The position numbers were made by a program, and so were the translations under genes. 64,000 bases of DNA, from the NCBI GenBank assembly GCA_030737835.1, contig JAUJYN010000035.1:1302917-1366916 (forward strand), in the 5' to 3' direction. Below, one piece after another: positions 1-64,000 of the stretch. Position 1 is the first letter of the stretch. Every line of letters starts with the position of its first letter. The stretch is from Acorus gramineus. Lineage: Eukaryota; Streptophyta; Magnoliopsida; Acorales; Acoraceae. The notes under the pieces were generated by a model that was not told where the DNA came from, did not search any database, and was given only the letters and a program-made list of their open reading frames with translations.

Positions 1-354
1 TATATTTATGTGCGCATGTTAAAACTGATAGGCCTATCTGAAATAGGCATGGGTATGACCCGCTGTCGGGTTGTACCTTATTAGTTAGAGCGCTAGCGAT
101 GTAATCGCCCCGTGCATCCGAGCGATGCACTCATTTGGAATTCAGGAGAATTCATTAGCTTATGGGATTATTTCTATGTGAGAGCAGAGGCAACCCCCTT
201 TGTGTCTGAGCGACGCAACGGTGTGGGAGTACAGTAGTATTCGATATATCGATAAGTGATTATCGAGAGCAGTTGCTTTTCCATTGGGTTCGCTTTGCGA
301 ACATGGAATGTTTACTCCCAATGTCGTCCGTGATGAAGAGGCCCGGGTTGTAGC

Positions 355-640
355 TGTCCTGACAGAGGGCTCCTATCCGTAGGTACCACCGATGCGTTCG
401 GGAGCGTACTGATCATGGGAGTGTACCAGGTAGAGGCTACCCGGGAGAGGGCTAACGAATGATATTGCGAGCGTGGAATCGTTCTCCCCTTCGTTGGATC
501 CGATGTAGGAACTCCCCGGCATTGGGAAAGCTGTCCTGACAGAGGGCTCCCATCCGTAGGTACCACCGATGCGTTCGAAAGGTACTGATCGTGGGAGTAT
601 ACCAGGTAGAGGCTACGCGGGGGAAAGGGCTACCGGTGGA
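355..640 (+). repeat. 177-bp tandem unit inside family-A LTR
   Basis: The block beginning TGTCCTGACAGAGGGCTCC occurs at 355 and again at 532, a 177-bp period. The second copy is incomplete. The same pair with the same period is at 26584 and 26761, and near copies exist in every A LTR of the window, so it belongs to the LTR and not to this locus. The unit lies in the putative LTR intron 2. Confidence 0.8.
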
Positions 641-1287
641 CCAAGGGTGTAGAGCAGTCTAAGTCTCTTCCAAAAGTCCCAAGAGTCTCCCTTCGGGAGT
701 GAGGGTGAGGATGAGGTGAAGACACGTCGCCTCGTGACCCATTCGTTGTTCGTCCGTTTCCATAGTTGTTGGGTCCGGTTGCGTATCGATGTTCAAAGAC
801 ATCGTTGATAGTTATCCCGATGTAGATGATCCAGTAGTGTTGTGTAGACCAGTAATCCCGGGTCTCCTCGACCAACGGTATGGTCTCTCCCCAAAAGTTC
901 CAAGAGTCTCCCTCCGGGAATGAGGGTGAGGGTGAGGTTGGTCGCGCTGCCGCGTGACCCTGTTATCCATGGGTTTCCACCCATGTTTTCCTTGAAAGGA
1001 AAGTGCTTATGTATTGAACTGTTGTATGGTGATTGGTTTCCAGCCACTCACTGAGCTTGTAGCTCACCCCTCGCATACTGTTTCTTTTCTGGGGCAGTGT
1101 TGGGCGTGGAGTTGGAGCTTCCCTATGGCGTGGCCTTATGGGCGTGGAGCGTTCTTCCGGCGGGTGGCGAGTGCGAGGCTGTCAGCAGTCCTAGAGTCAT
1201 GTATGTATTATAAATCGTGCATGTGGCACAGGTTATATTTTCTTTGGTCTAGACTTGGCTCTCACAGGACAGTGATTGTGTATTCGA

Positions 1288-1316
1288 GTCTGTAATAATG
1301 TTTTTGGTTTACAGAC
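1288..1316 (+). other. Conserved hairpin near the 3' end of the LTR
   Basis: GTCTGTAA (1288-1295) and TTACAGAC (1309-1316) form an 8-bp stem about 160 bp before the LTR end. Equivalent hairpins with different stem bases occur in family B (12409-12438), B1 (16376-16406) and B' (33568-33595). The position suits an RNA element near the R/U5 polyadenylation or packaging region; the function is inferred. Confidence 0.6.
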
Positions 1317-1478
1317 ATTGTTTATATATTATGCTTCCGCTTTTCAGTCAGTTATCATTATCCTTGCTTTGCCACCTTGTGTGTTGTTGTTGGAGTCTTT
1401 ATTGACCTCAGGTATTGATAGCTGATATTTTATTATTGCCACGTCTCGGGAACGGCCGCCCTGGGGCGTGACAAAAGT

Positions 1479-1491
1479 TGGTATCAGAGCC
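1479..1491 (+). other. Primer binding site (initiator tRNA-Met), element A1
   Basis: TGGTATCAGAGCC lies 5 nt after the LTR terminus. It is the usual plant LTR-retrotransposon match to the 3' end of initiator methionine tRNA, from which minus-strand DNA synthesis starts. Confidence 0.92.
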
Positions 1492-1587
1492 TGGTCCTGT
1501 CAGAGCCTAAGTCTAGTTGTATAGATGATGAGTCGTAGGATTGTCATCTGAGTACTCTTGTTTTAGAAGTTATCTTAGGTTGCTGAC

Positions 1588-4190
1588 ATGCCTCCTCGCA
1601 TCCGTTGACGTGGACGTGACCCCCCGGACCCACCCTTAAGTTGTCGACTGGGTCGACTGAATAGGGTCAGTTGTTGGATCCCTTGTGGTGGGATTAAGGC
1701 TTGGGTAGGAGATTCCAGCCTAGTAGTATGATAGTGATGAATTGGTTGCAATTTCTAAGGTATGGATTGCGTCTCGATAATGGAGCTTCTTTCCTGTGCA
1801 TCGGTATCGCTGGTAACCATGGAGTTCGCGTGCGGCGCCAGTTTCAAGTGTTGAGGATGTGGCGTATTGCTCATTAAGGGATGATGTCTTCTTCCAGCCT
1901 TCCTACTAAGGATTAAGGGGCCTTGCGGGGTCATCGTTGAGACCCGGGCTAGGGTACTCCGTGTTCCTTGTTTGGTTGTCGGGATATCCTATATCGGGAC
2001 CTCATGGTGCCCTCCCAAGGTTTCTTTTCCCAGTCAAGGAATACCTTTGAAGCATCAAATTGATGATGGATTTTCCTCTCACTTGGAAGGTGCTGTAGCG
2101 AGTGGTGATGCGTACGATCGGGATTGGGTACATCCTATTGCAGCTTGGTGGGCGATTGCTTATGGACTGGGTTCCATAGTGGCATCTGGAGTCGCTTTGA
2201 TATATCATTGTGCGTTGTAGCTGCCCGGTTGAGGCCAGAGACTTGTGGGGTGCTCCGAGATACTATGCTTGTTGGTGCGCCCATATGGCAGAGATAGTGG
2301 GCTTGGGAGGCTACCAGGTAGAGGCCACACCGGGAGAGTGCTACTGGATGATGTCGAGAGCGTGGACTCCCTGTGATGAATCTGCCCATGGAGTGCAGGA
2401 TGCTGGAGTTCCAATGGTTATAGATGAGCGACCTATCTCTGGCGGCATGTGAAGCACAGTTGTGGATACTGTCGCGTTTTGCCCCACATTGGTCACAAAT
2501 GAGGAGACGCGATGCTAACGTTCGTGATGGGACTCAACCGCCTTATCAGATAGATGACGTCGCATAGGCATTGTCGAGGTTCGACGACCCCTTATTGCGT
2601 GTCTTGTGGATTAAGTACGGTTGAGCGGCTTACCAAGCGTGTAAGTGTCATCATGAGCGCCAGCCATGCTCGAGGAGCAGAATCTGGACTTAATTGTTCG
2701 TGGTGTTGTTTTGATCTTCCCGTAAGGGTTGAAGATCAGGTACCCCCTTGCCGTGAATTGATGATCTATTTGACCAGCTCTGGGAGCGAGTGTCTTCTGT
2801 TAGATCAATCTTCGCACAAGGGTACCACAAGTTGGAGATCCGGAAGTTGGACATCCTGTAGATGGCCTTTCGTGACTGTTTCGGGCACTACGAGTTTTAA
2901 GTACTGCCGTCGGGGTTGACGAATGCGCCGGATGCCTTCGTGGATCTCAAAAGTTTTATTGGGCTTCTGTGGACTACTTTGGGGTAGTCTTCATTGAGAT
3001 TGCTGTGGTGCGATGAAAAGGCGATATGGGTGACCTTGTTTCCCCAGGTTTGCATGCCCTCAGGCAAAGTTCGAGAATCATCATCGCGTGGAAAGCGTCA
3101 GTCCATCGAGATTCCTCAGTGGACGTGGGAGTGGGTTATCAGGGATTGTTGCGGACTCGCTAATGTCACGTTAGGGTCACGACGCCATCTAGGTGATCAT
3201 TGACCGACTGACTAAGTCTGCGCTTTCGTCCCTAATCCAACTGATTGAGTCTCTGGACGCCTTGACGTGGGTTTTCACCTTCGCGATTGTTCGTCTTCAT
3301 GGCACTCTAGTCGGCGCTATTTTTGATTGAGACGCGAGGGTAACTTTGAGGTTGTGGCGCAGCCTTGGCAGGCTTTGGCACGAGCCTCCATTTAAGTATA
3401 GCATTTCACCTCCAATGGACAGCCAGACAAAGAGGACGATTCAGACCTTGGAGGACATGCTAAGTGCCTGCGTGCTCGATGATGAGGGCAGTTGGGTGAG
3501 GCACCACCCATTTGTTGGGGTATGCCTGCAAGACGACTGCCATTCGAGCACCTAGATGGATCTGTGAAAGGCACTCTACAGGCGCAGTTTTATACCTCCC
3601 TTGTGTGGGGACGGTTGACGAGCGCCAGTTGGAGGGGCCATAAGTCAGTTGTTTGACCTTGCGGTGGCCAGGTTGGTTCGTGTGTGCATCTGCACCTCCC
3701 AGAACCGACAGAAGGGCTACGCAGGTCATCGTCACCAGGAGCTTACCTTTGGGTTTGGCGACCATGTTTCCTGAAGGTGTCCCAGTTTAAGGGCACCCCT
3801 GTTTCGACGTTCGGGGCAAGCTGAGTTGGCACTTCAATGGGACCGCTTCTCGTCATTGAGTGGATTGGAGAGGTGGCTTGTCATGTAGCCTTTCTCCCAC
3901 AGCTGGCTCATGCCCACGACGTCGTCCTTGTCTCATGGCCGAGGCGTTATGTCCACGATCCTGCTCATGTCATTCTGTTCGACCGCCTCATCCTCGAGTT
4001 GGATTTGTTGTTCGTGGAGCAGTGGATCGAGGTCAAGGACCAACATGAGAAGAGGCTCCACGCTAAGACCGTTCCTTTGATTATAGTGTGTTGGTAGCGC
4101 CAGTCCGGTGCAAAGACCACTTGGGAGCAAAAGGTCTATGCGAGATACTTGCTATATTCGGTCTTCCCTTTGGGTTTCCTTAAATTTCGA
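1588..4190 (+). pseudogene. Decayed Tekay-type gag-pol of element A1
   Basis: The reading frame starts with MPPR, as in B1, but meets a TGA at codon 7 and many later stops and shifts. Recognisable pieces are RT at about 2715-2945 (a degenerate KIDLRSGY region, then YGHYEF and LTNAPDAF), integrase at about 3095-3240 (SIEIPQW; DRLTKSA), the SxxxRTIQTLE catalytic-Glu region near 3420, and a chromodomain remnant (KTTWE) near 4110. RNase H and the integrase zinc finger are missing between about 2950 and 3085, so an internal deletion preceded or accompanied decay. No functional protein can be made from this copy. Confidence 0.85.
1917..2440 (+). repeat. LTR-derived segment embedded in the internal region of A1
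   Basis: The stretch from GGGGCCTTGCGGGG resembles the middle of a family-B LTR (11283-11400: ACCGTGTTCCTTGTTTGG, then the block ending near TTTCTTTTCCC). Its later part (2280-2400) resembles the LTR tandem unit (GGGAG..TACCAGGTAGAGGC..GAGAGCGTGGA). The same arrangement is in the minus-strand element A3 (about 55330-55870), so it was mobilised as part of the internal region. Confidence 0.65.
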
Positions 4191-4202
4191 GGACTAAATT
4201 TC

Positions 4203-4216
4203 CTAAGGGGGAAGAA
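4203..4216 (+). other. Polypurine tract of element A1
   Basis: CTAAGGGGGAAGAA lies directly before the 3' LTR start TGTTATGCC at 4217. It is the plus-strand primer site. It follows the GAGGACTAAATTTCC context typical of Tekay/Del 3' ends. Confidence 0.88.
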
Positions 4217-5420
4217 TGTTATGCCTGTGTCATTTGGAGCCTTATTTTTTTTTATCGGAGTCGCTAAAATTTTGGCTTTTAGCCACCTGCAGGAGTTGGA
4301 GCGCTCTGATTAAAAATTTGGCTACATAATTTTTCTCCTAGAAGTTATGTATTTCTGATTTGGTATTTGGATTTAATTTTGTTAAAATCCAAGATGAAGA
4401 GGTTTAAATATGATTTTATTATGAGATGCTCAGTTTTGAGTTAGCTTTCGTACAAAAGTGGAATTAGATCAACTGGATTCATGTAGTAAAAGTTATGGGT
4501 ATTTTTCCAAGTATACCCCGGGGATGAAAAATTCTGGCAGCAGCCCTGTTCAATGTTTAGCTCTCATTTCGGAATAGCTGGAGGGATTATTTGATCTTGG
4601 CATAAACATGAAAGTTGTAGATAATCTTCTTGGCTTTTCAGTGGACTTCAAATTGTGCAATTTGGAGCTATATTGAGGAAGTTATGGCTGTTCTAGTGAA
4701 GCATGTACAGAATTTCTAGTCAGGGACGAATTGGTCATTTGGATCCCTCTTTTGGATATTTATTTGCCCAAAAATATCTCTCTCTCTCTCCCTCCCACTC
4801 CCCACGTGGGATTCTTTGGGTCTCTCTTTCTCTCTTTTCACTCCCCCCATGTGTTTGTGTTATTCCCTCAAAGAGAAGAAAAGGAGAAGATGAAGGAGGA
4901 AGAGAAAGGTTGTGTAGGTGTTGTTGTTGTTATTGTTATGCCTGTGTCATTTGGAGCCTTATTTTTTGATCAGAGTCGCTAAAATTTTGGCTTTTAGCCA
5001 CCTGCAGGAGTCGGAGCGCTCTGATTGAAAATTTGGCTACATAATTTTTCTCCTAGAAGTTATATATTTCCGATTTGGTATTTGGATTTAATTTTGTTAA
5101 AATCCAAGATGAAGAGGTTTAAATATGATTTTATCATGAGATGCTCAGTTTTGAGTTAGCTTTCGTACAAAAGTTCAATTAGACCAACTGGATACCCTGG
5201 GGATGAAAAATTCTGGCAGCAGCCCTGTTCAATGTTTAGCTCTCATTTCGGAATAGCTGGAGGGATTATTTGATCTTGGCATAAACATGAAAGTTGTAGA
5301 TAATCTTCTTGGCTTTCCAAAGGATTTTGAATTGTGCAATTCAAAGCTATATCGTGGAAGTTATGGCTGTTCTAGTGAAGCACGTCCAGAATTTCTGGTC
5401 AGAAACGATTTGGTCTTGTC

Positions 5421-5437
5421 CCCCCCCCCCCCCCCCA
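5421..5437 (+). repeat. Poly-C run in LTR
   Basis: An uninterrupted cytosine run near the probable LTR transcription start region. Its length is a likely site of sequencing error. Confidence 0.8.
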
Positions 5438-5601
5438 CCAACTCACTTTATCTCCATTTAAAACCCCCTTTTTGTGGAAATCTCTCACTCTCGTCTCTTT
5501 CTCCCTCTCTGTTTTTTGGTTGTGTGTGTGTTGTTAATGGAGGAAAGGATGAAGAAGAAGCTCAAGAAAGAGTGAGAAAGGGTGAGAAAAGGTGAGCATG
5601 T

Positions 5602-5624
5602 GTTGTTGTTGTTGTTGTTGTTGT
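5602..5624 (+). repeat. (TTG)n microsatellite in LTR
   Basis: About eight TTG units follow a donor-like AAGGTGAGC. A shorter TTG run sits at the same LTR position in the host LTR (4918-4930), which is where this copy inserted. Confidence 0.85.
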
Positions 5625-5785
5625 TTCTCTTCTCTCAATCCCCTTCTCAAGCCCTTGCACCCCTGTTTTCTGCCAAGAAGGGCTGGTGGAGAGGCTGAAG
5701 AGATGGTGGTAGTGGTGGTGGTGGTTGAGGTGGTCGCGGGTGTGTCGAGAGCCCCGCATCTCCCCATTTCCCTCCCCCAGTTTTT

Positions 5786-8330
5786 GTAAGGCAGCTCTTT
5801 GTCTTTTAAAGATCTCAGTGAATCTAGTATTTAGAGGCATATTTTTAGGATTATGTCTGCTTATGATTTGATCAGCTATGTGTCTAGATGTTATATATGA
5901 AATTTGGGGTCATTATGATATCTGTGGTGTAAGTTAGAACCAGTTTTGCATGACCTATCCAGATTTGCATATGAATTGACCTGCTTTGGTTCGCGCTTGT
6001 AGAGGAAAAAGTAGGTTCTAATGTCTGCATGGATTATGATCCCAGCATATCATAGAATGTGCATGATTTATTTCATAATCTTTGGAAGTGTATTGGGTGC
6101 TGTGAAGACCAATTAGTAGGGCTGGTTGCAGCAGGTTTAGCAGTTTTGCTTGGTTGAGTGTCAAGGAGTTGGTTGCATGTGTCTTGGGTGATAATATGGA
6201 AGTATCAGGGGTTAGGGTCTTCATGAAGTAAGCTTATATGTGTGATAGGAGGTTCCATAATTTAATTATGGATCATTGGTTGTGTTTTGCAGATCTCGTA
6301 GACCGGACGCGCGGCGATCCGGGTATCGATGAGTGGTTGGATCCAATCCCCCCCCCCCCCGCGGCGATCCGGGTATCGGTGAGTGGTTCGATCCAATCCC
6401 CCCCCTCGGGATGCGCTCAACGCGCGTAGTCGTGCGTCGCGCATCGATGGGGCCCCCTAGCTATACTACTTGTGTAGATAAGTAGTATGGCCATGCTTAA
6501 GTATAATATGTAGATATCTTGCATGCTAGGCTTATATACATGTATTGTATTCATGTATGAATGATTGTGTTGCATGAGCCCCTCTAGTATGGGCATGTAT
6601 TTTTGGTAATGTGTATGGATGTATAGAATATGACATGCCTTAGGTAGTATTGTAATAATACTCCCACCATATTAATTAGAATATCCAGCATGAATAAGTC
6701 CGGGTTAATAACGGGCACCTGCCTAATATTCCCTTGCGATAAGACTCGAGGGCGTGGTGTAGTTGTTGCACCCATGCTAATGGGGCAAAGCTATGACCAG
6801 CTTCATGAGATGATGATCTCTCCCGCCCTCTCCCTCAGAACGAACTCAGTAAGTATATGCGATTTCCTACTCGACTCAAGTTCATTAGGAATATTGACAT
6901 GCACCTATTAGTGCGCGAGATCGCGCTTGACCCTTTCTTTTAAGTTGGTGATATCCAACACATGTTTAAGTTAGGCCTTGTGTGCTTATGTGATTAATGA
7001 CCATGTATGCATGTTGTATGATTTATTATGATGTAAATCCATGTTAGGGAGTATCCCTATAATTATTAGATGATTGTGCATATGGTTCATGCACATAGCT
7101 AGATATAAAATTCTCCTGGATATATTTATATGCGCATGTTAAAAACTGATAGGCCTATCTGGGATAGGCGTGGGTATGACCCGTTGTCGGGTTGTACCTT
7201 ATTAGTTAGAGCGCTAGCGATGTAATCGCCCCATGCATCCGAGCGATGCACTCGTTTGGAATTCAGGAGAATTCATTATCTTATCGGATTGTTAAGCCGG
7301 TAGTTGGGGCGTGACACCCCCCCTGTGTCCGAGCAACGCAACGGTGTGGGAGTACAGTAGTATTCGATATCTCGACAAGTGATTATCGAAAGTAGTTATT
7401 TTTCCGTTGGGTTCGCTTTGCGAACATGGAATGTTTACTCCCAATGTCGTCCGTGTTGAAGAGGGCCAGGTTGTAGCTGTCCTGACAGAGGGCTCCCATT
7501 CGTAGGTACCACCGATGCGTTCGGGAGCGTACTGATCGTGGGAGTGTACCAGGTAGAGGCTACCCGGGAGAGGGTTAACGAATGATATTGCGAGCGTGGA
7601 ATCGTTCTCCCCTTTGTTGGATCTGATGTAGGAACTTTCCGGTGTTGGAAAAGTTGTCCTGACAGAGGGCTCCCATCCGTAGGTACCACCGAGGCGTTCG
7701 GAAGCGTACTGATCGTGGGAGTATACCAGGTAGTGACTACCCGGGGAAAGGGCTACCGGTGGACCAAGGGTGTAGAGCAGTCTAAGTCTCTTCCAAAAGT
7801 CCCAAGAGTCTCCCTCCGGGAGTGAGGGTGAGGATGAGGTGAAGACACGTTGCCTCGTGACCCATTTGTTGTTCGTCCGTTCCCATAGTTGTTGGGTCCG
7901 GTCTCGTATCGATGTTTAAAGACATCGTTGGGCAGTTATCTCGATGTAGATGATCAAGTAGTGTTGCGTAGACCAGTAATCCCGGGTCTCCTCGACCAAT
8001 GGTATGGTCTCTCCCCAAAAGTCCCAAGAGTCTCCCTTCGGGAGTGAGGGTGAGGGTGAGGTTGGTGATCCAGTAGTGTTGTGTGGAACAGTAATCCCGG
8101 GTCTCCTCGACCGACAATATGGTCTCTCCCCAAAAGCCCCAAGAGTCTCCCTCCGGGAGTGAGGGTGAGGGTGAGGTTGGTCGCGCCGCCGCGTGACCCT
8201 GTTATCCATGGGTTTTCACCCATGTTTACCTTGAAAGGAAATTGTTTATGTATTGAACTGTTGTATGGTGATTGGTTTCCAGCCACTCACTGAGCTTGTA
8301 GCTCACCCCTCGCATACTGTTTCTTTTCAG
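5786..8330 (+). other. Intron-like splice architecture in the 4934-8712 LTR
   Basis: Putative intron 1 is 5786-6292 (GTAAGG..TTTTGCAG, 507 nt, AT-rich). The micro-exon 6293-6328 has 36 nt. The next donor reads ATGAGTGG instead of GTGAGTGG, but a 50-bp tandem duplication supplies a second copy with an intact donor. The putative intron 2 ends at 8330 in TTTCTTTTCAG, with a CTCAC branch-like box about 26 nt upstream. Splicing is inferred from conservation across LTR families. Confidence 0.55.
6311..6410 (+). repeat. 50-bp tandem duplication at LTR micro-exon
   Basis: GCGGCGATCCGGGTATCG recurs at 6311 and 6361, each followed by a poly-C run. The duplication repeats the end of the micro-exon and its donor. 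The first copy has a damaged donor and the second an intact one. Confidence 0.85.
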
Positions 8331-8881
8331 GGGCAGTGTTGGGCGTGGAGTTGGAGCTTCCCTTAGGCATGGTGTTATGGGCGTGGAGCGTTCTTCCGGC
8401 GGGTGGCGAGTGCGAGGCTGTCAGCAGTCCTAGAGTCATGTATGTATTATAAATCGTGCATGTGGCACAGGTTATATTTTCTTTGGTCTAGACTTGGCTC
8501 TCACAGGACAGTGATTGTATATTCGAGTCTCTAATAATGTTTTTGGTTTACAGACATTGTTTATATATTATGCTTCCACTTTTCAGTCAGTTATCATTAT
8601 CCTTGCTTTGCCACCTTGTGTGTTGTTGTTGGAGTCTTTATTGACCTCAGGTATTGATAGCTGATATTTTATTATTGCCACGTCTCGGGGACGGCCGCCC
8701 TGGGGCGTGACAGTTATTGTTTCCCCTCTCTCAAGCACCTTTTCATGACCATTCCCCCCCTGATTTGCAGCCAGAGAAAGCTGGTGAGAAGCTCTAGAGG
8801 AGGCGTGCTGGTGGTGGTGGTTGAGGTGGCCGTGGGCGCGTCGAGAGCTCCGCATCTCCCCCTTTCCCTTTCCCTTTTTTG

Positions 8882-8920
8882 ATCTCGTTGGATGGAATGC
8901 GCGAGGTCCCGGGTTGTATG
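8882..8920 (+). other. Micro-exon fused directly to the upstream exon (intron 1 absent)
   Basis: In the A1 3' LTR the pyrimidine-rich exon ending TTTTTTG at 8881 is joined to ATCTCGTTGG. In the other A LTRs these two sequences are separated by a 506-656 nt segment with GT..AG ends. The 39-nt micro-exon keeps its downstream donor GTGAGTGG at 8921. The fusion point is exactly the predicted exon-exon junction. Confidence 0.6.
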
Positions 8921-9854
8921 GTGAGTGGTTCGATCCAATCCCCCCCCCCTCTCGGGATGCACTCGACGCGCGTAGTCGCGCGTCGCGCATCGATGGGGCC
9001 CCCTAGCTATACTAATTGTGTAGATAAGTAGTATGGCCATGCTTAAGCTATAATATGTAGATATCTTGCATGCTAGGTGTTATATATGTGTCACTTTTTA
9101 GCCTGCTGGTAACCGTTGGAGCATTTCTGGCAGTTTTTAAAATTTTTAGGGTTTTCGATCGGAACCGCAAATTTTTAGACTGTTAGCTATCGTCTGAGCT
9201 AGAGGACTCCGATTGAAAATCTAACTGCATATTTGGTGTCCTGGTGCCATTTTAGACCTCTCACGAAAATTTGTTGAATTCTGGCATCGTTTGCAAAAAA
9301 TTTCGCAGTTCCGGGGCGTATCCGGGTTTTTTAAGTCGCGCTCTACTTAAAAGGAATCAAAAAAATATCTAATCACTATTCATTGTCTTCCTCGTCGAGA
9401 TCTCTCTCTCCCCCTCTCCGTTTTTCTTCCTTTCAAGCCCCCTAGACCCCTCAAAATCGAAAACCTAAAGCACGGGAAGTGTAGATCGGGTCCCGATCTA
9501 CACTCCGGTGTTTTCAAATCCCAATTCCGACGAGTTTTGCCTGTCCGTCCGCCCTCTCTTCGTCCCTGATTTGAGCCATCTCGGCGGTGGAGGTAGATCG
9601 GGGCGTGAGAAGGCCTTTGGGAAAGGTTTCGGCGCGCGGAGAGCCACCGGACTTCCCCTCCTCCCCTTGGTAAGCCCCCTTTCCCTCTTTTTCTTGCATA
9701 AATGTATGCTAGGGGGGTGGTTTTGTGGTTGGGAGGCGGTTGGCGGCGGTGGGTGGCCGTCGGAGGGCTGTGGGAGGCGGTCGGAGGCTGTGGTGGTGGT
9801 CGGAGGTGGGTGGTAGAGGAGCTCGGGCTCGGGTAGGATGGCAGGGGGCAGCAG

Positions 9855-10850
9855 CAGCAGGCGCAGCAGGCAGGGCCGCTGGCAGGGCGCGCGCGTGCGT
9901 GCGCGCGGGCGTGCGCGCGGGCGTGCGCTCGGGCTGGCGCTGGGCGTGCCTGGTGCTGGGCGGGCAGGGCTAGTCGGGTGCTAGGTTGGCAGGGCTAGCT
10001 GGGTAGGCTGGGAGCAGGGCACCAGTTTGCTGGGCGCGCGAGCGCGTGCGCGCGGGCGCGCGCGCGGGCGTGCGCTCGGGGGGTGCAGGGGCGCTCGGGC
10101 ATCAGGCGGGCAGTGCCCCGGGCGTGCAGGCGAGCGGTGCTCGGGCCACTCGGCGACGCGCGCAGGCAGGCAACGCGGGCAGCAGCGCGGGCAGGCTGGC
10201 AGGCGCGCTGGGCGCGTGCTGCCAGGCGCGCTGGGCGCGTGTTGCGCGGGCGTGCGCGTGGAAGCTGGGTGAGGGTCCCGGGCGCTGGGCGCTGAGCGCT
10301 GGGCGCTGGGTCGCGGGTGCCGGGTGCTGGGCGCTGGGCGCTGGCGGGCGCAGTCGGGAGCGCAGTCGTGCGCGGGTGCGCGGGTGCGCGCGGAGTGGGT
10401 GCGCGGGTGCGCGCGGGTGCTGGCGCGAGCGGGGGTGTGCGCGGGAGTGCGCGCGGGTGCGCGCGGGCGTGCGCGCGAGCGTGCGCGCGCGCGGCAGGGC
10501 ACCTGGGCACTTCGCCTGGGTGCTGGGCAGGGCGCCTGGGCATGCGCCTGGGCGCGGTGCTAGGGGCCAGTGCGCGCGGTGCTGGGGGCCAGTGCGTGCG
10601 CGTGCTGGGGCGTGCGTGCAGTGCGCGCGGGGGCGCGCTGGGCTGGACGCGCGGTGCGCGCGGGCGCGCGCGAGTGTGCGCGTGCGTGCGGCGGTGCGTC
10701 GGGGCGCGCGGGCCGGCGTGCGACAGTGCGCCGGTGGTGTCCGGGTATGCGGGCTGGGCTCGGCAGTGCGCCTTAGCGCGCGGGCCGAGGCTCGGCTGTG
10801 CGCTCGGGATGCTCGGATACACGTGCGTACGGGCCGTATGTACGTTTATC
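9855..10850. repeat. GC-alternating, CpG-dense low-complexity core of LTR intron 1
   Basis: About 1 kb consists almost wholly of runs such as GCGCGCGGGCGTGCGC. It lacks A/T-rich stop triplets, so open frames of up to about 350 codons exist on both strands; these are compositional. The alternating purine-pyrimidine pattern is Z-DNA-prone. It lies entirely within the predicted intron 9670-10926. Confidence 0.85.
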
Positions 10851-11730
10851 CGAGTGTTGGGTATTTTAGATGTATTTTTGGGTATTTTATGCATTGTTCT
10901 CACCATATTGAATGTCTGTCTTGCAGATCTAGACGTACGGTCGCGCGATGACCCTGATACCGGTGAGTGGGACAATCCAACCCAGTAGAGAGGGGTCATA
11001 CGCATTTGGGCGTATACCGACCTCTCCTGGGGCGTCATGGATAAATATTAACCTGCAATTATATGTATATCATGCGAGCATGATTTAATTGTAGAATGCA
11101 TGTTACCCTAGACTTTGCATGTTAGGGACTTGCACCCTTAGGATATGTGTATGAGCCATGCAGCATGTCCCCTGGTTCCAGGTTAGGAAGCCTGGCCGAT
11201 GCATGTGCCCTACTAGTTTATTTATTTGATTAAATGCTAGTATTTGTTTACAATGCATGTTATAGTGAATATTATAGGGGAGGGGCCTTGCGAGGACAGC
11301 GGTGAGACCCGGGTTAGGGTACACCGTGTTCCTTGTTTGGTTGTCGGGGTGTCCTATAACGGGAACTCACGCTGCCCTCCCGAGTTTCTTTTCCCCAACA
11401 ATATTTCACCCTGTTATAACCTTATGCATGTTCCCCGCATCGTAGTTATGCGCCCTGGTGGGTTCTGAGGAATTCAGAACATTAGTGTTGTTATAATGTG
11501 CCGTCTGCGGATCCAAGTGGATCATATGCGATGGGTAGGCTGTTCTGTTCCCTTCGTTGGATCCGGTAGAGACTACCACAGCGTTAGACAGGCCTTCCTG
11601 ACAGAGGGCTCCCATTAGTAGGCATCTCCTGATTTTGGACGGACTGTGCTGAATGTGGGAGTAGACCAGGCGGCCTACGGAGTGGAGGAGAGACTATCGG
11701 TGGATCAAGGGTGACCAACAGCCTAGTCAG

Positions 11731-12085
11731 TCCCAAAATCCTATGTCACCCATTGAAGGGTGAGGGTGAGGGTGTAGTGGGTTGGCGATGAACGACCCAC
11801 TGGAGTTGTGATTGGATGCTTGTAAATCCCAAAATCCTGTGTCACCCATTGAAGGGTGAGGGTGAGGGTGTAGCGGGTTGGCGGAAGCGACCCGTTGGTT
11901 TTTGGTGCAGTTAGTCCCAATATCCTATGTCACCCGTGGTAGGGTGAGGGTGAGGGTGTAGTGGGTTGGCGATGAGCGACCTACTGGATTTGTGAATGGA
12001 TTATTATCAGTCCCAATAGCCTATGTCACCCATTGATGGGTGAGGGTGAGGGTGTGGTGGTTCGGCGAAGTACGAATCACTGGAT
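11731..12085 (+). repeat. Four tandem 88-96 bp units with G-quadruplex motifs
   Basis: Units start TCCCAA at 11731, 11827, 11915 and 12011. Each has a TCACCC..GGGTGA hairpin followed by GGGTGAGGGTGAGGGTG. In units 1-3 a fourth G-run makes a canonical four-run motif (11758-11781, 11854-11877, 11942-11965). Related degenerate units occur in B1 (about 16740-16915). Confidence 0.85.
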
Positions 12086-14345
12086 CATGTTGTTATGTCT
12101 TAGAGGCTGGATAAATAATGGAATTGTGGTAAATATTGTCTGTGATGCATGGGTTGTGCCGTTCACTGAGCGTGTGGCTCACCCCTCGCACAATATTTTT
12201 CTTCAGTGCCATCTGAGTCGGATCCGGAGGAGGAGCTCCCTGAGGGACTTCATCAGTAGCGGAGTAGCGCCACGTCCCGCGAGTTGCAGAGACTATCAGC
12301 ATCCCTTGTACCAGTATGTATTATTTTCCGTGCTTGGGCACGCGTTTGTGTTGTATTTGGACGTCTTTGTATGTATATTGGCTCTCACAGGACATGTGAT
12401 TATGTATGGAATCTGTAGTGTGTTTTGATTACAGATTCAGTCTTAGTTATCCGCATTTGGTGTATATATCATGTCAGCCCTGCTTTTGTTGTCTGTGTGT
12501 CATTTCTGGCTGTTTGTGTATGATATTATTGACCTCCTGTGTAGATTCTGATATTATATATACACTTGCCGCGTCTCGGGGACGCCCGGGGCGTGACACT
12601 AGGCTTATATACATGTATTGTATTCATGTATGAATGATTGTGTTGCATGAGCCCCTCTACTATGGGCATGTATGTTGTAAATGTGTATGGATGTATAGAA
12701 TATGGCATGTCTTAGGTAGTATTGTAATACTACTCCCACCATATTAATGGGAATATACAGTATGATTAAGTCTGGGTTAATAACGGGCACTTGCCTAATA
12801 TTCCCTTGCGATAAGACTCGAGGGCGTGCTATTGCGCCCATGCTAATGGGGCAAAGCTATGACCAGCTGCATGAGATGATGATCTCTCTCGCCCTCTCCC
12901 TCTGAACGAACTGAGTAAGTAGATGTGATTTCCTACTCGACTCAGGTTCGTTTGGAATATTGGCATGCACCCGTTAGTGCGTGAGATCGCGCTTGACCCT
13001 TTCTTTTAAGTTGGTGATATCCAACGCATGTTTAAGTTAGGCCTTGTGTGCTTATGTGATTAATGACCATGTATGCATGTTGTATGATTTATTATGATGT
13101 AAATCCATGTTAGGGAGTGTCCCTATAACTATTAGATGATTGTGCATATGATTTATGCACATAGCTGGATATATTTATATGCGCATGTTAAAAACTGATA
13201 GGCCTATCTGAAATAGGCGTGGGTTTTACCCGCTGTCGGGTTGCACCTTATTATCTAGAGCGCTAGCGATGTAATCGCCTCGTGCATCCGAGCGATGCAC
13301 TCATTTGGAATTCAGGAGAATTCATTAGCTTATGGGATTATTTCTCTGTGAGAGCAGAGGCAACCCTTTTGTGTCTGAGCGACGCAACGGTGTGGGAGTA
13401 CAGTAGTATTCGATATATCGATAAGTGATTATCGAGAGCAATTGTTTTTCCATTGGGTTTGCTTTGCGAACATGGAATGTTTACTCCCAATGTCGTCCGT
13501 GATGAAGAGGCCCGGGTTGTAGGTGTTGTGCCTGTGTCATTTGGAGCGCTCTGATTGAAAATTTGGCTACATAATTTTTTCCTCGAAGTTATGTATTTCC
13601 AATTTGGTATTTGGATTTGATTTTGTTAAAATCCAAGATGAAGAGGTTTAAATATAATTTTATTATGAGATGTCCAGTTTTGAGTTAGCTTTCGTACAAA
13701 AGTGGAATTAGGTCAACTGGATTCATGTAGTAAAAGTTATGGGTATTTTACCAAGTATACCCCGGGGAGGGAAATTCTGGCAGCAGCCCTGTTCTATGTT
13801 TAGCTCTAATTTCGGAATATCTGGAGAGATTATTTGATCTTGACATAAACATGAAAGTTGTAGATAATCTTCTTGGCTTTCCAACGGACTTGGAATTGTG
13901 CAATTCGAAGCTATATCGAGGAAGTTATGGCTGTTCCAGTGAAGCATGCGCAGAATTTCTAAGTCAGGGATGAAATGGTCATTTCCATCCCTCTTTAGAT
14001 ATTTAGTTGCAACAAAATATCCTCCCTCTCTCTCTCTCTCATCCCCTCCCACATCCCACGTCCATTCTTGGCTCTCTCTTTCTCTCTTTCAACCCCTCAA
14101 GGTGTTTGTGAAAATGTCCCAAAGAGAAGGAGAAGGTGGAGGAGGAAGAAATGGTGAGGATTTGTTCATGTGTTGTTCTTGTTGTGATCTCCTCTCTCTC
14201 AAGCACCCTCTCATATTTTGTTCTCCCCCCCCCCTGATTTGCAGCCAAGGGAGGGCTGAGGAGGTGGTGGTGGTGGAGGTGGTGGAGGTTGTCGCGGGTG
14301 CATCGAGGGCCCTCGAGTCTCCCCCTTTTCATTCCCCCTCCAAAG

Positions 14346-15040
14346 GTGAGCTCCTCCCCTTCTTTTCTTGTTTTTTTTCATGGATTAAGGGCGGTTGGGA
14401 TGGTTGAGGATGTTATGCATGCTAGGTAGATGGGTTAGAGTGTGTGTGAGGGGTTGGGAAGGGTTAAAATGGGGTTAGGGTTGGCTGGGCGCGCATTGGG
14501 AGTTGTCTGCGCGCGTGCACGCGCAGGCGGGCGTAGACGCGTGCAGACGCGCGAGTGCGTGGGTGCGCGTAGAGTGGGCCGCGAGCGGGGGTGCGCGCGG
14601 AGTGCGCGCGAGTGCGCGCGCGCGTAGCAGTGCGCCTGGGCGCGGGGCTGGGGACCAGTGCGCGTGCTGGGGCATGCGCAGGGTTCTGCATGAGGGCGCG
14701 TGGGCTGGACGGGCGGTGCACGCGGGAGTGCGCGAGCTTGCGCGCGCGCGCGGCAGCGCGTCTGGGCGCGCGGGCAGGCGCGCGGCAGTGCGCCGAGGGT
14801 GCTGGGGTGCGTGCGTGCGCATGCGGGGGGCCATGCGTGTGGCTGCCCGAGGGTTCGGGTAGGTGTCGGGGCACTCGGACTCGCGTGCGTACGTGCGTGC
14901 TCGCATGCGTGCGAGTCCGTATGCATGCTTGTCCAAGTATTTGGTATTTCTATGTGTAAATTGTGTTGTTACTCACCAAATTGGATGCCCCTACCTTGCA
15001 GATCTCGTCGGATGGGATGCGCGAGGTCCCGGGTTGTAAG
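14346..15040 (+). other. Intron 1 and micro-exon in the 13524 LTR
   Basis: Putative intron 1 is 14346-15001 (AAAG|GTGAGC to CTTGCAG, 656 nt) and contains a GC-alternating core at about 14490-14880. The micro-exon is 15002-15040 (39 nt), followed by GTGAGTGG. Putative intron 2 would end at 26198 (TTTCTTTTCAG) but is interrupted by B1. This LTR has the same downstream exon variant as the intron-less A1 LTR, so it is the best comparison for it. Confidence 0.55.
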
Positions 15041-16217
15041 GTGAGTGGTTTGATTCCAATCCCCCCCCCCCCTCTCTAGGGATGCGCTCGACCCGCGTAG
15101 AGGCGCGTCGCACATCGATGGGGCCCCTAGCTATAATATGTAGATACTATGTAATGCATGTTTTAATATGATGTAACCATGCCATATTAGACCTTGTATG
15201 CTAGGGATATGCACTCATATATCATGTATAGAGGCCCATACATGCCTAGACACCATGTCCCTTGATTGGAAAGCCCTATCTATGCATGTTTGCCATTTAG
15301 TTTAATTTATTTAAATCAAATGAGAATATATTGTTATAAGCATGCCTTAGAGAATATTATAACCTTGTTGTTATAATATATGTTTCCCCGCATCTTAGTT
15401 ATGCGCCGTGGAGGAATTCTTGAGAATTCATGACATTAGTAGTGTTAGAAATCGTTGTCAACGGATCCAAGAGGATCGTATACGCGCGTGAGTAGGCTGT
15501 CTTCTCCCTATGGTTGGATCCGAGTAGGGACTCCCCGGCGTTGGAAAGCTGACCTGACAGAGGGCTCCGATTTGTAGGTACCTCCCTTGCGTCGGACAGT
15601 GCTAATCGTGGGAGTATACCAGGTAGAGGCTATGGAGTGTGGGAGAGGCTACCGGGTGGACAAGGGGTGGAGAGCGGTCTAGTCTGAAAAGGCCCATGTC
15701 ACCCCTAAAGGGTGAGCGTGGGGTGGATCGGCGATGTTACGAGCCACTAACTTGTGTAGTTACTCCCATATCGGGACTATCACTACTTTAAGGTTATTAT
15801 CAGTGTGTTGCATAGATTGTTGTTATGCCTGTGTTTTGATCTCTCGATAAGTGAGTATCGAGAGTAGTTGTTTTCCATTGGGATCGTTCTCCCCTTCGTT
15901 GGATCTGATGTAGGAACTTCTCGGGTTTAGTTGTCCTGACAGAGAGCTCCCATCCGTAGGTACCACAGATGCATTCGGACGAGTACTGATCGTGGCAGTA
16001 TACCAGGTAGAGGCTACCCTGGGAAAGGGCTACTGGCGGACCAAGGGTGTAGAGCGGTGAGTTGAGGAGATCGGGTTGTAGATACTACCCGGGAGAGGGT
16101 TAACGAATGATATTGAGGGTGTGGGAATCGTTCTCCCCTTCGTTGGATCCGAGTAGGGACTTCCCGGCGATTACAGTGTCCTGACAGAGGGCTCCCGTCC
16201 GTAGGTACCACCGACGC

Positions 16218-19200
16218 TGTCACGCCCCAGGGCGGCCGTCCCCGGGACGCGGCAAGTGTATATATGATATCAGTGACAGGAAATCAATAATAAACCAGAA
16301 ACAATCACTAAAATGACACACAGATAAAAGCAGGGCTGACATAATATATACACCGAATGCGGAAGCTAAAAGACTGAGTCTGTAGTCAAAAACATACTAC
16401 AGACTCGATACATAATCATAAGTCCTGTGAGAGCCAACATGCCCGTATATATACACAACAAAATCCAAATACAATCCAACTAAGTGCCCAAGCACAGAAC
16501 ATATACGTACAACCGAAAGAAGGGTGCTGATGGCCTCAAAACTCGTGGGACGCGGCGCTGCCCTCTGCTGGTGTAGTCGCTCGGGAAGCTCCTCCCTCAG
16601 AGATCACTGAAAAGATAATATGCGAGGGGTGAGCCACACGCTCAGTGAATAGCACAACCCATGCATACAGTTCATATTAACCACATTTAATCAATTCATA
16701 AGCCACAAGCGGCATAATATCACCATCCGGGGGTTCGTTCATCGCCGAACTCCATACCCTCACCCTCACCCTCACCCTCAACAGGTGACCTAGGATGTTG
16801 GGACTTAGCGGGTTAATAAACATCCATTCATAATCCTGTGGGTCGTCGCATCGCCGGCCCACCATACCCTCACCCTCACCTCTCAACAGGTGACCTAGGA
16901 TGTTGGGACTGACTAGGCTGTTGGTTACCCTTGGTCCACCGATAGTCTCTCCTCACTCCGCGGTTGTTTGGCCACTCCCATGTTCAGCGCAGTCCTTCCA
17001 AGTCAGGAGGCGCCTACTAGTGGGAGCCCCTGCACGGGACAACCTGTCTAACGCCGAGATAGTCTCTACACGGATCCGACGAGGGGAACAGAACAGCCTA
17101 TCCATCGCATATGATCCAATCGGATCCGCTGACAGCACATCTCTAAGACTCTAATGTCTCGAATTCCTCAGAATTCCACCAGCGCGCATAACCAGGATGC
17201 GGGGAACATGCATTTATTAATCATAATACAAGGGAAAATAGAGACCTTGGGAGGGTAACCTGAGGTCCCGATGTAGGACATCCGACAACCAAACGAGGAA
17301 CACGGAGTACCCTAACCCGGGTCTCAATGTTAACCTCGCAAGGCCCCCCTTATATTCCCTAAGCATGCTATCTATTATTACAGTTCGCATTTAATTAAAT
17401 AAACCAAACTAATAGGACGCATGCACAGGTCGGGCTTTCCTAGCATGATAGCGAGGTGGCAGGATGCATGGCTCATGCACAATCCTAAGGGTGCAAGTCC
17501 CTATCACACAATCTAGGGTGGCATGCAATTCTACACACACATCATGCATACATGGATTATAAAATAACAGTTAATACAAGCTATACGCCCCAGGGGAGAG
17601 CGGTACACGCCCAAAGCATGTAACGCCTCCCAAACTGGGTTGGGTTGTCCCACTCACCGGGAATCGGGTCGACGCGCGACCGTCCGTCGAGATCTGCAAG
17701 ACAAGGTATTAACTGGTTAGAATAAATCCACAATTATCCCAAAAATACATACACACACAACAAACACCCAAAGATCCCAAACAAAACCCCCAACACCCTC
17801 GGCACCCCCGCACGGCCACCCGACCGCCCGGACGCGCCGCCGCGCCTCAGCCCGCGCACTCCGCGCACCGCCCGGGGCACCGCGCGTCCACCGAGCCCAG
17901 CCGCGGCAGCCCGCACGCGCCCCGCACGCCGTGCGCACGCTCCACGCCCCGCGCGCGCCCCGCGCGCACCTCCGCCGCGCCCCGCGCACGCCTCGCGCAC
18001 AGCTCCTCGCCCCGCGCACGCCTCGCGCACAGCTCCTCGCCCCGCGCCTCCTCCGCACGCGCCCCAGCACCTCCGCCAGCATCTCCGCCAGCCCTCCGCG
18101 CGTCCAGCACCTCGGCCAGCACCTCCGCGCGTGCCTCGCGCGTCCATCAGCCCCGGCCAGCACCTCCGCGCGTGCCTCGCGCGTCCAGCACGTCGGCCAG
18201 CACCTCCGCGCGCGCCCAGACCAGCGCCCAGACCAGCTCCTCGCGCCAGCTGCACGAGCAGACCCGCGCGCAGCACCACCCGAGCAGCTCGCACGCCTCG
18301 CACCGCCGCGACCAGCTCCCCCGAGCGCACGCCCGCGCGCACGCTCGCGCGTACGCACGCGCGCGCCCCCAGTCGGCTCCTGCTCGTTGCCTGTGCTGCC
18401 TGAGGCCCCCAGCCCATCCAGCACTGCCAGCACGACCAGCCCCACGCACCAGGCCCGCGCACCCACGCACACGCCGCGCGCACGCACACCCGCGCACGCA
18501 CGCGCGCATGCCCGCGCGCGCCCGGCCTGCGCGCTGCCTGGCCGCTGCCGCTGCTCCCTGCTGCCCGGGACAGTCCCCCAGCCTGCCGAGCACCTCCAAC
18601 CACCCCTCCCACTGCCCCGACCACTTCCAACCACCTCCGACCACCCTCCGACGACCCCCTCAGCCACCGACCACCCCCAAACACAAAACCCTCCCTAGCA
18701 ATCATCTAGACAGAAAAAAGAGGGAAAGAGGCTTACCGAGGGGAGGAGGGGCGTCCGGTGGATCTCCACGCGCCGAAACCCTTCCCACAAGCCTTCTCAC
18801 GCCCCGATCTATCACGGCCCTCGATTTGGCTCGAAACAGAGGAGAGAGAGGGGAGGTCGGGGAGGCTAGGATCGTCGGAATTCGGATTTGAAGACACCGG
18901 AGCGTAGATCGGGACCCGATCTACACTTCCCGTGCTTTAGGTTTTTGGTTTTGAGGGGTGTAGGGGCTCGAACGGAAGAAAATCGGAGGAGAGGAGAGAG
19001 AGAGAGCTAGTCGGGAAGATGATGAATAGTGAAAAGATATTTTTGATTCCTTTTAAGTAGAGCGCGACTTAAAAACCCGGATACGCCCCGGAACTGCGAA
19101 ATTTTTGCAAACGATGCCAGAATTCGATGAAATTTTCATGAGTGGCTTAAAATGGCACCAGGACACATAATATGCAGTTAGATTTTCAATCGGAGTCCTC

Positions 19201-19325
19201 TAGCTCAGACGATAGCTAACAGTCTGAAATTATGCGGTTCCGATCGAAAAAACCCTAAAAATTTTAAAACTGCCAAAAATGCTCCAATGATTGCCAATAG
19301 GCCAAAAAGTGACACATATATAACA
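16218..19325 (-). mobile_element. 3' LTR of B1 (complete)
   Basis: The LTR is 3108 bp, TGTTATATATG..GGGGCGTGACA on the minus strand. Predicted splice layout: intron 1 18736-17694 (GTAAGC..TTGCAG, 1043 nt) holding a GC-alternating core (about 17805-18560), micro-exon 17693-17658 (36 nt), intron 2 17657-16607 (GTGAGTGG..TTTTCAG, 1051 nt). An 11-bp-stem hairpin (GAGTCTGTAGT/ACTACAGACTC) is at 16376-16406. Short tandem GC repeats of about 30 and 50 bp occur at 17978-18200. Confidence 0.92.
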
Positions 19326-19340
19326 TTCTCCCCCCCTTAG
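19326..19340 (-). other. Polypurine tract of B1
   Basis: On the minus strand CTAAGGGGGGGAGAA directly precedes the 3' LTR start TGTTATATATG. It follows GAGGACAAAATTTC, the usual Tekay 3'-end context. Confidence 0.9.
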
Positions 19341-19372
19341 GAAATTTTGTCCTCAAAATAATACAAGTACAT

Positions 19373-21100
19373 CTAAGAAGGGAAAAGATGTGGATACGCG
19401 TCACGCATGGCGTCCTCGAGCTCCCAGGTGGCCTCGGCACCGGAACGGTGCTGCCATCGCACCTTGACCAGCTGGACGGTCTTGGTGCGGAGCCTCTTCT
19501 CGCGGCGGTCCATGATCTCAATCGGCTGCTCCACGAAAGACAAGTCCGGCTCGAAGACGAGCGGCTCGAACGGAATGATGTGAGCAGGATCGTGGACGTA
19601 TCGCCTCAGCTGCGAGACGTGGAAGACGTCATGGGCCTGAGCCAACTGTGGGGGCAGAGCGATGCGATAGGCCACCTCTCCAACTCGCTCGAGTATGAGG
19701 AAAGGCCCAATGAAACGCGGACTCAGCTTGCCCCGCACACCGAATCGGAAGATGCCCTTCATCGGGGACACCTTCAAGAACACATGATCACCGACCTCGA
19801 AGGAGAGCTCACGGCGACGGCGGTCGGCGTAGCTCTTCTGACGACTCTGAGCGACTCGGATACGCTCGCGGATCGTCTTCACCATCTCGGAGGTCTGGTG
19901 AACGATCTCTGGTCCCTCTAGCTGGCGCTCTCCGACCTCATCCCAACACAGGGGGGACCTGCAGCTGCGGCCATAAAGTGCCTCGTAGGGAGCCATCCGG
20001 ATGCTCGAATGATAGCTGTTGTTGTAGGCGAACTCCACCAACGGAAGGTGCCTCTCCCAACTGCCCCCAAAATCGAGTACACAGGCCCGCAGCATGTCCT
20101 CAAGGGTCTGGATCGTCCTCTCCGACTGGCCGTCCGTCTGAGGATGAAACGCTGTACTGAAGTGGAGGTTCGTACCAAGGGCGTGCTGGAGGCTACGCCA
20201 GAACCTCGAAGTAAAACGCGCGTCTCGATCTGAAATGATGCTGACTGGAGTGCCATGGAGTCGGACAATCTCGGAGACGAATAACTGCGCCAGGGTGTCC
20301 AGAGAATCGGTGAGTCGGATGGGGAGGAAATGAGCAGACTTCGTCAGCCGGTCGACGATCACCCAGATGGCATCGCGACCCGAGCGTGACCTCGGCAAAC
20401 CCGAGACGAAGTCCATAGTGATCTGCTCCCACTTCCACTGAGGGATCTCAATGGACTGCAGCTTCCCCGCAGGGCGCTGATGCTCCGACTTCACCTGCTG
20501 GCATACTAGGCATCGGGCAACAAATCTGGCAATATCTGTCTTCATCCCGCGCCACCAGTAGCCGCGACGAAGGCCCCTGTACATCTTCGTGCCTCCAGGG
20601 TGCACTGTGTACCTCGAGCGATGGGCCTCGTCCAGAATCTTCCGCCTCAGCTCTGCGTCGTCGGGGATGCACACTCGGCCTCTGAATCTCAGGATCCCGT
20701 CTGCACGAATCTGGTAGTCCTGGCGCTCGCCCCGGGCGACGCCTTCAGAAAGGACTATGAAATGCGGGTCCTGAGCCTGAGCCGTGCGGATCTCATCGAG
20801 AAGAACCGGCTGCACCACCAGCCTGGCCAGAAAGCCACCCGCAGGGGTCTCCCGAACACTGATCCAGCAAGCGGCCTCCTCCAGAAGCCTCCAACGACGG
20901 ACAGCCATGTGGGCGGCCATGCCCAGGGGCTGTCTACTGAGCGCATCTGCAACGACATTCGCCTTACCCGGATGGTAAGCGATGTCACAGTCGTAGTCTG
21001 TCAGGAACTCAACCCAACGCCTCTGTCGCATGTTGAGCTCCGGCTGAGACTGCAGATACGTCAAGCTCTTATGATCTGAAGAGCTCGAACTCCTCTCCAT
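19373..21100 (-). CDS. pol: B1 pol, RNase H end, integrase and chromodomain-like tail
   Basis: A 575-codon open frame. Residues about 8-55 finish RNase H ([23 protein letters not shown]). An HHCC zinc finger ([18 protein letters not shown]) comes next, then the integrase core with TMDF, SDRDARF and SERTIQTLE supplying the D,D,E residues, and GPY/F-like positions (PRFIGPF). The last ~35 residues (VRWQ, EATWELE, YPHLF) match the chromodomain-like end of Tekay/Del integrases, thought to steer insertion to heterochromatin. The ATG is internal: the frame is separated from the upstream RT/RNase H frame by a small indel near 21085. It ends about 30 bases before the polypurine tract. Confidence 0.93.
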
Positions 21101-22805
21101 AGAGGTAATGCCTCCACATCTTCAGCGCAAATATAATCGCAGCCAACTCAAGGTCATGGGTGGGGTAGTTCTGCTCATGGGGCTTCAACTGACGAGACGC
21201 GTAAGCCACCACCTTACCGTACTGCATCAGGACGCCGCCCACACCCAACTGCGATGCATCTGTGTATACTGCGAACCCACCGCTCCCAGATGGAAGGGTA
21301 AGAACCGGCGCTGAGGTGAGTCTTCGCTTCAGCTCCTGGAAGCTCTCCTCGCAAGAAGGGGACCACTCGAACCGAACGTCCTTCCGAGTGAGGCGGGTAA
21401 GAGGAACGGCTATCTTGGAGAAACCCTCCACAAACCTCCTATAATAACCCGCCAAGCCCAAGAAGCTACGAATCTCTGTGGGGTTCGACGGTCGACGCCA
21501 ATTCGACACGGCGAGCGTCTTCTCCGGGTCCACAGCTATACCCTCACCGGAAATCACATGGCCCAGAAAGGCCATCCGCTCCAACCAGAACTCGCACTTG
21601 CTGAACTTGGCGAACAACTGATGTCCAGCCAGAGTCTCCAAAACAGTGCGGAGGTGGTGAGCGTGCTCCTCCAGACTCCTCGAGTACACCAATATATCAT
21701 CGATGAATACTACCACAAAGGAGTCGAGGAAGGGTCGAAATACCCGGTTCATCAGATCCATGAAGGCCGCCGGCGCGTTCGTCAACCCGAAAGGCAGTAC
21801 TCTGAACTCGTAGTGCCCGTACCGGGTGCGAAAGGCCGTCTTCGGAATATCTGACTCCCGGATCTTCAACTGGTAGTACCCCGAGCGGAGATCGATCTTG
21901 GAAAAGACACACGCTCCCTGAAGCTGGTCAAACAGATCGTCGATCCGCGGCAACGGGTACTTGTTCTTCACTGTCCGCTTATTCAACTGCCTGTAATCAA
22001 TACACAGCCGCAGTGAACCGTCCTTCTTCCGGACGAACAGGACAGGGGCTCCCCACGGAGACACGCTCGGACGTGCGAAGCCCTTCTCCAGCAACTCCTC
22101 CAACTGCTCCTTCAGCACCCTCAGCTCTGCGGGAGCCATCCGGTACGGAGCCCTCGAAACCGGCTCGGTCCCCGGAAGCAGATTGATCTCAAACTCAATC
22201 GCGCGGTCCGGCGGTAATCCCGGAAGATCGTCGGGGAAAACCTCAGGAAACTCTGCCACGACTGGAGTCTGACTGATATCTGCCCGCAGCGGTGCATCCT
22301 CCAGAGCAATATAAGCCAGAAAGCCCTCGCATCCACCCTGAAGGAGTCTCCACGCCTGCATGGACGACACGAACCCCAGAGGAGCTACGTCTCGATCGCC
22401 CACGTACTGGAAAGACCTCCGACCAGGAAGGTGGAACGACACCGACTTGGCGAAACAGTCGATGCTGGCATGACTAGCTGCTAGCCAATCCATCCCCAGG
22501 ATGGCATCAAAATCCGACATCGCGAGCTCCACCAGCTCTACCGGAAACTCATGCTCCGCGATCTCCACCGTGCACCCTCGGTACACAGAACTAAGGAGAA
22601 TCCGGTCTCCCACGGGCAATGCTACCTCTAACACAGCATCTAGAGGAGCAGACGCCACACCCGTCCGTCTCGCGAAAGCGGGAGACACGAACGAGTGGGT
22701 GGCTCCGGAATCGAATAGCACATAAGCAGGAAGCTGGGAGATCTGAACAGTACCTCTAACCACGCTGCCGGATGCCTGGGCCTCCTCTGCCGAAAGCGCT
22801 GCCAC
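21069..22805 (-). CDS. pol: B1 pol, protease-reverse transcriptase-RNase H
   Basis: A 578-codon open frame. The aspartic protease has its active site [11 protein letters not shown] at about residues 31-41. RT follows with [27 protein letters not shown] and catalytic FIDDILVYS (the YxDD box); RNase H starts at [14 protein letters not shown] and runs to the frame end at ELFRS, where a small indel moves the rest of RNase H into the next frame. In Tekay elements gag and pol form one long frame, so the ATG here is internal and translation would depend on the upstream gag frame. No stop codons interrupt the domains. Confidence 0.94.
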
Positions 22806-24169
22806 TCGGCCCTGAACGAACTGAGGCTGAGGAGCAATGGCACGCCTCGCCTGCTGCGCTGGCTGCCTCCTCTGTCAGCACGACCACCCTGTGGCTGCTG
22901 CTGCTGACGCTGAGGCTGCTGCTGCTGCTGGCGCTGAGGCTGCTGCTGCTGGCACTGCTGAAACGGCTGCTGGAACGGCTGCTGCTGCAACTGCTGCTGC
23001 TGCTGCTGAGGCATCACTCTCGGTCGGCCTGCGGGGCAATTATACAGAATATGCCCGACGCGCTGACAGTGATAGCAGCGCCTCGTCTCCGGTCGCCTCG
23101 ACTGGACCGGCACGGCTGCGATGGGTGCAGGGCCTCGCGCTGGCACCACATCTGCTGGGAGAGAGGGAGCCGCTGACTGCTCGAAGCGGGCCCTCTTCTT
23201 CTTCCGCTGCCCTCTGTCCTGGCCTCTGGGTGGCCTCTGGTCTGTCGGCGGGGTCGGAGCCTGCACCTGGATCCCGAGGTCTCTCTCGACAGTCTTCGCC
23301 CGCGAGACCAAGTCGGAGAACCTCGTGAATCCCAGGGCGGTGACGTGCACTCGGATGGCATTGCTCAGACCGAGCTCGAACCGACGGCACCTCGACGCCT
23401 CATCCATCACCAGAGCTGGGGCGAAACGGGACAGCCTCGTGAACTGCGTGGAGTAGTCAGCGACGGACATGGTGCCCTGAGTCAGCTGCTCAAACTCCCG
23501 CTCCACTAGCTGTCGGGTCGAGTAGGGGAAATACTCCTCCAAGAAATATCCCCTGAAACCCGCCCAGGTGAGCTGCTCCAGTCCCTCTGGAATGTCCACT
23601 GATCTAGTAGCCCACCACTCGGCGGCGCTACCCTTCAGCATAAACGCAGCCAGGGAGACCCTCTGGCGATCTGTGCACAGCATCGTCGAGAAGATGGTAT
23701 CCACCTCCATAACCATCTCTCGGGAGCAAGGGGGTCCTCCGTCTGTCCTCTGAACTCGGGAGGGTGGAGCTTCAGAAAGGCTGAGAGTCCACTCTGCTGG
23801 ACCCTCGCTGCTGCCTCTAGCCCCATCTCCCTCTCCTGAGGATCCTGACTCTGGCCGCCGGAATCTCCACCACGGGGACTGGGGGTGTATCAGGCACTAC
23901 AGGCGGATCTGCCGCCAAGGGAACCTGCGGTACTGCCTCGCGGGCTGCCCGCAGCTCCCGAATCTCCCGCGCCTGATCTGCCAACACCCTCGTCTGGGTC
24001 TCCACCATATCTGCTAACCGCGCAATCGCGCGCTCCCAGGCAGGAGGCTCCTGCGCTGGTCCTGACCTCTCAGCTGAGGACTCACCGATAACATCCTCGA
24101 CCTGGCAGGTCCGGAGACCTCCAAGGGTCGAGAGGGGCCACGTCCGCGTCGTCCTCTGCGAGGAGGCAT
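22640..24169 (-). pseudogene. gag: B1 gag with zinc knuckle, broken by small frame shifts
   Basis: The start MPPRRGRRGRG is at 24169 on the minus strand, soon after the primer site. Coding similarity then moves between frames near 24120, 23840 and 23705, and again into pol near 22850. The longest open piece (22640-23716) carries the retrotransposon gag fold (LKGSAAEWW; FFPYSTRQLVEREFEQL-like region; FELGLSNAIR) and one CCHC knuckle (CYHCQRVGHILYNC). A glutamine-rich tract follows the knuckle. The shifts look like single-base indels and not like stop-rich decay; real mutation and assembly error are both possible. Confidence 0.85.
22890..23010 (-). repeat. CAG-rich poly-glutamine tract in B1 gag
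   Basis: On the minus strand CAG/CAA codons encode mostly Gln with some Pro, Phe and Arg between the zinc knuckle and protease, about 40 codons. It is a triplet-repeat linker and a likely site of length change. Confidence 0.85.
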
Positions 24170-24270
24170 ATCAGCAACCTAAGAAAACCAGACACTAGGA
24201 TCAGAATACGCATATAGAAATCCTAGGACTCATCTCTATCAAAGGAAGACATTTGGCTCTGACAGGACCA

Positions 24271-24283
24271 GGCTCTGATACCA
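24271..24283 (-). other. Primer binding site (initiator tRNA-Met), B1
   Basis: TGGTATCAGAGCC on the minus strand lies 5 nt inside the 5' LTR end, identical in sequence and spacing to that of A1. Confidence 0.93.
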
Positions 24284-24288
24284 ACTTT

Positions 24289-25581
24289 TGTCACGCCCCA
24301 GGGCGGTCGTCCCCGGGACGCGGCAAGTGTATATATGATATCAGTGACAGGAAATCAATAATAAACCACAAACAATCACTAAAATGACACACAGATAAAA
24401 GCAGGGCTGACATAATATATACACCGAATGCGGAAGCTAAAAGACTGAGTCTGTAGTCAAAACATACTACAGACTCGATACATAATCATAAGTCCTGTGA
24501 GAGCCAACATGCCCGTATATATACACAACAAAATCCAAATACAATCCAACTAAGTGCCCAAGCACAGAACATATACGTACAACAGAAAGAAGGGTGCTGA
24601 TGGCCTCAAAACTCGTGGGACGCGGCGCTGCCCTCTGCTGGTGTACGCACGCGCGCGCCCCCAGTCGGCTCCTGCTCGTTGCCTGTGCTGCCTGAGGCCC
24701 CCAGCCCATCCAGCACGACCAGCCCCACGCACCAGGCCCGCGCGCACCCACGCACACGCCGCGCGCACGCACACCGGCCTGCGCGCTGCCTGGCCGCTGC
24801 CGCTGCTCCCTGCTGCCCGGGACAGTCCCCAGCCTGCCGAGCGCCTCCAACCACCCCTCCCACTGCCCCGACCACTTCCAACCACCACCGACCACCCTCC
24901 GACGACCCCCACTGCCACCGACCATCCCCCACACACAAAACTCCCCCTAACAATCATCTAGACATGAAAAGAGAGGGAAAGAAGCTTACCGAGGGGGAGG
25001 AAGGGGCGTCCGGTGGATCTCCACGCGCCGAAACCCTTCTCACAAGCCTTCTCACGCCCCGGTCTATCACGGCCCTCGGTTTGGCTCGAAACAGAGGAGA
25101 GGTCGGGGAGGTCGGGGAGGCTAGGATCGTCGGAATACGGATTTGAAGACACCGGAGCGTAGATTGGGACCCGATCTACACTTCCCGTGCTTTAGGTTTT
25201 TGGTTTTGAGGGGTGTAGGGGGCTCAAACGGAAGAAAAACGGAGGAGGGGAGAGAGAGAGGCTAGTCGGGAAGATGATGAATAGTGATTTCAAATTTTTA
25301 GATTCCTTTTAAGTAGAACGCGACTTAAAAACCCGGATACGCCCCGGAACTGCGAAATTTTTGCAAACGATGCCAGAATTTGATGAAATTTTCATGAGTG
25401 GCTTAGAATGGCACCAGGAGACATAATATGCAGTTAGATTTTCAATCAGAGTCCTCTAGCTCAAGACGATAGCTAACAGTCTGAAATTACGCGGTTCCGA
25501 TCGAAAAACCCTAAAAATTTTAAAACTGCTAAAAATGCTCCAAAGATTGCCAATAGGCCAAAAAGTGACACATATATAACA
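24289..25581 (-). mobile_element. 5' LTR of B1 with a 1.78-kb internal deletion
   Basis: The LTR is only 1293 bp. It matches the 3' LTR on both sides of one junction at 24645/24646. The missing part corresponds to 16576-18353 of the 3' LTR. Both ends of the lost segment carry GTA, of which one copy remains. The lost part includes the 3' end of intron 1, the micro-exon and intron 2. Smaller length differences occur in the GC-rich part. Confidence 0.9.
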
Positions 25582-25858
25582 GACGCGTTCGAAAGAGTAC
25601 TGATAGTGGGAGTATACCAGGTAGAGGCTACGCGGGAGAGGCTACCGGTGGACCAAGGGTGTAGAGCAGTCTAAGCATCTTCCAAAAGTCTCAATAGTCT
25701 CCCTCCTGGAGTGAGGGTAAGGATGAGGTGAAGACACATCGCAACGTGACCCATTCGTTGTTCGACGTTCCCATAGTTGTTGGGTCCGGTCTTGTATCGA
25801 TGTTTAAATGCATCGTTTGAGAAATTATCTAGATGTAGATGATCCAGTAGTGTTGAGT

Positions 25859-25999
25859 AGACCAGTAAATCCGGGTCTCTTCGACCGACGGTATGGTCTC
25901 TTCTGAGACCAGTAAATCTGGGTCTCTTTGACCGATGATATGGTCTCTCCCCAGACCAGTAAATCCGGGTCGCTTCGACCGACGGTATGGTCTCTCCTT
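25859..25999 (+). repeat. 47-bp unit repeated three times in LTR
   Basis: AGACCAGTAAATC starts at 25859, 25906 and 25953, each unit ending with a GGTCTCT block. In other A LTRs this unit occurs once or twice with a longer spacer, so it expanded locally. Confidence 0.88.
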
Positions 26000-27703
26000 A
26001 AAAGTCCCAAAAGACTCCCTCCGGGAGTGAGGGTGGGGGTGAGGTTGGTCACGCCGCCGCGTGACCCAGTTATCCATGGGTTTCCACCCATGTTTTCCTT
26101 GAAAGGAAATTGATTATGTATTGACCTGTAGTATGGTGATTGGTTTCCAGCCACTCACTGAGCTTGTAGCTCACCCCTCGCATACTGTTTCTTTTCAGGG
26201 GCAGTGTTGGGCGTGGAGCTGGAGCTTTCCTGTGGTGTGGTCTTATGGGCGTGGAGCGTTCTTCCTGCGGGTGGCAAGTGCGAGGCTGTCAGCATTACTA
26301 GAGTCATTTTATGCTTTGTAAATCGTGCATGTGGCACAGGTTGTATTTTCTTTGGTCTAGACTTGGCTCTCACAGGACAGTGATTGTGTATTCAAGTCTG
26401 TAATAATGTTTTTGATTTACAGACATTGTTTATATATTATGCTTTCGCTTTTCAGTCGGTTATCATTATCTTGCTTTGCCGCCTTGTGTATTGTTGTTGG
26501 TGTCTTTATTGACCTCAGGTATTGATAGCTGATATTATTATTATTTTGCCACGTCTCGGGGACGCCTGGGGCGTGACAGTAGCTGTCCTGACAGAGGGCT
26601 CCCATCCGTAGGTACCACTGATGCGTTCGGAAGCGTACTGATCTTGGGAGTGTACCAGGTAAAAGCTACCCGGGAGAGGGCTAACGAATGATATTGCGAG
26701 CGTGGAATCGTTCTCCCCTTCGTTGGATCCGATGTAGGAACTCCCCGGCGTTGGGAAAGCTGTCCTGACAGAGGGCTCCCATCCGTAGGTACCACCGATG
26801 CGTTCGGAAGGTACTGATCGTGGGAGTATACCAGGTAGAGGCTACGCGGGGGAAAGGGCTACCGGTGGACCAAGGGTGTAGAGCAGTCTAAGTCTCTTCC
26901 AAAAGTCCCAAGAGTCTCCCTCTGGGAGTGAGGGTGAGGATGAGGTGAAGACACGTCGCCTCGTGACCCATTCGTTGTTCGTCCGTTCCCATAGTTGTTG
27001 GGTCCGGTCTTGTATCGATGTTCAAAGACATCGTGGGTCAGTTATCCCGATGTAGATGATCCAGTAGTGTTGTGTAGACCAGTAATCCCGGGTCTCCTCG
27101 ACCAACGGTATGGTCTCTCCCCAAAAGTCCCAAGAGTCTCCCTCCGGGAATGAGGGTGAGGGTGAGGTTGGTCGCGCTGCCGCGTGACTCTGTTATCCAT
27201 GGGTTTCCACCCATGTTTTCCTTGAAAGGAAAGTGCTTATGTATTGAACTGTTGTATGGTGATTGGTTTCCACCTACTCACTAAGCTTATAGCTCACCCC
27301 TCGCATACTGTTTCTTTTCTGGGGCAGTGTTGGGCGTGGAGTTGGAGCTTCCCTGTGGCGTGGTCTTATGGGCGTGGAGCGTTCTTCCGGCGGGTGGCGA
27401 GTGCGAGGCTGTCAGCAGTCCTAGAGTCATGTATGTATTGTAAATCGTGCATGTGGCACAGGTTATATTTTCTTTGGTCTAGACTTGGCTCTCACAGGAC
27501 AGTGATTGTGTATTCGAGTCTGTAATAATGTTTTTGGTTTACAGACATTGTTTATATATTATGCTTCCGCTTTTCAGTCAGTTATCATTATCCTTGCTTT
27601 GCCACCATGTGTGTTGTTGTTGGAGTCTTTATTGACCTCAGGTATTGATAGCTGATATTTTATTATTGCCACGTCTCGGGGACGGCCGCCCTGGGGCATG
27701 ACA

Positions 27704-28423
27704 CTAGGTGACTGCGGTTCAAAAGGGACCCAAGTCTAGGTGACTAGGTCTAGGTGACACGATTTCCAAAGTAAAATTCTTGTGGCTAGGTGTCTTGGAA
27801 GACGGGCATGTGTGTCCATTACATTCATACGCATCATATGGTTAAGAAGATTTTTCATGAGATTTGCATCCTTCAAGAGAGAATTTCTATTATGCTATTA
27901 TATATTTGGAATAACGTTTTAAGATTTATTGTTATGAAATTGTTTCTTATGTTATTTTTATAAACTTCTTATTTTAAAGTATACCATTAATGAGACACCA
28001 ATGTCCATTCACTGAGCGCGTGGTAGCTCATCCCTATCTATTTCCCAATCTTTCAGAGTAGCAGTTGACGGTTGTCGTTTCCGTTAAGGCGTTGGAGGTC
28101 GAAGCTCGCGTTATCTTTTTCCGTTGCATCATAGGTGTTTGAAATAAGCCTTTTCTTTGGCATGTAGTTTCCTTAGTACTTCCAGCAAAAACAGAGGGTT
28201 ATTATGTTTAAAATTATTATGTGGTTATTTCATCTGCGTTTAGGATGGATTATGTTTAGATCCTGGTTATGCTTTATGATTGGAATGATTGAATAAAATG
28301 TTAGATGTTTTGTTTAAAAAAAATATATATTTTTAATCAGAAGCTCTGTTTATTTATTATGGATTCATGGTAGCGAACCAAATTCAACGCTTCAAAATGG
28401 AGTTATGAATTCGGGGCGTTACA
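27704..28423 (+). mobile_element. 3' part of an LTR of a third family (C)
   Basis: After A1 ends, AT-richer sequence continues to GGGGCGTTACA at 28423, a typical LTR end. It contains CACTGAGCGCGTGGTAGCTC (28013) followed by TTTCAG, the same box-plus-acceptor layout as families A and B. No primer site follows. A1 probably inserted into this LTR; its start is not visible. Confidence 0.6.
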
Positions 28424-29507
28424 TACTATGCGACAGATATAGCCAATTTGATATGATTCCATTGAATTAAGATACCTTTAAATAAAAAAGACCATATTTT
28501 TTTAAGTACAGACAACAAGCTACCTGTTTCATCTCATATGCACATCACAATTACCAGGTACAGTTGACATACTCATCATATTGGAAGATACAATTCATCT
28601 TCACAGATATCTAAACAGATTTCAGATACAGCTGAACTATTCAGATTGCATATTGATCATTCAGAATATTTTTTAGCTTTGCTTGACCATTATTTAACTC
28701 ATTTACATTCAAGTACAGTTGACATACTCATCACATTGGAAGAATTTCAATCAATCTTTTTGGATTTCAGATGCATGTATTTGAAACAATGATTCTTTAA
28801 ATGGATACACTCAGTTTAACAGATGAACAATATGCAAAATGGAACCTTGACAATTGAATCGTTTCATATTTGATTTTGAAAATAAGAGATTTCGTCTTAT
28901 AACAAGTGCAAAAATTTCATCTAATCGACATGTTTATATCGCCAAAAAAAAAAAAAAACCCACGACAGGGAACTATCGATTGTCACAAGAAATCTAACAT
29001 TTTTTATTCGCTATTGTTGACAATTTGTTTGGGGAAGAGAATCAGATGATATGGACTCTTAATAGCTGATTTTTTTTTTGGGTTCGTATTGTTTCGCCCA
29101 ATTCGGAAACCCTAAGTTTTAAAAAATTTTGAAATATGTTCAGTCGGGGGAGAGGATTCAATTATGCCACGGTTTTTGGGATTCCGTTACGAGGATTAAT
29201 GGTGGTATTAGTTAGTTGGAGCCAATCTTTAAAATTCTCAGAAGGGTAGTCATGTCATTGGTTTTTTGATGGTTTGAAAAAGTCAAACAGGGAACTAATA
29301 GAAGAGTGCCACTTATTGGGGCTCAGTAAAGGGGCCTAATTTCTGGGGCCCAGGTAGCAGCACTGTTATAAATTTGTATGATGGATTTGAACTAACAAAA
29401 AATATTAAATGTTGTAATACTAAAAACATGGAAACCAGTGAAATGTATAGATGGAACCTGCTTTTATCTTCCTACAATCATCTTCGTATCCGTCTACAAA
29501 TATTTAT
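28424..29507. other. AT-rich intergenic sequence, no gene seen
   Basis: I see no convincing coding sequence. ACAGTTGACATACTCATCA occurs twice (about 28561 and 28714), followed by TTGGAAGA. A 14-nt poly-A run begins near 28945. Confidence 0.6.
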
Positions 29508-29720
29508 AGAGTACTGTTACACTCAGTTTTTTTCTCAGTCTAAAACACAGTCTTATATACCACATTAGAAATCCAGTGAAATATATACCGAGTTAGATGT
29601 TGTATATACCACATTAAATATTTTCTTACACTTACTAAAAATAGGTTCATTCAACTCAAAATAGTGCGATATGCACTTTTTATCAAAACATATATTTCAT
29701 TAGATGATGTTTACTATTTT
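29508..29720 (-). repeat. Copy 1 of a dispersed SINE-like repeat (head missing)
   Basis: The stretch from GAGTACTGTTACACT to the AT-rich end aligns with 36548-36740 (GAGTGCTGTTACACT..TCATTCAACTC). Copy 2 extends into a tRNA-like head; this copy does not, so it is probably 5'-truncated on the minus strand. Confidence 0.55.
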
Positions 29721-30044
29721 TATAAAAATAAAAACATGTGAGGTCTGAGTTTTGATTGATGAATGTGATTGAGTCTAACATTTTCCATATTTATATCATG
29801 CAATCTGTCTGTTTCCATAATAACTTTGATATGCAGTGTCAAAACACTTATAGAAGTGGTAATATTCTAGAAATCATGTTATTCTATTGCAGTTTTACTT
29901 ACATCCTTACTTATGAAACCACTAAAATTTTTGCCTTTCTATGTATTTTTGCCAGTGAAACAATTGCTCTTTCTATGTATGCATAGGAGCAGGGGCACCA
30001 TTTATGCTTTGAGATCTTCTCCAACCTCATAGTCAATCTAACCA
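29721..30044. other. AT-rich sequence, no gene seen
   Basis: Only short open frames without recognisable motifs; it abuts the kinase-like fragment on the right. Confidence 0.4.
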
Positions 30045-30131
30045 GATTGGGTAAGCCACTGCAGTCTAAAAAGTTACACAACCCAAAATCTGAAAGCTTC
30101 ATATGACCATAAAAATCAAGTAATAAATTTT
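30045..30131 (-). pseudogene. Fragment of an AGC (NDR/IRE-like) protein kinase exon
   Basis: On the minus strand about 27 codons read NLLLDFYGHMKLSDFGLC, then NFLDCSGLPNL. This fits subdomains VIb-VII of plant AGC kinases, including the Mg-binding DFG. The codon before NLLLD is preceded by an in-frame stop and poly-A, and no HRD-side catalytic loop, activation loop or APE motif is seen nearby. It is therefore an isolated exon fragment, perhaps captured by a transposon. It could be a remnant of a pseudogene whose other exons have decayed. Confidence 0.6.
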
Positions 30132-30729
30132 TTTATAACATTTATTTTCCCCTGTTTGAATGAGACTGAATGTAAGATAAAAAGTAATATTCAAAAAAAT
30201 ATTCCTACACATGTGAATAGTTATTCAGTGATAAAAAGTTATTATAAGCACACATTTTTTAAAAAATCTTCATCCAAGAAAAAATGAATGTTCAAATAAC
30301 TCATAACTGCAATACGAAAAAATGATGTAAGCAAACATTATTTTAATCAAGGTATTTACCACCAGATGCACTCATGTACTACATTCAATCAGAATAGAGA
30401 AATGAAGAAGAATCTGTTACGGGCAAAACAATGTATTTTCTATTAGATTTCTTGTTTTCACTTTTGTGTAACAACTAACAAAGAAAGACATGATGCAACA
30501 ATAAACAGATAAATTGCAAACATTAATTAACAAGTAAAAAAAAACTTTCAGAATATGAGACTTTGCCCACAGACGAATGTAAACAAAAACTTAATACTGA
30601 AGCACAACATTTGAATGTCAAATAAATCATCAGGGTAGAAAGTTTTGGCTAAATAATGAATATGTAATTTGCAAGTTAAGAACATGTGTTACTATGATGT
30701 GTCCTCTTTCACTTGACCAACAAGAAATA
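30132..30729. other. AT-rich intergenic sequence, no gene seen
   Basis: No coding similarity, repeats or RNA gene recognised on either strand. Confidence 0.5.
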
Positions 30730-31171
30730 ACTGGGCCAACCTTGGGCAAAAGCGATCAAGGCAATTGCCTAAGACCCTCACCTAGAGAGAGGCCCCAATA
30801 ACGACATGATCTATATAATAAAATAAATGAACGATGTGATGTGCCACTTTTCCGCATGAAATAGTTTATCTCCAAAATGAAGCCTAAAATATCTCATCTC
30901 AAATCTCTCCAATTATAACGACAATATCTCCCTCTTTATATCTTTATCTCCTATAATTGTTTAAAATTTAATTTTTTTTTTGTTGCCTTTAGATTTTTTA
31001 AATTATTATAAAATATTGAATATCTATTTTATAATACTATTATAGTTTAAAATAAAATGATGCATAAGCTTAAATAAATTAGATTTTTTTTAATAAGCAT
31101 GGGGCCCCACTTAAAAAAATTTGCTTAGGGTCGAATACAAAAAATTAATTTTCAAGGCTGGCCCTGAATGA
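30730..31171. mobile_element. Candidate hAT-like MITE
   Basis: The left end GGGCCAACCTTG (30733) and the reverse complement of the right end (GGGCCAGCCTTG, ending near 31166) form imperfect terminal inverted repeats of the CAGGGCC type common in plant hAT elements. AAGAAATAA flanks both sides (30722-30730 and 31172-31180). A few extra bases lie between the right terminus and its flank. No transposase frame is present. Confidence 0.45.
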
Positions 31172-31390
31172 AAGAAATAATTAAGTGAATGAAGAAGTCA
31201 AGACTAACTGTAACCTATAACAAACAGTAAACACTAAAACATTATAAAAAAAAATACAGAGGTAAAGTACAGATTTTTTTTATATTTCCTGATGGAAAAA
31301 GATACATACAACTCCCATTGCAGCCCTAGTTGCAGTCCATCCCACTTTCTATTTTTTAAAAATCATGCACTCACCCTTTGAAGTGTATTT

Positions 31391-32235
31391 CAAGACATCT
31401 GATTCCCTACAAACATAGGAAAACCCATATAAGTCCCTACTAAAATTGGGATAGACGTACGAGTCCCTGAAAACTAAGAAAAACCCAATTATCATCCCTG
31501 AGTTAAATTTCCATCCAAACTTAACGAAATATTCTCAGAATATTCCATCACATATAATTGTGTAGACATTGAAGTCCTTATAAACAGTCATAAAGATAAA
31601 TTAGTCCCTATAAAAGATAAAATTGCATCTGAAAAACTTTTACATTAAATTATGTACACATTGCAGTTCTTATAAGCAATCATAAAGACAAATTAGTCCT
31701 TGTAAAAAATAAAATTACCCCTGAAAGATTTTTACATTTATTTGGATAGACATTACAGTCCTTATAAATAATCGTAAAGACAAATTGGTCCCTGTAAAAG
31801 ACAAAAATGCCCTTGAATGATTTTTACATTTAATTGTGTAGACATTATATTATTTGTTTTTACGATTGTTTATAAGGACTGTAATGTCTATTCAATTAAA
31901 TGTAAAAGTTTTTCAAGGGCAATTTTATCTTTTGCGAGGACTAATTTGTCTTTATGATTATTTATAGGGACTGCAATGTTTACACAATTTAATGTAAAAG
32001 TTTTTAAGGGTAATTTTATCTTTTGGAGGGACTAATTTGTCTTTATAACTGTTTATAAGGACTTCAATGTCTATACAATTATATGTGATGGAATATTCCG
32101 TTAAGTTTGGATGGAAATTTAACTCAGGGATGATAATTGGATTTTTTTGAGTTTTCAGGGACTCGTACGTCTGTCCCAATTTTAGTAGGTACTTACATGG
32201 GTTTTTCCATGTTTGTAGGGACTTAGATGTCTTTG
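31391..32235. repeat. Large foldback repeat with tandem subunits in each arm
   Basis: The left arm (about 31391-31845) and right arm (about 31855-32235) are near reverse complements over about 400 bp, from CAAGACATCT/AGATGTCTTTG outward ends to a short centre near 31850. Each arm contains about three ~90-bp subunits (AGACATT.CAGTCCTTATAA..). No coding capacity. A transcript would fold into a long hairpin. Confidence 0.85.
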
Positions 32236-32300
32236 ACCCATTTTTTTTTCATGGTGAAAAAATGAAAAAAAAATTTTCACCATGAAAAAAAATTGGGTCA
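32234..32300. repeat. Short palindrome next to the foldback
   Basis: TGACCCA..TTCATGGTGAAAA (32234-32261) is mirrored by TTTTCACCATGAA..TGGGTCA (ending at 32300). The arms are about 27 bp, with A/T runs. Confidence 0.85.
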
Positions 32301-33400
32301 TATACTATAATAGAATTCCATACACTAAGATAGTGTAGTATATACTGCGTTATCATAGCGTATGGACTGCAAAATGGACTGCGTGTATCAACGCTCTTTC
32401 GTGATATATAACAATGAGAAGGCCATAAACAAAAATAAATGAAGAACAACCAAAATAAACAAAAAAAAAAGGGATTTAAAGAAAAAAATTAACATTTGTG
32501 ATTCAAAGTATGCATCATATATACCAACTATGAATGCAATTTTGTAAGGCCTGAAAAATTTTTTAGAGAGAGAGGAAAGAAGAGATCGATGATGGATCCA
32601 TTTATTTATCCACAAAAATAGGGACGGCGGGGATGATTGTGTTTTGTAAGTGAAGCTCTTCAATGTTATGCGAATGAATGCGACCGTTTGTGGAACAGGG
32701 TCGGTCGACATCTCATCTCAGAGAAGATGAGGGGTTTTAACAATGGGATTCAATGGCGAGGGGATGAATTTGAATGTTTTATAAGGGGGAAAGCTGAAAG
32801 GCCAAAGGTTTTAAATGACATGCGTTGTGTTCCGAAAACATTTGGGATTTGTTTCCATACGTTTCATACGTTTTGGGATTCTTGTGATAACCTCTGTTTG
32901 CAATATTTAAGCAATCTGTTTTATTTTTTTAGTAATATTTAAGCAATCTTATTACAACTATATATAATGTTTTATATATGCATTACTTTCATATATTTTA
33001 AGAACATATATTATATACTTATAATATAATTTAGTACAAATGCGCGTGCGCACACACACACATATATATAATAATGTCAACAATATACAATTTTTAAAAT
33101 GCATCTTAAAATTATATACATAGTATTACTTTTTCATAATGTAGATTATCATTATATATTAAATGTCTAAAAAATACATACTATATATATATATATATAT
33201 ATGTTAATATGGTAACATGCGCATTTAATATAATATATATTAGGATTTTATAATAATTTAGATACATTGATTAAACATAAACTTCATGTACAAATTTATT
33301 TAGGAAATATTTTTTTATATTTATTTAAGAAATATTTAGGAAATATTACGATGCATATATATGACATATAATTTGAATATATTAAATTTTGCTTGAACTG
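32301..33400. other. AT-rich sequence with microsatellites, no gene seen
   Basis: A 101-codon open frame at 32637-32942 shows no family motifs and is probably chance. There is a (CA)n/(TA)n tract at about 33050-33070 and a (TA)n run at about 33183-33202. Confidence 0.55.
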
Positions 33401-36059
33401 TGTCACACCCCAGGGCAGCCATCCCTGATACGTGGCAAATATATATAATATCAGCAGTACATACGCGAGATCAATAAAAAGACTCTACACAACATCGAAG
33501 GTAATAACGCAATTAACAAGGTAGCTGACATAATATATATACAAATAGTGGAAGCTTAAACGACTAAGTCTGTAATTCAAAGACATATTACAGACCAGAA
33601 TACATAATCAATTGTCCTGTGAGAGCCAATATAAAACAAAGACATCAACATACAAGTACTGTGCCCAAGCACAAGTAACAATACATACAAGGAAAAAGGA
33701 GGATGCTGATGGCCTCTCACTCGCAAGACCCAAAACGCGAACGCTGCTCCGCTACTGGTGCTACGCCTCGAGGAGCTCCTCCTTCAGATCTGACTCAGCG
33801 ACAACTGGAGGAAAATGTATGCGAGGGGTGAGCCACACACTCAGTGAATGGTACAATCCATGCAACACAACTCATTTTAACCTTTAAAATCATTAAATTC
33901 CCTAAGATGGGAGTAACTGCACAAATTGGTGGGTCGCAGCGACGTCGACCCACCACACCCTCACCCTCACCCTTTAGAGGTGACATATGACTTTTGGGAG
34001 AGATTAGACTGCTCTACACCCTTGGTCCACCGGTAGCCCTTTCCCCGAGTAGCCTCTACCTGGTATACTCCCACGATCAGTACGTACCCGAACACGTCGG
34101 TAGTACCTACGGATGGGAGCCCTCTGTCAGGACAGCTTTTCCAACGCCGGGTAGTTCCTACACGGATCCAACGAAAGGGAGAAAACAATCTACACTCGCG
34201 GATACGATCCTCTTGGATCCGTCGACACCGGTTACTAAACATCGATAAGGTAACGAATTCTCAAGAATTCCCTCCAGGGCGCATAACTCAGATGCGAGGA
34301 AAAACATATTATTCATAGTGACCATTGCCAAGTATGACCCCCATAAGTGGTCATACACTTGCCTAAACTCATTAGGCAAGATTTAAGGCTTAACTTAAGC
34401 ATATAACATGGAAAATAAATATACAAGGAATTCATCATGGAAGCATTTAAATAATATAATAACAAGGTTATAATATTTTCTAAGGCATGCTTACACTTAT
34501 GCTTTTCATAGATAGCTAAGGGTATACTTAGGCAAAGTCGGGGTGCATGTAGGAATCAAATGTTATCCTAACATGGGACATGATGCATGAACAAGCATTG
34601 GTCCCTACACATGATACTAGGATGTATAACCCTAACATGTTAGGTCTAACATGACATGGATGCATCCTAGGAAGCCCAATAATAACATATACATGCAAAT
34701 ATGGCTAATATGCAGTTATGATACCCCAAGGGAGGGCAATGCACGTCTACGTGCATCGAACGCCTCCCAACTGGGTTGGATCGACCCACTCACCGCAACC
34801 CGGGTCGTTGCGTGACCGTTCGCCGAGATCTGCAAGACGAGGGCATCCAAAATGGTGAGTATAACTACATAAATATACATAGAATTTACTAGAAATGCCA
34901 AAGACTCGGACATGCACGCATACGGGCTCGCACGCATGCGAGTACGCACGTACGCATGCAAGTCCGAGTGCCCCGACACCTACCCGAACCCTCGGGCAGC
35001 CACATGCAAAGCCCCCGCACGCATAAGCACGCGCGCACGCGCCCCTGCACTCCCTAGCGCACTGCCGCGCGCCCAGACGCGCTGTCGCGTGCGCCCGACT
35101 GTGCGCGCCAGCACCCCTCTACGCGCGCACGTGCGCGGATAGCCCCGCGCGTGCCCAGACCTCTCCCATCCTCTCCATTGCCCTCACACACACCCTAACC
35201 CACATACATAGCATGCATGGCCACCCTAACAGCCCTAACAACCATTAAAACAAAGATAAAGGAGGAGGAGAGCTTACCAAAGGAGGGGAAAGAAAAGGGG
35301 AGGTATTCGGGTGCTCTTGGTGCACCAAAACCACAACAACCGCCACCACCAACACCACTACCTCCTCAGCCACTCCACAAGCCTTACTTGGCTGAAAATC
35401 AGGGGCAAAGGGAGCATGAGAGGGAGCCTAAGAGAAGGGAATCAACAACCACAACTACAACACACATACACACACACACACACCTTTGTGTGCCCCTTCT
35501 CCTTCACTACTCCTCTTCTTGTGCTTCTTTTCCTCAAATCAGCACACACACAAAACAGAGAGGGAGAGGGAGGCGTGAGAGGGAGTGAAAGAGAGAGAGA
35601 GGGAGCAAAAATGCTCCAATGGGGGGGTGATGAGAAGGGAAAAAAGGTGGAGGTAAAGACAACCTAAAACCACCCTCTAATACCAAAAGTAACCAAAGGA
35701 TTTCTTAACTCTTAAGCAAGAGGGGGGGGGGGGGGTTAAGGTTACCCAAGGTGACCATAACCACCAAAATATCCCAACACTATTCCACCAAAAAAACCAG
35801 TAACGACCGAAACCCGGATACTGTTCGAAACTGCATAATTTTTTAAAAGTTAATGGAATTCGATGAAATTTTTATGGGTGGTACTAAATGGTACCAGGAC
35901 CCATAATATGCAGTTAGATTTCCAATCGGAGTACTTGAACTCACGCAGATAGCTAAAAGTCTAAAATTTTAGCGGCTCCGATCGAAAAAGAAAAATTGGA
36001 AAATGGCCAGAAATGACCCAAATGTGACCAATAGGCTAAAAAGTGACACATATATAACA
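33401..36059 (-). mobile_element. Solo LTR, family B' (divergent relative of B)
   Basis: Minus-strand LTR of 2659 bp, starting TGTTATATATGTGTCAC at 36059 and ending GGGTGTGACA at 33401. The flanks AACTG (33396-33400) and AAATG (36060-36064) look like a target duplication with one change. It has the TGAGT..GCTCA box (about 33829-33843), a 9-bp terminal hairpin (33568-33595) and a poly-G run near 35725. No internal region. Confidence 0.87.
33805..35277 (-). other. Intron-like splice architecture in the B' solo LTR
   Basis: On the minus strand: putative intron 1 35277-34830 (TTG|GTAAGC to TTGCAG, 448 nt, with a GC-alternating core at about 34990-35150), micro-exon 34829-34794 (36 nt), putative intron 2 34793-33805 (GTGAGTGG to CTCCAG, 989 nt). 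These are the shortest introns of the set, yet the micro-exon length is unchanged. Confidence 0.55.
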
Positions 36060-36547
36060 AAATGTCTCTCCCTTCCAAATTTAATGAATTTTTTTTATTA
36101 ATAATTAAATATATAAAGCTTCTACTATATATAAGGATTTTCTAAGTGTTACAATATAATATAAGTAGGTATATTATATACTTATATAAAATTCAGTACG
36201 CATATATTAACATTAGACATATAATCATGCAATTGATTTTGAAGAATGTTAAACGGTAAATATGAATAAATGTTTAAAATAAAACACATTATATAATTTT
36301 CATATAGGGTATTTTAATTTCAAAGAATTTGAAAGTGTGTCTAATCAAATATCATTTGGTATAGGAATGTGTTTTCATGAACTGATAAGGATAAACATGT
36401 ACAATGAATGTTTTTCATTGGATTGATAATTTTATAGGTAGTATAGATATAAATAGATAGATTAAGGAAACATGGACCAGCAAAGGTCCAGAATAGTAGG
36501 CTTAAAACTCATGGATACTCAGCTCGTAGGGTTGTAGGCCTATGTTT
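36060..36547. other. AT-rich intergenic sequence, no gene seen
   Basis: No recognisable genes or repeats apart from A/T runs. Confidence 0.5.
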
Positions 36548-36812
36548 TTCGAGTGCTGTTACACTTAGTTTTTTTTCTCAATCCAAAACACAGTCCTATA
36601 TGCCACATTAGAAATCAAGTGATGCATATATCTCGTTAGATGTTGTATATATTACATTAAATATTTTCTTATACTTATTAAAAATAAGTTCATTCAACTC
36701 GAAATAGAACAACATATACATTTTATTAAAATATATACCTAGTAGGATTTGAAACAGGCACCCTGTGTCAACGGGGTGTCCCTCTCCCACCGCACTAAGC
36801 GGGTCGGGACAC
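36548..36812 (-). mobile_element. SINE-like repeat with tRNA-like head (copy 2)
   Basis: On the minus strand an A-box-like GCTTAGTGCGGTGGGAGAG (about 36784-36802) is followed about 35 nt later by a B-box-like GTTTCAAATCC (36745-36755), the spacing of an RNA polymerase III promoter. The body then matches the repeat at 29508-29720. A real tRNA gene is unlikely, because no cloverleaf continues past the B box. Confidence 0.55.
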
Positions 36813-37802
36813 AGTGACGACTACTTAATCCTAACTATCTGTCCCTTACGTTTATGTCATTATACAACAGATGAATTGACATATTTAAAAGTTGGTCCAA
36901 CTGACTCAGTCAGTGATTCAATTACCCAAAAAAAATAAAACAGACTTAATAGTCAATGATTCACTAGCTTAGAAAAGACAGTTCAGTCAAAAGAGGTTAT
37001 GGGTGAGAGTGAGACGTGAATAAAAAATGTAGTTAGTAGGTTATCGGTGAGAGTGAAACGTGTGAATAAAAACCCATAAAAATTTATATAGGATAAAAAA
37101 ATAATTTTTATTTTTTAATAAATAAGAGATGATAACATATAATTTAAAAAATAAATTTTTTTATATTAATTGAATGAATTGATTACAGTAACACAATTCT
37201 AATTGATTAGATAAAAAAAAATCACAATTCTAAAAAAAATTTAAAATATCAATATCAATTTATTTTTACGTATTCTAACACAGTTATATCCATCTATTTT
37301 TTACAAAGAAATTATTTTTTTATTCTTTAACATTTTTTTTCTATTTCTCTCGTATTCTACTTCCTAAATGTGGGCTAAAAAAATTAACTAATCTATATAC
37401 TAAGACAACTCAAAGATCATGACCATTGATCCCAAAAGGAGCCTAAAGATGATAGTTACTGGCCATGCTCAGAGATTTTTACTATCTCACATCATTGACG
37501 GTTTACAAAAGAAATCGCCAATCAAAGCAAGCCGTTAAATTGGATTATAATAATGTGACCTTTTACTATATTTAAGAGGCATTGAGGCCTATAAATAAGA
37601 CTCCGAAAAGTTATTAAATTTTAGTTTATTATTTCTAATTTCTTGGATAACCATAGAAGCTTTCACAACTTTTAGAGAGGGAGACAATTAGGAGCTCCCA
37701 TGTGTGGCCTCCACTTCCAAAAAAATTAAAAATAAGATTTTTTTTTTTTTGAATTTTGATGGGTCCCATAGAAAATTTAAAAAATAAGGGTTTTCTATTT
37801 TT
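36813..37802. other. AT-rich sequence, no gene seen
   Basis: GGTTAT-GGGTGAGAGTGA-ACGTG occurs twice (about 36997 and 37040). The rest shows only A/T runs and short open frames. Confidence 0.5.
37590..37597 (+). promoter_or_regulatory. Possible TATA box of the Harbinger-like element
   Basis: TATAAATA in a GC-flanked context about 0.85 kb before the ORF1 start. Position and sequence only; no other promoter evidence. Confidence 0.25.
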
Positions 37803-38047
37803 TTTAGTCTATGTAAACTATATGATTTACTGATTGATCCCTCATTTCTTTATATTTTAGTTTAAGTCTCTAGATTTAAAAGGTATTTTTCTTATTAGTC
37901 CTTGGATGGGACCTATTACTAAATTATTTGATTTTCATTTTAGTCCCTGGGAGGGACTAAAAGGAACATATCCTTTAAATCTGGGAACTTAAACTGAAAT
38001 ATGAAGAAGTGATGGATCGATCACTAAATCATATTGTTTATGGGGAC
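37803..38047. repeat. Foldback (MITE-like) repeat
   Basis: TAAACTATATGATTTACTGA (37813) and its flank are mirrored by the sequence ending TAAATCATATTGTTTATGG (38041). Arms of about 105 bp contain TTTAGTCC..GGGACTAAAA near the centre. Confidence 0.7.
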
Positions 38048-38436
38048 TTAAAAATAAAAATTCAAAAAATAAAAAGTTGCTTTATATGTATTATCTGTAA
38101 CGGCTATATCTCAACAGATCTTTCTTTATCTATTTAGCCACATTCTCATTCATGCAATTTTTACACTCTCAATCTACAAGTTATGTTGTTCCAAAATTAA
38201 GTTTTTTTCTCTCTCTAAATTTTACATTTTATCTGAATTTCTCATTTGTTATTATTTTATTTTTTCAAGTATTATTTTATTAATTTATTTTAATTATTTT
38301 TGTGCAGTTGGATACTTGTGGTAATGCATTTTACAGCGATCCTCTTAACAATGAATATTCTTTTGATTTGTCTGGTGAATAATCCACTCAACCCTCTAGG
38401 TCATCTCAAATTCGTGTCGAAGAAGAATCTATCCAA
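38048..38436. other. AT-rich leader of the Harbinger-like element
   Basis: No coding sequence before the ATG at 38437. CT-rich stretches suit a plant 5' leader. Confidence 0.35.
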
Positions 38437-39520
38437 ATGAAAAACACAAGAGCATATAAATTTTCAGTTGAAGAAGATATGATGCTTATATCCACATAGT
38501 TCATGGAACTGAGCAAAAGAATCACATATTGGGAACGAGTCCATTCCTAATACCAATAGTACAAACAATTTAAATATGAGCGAACAACCAATTCTTTTAT
38601 GCATCATTGTGGGTAAATTTCATGGCTATTTTATGTAGATTGAAGCAAGACAACAAAGCGGTATCAATGAACAAGACAAGGTATTTATCTTATTAAAATT
38701 CATAAGTTTATACTCATTATTTTTTCAATTTTATAATTAATTAGTTTTATGTATTTTTTTAAAATTAGGTCTGTCAAACAATGGAAATGTATCTAAACTT
38801 TCATCATTCAACATTTCAATTTTTACATTGCTGGAATGAATTGAAAAATTCACCGAAGTGGTGCACTGAAAGTTTCAAGAAGAAGTCCAAAAATTCAAGA
38901 AATGCTAGTTCTACAACTTCTTGTCCTTCAACTCCAGATTCAGTAAATTTAGGAAAAGATAATGCTAGTTCAGTTGTTGATGATACTATTGTCGGTTTGG
39001 AGAGACCACTGGGCAGAAAAGCTGCGAAGGAGCGACTGAAACAGGGAAAAGGCAAACAAACAGTTGAGAACATGGATGGAATGCCCATCGCGAAGTTGTT
39101 TGAAGAGTACAAGGAAGAGCAAAAAATGGCCAAACAAGTGAGAAAAGAGCAGTTTGACAAATTATATGCTCAAGAGCATGAGATGATTTTTATTAAGAAA
39201 GAAAAACTTCGACTGAAAGAAATAAAAGAGAATGAGAGAATAATGGCGATTGATACTTCTAACATGCATTCACAGCAATGCCCATCGCGAAGTTGTTTGA
39301 AGAGTACAAGGAAGAGCAAAAAATGGCCAAACAAGTGAGAAAAGAGCAGTTTGACAAATTATATGCTCAAGAGCAGGAGATGATTTTTATTAAGAAAGAA
39401 AAACTTCGATTGAAAGAAATAAAAAGAGGATGAGAGAATAATGGCGATTGATACTTCTAACATGCATTCACAGCAAACAGATTATTACAAGACCCTCCAT
39501 ATGCAAATAATTGCAAAAAG
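38437..39520 (+). pseudogene. PIF/Harbinger ORF1 (Myb/SANT-like DNA-binding protein), broken
   Basis: Exon 1 starts MKNTRAYKFSVEEDMMLI, then meets a TAG where the family has Trp, and continues RTTNSLMH-like and GINEQDK. An intron at 38681-38768 (GTATTT..TTAG) joins in phase to VCQTMEMYLNFH. Exon 2 carries FQFLHCWNELKNSPKW and GRKAAKERLKQGK, typical of plant Harbinger ORF1 and NAM-associated C-termini, then a Lys/Glu-rich coiled-coil. A 197-bp tandem duplication shifts the frame near 39278. ORF1 normally helps the transposase enter the nucleus and bind DNA. Convergent orientation to the transposase at 39690-40288 is the usual layout. Confidence 0.82.
39081..39474 (+). repeat. 197-bp tandem duplication in Harbinger ORF1
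   Basis: ATGCCCATCGCGAAG starts at 39081 and at 39278. The copies are nearly identical, with one A insertion and a few substitutions, so the duplication is recent relative to the rest of the decay. Confidence 0.92.
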
Positions 39521-39689
39521 GATGCAACAAATAGTTTTGTAGCAGTTTTAATTATGTTGTATTGTACTTGAAAAAATAACAATCTATCTTATTATTACAA
39601 GGCCCTCCAGATGCAAATACAACAGTTGAGAACATAAATTACAAATGCAATAAATAACTTAGGAAATACTTTCTAAATACTTATTAGGA

Positions 39690-40288
39690 AATACTCTCTA
39701 ATCTCCACCATGCAGATTCCACATGTGCTCAACAAGATTAGACTCAAGTTGAGAATGAGTTTGTCTGTCTCTGATGCGATGATGAGTTTGAATAAATTGA
39801 AGTGATTTAGGTGTACGCTCATGAGACATTGACACAAATGGAATTTCATCAATTGAATCATCGTTGAAGTCGAACCGATCCGCATGTCGTTCATTCTCCA
39901 AGATCATATTATGCACACTGTCATAATATCTTTGAGTGTTATTAATCCCAAAAACGTGCTGGTCCACATATGATCGCAAAACGTGCTTGAAGAACCCCGA
40001 ATGCTCGCTCGACATCCTTCCCAGCCATCTCTTGAGCTGCAGTAAAGTGATTTCTCTTATTTCCCTGTAGAGATGGAATTGTTTTTACAAACGTTGACCA
40101 TGAGGGGTATATACTATCAGCGTTTTTAATAACCCATTGTGTACTCGTGACCACTAATTGAATACCTGATGGGAGGAGCACGTCCTTTAGTTAGTTCAGC
40201 AAAAATAGAAAATCGGTCTAACATGTTAATGTGATCAAGAGATCCAAGTAACCCGAAGAAGGCATGCCATATCCAAAGATCATATGAA
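39690..40288 (-). pseudogene. PIF/Harbinger DDE transposase, C-terminal part
   Basis: Minus-strand frames read WHAFFGLLGSLDHINML, then RAPPI-like, YPSWSTFVKTI, GNKRNHFTAAQEMAGKDVERAFGVLQARF (in two runs) and an MILENERH tail. These are hallmarks of HARBI1/ALP1-like nucleases; the Glu of DVERAFG is the third catalytic residue. Stops and shifts separate the pieces. The N-terminal half with both catalytic Asp residues is absent because the sequence changes at about 40288 into a Tat-type element. Confidence 0.87.
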
Positions 40289-42177
40289 GCTAGGGATCGC
40301 CTTCATTGCCGCTAGCCACGTACACCCAACGATGGCATTGTATGGAGACGGGAGGTCCATGATGGTGAACTCCGTCATGGCACTCTGGTTGCCAGCTCGA
40401 ACTGGTAGCATGATGCATCCGGTTGGGACCACTCATGCTCTGTTGAATGCGATCAGAGGATCCAGAGTTGGGGTGAGGTTAGTCGCCTTCAGCCCCATCT
40501 GAAGGTAGGGTTGCATGAAGAGGATGTCCGTTGAGCTTCTCGTATCGACTAGGATCCGCTTGATGTCATAGTTGGAGATGCGCAAGGTGATAACTAGGTG
40601 GTTGGAGTGGGGTGCCTGGACTCCTTCCCGGTCTCCGTTCGAGAAGGAGATGATACCTTGGTCATCACTCCTCGCCTTCTTGGTGACCAGCTTAGGCTCC
40701 TGGTCAATTTGCATCATCTCAAAGTGATTTGCATATGCTTGGACTCCCTGCAGGTAGTCTTTGGTTTAGTAAAATAAGGCTCACCTTCAAAGATAGCATA
40801 TATGACCCCGTCGAAGTGTTGGGATCGATGTTGTCACATGTCACTCGCTTGTCGCTTGGGCCGTTTCGGTGGGGACGTATTCCTTCAGATTCCGCTTACG
40901 AACATGTTCCTCTAGAAAACCCCAGAGGATGTGGCATCTATCGATGGTATTCCCCACGCTGTTGTGATAGTCGTAGCGGAGAGTTTGATCTCGCTTTGAC
41001 TCGTCACTTTTCATGGGCTCAGGCCATCTGAACCACGGATGCCCCAGGATCTTGGGTAGTATCTGGGATGGCAGGATTTTGAAGAATGTCCCCTGCCCTC
41101 TCACACTTCGTTGGTTGAGACCTCCGGCTTCTTGTCCTCCTCGCCCCGTCGATCCTTCTGTTGCGGATTGGATGAACGTTTTGCTGCCGGTGCGATGGTG
41201 ATCGCCGTTGGTGAAGATTGGGCCGTGACCATCGTCTGTTTGAGGAGTTTGGACTCCTCTTCCACCTTGGTGTACTTTTCAGCATGCCCCACCAAGTTGC
41301 GTAGGTCAGAAGGAGTTCGCTTAATAAGCGACTCCTTGAGATCATTTCCGCTTGATAAGCCATTATGGAATGCCATGATTGCATCATTCTCATTGCAATC
41401 CTCCACCTGAAACTTTAGGAGACGGAAATGATCCACGTATTGCCGAATCGTTTTGCCTTGCTTCATTTGGATTTTCATCAGATCCCCGAGATCCTTCTGC
41501 CTTCGTCAGCTGCAAATAAAGTGCTCGGCAAACATGGTTCCGAGCTCCTCAAAGATTCATACTGTAGCGGGTGGAAGCAGATGGAACCAAGTAAGTGCCT
41601 CCCCTTCTAAGCTGGAGGGAAGAGATGACACATCATTCCATCGTACTGCTCGTAAAATGCCATCGAGTGCCGGAAAGCCAAGATGTGGTTGTAAGGATCC
41701 GAAGTCCTGTTGTAGAGCTTGAACTTCGGTTGGACGAACTTCCGTGGAAGTGGCTCCCCGAGCACCGTGGTTTAGAACGGGGAAGCGAAACCGTGTATTG
41801 CGTGTTCCACCATCCCATGATCCGAGGCTCACCTTACCTCTGATTGTAAGTTGTAACGAGCTTGCAACGTGACTCCTTCTGTTGGCTGTTGGAATTGGGG
41901 GTCATCTCGGTGTCTGTAAGATGTGTCGCGTAGGGCTGACCTCTCATGATGAGGTTGCCTTCGCGAAGTGACACGTCGGGCTACCCATTCTCTGTTCGGA
42001 GAACGTCCGCGCTCCTGGTTCATCGGGTCCCGTTGACGATCCCGAGGTGAACAGGAGCGTCGATGGGAATGCTGTCTCCGATTCAATGAGGAAGTGCTGC
42101 CCTCTGAATCAGGGGCCACAACTACTGGCGGATCCTGCTACCCATGAGATGGCAGTGGATTGTTCCCCCGAATTTTC
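40289..42177 (-). pseudogene. Tat-type Ty3/gypsy gag-protease fragment
   Basis: From right to left: an Arg/Ser-rich gag N-terminus (41829-42119), GEALTWFHLLPP and MKIQMKQGKTIRQYVDHF..AFHNGL (gag core, 41101-41640), then protease ILVDTRSSTDILF with MGL (40433-40717; the family motif is VDxGSSADIL, so the catalytic D is kept but the G is R) and PSPYNAIVGCTWL (about 40330). Several frame shifts. RT, RNase H and integrase are absent: the fragment ends at the Harbinger junction. Confidence 0.82.
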
Positions 42178-45100
42178 TGTTATGCCTGTGTCATTTGGAG
42201 CCATTTCGGTTAAGCCTTGGTCACATCTGGGTCATTCAGGGCCTTTTTCTTTTTCGATCGGAGTCGCTAAAATTTTAGCTTTTAGCTACCTGCAGGAGTT
42301 GGAGTACTCTGATTGAAAATCTAACTGCATATTATGGGTCCTGGTACCGTTTTGTACTACACATAAAAATTTCATCGAATTCCGGTAACGTTTTGAAAAT
42401 TATGTAGTTCCGAACCGTATCCGGGTTTTGGTCGATACTGGATTTTCAAAGGGTGACTTTGACCAAGTCAAATGAAGACTTTGACCAGTCAAGGATGACC
42501 TAGAAGTCAAGGGATTTGTTTGTTTCCTAGGTTGGGTTGACTTAGGTCAAAATCCACCAAACCCCTTTTTGTAAATTAATTACCTCTCTCTCTCTTTTTC
42601 TCTCCTTCTCTCTCCCACCCTTAGGAAATCCATCCGAGGCTTTCTTTTCTCCTCTCCCTCTCATTTGTGTGTATTGGGTGGAGAAAGTGAAGGAGAAGAT
42701 GAATAGTGTATGAAGGGATGATCTAGCTAAGGTGAGTTTGTGTGTGTGTATGTGTTGTTGTTTCTTTCCCTTCTCCATCTCCAACCCTCTCATGCCTCCC
42801 CTCATGTTTTCCTCTGTTTTTCAGCCAAGAAGGGCTGGTGGAGAGGCTGAAGAGATGGTGGTAGTGGTGGTGGTGGTTGAGGTGGTCGTGGGTGTGTCGA
42901 GAACCCCGCATCTCCCCATTTCCCTCGCCCTGTTTTGGTAAGGCAGCTCTCTGTCTTTTAAATATCTCAGTAAATCTAGTATTTAGAGGCACATTTGTAG
43001 GATTATGTCTTCATATGATATGATCATCTATGTGTCTAGTTGTTATATATGAAATTTGGGGTCATTATGATATCTGTGGTGTAAGTTAGAACCAGTTTTG
43101 CATGGCCTGTCCAGATTCGCGTAGGAATTGACCTGCTTCTGGAAATAATTTATTTCGAGCTTGTAGAGGCAAAATTAGGTTCTAATGTCTTCATGGATTA
43201 TGATCCCAGCATATCAGAGAATGTGCATGATTTATTTCATAATTTTTGGAAGTGTATTGGGTGCTGTGGAGACCAATTAGTAGGGCTGGTTTCAGCAGGT
43301 TTGGCAGTTTTGCTTGGTTGAGTGTCAAGGAGTTGTTTGCATGTGTCTTGGGTGATAATATGGAAGTATCAGGGGTTAGGGCCTTCATGAAGTAGGCTTA
43401 TATGTGTGATAGGAGGTTCCATATTTTAATTGTGGATCATTGGTTGTGTTTTGCAGATCTCGTAGACCGGACGCGTGACGATCCGGGTATCTGTGAGTGG
43501 TTTGATCCAATCCCCCCCCTCGGGATGCGCTCGATGCGCGTAGTCACGCGTCGCGCATCGATGGGGCCCCCTAGCCATACTACTTGTGTAGATAAGTAGT
43601 ATGGCCATGCTTAAACTATAATATGTTAGATATCTTGCATGCTAGGCTTATAGTGCATGTATTGTATCCATGTATGAATGATTGTGTTGCATGCGCCCCT
43701 CTAGTATGGGCATGTATTTCTGTAGTGTGTATGGATGTATAGAATATGGCATGCCTTAGGTAGTATTGTAATACTACTCCCACCATATTAATTGGAATAT
43801 CCAGCATGATTAAGTCTGGGTTAATAACGGGCACCTGCCTAATATTCCCTTGCGATAAGACTCGAGGGCGTGGTGTAGTTGTTGCGCCCATGCTAATGGG
43901 GCAAAGCTATGACCAGCTTCATGAGATGATGATCTCTCTCGCCCTCTCCCTCTGAACGAACTGAGTAAGTAGATGCAATTTCCTACTTGAGTCATGTTCG
44001 TTTGGAATATTGGCATGCACCTGTTAGTGCGTGAGATCGCGCTTGACCCTTTCTTTTAAGTTGGTGATATCCAACGCATGCTTAAGTTATGCCTTGTGTG
44101 CTTATATGATTAATGGCCACGTTTGCATGTTTAAGTAGGCCATACCATGTATGCATGTTGTATGATTTGTTGTTTATGATGTAAATCCATGTTAGGGGTC
44201 ACCCTTATGGTCAATTATTAGATGATTGTGCATATAGTTCATGCACATAGCTAGATATAATTCTCCTGGATATATTTATATGCGCATGTTAAAAACTGAT
44301 AGGCCTATCTGAAATAGGCGTGGGTATGACCCGCTGTCGGGTTGTACCTTATTAGTTAGAGCGCTAGCGATGTAATCGCCCCGTGCATCCGAGCGATGCA
44401 CTCGTTTGAAATTCAGGAGAATTCATTATCTTATCGGTTTTGTTAAGCCGGTAGTTGGGGCATTAAGCTAGGCCTACCCGTGCTAGGCGTGTATATGAAC
44501 CGCCTGTTGGGTTATGTGCCTTGGGATTATTTCTGCGTGAGAGCAGAGGCAACCCCCTTGTGTCCGAGCAACGTAACCGTGTGGGAGTACAATAGTGTTC
44601 GCTATCATCGATATGTGATTATCGAGAGTAATTGTTTTTTCATTGGGTTCGCTTTGTGAACATGGAGTGTTTCCTCCCAATGTCATCCGTGTTGAAGCGG
44701 CCCAGGTTGTAGCTGTCCTGACAGAGGGCCCCCACCTGTAGGTACTATCGATGTATGCGATAAGATGTACTGATCGTGGGGGTATACCAGGTAGAGGTTA
44801 CCCGGGAGAGGGCTAATTGCGAGCGTGGAATCGTTCTCCCTTTCGTTGGATCTGATGTAGGAACTTCCCGGCATTGGAAAAGCTGTCCTGACAGAGGGCT
44901 CCCATCCGTAGGTACCACCGAGGCGTTCGAAAGCATACTGATCGTGGGAGTATACCAGGTAGTGACTACCCGGGGAAAGGGCTACCGGTGGACCAAGGGT
45001 GTAGAGGAGTCTAATCTCTCCAAAATTCCTATGTCACCTGTAAAGGGTGAGGGTGAGGATGAGGTGAAGACATGTCGCCGCATGACCCATCCGTGGTTCG

Positions 45101-45940
45101 TCCGTTCCCATAGTTGTTGGGTCCGGTTGCATATCGATGTTCAAAGACATTGTTGGGCAGTTATCTCGATGTAGATGATCTAGTAGTGTTGTGTAGACCA
45201 GTAATTTTGGGTCTCGTCGACCAACGGTATGGTCTCTCCCCAAGAGACCCAAGAGTCTCCCTCCGGGAGTGAGGGTGAGGGTGAGGTTGGTGATCCAGTA
45301 GTGTTGTGTGGACCAGTAATTCCGTGTCTCTTCGACCAACGGTATGGTCTCTCCCCAAAAGTCCCAAGAGTCTTCCTCCGGGAGTGAGGGTGAGGGTGAG
45401 GTTTGTCGCGCCGCCGCGTGACCTTGTTATCCATTGGGTTTCTACCCATGTTTTTCCTTGAAAGGAAATTGTTTTAGTATTGAACTGTTGTATGGTGATT
45501 GGTTTCCAGCCACTCACTGAGCTTGTAGCTCACCCCTCGCATACTGTTTCTTTTCAGGGGCAGTGTTGGGCGTGGAGATGGAGCTTTCCTGTGGCGTGGT
45601 CTTATGGGCGTGGAGCGTTCTTCCGGCGGGTGGCGAGTGCGAGGCTGTCAGCAGTCCTAGAGTCATTTTATGTATTGTAAATCGTGCATGTGGCACAGGT
45701 TGTATTTTATTTGGTCTAGACTTGGCTCTCACAGGACAGTGATTGTGTATTCGAGTATGTAATAATGTTTTTGGTTTACAGACATTGTTTATATATTATG
45801 CTTCCGCTTTTCAGTCAGTTATCATTATCCTTGCTTTGCCACCTTGTGTGTTGTTGTTGGAGTCTTTATTGACCTCAGGTATTGATAGCTGATGCTTCAT
45901 TATTGCCACGTCTCGGGGACGGCCGCCCTGGGGCGTGACA
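42178..45940 (+). mobile_element. Solo LTR, family A, inside the Tat-type gag
   Basis: TGTTATGCC to GGGGCGTGACA, 3763 bp. The flanks TTTTC (42173-42177) and TCTTC (45941-45945) are a target duplication with one change, and Tat gag coding continues on both sides. Confidence 0.92.
42938..45557 (+). other. Intron-like splice architecture in the 42178 LTR
   Basis: Intron 1 42938-43456 (TTTTG|GTAAGG to TTTTGCAG, 519 nt, AT-rich type), micro-exon 43457-43492 (36 nt), intron 2 43493-45557 (GTGAGTGG to TTTCTTTTCAG, 2065 nt). An additional small donor/acceptor pair (AAG|GTGAGT at about 42731; TTTTTCAG at about 42825) may define a further ~95-nt intron upstream. Confidence 0.55.
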
Positions 45941-46190
45941 TCTTCTGTTGCTGATGCATGCTCGTCATAAACTGCCACATCGAACCTTCCAGCATTTATT
46001 GCATTGATCCTTGGAGACGGACAAGGAGGCTATCTTGTGCGGATTCTACCGTTCGCCTGATGTCCTGGGGTTGACTGTCCAGGGTCACTGGTGAATCATT
46101 CACAGCCCCAGTTGATGGGAGGATGCCTTGGTCTTGCCCTCTCTTCGAGTTGTGGTTTCTTCCATTTGGATCGGACATTGCGGACACTGA
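45941..46190 (-). pseudogene. Tat-type gag N-terminus
   Basis: Minus-strand frame beginning MSDPNGRNHNSKRGQDQG near 46180 and running into the solo LTR at 45941. It is the start of the gag whose continuation lies at 41829-42177. It begins about 20 nt after the primer site. Confidence 0.7.
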
Positions 46191-46205
46191 CTTTTAGTTT
46201 CGTGT

Positions 46206-46223
46206 CGCACAGACGGCGCCAAA
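46206..46223 (-). other. Primer binding site of the Tat-type element
   Basis: On the minus strand TTTGGCGCCGTCTGTGCG, the TGGCGCCGT type of site common in Tat/Athila elements. It lies between the probable LTR end (CCTCCTCA) and the gag start. Confidence 0.82.
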
Positions 46224-46224
46224 C

Positions 46225-48210
46225 TGAGGAGGTGTTTTCCCCTACAGTTAAACAGATCGGTCTTCGGAGCCCACTAGTAGAATCCGGATCCGAGAAGGTG
46301 AGGATCCTGCACTCAAGAAAGGATTAGGAAGACACCAGTGTGGTGCCAGCCAACGGCCCTCCGAAGAGATGTATCAGTAAGGGAATTAGAAAACTAGTCT
46401 CACGAATATAGGGACTACTGTCTTTTGAAGTTTGAATTAATTACCTTTACTTTCGCATTACCTCCCTTTTTATAGGGTCCTTCGGCTAGATTGCCTTTAC
46501 CACTTTCATTTGGCTTTTATAACTGTTTTCCACTGAGCACTTAGTAGGCGCCTTTTATGAAAACTTTCGTGTACTTAATGAGGCACGTTGTGCCATTAAG
46601 CTCCAACATCCTGCTAGTAGTGGGCCTTAATTATCCGCCCAGTAGTTACTGGTGCAATGGTCTTCTGACCATTTCATCGGTTCTCCTCGTGGTCCTTGTC
46701 CTGTTCATTTATTTGATGCGTAAGAGGCTGTCCAACCAAACCTTTAATATGATCGTGCCTAATGCGTTTATTCGCGAGGTGTAATGCAGTTCGGCCAGGC
46801 CTTTCGCCTGGTCGTGCTCTGTCTACTAGAGATGACATTCGCCCACGAGGTGTAAGGCTTGTCGGTATCGTTTTTTCCTGTGGCTGCTCCGTTTGTTGGG
46901 GAGCCTCCGAAAAAGATGGTCTTTTTGGGCATGTGTGGGGGTTTTTCGAGGATTCGGGTCTGAATGGGGCCTTACGGGCTCGGTCGGATCGTCTCTTGAA
47001 AAGGGGGGAGGGGTGTGGTTCCTTGCTGAGGTGCCCGACAGCTCCTAAGGAGGATTCAGGGGTGGTTGTGATCACCACCTGCTTTATCAAAAAGTAGGAA
47101 AAGTTGGGTGTTGCTATTGATCGCCTTCATAGGGGGATTGTAGATTCTTCGCTGTGAGATACGGGCCTACTGCACACAGAGGTGAAAACGGGGAATCCTT
47201 TTCTGCTCCGGGACTTGACAAAGGGAGGTTTAAAAAAGAGAGGGGGTGAGGGAGGGCCGGCTAGTAGGGTTTAGCCATTTGGAGGGGGACGGCTAGTTGT
47301 GATTAGCCATCTAGGTCTTGGGTATGAAAAGGATTAGGGTTTTGGCAGAGGTTAAGCTAGGTTTAACCTGGGTTTTGGAGAGGGGATTGGGACAGTGGAT
47401 TTATGTAGGGAATGGGTTTCTCTCTCTCTTTCTCTCAAGGGGTTTTAAGTAGTGGGTGTGGGGTTTGATTGAGCTAGTGTGTGAATGTGGGTGTTGATTG
47501 AGTGTGTGATATGAATTGGTTATTGAAGATGGTGAATTATGTTGAAGAAAGTGCTTGGACCCCCCCCCCTATTTATAGTAAAAATGAGGCAGGGGAATGT
47601 TCATTGGACAATAGATCAAATTGGATAATAGGGTGGTTAATTTGACCTCCTATTAAATCTTCGTTCTTATGACATTGTCCAGGAGGGGGGCGACTAGTTG
47701 AAACTAGCCGCCCAGTGAGGGGCGGCTACTCTCAAGATGCTGCCTCCATGATGACCTGCCAAATGTCCAATCTCTAACAAGCGATCGCTTGAGACGGTTA
47801 CTAGGTGTAAGCCGTCAGTGAAGGGGAGGCCAAATAGAAGAAACTGCCGCAATCATCAGCATTAAATACTGCTTTATGTCCCATCTCTAGGAAGCGGTTG
47901 GGGGGCGGCTAGTATAAACTAGCCGCCCAAGGAGGGGTGGCTACTTTGAAGTAGCCGCCCTGTTCCTGCCCATTTAAATTTTTCTAAGTGTTGGGGGCCA
48001 AAGTTTCTCCTTACGGTTTCTTTTTTAAAGGTGTTTTCTTTTAGATTCCAAAATGTGGTCATTTCTAAATTTTACTTGAAGTATTTTTATTTCTTTGGAT
48101 GGTCAAAATTGAAGCATCTACAATTGTCCCTCATCGGACGGAGTCTTTGTGCGGAGCATAAAGACTTCGATCGATGATAAGGAAAGAGACTCCCCTATTT
48201 TGGCCGACCC
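46225..48210 (-). mobile_element. Probable 5' LTR of the Tat-type element, first part
   Basis: Sequence upstream of the primer site on the minus strand, with no coding similarity. It is cut by the solo LTR at 48211 and probably resumes at 51856. Hairpins of GGCGGCTA type occur in both parts. The far LTR end cannot be fixed. Confidence 0.5.
47256..47965. repeat. Dispersed GGCGGCTA..TAGCCGCC hairpins, block 1
   Basis: Short palindromes with variable loops occur at about 47258, 47287, 47689, 47718 (degenerate), 47905 and 47937. The best are GGCGGCTAGTATAAACTAGC-CGCC and GTGGCTACTTTGAAGTAGCC. Stems range from 5 to 11 bp. Confidence 0.8.
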
Positions 48211-48574
48211 TATTATGCCTGTGTCATTTGGAGCCTTATTTTTTTTTATCGGAGTCGCTAAAATTTTGGTTTTTAGCCACCTGTAGGAGTTGGAGTACTT
48301 TGATTGAAAATCTAACTGTTTATTATGGGTCTAGGTATCATTTAGTACTGCCTATAGAAATTTCATCAAATTCCGGTTACGCTTTAGAAAATTATGCAGT
48401 TTTGAATCATATCTGGGCTTTGGTTGATGCTGGCTTGTCAGGGGGGGGGGACTATGACCAAGTCAATTGGAGACTGTCACAAGTCAAAGAAGACCATTGA
48501 CCAAGGTCAAATGGTTTTGTCCTATAGCTTGGTTGAGTTGACTTGTCAAAGCTCCCACCAACTCACTTTTTCCC

Positions 48575-48582
48575 TATTTAAA
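48575..48582 (+). promoter_or_regulatory. Possible LTR TATA box
   Basis: TATTTAAA about 365 bp into the LTR and upstream of the CT-rich leader. Matching TTTAAA boxes are at the same place in the 4934 LTR (about 5457). Confidence 0.35.
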
Positions 48583-48954
48583 GCCCTTATTTGTGAATGA
48601 CTTTAGCTCTCTCTCTCTCCCCTCTCTCCCTCAACGTGCCCTCCTCTTCACTCTCCTTTTTTTTGCTCCTTTTGTTGGTTTTTAAGGAGAAGAAGAAGAA
48701 ATAGAAGGAGAAGGTGAAGGTGAAAAGGAAAAAGAAGTGAAAGGTAGGTGTTTGTGCTTGTGTGTTCATGTATTGTTGGTGTGCCTTGTTTCTCTTCTCT
48801 CTATCTCCTTCTCATGCCCCCTTTGCACCCCCTGTTTTCAGCCATGAAGGGTTTGAGGAGATTCTGATGAGGTGGTGGTAGTGGTGGTGGTGGTTGAGGT
48901 AGTCGTGGGTGTGTCGAGAACCCCGCATCTCCCCATTTCCCTCCCCCTGTTTTG

Positions 48955-51466
48955 GTAAGGCAGCTCTCTGTCTTTTAAAGATCTCAGTGAATCTAGTATT
49001 TAGAGGCACATTTGTAGGATTATGTCTTCATATGATATGATCATATATGTGTCTAGTTGTTATATATGAAATTTGGGGTCATTATGATATCTGTGTTGTA
49101 AGTTAGAACCTTTTTTGCATGGCCTATCCAGATTCGCGCAGGAATTGACCTGCTTCTGGAAATAATTTATTTCGGGCTTGTAGAGGAAAAATTAGGTTAT
49201 AATGTCTGCAGGGATTATGATCCCAGAATGTCAAATAATGTGTATGATTTATTTCATAATCTTTGGATGTGTATTAGGAGTTGTGGAGATCAAATAGTAG
49301 GGCTGGTTGTAGCAGGTTTAGCAGTTTTGTTCGATTGTGTGTCAAGGAGTTGTTATGCATGTTGTGGAAAGTATTAGGAGTTAGGGCCTTCATGAAGTAG
49401 GCTAATATGCGGGTCAAAAGGTTCCATATTTTAATTGTGGATCATTGGTTTGTCTTGCAGATCTCGTAGACCAGACGCGCGGCAATCCGGGTATCGGTGA
49501 GTGGTTCGATCCAACCCTTCAGGAAGCATTGGATGCACATAGTCGTGCGTCGCGCATCCGTTGGGCACCCTGACTACACTACTTATTTAGATAAGTAGTA
49601 TGGTCATGTCTAACCCATAATATGCTAGATATTTGCATGCTAGGTTAGTATAGCTCGTATATTGTGTAGAACCCCCTTATTCTATCTACCATATACTTGC
49701 CAATGTATCATATTCATGTGTGAATTATTATGTTTGCATGCGCCCTTCATGTATGGGCATGTGTGATGTGTGTTTATAATGAATGTATAGAATATGCATG
49801 CCTTAGGTAGTCTCTATTTATAGTACTACCTCCCTATGTTAGTAATATCTAGCATGATTAAACCTGGGTTAATAACCGGGTGCATACTTAATATTCTCTG
49901 GTCATAAGACTGGAGGACGTGGTATGGTTGTTGCACCCATCTTGTTCGGGCAAAGCTATGACCAGCTTCTGAAGAGGATGAGACTTTTTCCTCTCTCTCA
50001 TCCTCCCTCTTTGCGTAAACTGAGTAAGTAGATATGGTTCCTACTTGACTCAGGTCCGCTTGGGATTATCGGCATGCACCGGTTGTTGCGCGAGATCGCG
50101 CTTAACCCTTCCCTTTTAAGTTGGTGATATCCAACGCATGCTTAAGTTATACCTTGTGTGCTTATATGATTAATGTGCCTCATATGCATGTGTAGTTAGG
50201 CCATGCCTTGTATGTATGTTGCATGATTTATTGTCTATGATGTATATTCGTGTTAGGGAGTACCCTATAATTAATCATATGTTATCGCGCATGTTAAAAC
50301 TAATTAGGCCTATCTGAAATAGGCGTGGGTACAACCCGTTGTCGGGATGTACCTCATTAGTTTGAGCGTGAGCAATGTAATCGCCACCCTGCATCTGTGA
50401 GATGCACTTGAATGGAATTCAGGAGAATTCATTGTTGTATCGATTTTGTTAAACCGGTGGCTATGGCATTAAGTTGGGCTTACCCGTGCTAGGCGCGTCT
50501 ATGAACCGCTTGTTGGGTTATATGCCTTGAGCTTATTTCTGCGTGAGAGCCGAGGTAACCCCTCGCGTCAGAGCGACGCACCCGTATGGGAGTATAAGAG
50601 TATTCGATGTCATCGATATGTGATTATTGAGCGTAGTTAACTTTCCCATAGGGTTTGCTTTACGAACATGGGGTGCTTCCTCCCGACATCGTTGTGTGTC
50701 GAAACACCCCAGCATCGAAGCTGTCCTGTTTGGGTGCCACCACTTGTAGGTGCTACTGATGCATATCACGGTACACATCTGGCTGATGTACCGATCGTGG
50801 AAGGCCGACAGGTAGAGGCTACGCGGGAGAGGGCTACCGGATGATATTGCGAGCGTGGAATCGTTCTCCCCTTCTTCGGATCCGTGTTGAAGCTACCCGA
50901 CGTTAAAGCTGTCCTAACAGAGGGCTCCCACCTGTAGGTACTACCGATGCGTTCGACAGATGTACTGATCATGGGAGTATACCAGGTAGAGGCTACTCGG
51001 GAGAGGGCTACCGGATGACGAAGGGTGTAGAACAAAAGGTTTTCTTCCAACAGTTCTGTGTCACCCTTAGGGGTGAGGGTGAGGATGAGGTGAAGTCACG
51101 TCGCCGCGTGACCCATTTGTTTTCGTCCGTTCCCATAGTTGTTGGGTCCGGTTACGTATTGATGTTCAAAGACATCGTTGGGCAGTTATCTCGATGTAGA
51201 TAGTCCAGTAGTGTTGTGTGAACCAGTAATTCTGCGTCTCTTCGACAAACGGTGTGGTCTCTCCCTAAGAGTCCCAAGAGTCTCTCCGGGAGTGAGGGTG
51301 AGGGTGAGGTTGGTCGCGCCGCCGCGTGACCTTGTTATCCTTTGGGTTTCTACCCATGTTTTTCCTTGAAAGGAAATTGCTTTAGTATTGAATTGTTGTA
51401 ATGGTGATTGGTTTCCAACCACTCACTGAGCTTGTAGCTCACCCCTCGCATACTGTTTCTTTTCAG
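48955..51466 (+). other. Intron-like splice architecture in the 48211 LTR
   Basis: Intron 1 48955-49460 (TTTG|GTAAGG to TCTTGCAG, 506 nt), micro-exon 49461-49496 (36 nt), intron 2 49497-51466 (GTGAGTGG to TTTCTTTTCAG, 1970 nt). All four splice signals are intact. Confidence 0.55.
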
Positions 51467-51855
51467 GGGCAGTGTTGGGCGTGGAGCTGGAGCTTCCTTG
51501 TGGCGTGGTCTTATGTGCGTGGAGCATTCTGTCCAGCGGGTGGCGAGTGCGAGGCTGTCAGCAGTCCTAGAGTTATTTTATGTATTGTAAATCGTGCATG
51601 TGGCACAGGTTGTATTTTATTTGGACTAGACTTGGCTCTCACAGGACATTGATTGTGTATTCGAGTCTGTAATGATATTTTTGGTTTACATACTTATTGA
51701 TATTTTTACTCTTCCGCTTTATAGTTGAGTTATCAGTTATCATTGCTTTGCCAGCTTGTATGTTATTTATTGGAGTCATTGTTGACCTCTTATACTTGAT
51801 AGCTGATACTTTATATATTGCCACGTCTCGGGGACGGTGGCCCTGGGGCGTGACA

Positions 51856-52439
51856 GGCCCGACCTTCAAGAAGTTCATGGCATATAACCAATATCATTCA
51901 AGGACTTGATTTAGATCATCAGAGGCTAGGTTTTTATCTAGAATTTTTTTATCGAAAGACTGATCCAGGTGGGGGAGTGAGCAACAGTAGAGAAGCGAGT
52001 GATCCAACCGTCGGACGGGGTTCCTATCCATTGTGCACGGAGCAGCCCGGAGTCGGTTTCCTTGCGTAAGGCTTATGTAGCAAGCAAGCGGATATCGCAG
52101 ACAGAAAAAAAGAAAAGTGTAATTTGATTTGGTGAATGGTTAATTTGAAAGACAAAAGATTCAGGAAAAAGAACCAGAACTGAGGAAATTTAGACTGAAT
52201 GGTACTGGAAATGTGTTAACACTTCAAAAGAGTCGTGTTTGATCAAGTAGGATTTGGAAATAAACCAAAACATGGCTGTTTGGTTTAGAAAACTTGGAAA
52301 TAAATGTGTTTGAAAAGTTGGCAAGGAGAGGGGGGCGGCTATTGGTGTTTAGCCGACAGAGGGAGACGGGCGGCTAGTGGTGTTTAGCTATTGGGTCAGG
52401 GGCGGCTACTCGCTGGTAGCCACCGGCCAACTGGGCCCA
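51856..52439 (-). mobile_element. Probable continuation of the Tat-type LTR
   Basis: Non-coding sequence following the 48211 solo LTR, ending with three GGCGGCTA-type hairpins (about 52331-52428). Assignment to the same LTR as 46225-48210 rests on the shared hairpins and the flanking target duplication. Confidence 0.4.
52331..52428. repeat. GGCGGCTA hairpins, block 2
   Basis: Three units at about 52333, 52367 and 52401: GGCTATTGGTGTTTAGCC, GGCTAGTGGTGTTTAGC and GGCTACTCGCTGGTAGCC. Confidence 0.8.
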
Positions 52440-52446
52440 TATATAA
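52440..52446 (+). promoter_or_regulatory. Possible TATA box
   Basis: TATATAA in a GC-flanked context (GGGCCCATATATAACCG) followed by a CT-rich, leader-like stretch and an open frame. Confidence 0.45.
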
Positions 52447-53007
52447 CCGAAAGTCGTTCCGTCTCTCCGAACGGTTTCAAAACCGATTTCTCTCCCTCCA
52501 TTATTTCTTCTTCTTCATTTCAAAACGTAAACATTCATTTTCTTCACCCTCGCTTCCTCAATTTCGACCTAATCCATCTCTTACTCTTGATTTTGAAACC
52601 TTATCTCTTTGGGTTCTCCTTTTTCTTTCCAATCCGAGGAGATGACGAGGTTGAAGGCGATTGCTTCAAGGAGGAAACGGCCCCGGGTGGCTCGTGGAGA
52701 CGTAATCCGAGCTCTTCCTCGTTGGAGAGTGATAGGGTAGATGAGGAGGTCGCGGGAGAGGCCATGGGTGTGGTGGAGGTGCCGTTGGTGGGCACCGGTG
52801 TGGGTGAGGTCGGGGACATGCCTTTGGGGGTTGTCCTAGGGGGTTCCTACGGGGTCTACGAGCAGAATGATTGGGTATACGCGCAAGAGGAGGTGAGGAG
52901 ATTGGTCGACGGCGACCGAGGGTGTTTGTTTGGAGGCCGGAGGGTCGGCCGAAGGTGTAAGTTTGGGTGAGGGTGTTAGTGAGAGTGAGAGAGCATCCTT
53001 GGACGCT
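52447..53007 (+). other. Unidentified TATA-led open frame, truncated by an LTR fragment
   Basis: I do not recognise the product. The long frame (52377-52970) is Gly/Val/Glu-rich in its second half (SSSSLESDRVDEEVAGEAMG; GVYEQNDWVYAQEEVRRL) but has no start codon close after the leader. The first ATG after the leader (52642) gives a 32-codon basic peptide in another frame. Coding-like third-base GC and the leader suggest a gene or a retrotransposon extra ORF antisense to the Tat-type element. A frame shift or an unseen intron would be needed. It stops where the LTR fragment starts. Confidence 0.3.
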
Positions 53008-54183
53008 CGGAGGGAGACTCTTGGGACTCTTGGGGAGAGACCATACCGTTGGTCGAAGAGACGCGGAATTACTGGTCTACACAACACTACTGGATCATCT
53101 ACATCGAGATAACTACCCAACGATGTCTTTGAACATCGATACGTAACCGGACCCAACAACTATGGGAACGGACGAAAATGAATGGGTCACGTGGCGACGT
53201 GACTTCACCTCATCCTCACCCTCACCCCTAAGGGTGACACAGGACTGTTGGAAGAAATTTTTTTTTGTTCTGCACCATTCGTCATCTGGTAGCCCTCTCC
53301 CCAGTAGCCTCTACCTAGTATACTCCCATGATCAATACATTTATCGAACGCATCGGTAGTACCTACAAGTGGGAGCCCTCTGTCAGGACAGCTTTAACGT
53401 CGGGTAGCTTCAACGCGGATCCGAAGAAGGGGAGAACGATTCCATGCTCACAATATCATCCGGTAGCCCTCTCCCACGTAGCCTCTACCTGTCGGCCTTC
53501 CACGATCGGTACATCAGCCAGATGTGTACCGCGATACGCATCGGTAGCACCTACAAGTGGTGGCACCCAAACAGGACAGCTTCAACGCTGGGGTGTTTCA
53601 ACGCACGACGATGTCGGGAGGAAGCACCCCACGTTCGCAAAGTGAACCCTATGGGAAAGTCAACTACGCTCGATAATCACATATCGATGATATCGAATAC
53701 TCTTGTACTCCCACACGGGTGCGTCGCTCGGACGCGAGGGGTTACCTCTGCTCTCACGCAGAAATAAGCCCAAGGCATATAACCCAACAGGCGGTTCATG
53801 TACGCGCCTAGCACGGGTAGGCCTAACTTAATGCCATAGCCACCGGTTTAACAAAACTGATACAACAAATGAATTCTCCTGAATTCCATTCAAGTGCATC
53901 TCACGGATGCAGGGTGGCGATTACATCGCTCGCGCTCTAACTAATGAGGTACATCCCGAGAGCGGGTTGTACCCACACCTATTTTAGATAGGCCTAATTA
54001 GTTTTAACATGTGCATATATATTACAGGAGAATTATGTCTTAGTTATGTACATGAACTACATGCACGATAACATATCAATTAATTAAAGGGATACTCCCT
54101 AACATGGATAGAAAGCATAAACAATATACATATACACCATACATATCATGCATGGCTAAATAATATGCATACAAGCGTGCAAG
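53008..54183 (-). mobile_element. Internal fragment of a family-A2 LTR
   Basis: Reverse-oriented middle part of an A2 LTR, matching 50152-51290. Both LTR ends are missing. It abuts unrelated sequence on the left and another A LTR terminus on the right. Confidence 0.82.
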
Positions 54184-55258
54184 TGTCACACCCCAGGGCG
54201 GCCGTCCCTGAGACGCGGAAATATATAAAGTATCAGCTATCAATACCTAAGGTCAACAAAGACTCCAACAACAACACACAAGGTGGCAAGGCAAAGATAA
54301 ATGATAACTGACTGAAAAGCAGAAGCATAAGATATCAACAATGTCTGTAAACCAAAAACATTATTACAGACTCGAATACACAATCACTGTCCTATGAGAG
54401 CCAAGTCTAGTCCAAATAAAATACAACATGTGCCACATGCACGATTTACAATACATAAAATAACTCTAGGACTGCTGACAGCCTCGCACTCGCCACCCGT
54501 CAGACAGAACGTTCCACGCACATAAGACCACGCCACAGGGAAGCTCCAGCTCCACGCCCAACACTGCCCCTGTAAAAGAAATAGTATGCGAGGGGTGAGC
54601 TACAAGCTCAGTGAGTGGCTGGAAACCAATCACCATTACAACAGTTCAATACTAAAGCAATTTCCTTTCAAGGAAAACATGGGTGGAAACCCAATGGATA
54701 AAAAGGTCACGCGGCGGCGCGACCAACCTCACCCTCACCCTCACTCCCGGAGGAAGACTCTTGGGACTTTTGAGGAGAGGCCATATCGTTGGTCAAAGAG
54801 ACGCGAAATTACTGGTCTACACAACACTACTGGATCATCTACATCGAGATAACTGCCCAACGATGTCTTTGAACATCGATACGTAACCGGACCCAACAAC
54901 TATGGGAACGGACAAAAAACGAATGGGTCACGTGGCGACGTGACTTCACTTCATCCTCACCCTTACCCCTAAGGGTGACACAGGACTGTTGGAAGAAAAC
55001 CTTTTGTTCTACACCCTTCGTCATCCGGTAGCCCTCTCCCGAGTAGCCTCTACCTGGTATACTCCCATGATCAGTACATCTGCCGAACACATCGGTAGTA
55101 CCTACAGGTGGGAGCCCTCTGTCAGGACAGCTTTAACGTCGGGTAGCTTCAACGCGGATCCGAAGAAGGGGAGAACGATTCCACACTCGCAAAATCATCC
55201 GGTAGCCCTCTCCTGCGTAGCCTCTACCTATCGGCCTTCCACGATAGGTACATCAGCC

Positions 55259-56302
55259 AGCATCGCGTCTCCTCATTTACGACCAATGTGGGGCAAAACG
55301 CGACAGTATCCACAACCGTGCATCACATGCTGCCAAAGATAGATCACTTAACTATAACCATTGGAACTCCAACATCCTGCACTCACTGGGTAGATTCATC
55401 ACGGGGGGTCCACGCTCTCGACATCATCCAGTAGCACTCTCCTGGTGTGGCCTCTACCTGGTAGTCTCCCAAGCCCGCTATCTCTGCCATACGGGCGCAC
55501 CAACAAGCATAGCATCGGGGAGCCCCTCACAGGGCTCTGGCCCCACCCGGGCAGCTACAACGCACAATGATATATCGAAGCGACTCCAGATGCCACTATG
55601 GAACCCACTCCACAAGCAATCGCCCACCAAGCTGCAATAGGATGTACCCAATCCCGATCGTATGCATCACCACTCGCTACAGCACCTTCCAAGTGAGAGA
55701 AAAAATCCATCATCAATTCGATGCTTCTAAGGTATTCCTTGATTGGGAAAAGAACCTTGGCAGGGCACTATGAGGGCCTGATATAGGATATCCCGACAAC
55801 CAAACAAGGAACACGGAGTACCCTAGTCCGGGTCTCAACGATGACCCCGCAAGGCCCCTTAATCCTGAGTAGGAAGGCTGGAAGAAGACATCACCCCTTA
55901 ATGAGCAATACGCCACATCCTCAACACTTGAAACTGGTGCCGCACGCGAACTCCATGGTTACCAGCAATACCGATGCACGGGAAAGAAGCTCCATTATCG
56001 AGACGCAATCCATACCTTAGAAATTGCGGCTAATTCATCATTATCACACTACTAGGCTAGAATCTCCTACCCAAGCCTTAATCCCACCACAAGGGATCCA
56101 ACAACTGACCCTGTTCAGCCGACCCAGTCGACAACTTAAGGGTGGGTCCAGGGGGGTCACGTCCACGTCAACGGATGCGAGGAGGCATGTCAGCAACCTA
56201 AGATAACTTCTAAAACAAGAGTACTCAGATGACAATCCTACGACTCATCATCTATACGACTAGACTTAGTCTTTGACAGGACCATGCTCTGATACCAACT
56301 TT
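55259..56302 (-). pseudogene. Decayed 5' internal region of A3
   Basis: Co-linear with 1474-2516 of A1 in reverse, including the MPPR start with the same TGA at codon 7 and the LTR-derived segment (about 55330-55870). Stops are frequent. No pol is present: the sequence joins LTR sequence at 55258/55259 (CATCAGCCAG / CATCGCGTC) with about 2 bp of shared bases. Confidence 0.82.
56286..56297 (-). other. Primer binding site (initiator tRNA-Met), A3
   Basis: TGGTATCAGAGC on the minus strand, 5 nt from the 5' LTR end. Confidence 0.9.
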
Positions 56303-59300
56303 TATCACACCCTAGGGCGGCCGTCCCCAAGACATGGCAATAATGAAATATCAGCTACCAATAGCTGAGGTCAATAAGACTCCAACAACAACACACAAGG
56401 TGGCAAAGCAAGGATAATGATAACTGACTGAAAAGCGGAAGCATAATATATAAACAATGTCTGTAAACCAAAAACATTATTACATACTCGAATACACAAT
56501 CACTGTCCTGTGAGAGCCAAGTCTAGACCAAATAAAATATAACCTGTGCCACATGCACGATTTACAATACATAAAATGACTCTAGGACTGCTAACAGCCT
56601 CGCACTCGCCACCCGCCGAAAGAACGCTCCACGCCCATAAGACCACGCCACAGGAAAGCTCCAACTCCACGCCCAACACTGCCCCTGAAAAGAAACAGTA
56701 TGCGAGGGGTGAGCTACAAGCTCAGTGAGTGGCTGCAAACCAATCACCATACAACAGTTCAATACATAAACAATTTCCTTTCAAGGTAAACATGGGTGGA
56801 AACCCCTGGATAACTGGGTCACGCGGCGGCGCGACCAACCTCACCCTCACCCTCACTCCCGGAGGGAGACTCTTGGGACTTTTGGGGAGAGACCATACCG
56901 TTGGTCGAGGAGACCCGGGATTACTGGTCTACGCAACACTACTGGATCATCTACATCGAGATAACTGCCCAACGATGTCTTTAAACATCGATACGAGACC
57001 GGACCCAACAACTATGGGAACGGACGAACAACGAATGGGTCACGAGGCGACGTGTCTTCATCTCATCCTCACCCTCACTCCCGGAGGGAGACTCTTGGGA
57101 CTTTTGGAAGAGACTTAGACTGCTCTACACCCTTGGTCCACCGGTAGCCCTTTCCTCAGGTAGTCACTACCTGGTATACTCCCACGATCAGTACGCTTCC
57201 GAACACCTCGGTGGTACCTACGGATGGGAGCCTTCTGTCAGGACAGCTTTTCCAACGCCGGGAAGTTCCTACATCGGATCCAACGAAGGGGAGAACGATT
57301 CCACGCTCGCAATATCATTCGTTAGCCCTCTCCCGGGTAGCCTCTACCTGGTACACTCCCACGATCAGTACGCTCCCGAACGCATCGGTGGTACCTACGG
57401 ATGGGAGCCCTCTGTCAGGACAGCTACAACCCGGGCCTCTTCAACATGGACGACATTGGGAGTAAACATTCCATGTTCGCAAAGCAAACCCAATGGAAAA
57501 CAACTACTCTCGATAATCACTTATCGAGATATCGAATACTACTGTACTCCCACACCGTTGCGTCGCTCAGACACAAAGGGGGGGGGTTGCCTCTACTCTC
57601 ACGTAGAAATAATCCCAAGGCACATAACCCAACAGGCGGTTCATATACACGCCTAGCACGGGTAGGCCTAGCTTAATGCCCCACTACCGGTTTAACAATC
57701 CGATAAGATAATGAATTCTCCTGAATTCCAAATGAGTGCATCGCTCGGATGCACGGGGGCGATTACATCGCTAGCGCTCTAACTAAAAAAGTACAACCCG
57801 ACAACGGGTCATACCCACGCCTATTTCAGATAGGCTTAATTAGTTTTAACATGCGCATATATTTTATAGGAGAATTTAATCTTAGTTATGTACATGAACC
57901 ATATGCACGATCACATATCAATTAATCATAGGGATACTCCCTAATCATAGATTTACATCATAATAAATCATACAACATGCATACATGGTCATTAATCACA
58001 TAAGCACACAAGGCCTAACTTAAGCATGCGTTGGATATCACCAACTTAAAAGGTAAGGGTCAAGCGCGATCTCGCGCACTAACAGGTGCATGCCAATATT
58101 CCAAACAAACCTGAGTCGAGTAGGAAATCGCGTCTACTTACTCAGTTCGTTCAGAGGGAGAGGGCGAGAGAGATCATCATCTCATGAAGCTGGTCATAGC
58201 TTTGCCCCATTAGCATGGGCGCAACAACTACACCACGCCCTCGAGTCTTATCGCAAGGGAATATTAAGGCAGATGCCCGTTATTAACCCAGACTTAATCA
58301 TGTTCAATTTCCAATTAATATGGTGGGAGTAGTATAACAATACTACCTAAGGCATACCATATTCTATAGATCCATACACATTACCGAAATACATGCCCAT
58401 ACTAAAGGGGCTCATGCAACACAATCATTCATACATGAATACAATACATGTATATAAGCCTAGCATGCAAGATATCTACATATTATAGCTTAAGCATGGC
58501 CATACTACTTATCTACACAAGTAGTATAGCTAGGGGGCCCCATCGATGCGCGACACGTGACTACACGCGTCGAGCGCATCCCGAGAGGGGGGGGGGGGAT
58601 TGGATCGAACCACTCACCATTACCCGGGACCTCGTGCATCCCATCCGACGAGATCTGCAAGGTAAGGGCATCAAATTTGGTGAGTAACATCACAATTTAA
58701 CACTTAGAAATCACTAGAAATACCAAAGACTTAGACATGCACGCATGCGAGCACGCGCGTACGCACGCATGCCCGGGTGCCCCAGCACCTACCCGAGACC
58801 CTGGGCAACCCCACGCATGCCCCAGCACGCGCACGCACGCGCGCGCGCGCACTGGCACCCAGCCGCGCACCCAGACCTGCCCAGGCACACTGCCCACGCA
58901 CGCGCACGCTCGCGCGCGCCCGCGCGCACGTCCTGTGCGCACCCCGCTCACTGCCAGCGTAGCGTCCACGCGCACCCGCGCGCACGCCCGCGCCTGCATG
59001 CCCGCCGGTGCTTGCCAGCGCCCCTCTGCTCGCTCGCCTGCACGCGCACGCGTGCAGACAGGCCCCCTGCGCGCGCCCAGCCATCCTTAACCCTTTTTAA
59101 CCCCTCCCCCACACTTCTCACTCACCCTAAACCAAATACCTAGCATGCATGACTTCCCCACAACCCCCTAAGCCATGAAAAACCAAGAAAAGAAGGGGAA
59201 GAGCTCACCTTGGGAGGGGGAATGAAAGGGGGAGATTCGGGGGCCCTCGATGCACCCGCAACCACCTCAACCACCACCACCACTACCACCACCTCCTCAG

Positions 59301-59959
59301 CCCTCCTCAGCCTTCTTTGGCTGCAAATCAGGGGGGGGGGAGACATGAAAAGGGAGCTAGAGAGAGGGGGATCAACAACAACAACAACACAAACACAAAC
59401 CTTGCTCTTCCTCCTTCACCTTCTCCTTCCTTTGCTTCTTCCTCCTCCTTCTCCACACACAAAGAGAGGAAAAGAGACCAAGAGAGGGAGAGAGAGAGGT
59501 CCACGAGTTGGGAGAGAGGGGGAGAGAGAGAGAGGGCAAAATGGTCATTTTCATGCCCAAATAGTGTTTTGGGGTGACCATAAGGGGGTGGTGAGGTTAG
59601 GGTTAGGCTCACCCTCACTCAACCACTTATTTTTTCTTTATTGGGAAGCGTGCGGAGAAGCACCACACACTCGAAAATATCTCGCCCACCAAAACCCAGT
59701 AACGGCCAAACCCGGATGCGATTCGGAACTGCATATTTTTTAAAACGTTACCGGAATTCGATGAAATTTTTATGGGTAGTACTAAACGGTACCAGGACCC
59801 GTAATATGCAGTTAGATTTCCAATCAGACTACTCTAACTCCCGCAGGTGGCTAAAAGCTAAAATTTTAGCGGCTCTGATCGAAAAATTAAAAAGCCCCTG
59901 AATGACCAAGAAGTGACCAAGGCTTAACCGAAATGGCTCCAAATAACACATGCATAACA
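56303..59959 (-). mobile_element. 5' LTR of A3
   Basis: 3657 bp, starting TGTTATGCATG at 59959 and ending GGGTGTGATA at 56303 (terminal C changed to T). Predicted splice layout: intron 1 59218-58655 (GTGAGC..CTTGCAG, 564 nt) with a GC-alternating core at about 58735-59075, micro-exon 58654-58618 (37 nt), intron 2 58617-56695 (GTGAGTGG..TTTTCAG, 1923 nt). Confidence 0.9.
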
Positions 59960-61246
59960 TGTATAATACAACCTGGATGACATAGCATGAAGTTTCTCTA
60001 AATATGCTTTTGACCTTAAATAATTGAAGTAATGCATAAATACTCCATATTGTTTTCACTTATAGTCTCAACATGATATCCATTAAGACGGATATCCTTA
60101 AAACTTAGCAGATTTCTTCTAGATCTTGCTGAAAATAATGCATCATTAATATAAAATTGTGTACCTCCTGGTAATATTATATTTGCTCTTCTGAAGCCTT
60201 CAATTAATTTTGTAGTACCAGAGATGGTATTAACATTTGCATTGATTAATGTCAATGTCGAGAAATATTTTTTATTTTGTATGATCGTATGCGTTGTAGC
60301 GCTGTCTGCCAGACAAATGTTACCAACCATAGCCATTCTTGTAAAAAGAAAAATGAAATAAATAAGATAAATATAAAAATAAGAAAATGCATTTCAGATA
60401 ACAAAGAAAAATTATAAAAATACATGAATGACAAAAGTTTTATCATACATCAGGTACGTGACCATATTTTTAAGCATAAAATAAATAACAATCATTTTCC
60501 TTGTGTTAGGGGTTTGTTATGCAACCCTTTTCCCTTCAATTATGCTTTTGTTCAATAGCAAACCACTTCTAGTGGTTTGAGATGTTTTACAAATTCTATG
60601 ATTGTTGTGCTTTCAACTATATAAATCATGATCTCATCATTCTTGACCACAACTTCCATGGCAAACATAAAATAAAATGCATTTACTTCAGGTAATGATG
60701 CTATGCCATTGAGTCAGGTTACATGATATTATTTTATAAAAAAAAAATCATTGTTCGACAACGAGAATATATAAAATTGATGCTCTCAGTATTGCTACAA
60801 CTGGAACATATTTGAGGCATAATGGTTGATGGACCTTTGTCAATGAGGTATTAATCTTTAAATCCTATTCATTATAATGGTGAAAGCTAATAATAATTTA
60901 CATGTTCCTGCTTGGATACATGAATTCTTTTTGTTTTCATTTGGTCCTTCAAGGACCTAAAAAATATATCATATAACTTTTGTTTGGTCCTACATGGACA
61001 TGATCAATCATGATTTGTGTGTATATATATCCTATAGGGACACATTCTAATCATATTTTTCACATGGTCCTCTAAGGATCTATGTAATAATTTTTGTAGT
61101 CCTTCAGAGATAAAATAAAATAAAATTTGCATGGTCCTATTGAGACACATTATTCATAACTTCTACATGGTCCTTCAGGGAACCATGTAAATATAATTTT
61201 TGTATGATCCTTTCTCTTTAACAAAGAGCTTCTCGTGGTGATAATG
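59960..61246 (-). pseudogene. 5' internal part of a Ty1/copia element
   Basis: Minus-strand frame 60016-60336 has the protease motif LADSATTHTI (family DSGTTHTI, with G changed to A), ISGTTKLIEG, LPGGTQFYINDA and RRNLLSFKDIR..GYHVET, the protease to pre-integrase region of copia polyproteins. A further frame toward 59960 continues YLEKLHAMSSRLYYT. The region from 60340 to 61246 has no clear gag and may be leader or decayed gag. The element is cut at 59960 by A3; integrase, RT and the 3' LTR are not in the window. Confidence 0.8.
60943..61190. repeat. Interspersed TGGTCCTN(n)GGACC palindromes
   Basis: Six related boxes at about 60943 (GGTCCTTCAAGGACC), 60986, 61065, 61100, 61131 and 61168 (CATGGTCCTTCAGGGAACCA), spaced about 30-80 bp in AT-rich sequence. 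Confidence 0.7.
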
Positions 61247-61525
61247 TGTTGTGGAACAAAATAAAATGCACAAAGTAAATAAGAAAACACTAAGTAAACA
61301 AGAGAGACAATTTGTAGACTTGTATTATTCTAAACTTGTTGATGATCAAATATAATTAAGAGCCCTCTATTTATAAGCTTAATTATATATCATGGGGTGA
61401 AGAAAGTGAGGGTGTAGGAGAGTGGGAAGTTAGAGAGTGGGATGTTACTATAGTTGAAAGTTACCGAGGGGAGTGGGTTGTCTGAGTGTGTGGAGAAGGT
61501 TGGAGTTATCCGCCATGTCACAACA
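61247..61525 (-). mobile_element. 5' LTR of the Ty1/copia element
   Basis: 279 bp bounded by TGTTGTG (61247) and CACAACA (61525), which are inverted terminal repeats. Orientation is given by the internal coding strand and by a minus-strand TATA box. A normal primer site is not evident next to it. It ends about 337 bp upstream of the SEC61A start codon. Confidence 0.75.
61368..61375 (-). promoter_or_regulatory. TATA box of the copia LTR
   Basis: TATAAATAGAGGGC on the minus strand, a typical copia LTR promoter context, pointing away from SEC61A. Confidence 0.65.
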
Positions 61526-61645
61526 CAAAACATATTGAATCTTGTTGCGAGGCTCAATCCGAGACACGTCCGACTTCATTCACGGTTCAGGTCAAACCCT
61601 CATCAACACTGTCCAATATCGAACAGACGATCCAAGAGCGATGGG

Positions 61646-61719
61646 TGACGTGCAACTACGGACCCAAATCCTCGCCCATCGCAAAAAAGTCTACTAAACC
61701 CATCACAACCGTACACGTG
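61646..61719 (+). promoter_or_regulatory. ACGT-core boxes upstream of SEC61A
   Basis: TGACGTGC (61646-61653) and a G-box CACGTG (61714-61719). ACGT-core sites are bound by bZIP factors; in plants, bZIP28/bZIP60 drive ER-stress induction of translocon genes, so these are candidate unfolded-protein-response sites. They are motif matches only. Confidence 0.4.
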
Positions 61720-61799
61720 TCCAGCAACTCGCACCATAAAACGGCACGTTTTGGGGGAAATGAAAGAGGGGGGAACCCATCGAAAACTCCACCCAAAAA

Positions 61800-61805
61800 T
61801 ATAAA
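61800..61805 (+). promoter_or_regulatory. TATA box of SEC61A
   Basis: TATAAA lies 57 bp before the start codon, giving a transcription start near 61830 and a leader of about 30 nt. A telo-box-like TTAGGGTTT (61828-61836) sits at the expected start, as in many plant translation and secretion genes. Confidence 0.55.
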
Positions 61806-61861
61806 CGCGTCAACGTCGACGATCTCTTTAGGGTTTCAGCAGATCCGAATCATCATCTCTA

Positions 61862-64000
61862 ATGGCCGGAGGAGGGTTTCGTGTCCTTCACCTTGTTCGT
61901 CCGTTTCTGGCGATATTGCCGGAGGTGCAGAGCGCGGATCGGAAGGTGCCGTTCAGGGAGAAGGTCATATACACGGTGATCTCGCTCTTCATCTTCCTGG
62001 TCTGTAGTCAGCTCCCCCTCTATGGGATCCACTCGACGACCGGGGCCGATCCTTTCTATTGGATGAGGGTTATCATGGCGTCGAATCGGGGGACGGTGAT
62101 GGAGCTCGGGATCACGCCGATCGTGACATCGGGACTCGTCATGCAACTCCTCGCGGGATCCAAGATCATCGAGGTTGATAACAGCGTCCGCGAGGACCGG
62201 GCCCTCCTGTGAGTTGAGATCTAGATCTTTTTTTTTTTTTGTGATTGGTGAATTTATGTTGGATTGGTAGATCTGACAATTGTTTTGGTTTGTAAATTTT
62301 TTTTTTTTTTACTTGGAATTTTGGTGGGGTTTGTTGAGGGGGTATTTTTTTGTGGGTCTGTGAATGTGATGGCTGTTATTTTGAGGAAATGGTGTTGATT
62401 TGTGGTTTGAGAAAGATATTGTTTTTTAATGTGTAATAGATTGTAACTTGTTTTTGTGTGCCTGTTTGACTTCATTTATGCGCCATGGAGAGAGGAAACT
62501 GCCTGCCTGAAAGTGAATTTGTACCCTTTGATTAATATCCCATCTTTGTTTAATGTAATTTGATGTTGTGTTTTCTCTGACTGTGGTCCATGTTGTGGAC
62601 AATGCGGTATACATGTAGGCAGGAACAAAATTGTTAAGAGAACAGAAGAGATGAGAGACATTCTCTGGGGCATTAAACTAAAAACCGAGTGATGAAAATG
62701 TGTAAGACATGCAGATGCCTAGTCTATGATGTACTGTCTCTCCCTATTCAGTATTAGCACCTACACTGCCACATTATATTTCCCCCATAAGCTAAGGCAA
62801 CCCATGAATTCATTTCAGGTTTTTCTCCCCCATATAAGTTCCTTTGAAGAACTTCTCATTTCTTGTCAACCTCCAATTTCAAGAGACTAGGTGCCACAGC
62901 ATGTACTATGCATTCATTATTGATAGTACATGTGAGCTATTACTCATTGAATTGTTATACTATATGTATCTACTTATTCTCATTATTGATAGCACGTGTG
63001 AGCCACTGCATGTGCTGGGCTCACTCATCATTATTCAAACATCTGGATGTAAACACTCATCTCGCTTGCAAACATGTGAATATGGCTATATTAAGTATTG
63101 ATATTCTTTCATTGATTTGATTTTTTTTTTCTACCAGAAATGGTGCGCAGAAGTTGCTGGGTATCCTGATTGCCATTGGTGAGGCTGTCGCTTATGTTCT
63201 GTCTGGGATGTATGGCAGCGTTAGCCAACTTGGGACAGGGAATGCCATCCTCATAATTCTTCAGCTTTGCTTTGCTGGCATCATTGTAATTTGCTTAGAT
63301 GAGCTTCTCCAAAAAGGATATGGTCTTGGATCCGGTATTTCTCTGTTTATCGCCACCAACATCTGGTAAGTTAACGTTAGCTATCCTATTATTTCTTCAT
63401 GCATCTGCATATTCATGTTGATGGATCCCTTATGTAGTTGTTATCTGCAGTGAAAATATCATCTGGAAGGCTTTCAGCCCAACAACCATCAACAGCGGAC
63501 GGGGAGCAGAATTTGAAGGTGCTGTCATTGCCTTGTTCCATTTATTAATAACCAGAAAAGACAAGATTCGTGCCCTTCGTGAAGCCTTCTACCGGCAGAA
63601 TCTTCCAAATGTGACGAATCTTCTATCTACGGTGTTGGTCTTCCTTATTGTGATATATTTCCAAGGATTCCGTATCGTGCTGCCTGTGAGGTCAAAGAAC
63701 GCTCGTGGGCAGCAGGGATCCTACCCCATCAAGCTATTCTACACCTCCAACATGCCCATCATTTTGCAGTCTGCACTAGTTTCCAACTTGTACTTTATTT
63801 CCCAGGTGTGAGAGGTTTACTTTGGACAAGTTTTGGGATCACTGATTTTTGTCGTGCATATGTGATTTGTCATACTTAGCCTTGCTGCATTGTTTGCTGC
63901 AGTTGCTGTACAGGAGGTACAGTGGAAATTTCCTTGTCAATCTGCTGGGTATATGGAAGGAATCTGAATATGGAGGTCAGTCGATCCCTGTTGGTGGGAT
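61862..64000 (+). CDS. SEC61A: Protein transport protein Sec61 subunit alpha (5' part)
   Basis: Exons are 61862-62208, 63138-63365, 63451-63805 and 63903 to the window end, with GT-AG introns of 929, 85 and 97 nt and in-phase joins. The frame gives about 342 of the roughly 475 residues usual for the family. It forms the pore of the ER translocon, with Sec61 beta and gamma, for co-translational secretion and membrane insertion. Seen: N-terminus [16 protein letters not shown], SecY signature 1 [17 protein letters not shown] (about residues 81-97), signature 2 [17 protein letters not shown], and the cytosolic loop [19 protein letters not shown] that contacts ribosomes. The start ATG has context CTCTAATGGC. 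One extra Ala after Met relative to the common MGGGF start. No lesion seen; it appears functional. The last exons lie outside the window. Confidence 0.97.
62209..63137 (+). other. Intron 1 of SEC61A
   Basis: GTGAGT donor at 62209 and CTACCAG acceptor ending at 63137. AT-rich, with poly-T runs and no transposon recognised. The short open frames in it have no motifs. Confidence 0.93.

Follow-up and report, generated by a model that had tools for sequence, protein, structure and literature searches.

The long terminal repeats (LTRs) in this stretch of Acorus gramineus DNA raise the question of whether complete introns can lie inside an LTR and be spliced from its transcript. We analyzed the window, that is, the whole stretch of 64,000 nt, and compared its LTRs copy by copy.

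Predicted Two-Intron Layout of the LTRs

A shared LTR layout with splice-like ends and a micro-exon had been claimed for this locus, and our motif search across the window found it in full in seven of eight LTRs, with copy A deviating. TTGCAG/ATCT (acceptor 1) was common to all eight. The motif TTGCAGATCT occurred exactly in the LTRs at 6287 (A), 10921 (H), 14996 (G), 43451 (D) and 49455 (E) on the + strand and at 58660 (F), 34835 (C) and 17699 (B1) on the − strand. Except in copy A, a G/GTAAG or G/GTGAG donor (donor 1) lay 448–1257 nt upstream of acceptor 1, and GTGAGTGG (donor 2) lay 36–39 nt downstream of it. Acceptor 2 followed another 0.99–2.07 kb downstream in the seven LTRs measurable without crossing an insertion, close to the 1.0–2.1 kb claimed. 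All eight LTRs had GT...AG ends at intron 1, with a U1-like donor and an acceptor rich in pyrimidines as in U2-type introns. The predicted features are as follows.

5786–6292, + strand: intron 1 of copy A (507 nt), donor TTTTT/GTAAGG
6293–6378, + strand: micro-exon region of copy A, containing a tandem duplication
6379–8330, + strand: intron 2 of copy A
9670–10926, + strand: intron 1 of copy H (1257 nt)
10927–10962 and 10963–12206, + strand: micro-exon and intron 2 of copy H
14346–15001, + strand: intron 1 of copy G (656 nt)
15002–15040, + strand: micro-exon of copy G; donor 2 at 15041, acceptor 2 at 26198/26199, past the nested B1 element
17694–18736, − strand: intron 1 of the B1 3' LTR (1043 nt)
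17658–17693, − strand: micro-exon of the B1 3' LTR (36 nt)
16607–17657, − strand: intron 2 of the B1 3' LTR (1051 nt)
34830–35277, − strand: intron 1 of copy C (448 nt)
34794–34829 and 33805–34793, − strand: micro-exon and intron 2 of copy C
42732–42824, + strand: possible additional upstream intron of copy D (93 nt), a suggestion only
42938–43456, + strand: intron 1 of copy D (519 nt)
43457–43492, + strand: micro-exon of copy D (36 nt)
43493–45557, + strand: intron 2 of copy D (2065 nt)
48955–49460, + strand: intron 1 of copy E (506 nt)
49461–49496 and 49497–51466, + strand: micro-exon and intron 2 of copy E
58655–59208, − strand: intron 1 of copy F (554 nt)
58618–58654 and 56685–58617, − strand: micro-exon and intron 2 of copy F

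The micro-exon measured 36 nt in D, E, C, B1 and H, 37 nt in F and 39 nt in G, and intron 2 was 989–2065 nt long in seven LTRs, the one in G being broken by the B1 element. Outside the duplicated micro-exon region of copy A, these measurements agree with the ranges of the original prediction (intron 1, 448–1257 nt; micro-exon, 36–39 nt), and the B1 junctions that it placed at 18737/17693 and 17658/16606 on the minus strand are exact. In copy A, donor 1 is without the exonic G. Its first donor 2 reads ATGAG and falls within a 50-nt tandem duplication, so that the next GTGAGTGG stands 86 nt past acceptor 1. When the second duplication copy is counted, donor 2 has GTGAG in all eight LTRs (TCT/GTGAGT in D). 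Acceptor 2 has AG in 8 of 10 compared copies, and also in H; it is TG in W and X, the two LTRs of one element in which W is the 5' partner. A third intron of about 80–98 nt, which was not part of the original prediction, may lie upstream in the A/F/G/C-type LTRs.

Families and Element Type

Around intron 1, the copies form four lineages (A/D/E; F/G/X; C; B1/H). Farther 3', however, a single family with 88–98% identity takes in A, D, E, F, G, I, W and X, and it is about 60–64% identical to C, B1 and H. The count of three families proposed before should be read with caution.

The PR-RT-RH-INT domain order and the TG...CA ends identify Ty3/gypsy LTR retrotransposons, with deviations at the start of E (TA) and in the last bases of F. 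The primer-binding site TGGTATCAGAGC follows W, F and the B1 5' LTR. Target duplications are exact over 5 bp at A and H and match at four of five bases at G, D, E and C. For the Tekay clade of chromoviruses, the name used in the original prediction, a chromodomain is expected at the integrase C-terminus; a candidate (PF00385) matched at residues 528–572 with an E-value of 0.0011, its score of 19.3 bits falling short of the cut-off of 25.1. When proteins were searched with the integrase region of B1, 7987 of the 8000 scored had E ≤ 1e-50, and identity did not exceed 65% among the 120 matches listed. No related DNA was matched in viral_contigs, genome_contigs and plasmids (viral, prokaryotic and plasmid collections, which are uninformative on plants), and no tRNA was found in the window.

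Conservation and Strength of the Splice Sites

It had been proposed to compare conservation at the splice ends with that of the flanks, and we did so for the LTRs of the window. Identity of the 5-nt core across lineages was 0.90 at donor 1, 1.00 at acceptor 1, 1.00 at donor 2 and 0.86 at acceptor 2, above all 98 other nearby windows per site, which averaged 0.34–0.43, although windows placed by the motif give the core an advantage. F and G were not treated as a lineage of their own in the acceptor 2 figures, because the tree of the 3' part places both in one family with A, D and E. An alignment made without anchoring put all eight donors 1 in a single column. The opening bases of the micro-exon, ATCTCG, were conserved at 0.96, and pieces of intron 1 were common to all eight pairs that join copies of different lineages within the set F/G, C and B1/H.

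Most of the sites are also strong within their own LTRs. At most 6% of the GTs in an LTR pair better with U1 than donor 1 does, and at most 4% better than donor 2, each in seven of eight copies; the weak donors are donor 1 of A (48 of 326 GTs pair better) and donor 2 of D (41 of 343). AGs that score better amount to no more than 4.5% for acceptor 1 (8/8) and 2.2% for acceptor 2 (6/6). Upstream of acceptor 1 we found CTCAC, CTAAC or TTAAT, which we take to be branch-site-like from the usual consensus.

A Copy without Intron 1

The ninth LTR, copy X, is interrupted and lies at 4217–4933, 8713–9077, 12599–13523 and 26579–27703. Its features, and that of its partner, are as follows.

8771–8920, + strand: exon 1 of copy X (8771–8881) joined to the micro-exon (8882–8920, 39 nt)
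8921, + strand: start of intron 2 of copy X (GTGAGTGG)
27307–27321, + strand: altered acceptor 2 of copy X, TTTTCTG instead of TTTTCAG
1077–1091, + strand: altered acceptor 2 of copy W, TTTTCTG, the same change as in X

Copy X has no intron 1 at the predicted sites and reads ...TTTTTTG/ATCTCG at 8881/8882, with a positional ambiguity of 1 nt, while the start of intron 2 is kept. Among 19 clean large-gap rows obtained by comparing LTR pieces, X was the only one at the predicted splice sites. The BLAST breakpoint between X and G falls 8 nt upstream of the donor and leaves six X bases unaligned; the left end of the gap was fixed by comparison with D and E. Because the change from CAG to CTG at acceptor 2 is followed by an additional CAG 6 nt downstream, splicing there could have moved. 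The loss of intron 1, the retained start of intron 2 and the altered acceptor 2 are together what would be expected if a leader that had lost intron 1 alone by splicing was reverse transcribed. The exact removal in copy X represents one event.

A search of the window with three exon 2/exon 3 junction patterns found no copy lacking intron 2. The B1 5' LTR was considered as a spliced copy and rejected: it is missing 1775 nt of the 3' LTR (18350–16576) with neither end at a splice site, which is an ordinary deletion.

Composition, Leader Length and the Micro-Exon

Plant introns are typically U-richer than their flanking exons. This was the case for intron 1 relative to exon 1 in A, D and E, whereas intron 1 was T-poorer in four of the seven LTRs measured (F, C, B1 and H), and its G+C content reached 73–75% in B1 and H. 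Splicing would shorten the LTR leader from 2177–3303 nt to a computed 717–768 nt. This is compatible with the purpose claimed for it, a shorter leader before gag; the 6–15 ATGs remaining in the exons speak against that purpose.

Two other roles for the micro-exon were rejected. A GGTC/GACC hairpin was visible by eye, but the folding z was −0.26 to +1.36 in all eight copies; and lengths of 36, 37 and 39 nt keep no reading frame.

Proposed Mechanism and Rival Explanations

The comparison of copies leads us to regard intron 1 as a genuine spliceosomal intron lying within the LTR, because X bears the spliced junction of exon 1 and micro-exon. Intron 2 is very probably another, because its splice sites are conserved and its acceptor is altered in the element that keeps it. 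The predicted splicing of the leader is thus partly supported, with a copy of the spliced type for intron 1 and no such copy found in the window for intron 2. We assign a probability of about 0.8 to the joint reading that these are chromovirus-like Ty3/gypsy LTRs with real introns in the transcribed repeat and that X is the product of a spliced RNA template.

Transcription would start upstream of exon 1, splicing would remove intron 1 and very probably intron 2 as well, and the spliced product would consist of exon 1, the 36–39-nt micro-exon and exon 3, ending just 5' of the primer-binding site. Because intron 1 is kept in all eight other copies, the usual template of reverse transcription would be mainly unspliced RNA. 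The unspliced form would most likely serve as genome and the spliced form as a pool of short-leader mRNA. Copy X may then be a fossil of a failure of this division, in which RNA spliced at intron 1 and unspliced at intron 2 templated strong-stop DNA; such strong-stop DNA would give a new LTR without intron 1.

A wider joint interpretation, which we think has an even chance, is that a plant chromovirus lineage keeps two LTR introns (perhaps three in some types) and sorts its RNA, the unspliced form being reverse transcribed and the spliced form translated. The LTR would be a natural retrotransposition reporter, intron-less copies would be sorting errors, and intron 1 would be swapped or replaced between lineages as a module with fixed borders.

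The introns could also be real and have another role, namely raising or protecting transcription, either by intron-mediated enhancement or by U1 snRNP suppressing early poly(A) sites of the 5' LTR. The LTR would then act like a small three-exon noncoding gene. We regard this as possible, if somewhat doubtful. The ATGs left in the exons give the spliced leader no clear path to gag, the strong donors lie close to the LTR 5' end, and published accounts describe enhancement of plant genes by leader introns and, in HIV-1 and foamy viruses, suppression of 5' poly(A) sites by U1 binding (PMC12789967). However, enhancement alone leaves a 36–39-nt exon and a second intron in all lineages unexplained.

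It is unlikely that there is no splicing and that the sites were kept by common descent together with a DNA or RNA element of some kind at this place, with a chance deletion in X. ATCTCG and GTGAGTGG beyond the donor are indeed conserved past the needs of splicing, and X is a single event; but a random deletion would have to strike both predicted sites, as X alone does among the 19 rows, the micro-exon is unstructured, and no Rfam family reached its cut-off in the window. Still less probable is that an ancestral LTR took up a host gene's 5' end together with its introns and that the splice sites are unused relics. The 5' part of the LTR does resemble a plant gene leader, with a CT-rich stretch running into a strong donor, but unused sites would be expected to drift with their flanks, and these do not.

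If the reading of real introns and a spliced template is true, the intron state of LTR copies in a genome sequence tells which pool of RNA served as template for reverse transcription, and the separation of translation and packaging can be tested by counting LTR copies. Host noncoding genes could also be wrongly inferred from spliced cDNAs that map to LTRs of this kind.

Comparison with Known Systems

Retroviral splice donors lie inside the R region in, for example, HTLV-1 and foamy viruses, with acceptors outside the LTR. The donor in the repeated region is alike here, but both introns have donors and acceptors inside the LTR. Among the open-access matches listed, titles and abstract openings report no complete introns inside an LTR, which does not prove their absence from print.

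The Ogre intron is one of the closest known systems (PMC6317226, PMC12786077). Diaspora, a soybean element of the Athila clade, is described as having a very long leader, splice donors predicted in the LTR and predicted acceptors flanking the gag-pol start codon (PMC1142308). Diaspora thus resembles the present elements as a Ty3/gypsy element with donors predicted inside the LTR; its sites are predictions only rather than conserved positions, whereas here both introns lie entirely within the LTR and one copy has an exact loss.

BARE1 and EVADE are plant LTR retrotransposons whose transcripts are divided between a spliced mRNA pool and an unspliced one; they are Ty1/copia elements whose subgenomic Gag RNAs arise from coding-region introns that alter the protein (PMC3735527, PMC12786077). 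DNA copies of spliced BARE RNA were not amplifiable according to the same accounts (PMC3735527, PMC12786077), whereas copy X looks like a DNA copy of a spliced RNA.

Elements in the Window

The window consists of nested plant LTR retrotransposons. The name Tekay for this type of element comes from the original prediction. The coding part of element B1 is spread across three overlapping ORFs in the Ty3/gypsy order, and its C-terminus gave a weak chromodomain match (E 0.0011, under Pfam's cut-off):

about 23716-19373, minus strand, Gag, protease, reverse transcriptase, RNase H and integrase of B1

Six LTR copies (A, H, G, D, E and C) appear to be solo LTRs; exact 5-bp duplications flank A and H, and those flanking G, D, E and C match in four of five bases. 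A primer-binding site follows the LTR at the window start (W), copy F and the B1 5' LTR. At 31550-32086, a 91-92-nt unit is repeated in two adjoining, oppositely oriented arrays, which form a large palindrome. The ORF at 38781-39476 encodes a NAM-associated C-terminal domain (PF14303, E 2.2e-17) and overlaps a 197-nt tandem duplication whose copies are 98% identical.

Two-Intron Layout

The original prediction proposed that LTRs share exon 1, intron 1, a micro-exon, intron 2 and exon 3. We found TTGCAG/ATCT (slashes mark predicted junctions) in eight LTRs. Seven of them have the upstream donor G/GTAAG or G/GTGAG and, after a micro-exon of 36-39 nt, the downstream GTGAGTGG, as proposed; copy A deviates at both donors. 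It carries a 50-nt tandem duplication (6310-6405), whose first donor 2 has mutated to ATGAG while the second remains intact. The junctions proposed for B1 are exact to the base. Intron 1 measures 448-1257 nt and intron 2, in the seven measurable LTRs, 989-2065 nt. Compared with the 3' LTR of the element, the B1 5' LTR (24289-25581) lacks 1775 nt, starting inside intron 1 and ending inside exon 3, and thus has neither the micro-exon nor the two acceptors.

We ranked donors by U1 pairing energy against all GTs of the LTR, and acceptors by a simple pyrimidine score against its AGs. Better-pairing GTs amounted to at most 6% for donor 1 and at most 4% for donor 2, each in seven of eight copies; the exceptions were donor 1 of A (48 of 326 GTs pair better) and donor 2 of D (41 of 343). 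Acceptor 1 was outscored by 3-10 AGs per LTR (at most 4.5%, all eight), and acceptor 2 by 0-3 in the six LTRs scored (G and H left out). The motif preceding acceptor 1 is TTAAT in A, D and E, CTAAC in B1 and CTCAC in the remaining four (C, F, G and H); all three match the branch-site consensus. Intron 1 has a G+C content of 73-75% in B1 and H, and its T content is lower than that of exon 1 in four of seven LTRs (F, C, B1 and H); both count against the splicing account.

A highly conserved block lies immediately 5' of acceptor 2 in all lineages, where GAGC-GCTC pairing could move a branch site near the acceptor. Three LTRs have repeats in intron 2 that match a G-quadruplex pattern on the sense strand; in A, D, E and F, no intron 2 sequence satisfied the strict form of the pattern.

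45530-45558, with counterparts in 10 LTR copies, and at 12180 in H, CACTGAGC..GCTCACCCCTCGCA block
16777, minus strand, GGGTGAGGGTGAGGG repeat, B1 intron 2
33972, minus strand, GGGTGAGGGTGAGGG repeat, C intron 2
11758, 11854 and 11942, plus strand, GGGTGAGGGTGAGGG repeats, H intron 2

Splice-Site Conservation and Possible Exchange of Intron 1

Near intron 1 the copies form four lineages: A/D/E, F/G, C and B1/H. All eight donors 1 fall in a single column of an unanchored alignment. When the copies were anchored site by site, the 5-nt core had a cross-lineage identity of 0.90 (donor 1), 1.00 (acceptor 1), 1.00 (donor 2) and 0.86 (acceptor 2), against means of 0.34-0.43 for other windows within 60 nt, of which 0 of 98 per site equalled the core; this contrast is an upper bound because motif anchoring favours the core.

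The interior of intron 1 in A/D/E aligned with that of other types in 0 of 15 pairs. Pieces of it were common to all eight cross-lineage pairs among F/G, C and B1/H, and none was found between B1 and H with low-complexity masking on. D (42178-45940) and F (56305-59959) are 90% identical over the first 270 nt, 88% from the intron 1 acceptor onward and 97% in the 3' LTR part, yet their introns 1 are unrelated. This points to replacement or recombination of the intron 1 module; the two LTRs are mosaics, perhaps produced by template switching.

A third, upstream intron is only suggested. In A, C, D, E, F, G and X (a ninth LTR), a G/GT lies about 80-98 nt 5' of a conserved AG/CCA at the exon 1 start, although A has TG/CCA and in X the distance is interrupted by the insertion of A. 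The candidate donors are variable and were picked by eye, more than one GT being available in A, E, F and G. X retains the segment.

Loss of Intron 1 in Copy X

LTR-vs-LTR BLAST identified X, split by later insertions, in four pieces:

4217-4933, X
8713-9077, X
12599-13523, X
26579-27703, X

The piece at 8713-9077 aligns to D/E exon 1 through its final base and then to the F/G micro-exon. The junction reads ...CCCTTTTTTG/ATCTCGTTGGATGG..., with intron 1 absent and a one-base ambiguity; beyond the micro-exon, GTGAGTGG and the start of intron 2 are retained. The closest nested insertion is LTR A (duplication GTTAT), whose end lies 169 bases upstream of the junction; it is therefore ruled out as the cause of the gap.

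We catalogued clean one-sided gaps (40 nt or longer) among 17 LTR pieces. One of 19 rows, which represent fewer independent events, lies at predicted splice sites, namely that of X. In this row, where X is aligned to G, the BLAST left end falls 8 nt 5' of the donor and leaves 6 X bases unaligned, owing to differences between the exon ends; alignment to D and E sets the left end at the donor. A tree of 3' LTR parts joined W and X (support 79) within a group of A, D, E, F, G and another copy, I (100); C, B1 and H fell outside this group, and inner supports were 33-82. Since all other lineages have intron 1, its absence indicates that X has lost it.

TGGTATCAGAGC follows W (1-1473) and the purine-rich AAGGGGGAAGA precedes X, so we took W and X as the LTR pair of one element. 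Acceptor 2 is CTG, not CAG, in both; the AG is kept in the other eight of ten compared copies, and also in H. The damaged acceptor would leave a transcript spliced at intron 1 only, and strong-stop DNA from its 5' leader would take the exon 1/micro-exon junction and intron 2 into new LTRs. The structure of X is the expected product of reverse transcription of such RNA. If so, the 5' part of W, beyond the window, would likewise lack intron 1. A second CAG lies six bases past the changed acceptor, and intron 2 splicing could have shifted to it instead of ceasing. The loss is also a single event, which counts against the account.

Possible Role of Splicing

What the sequence shows is the layout, how it is conserved, and a single exact loss of an intron. 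Transcription would begin upstream of exon 1, and spliced RNA would act as mRNA. The RNA entering reverse transcription would be mostly unspliced, because the eight other copies retain intron 1.

The leader was counted from an arbitrary 300 nt 5' of donor 1 to the LTR end in seven LTRs (G was left out for an insertion). Predicted splicing would reduce it from 2177-3303 to 717-768 nt, in line with the proposed shortening. Of its 47-99 ATGs, 6-15 would persist, and these speak against a simple, unobstructed route to gag. Enhancement by a leader intron is a serious alternative or additional role. So, by analogy, is U1-mediated suppression of early poly(A) sites, which is described for HIV-1 and foamy viruses in an excerpt of PMC12789967.

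Comparison with Known Elements

The following is limited to excerpts of the cited papers. The BARE authors argued that spliced RNA must be kept out of replication, and reported that DNA copies of spliced RNA could not be amplified from barley DNA (PMC3735527). Sunflower Tyran and Varan (Ty1/copia) produce spliced isoforms (PMC7730604). Splice donors were predicted in the LTR of Diaspora, in a paper stating that neither retroviruses nor LTR retrotransposons had any reported introns upstream of gag (PMC1142308); excerpts of PMC3601003, PMC9097378 and PMC12844716 describe no introns within an LTR. Spliced introns lie in the coding region of BARE1 and EVADE (PMC3735527; PMC12786077) and between the ORFs of Ogre (PMC6317226; PMC12786077), whereas the predicted introns here lie inside the LTR.
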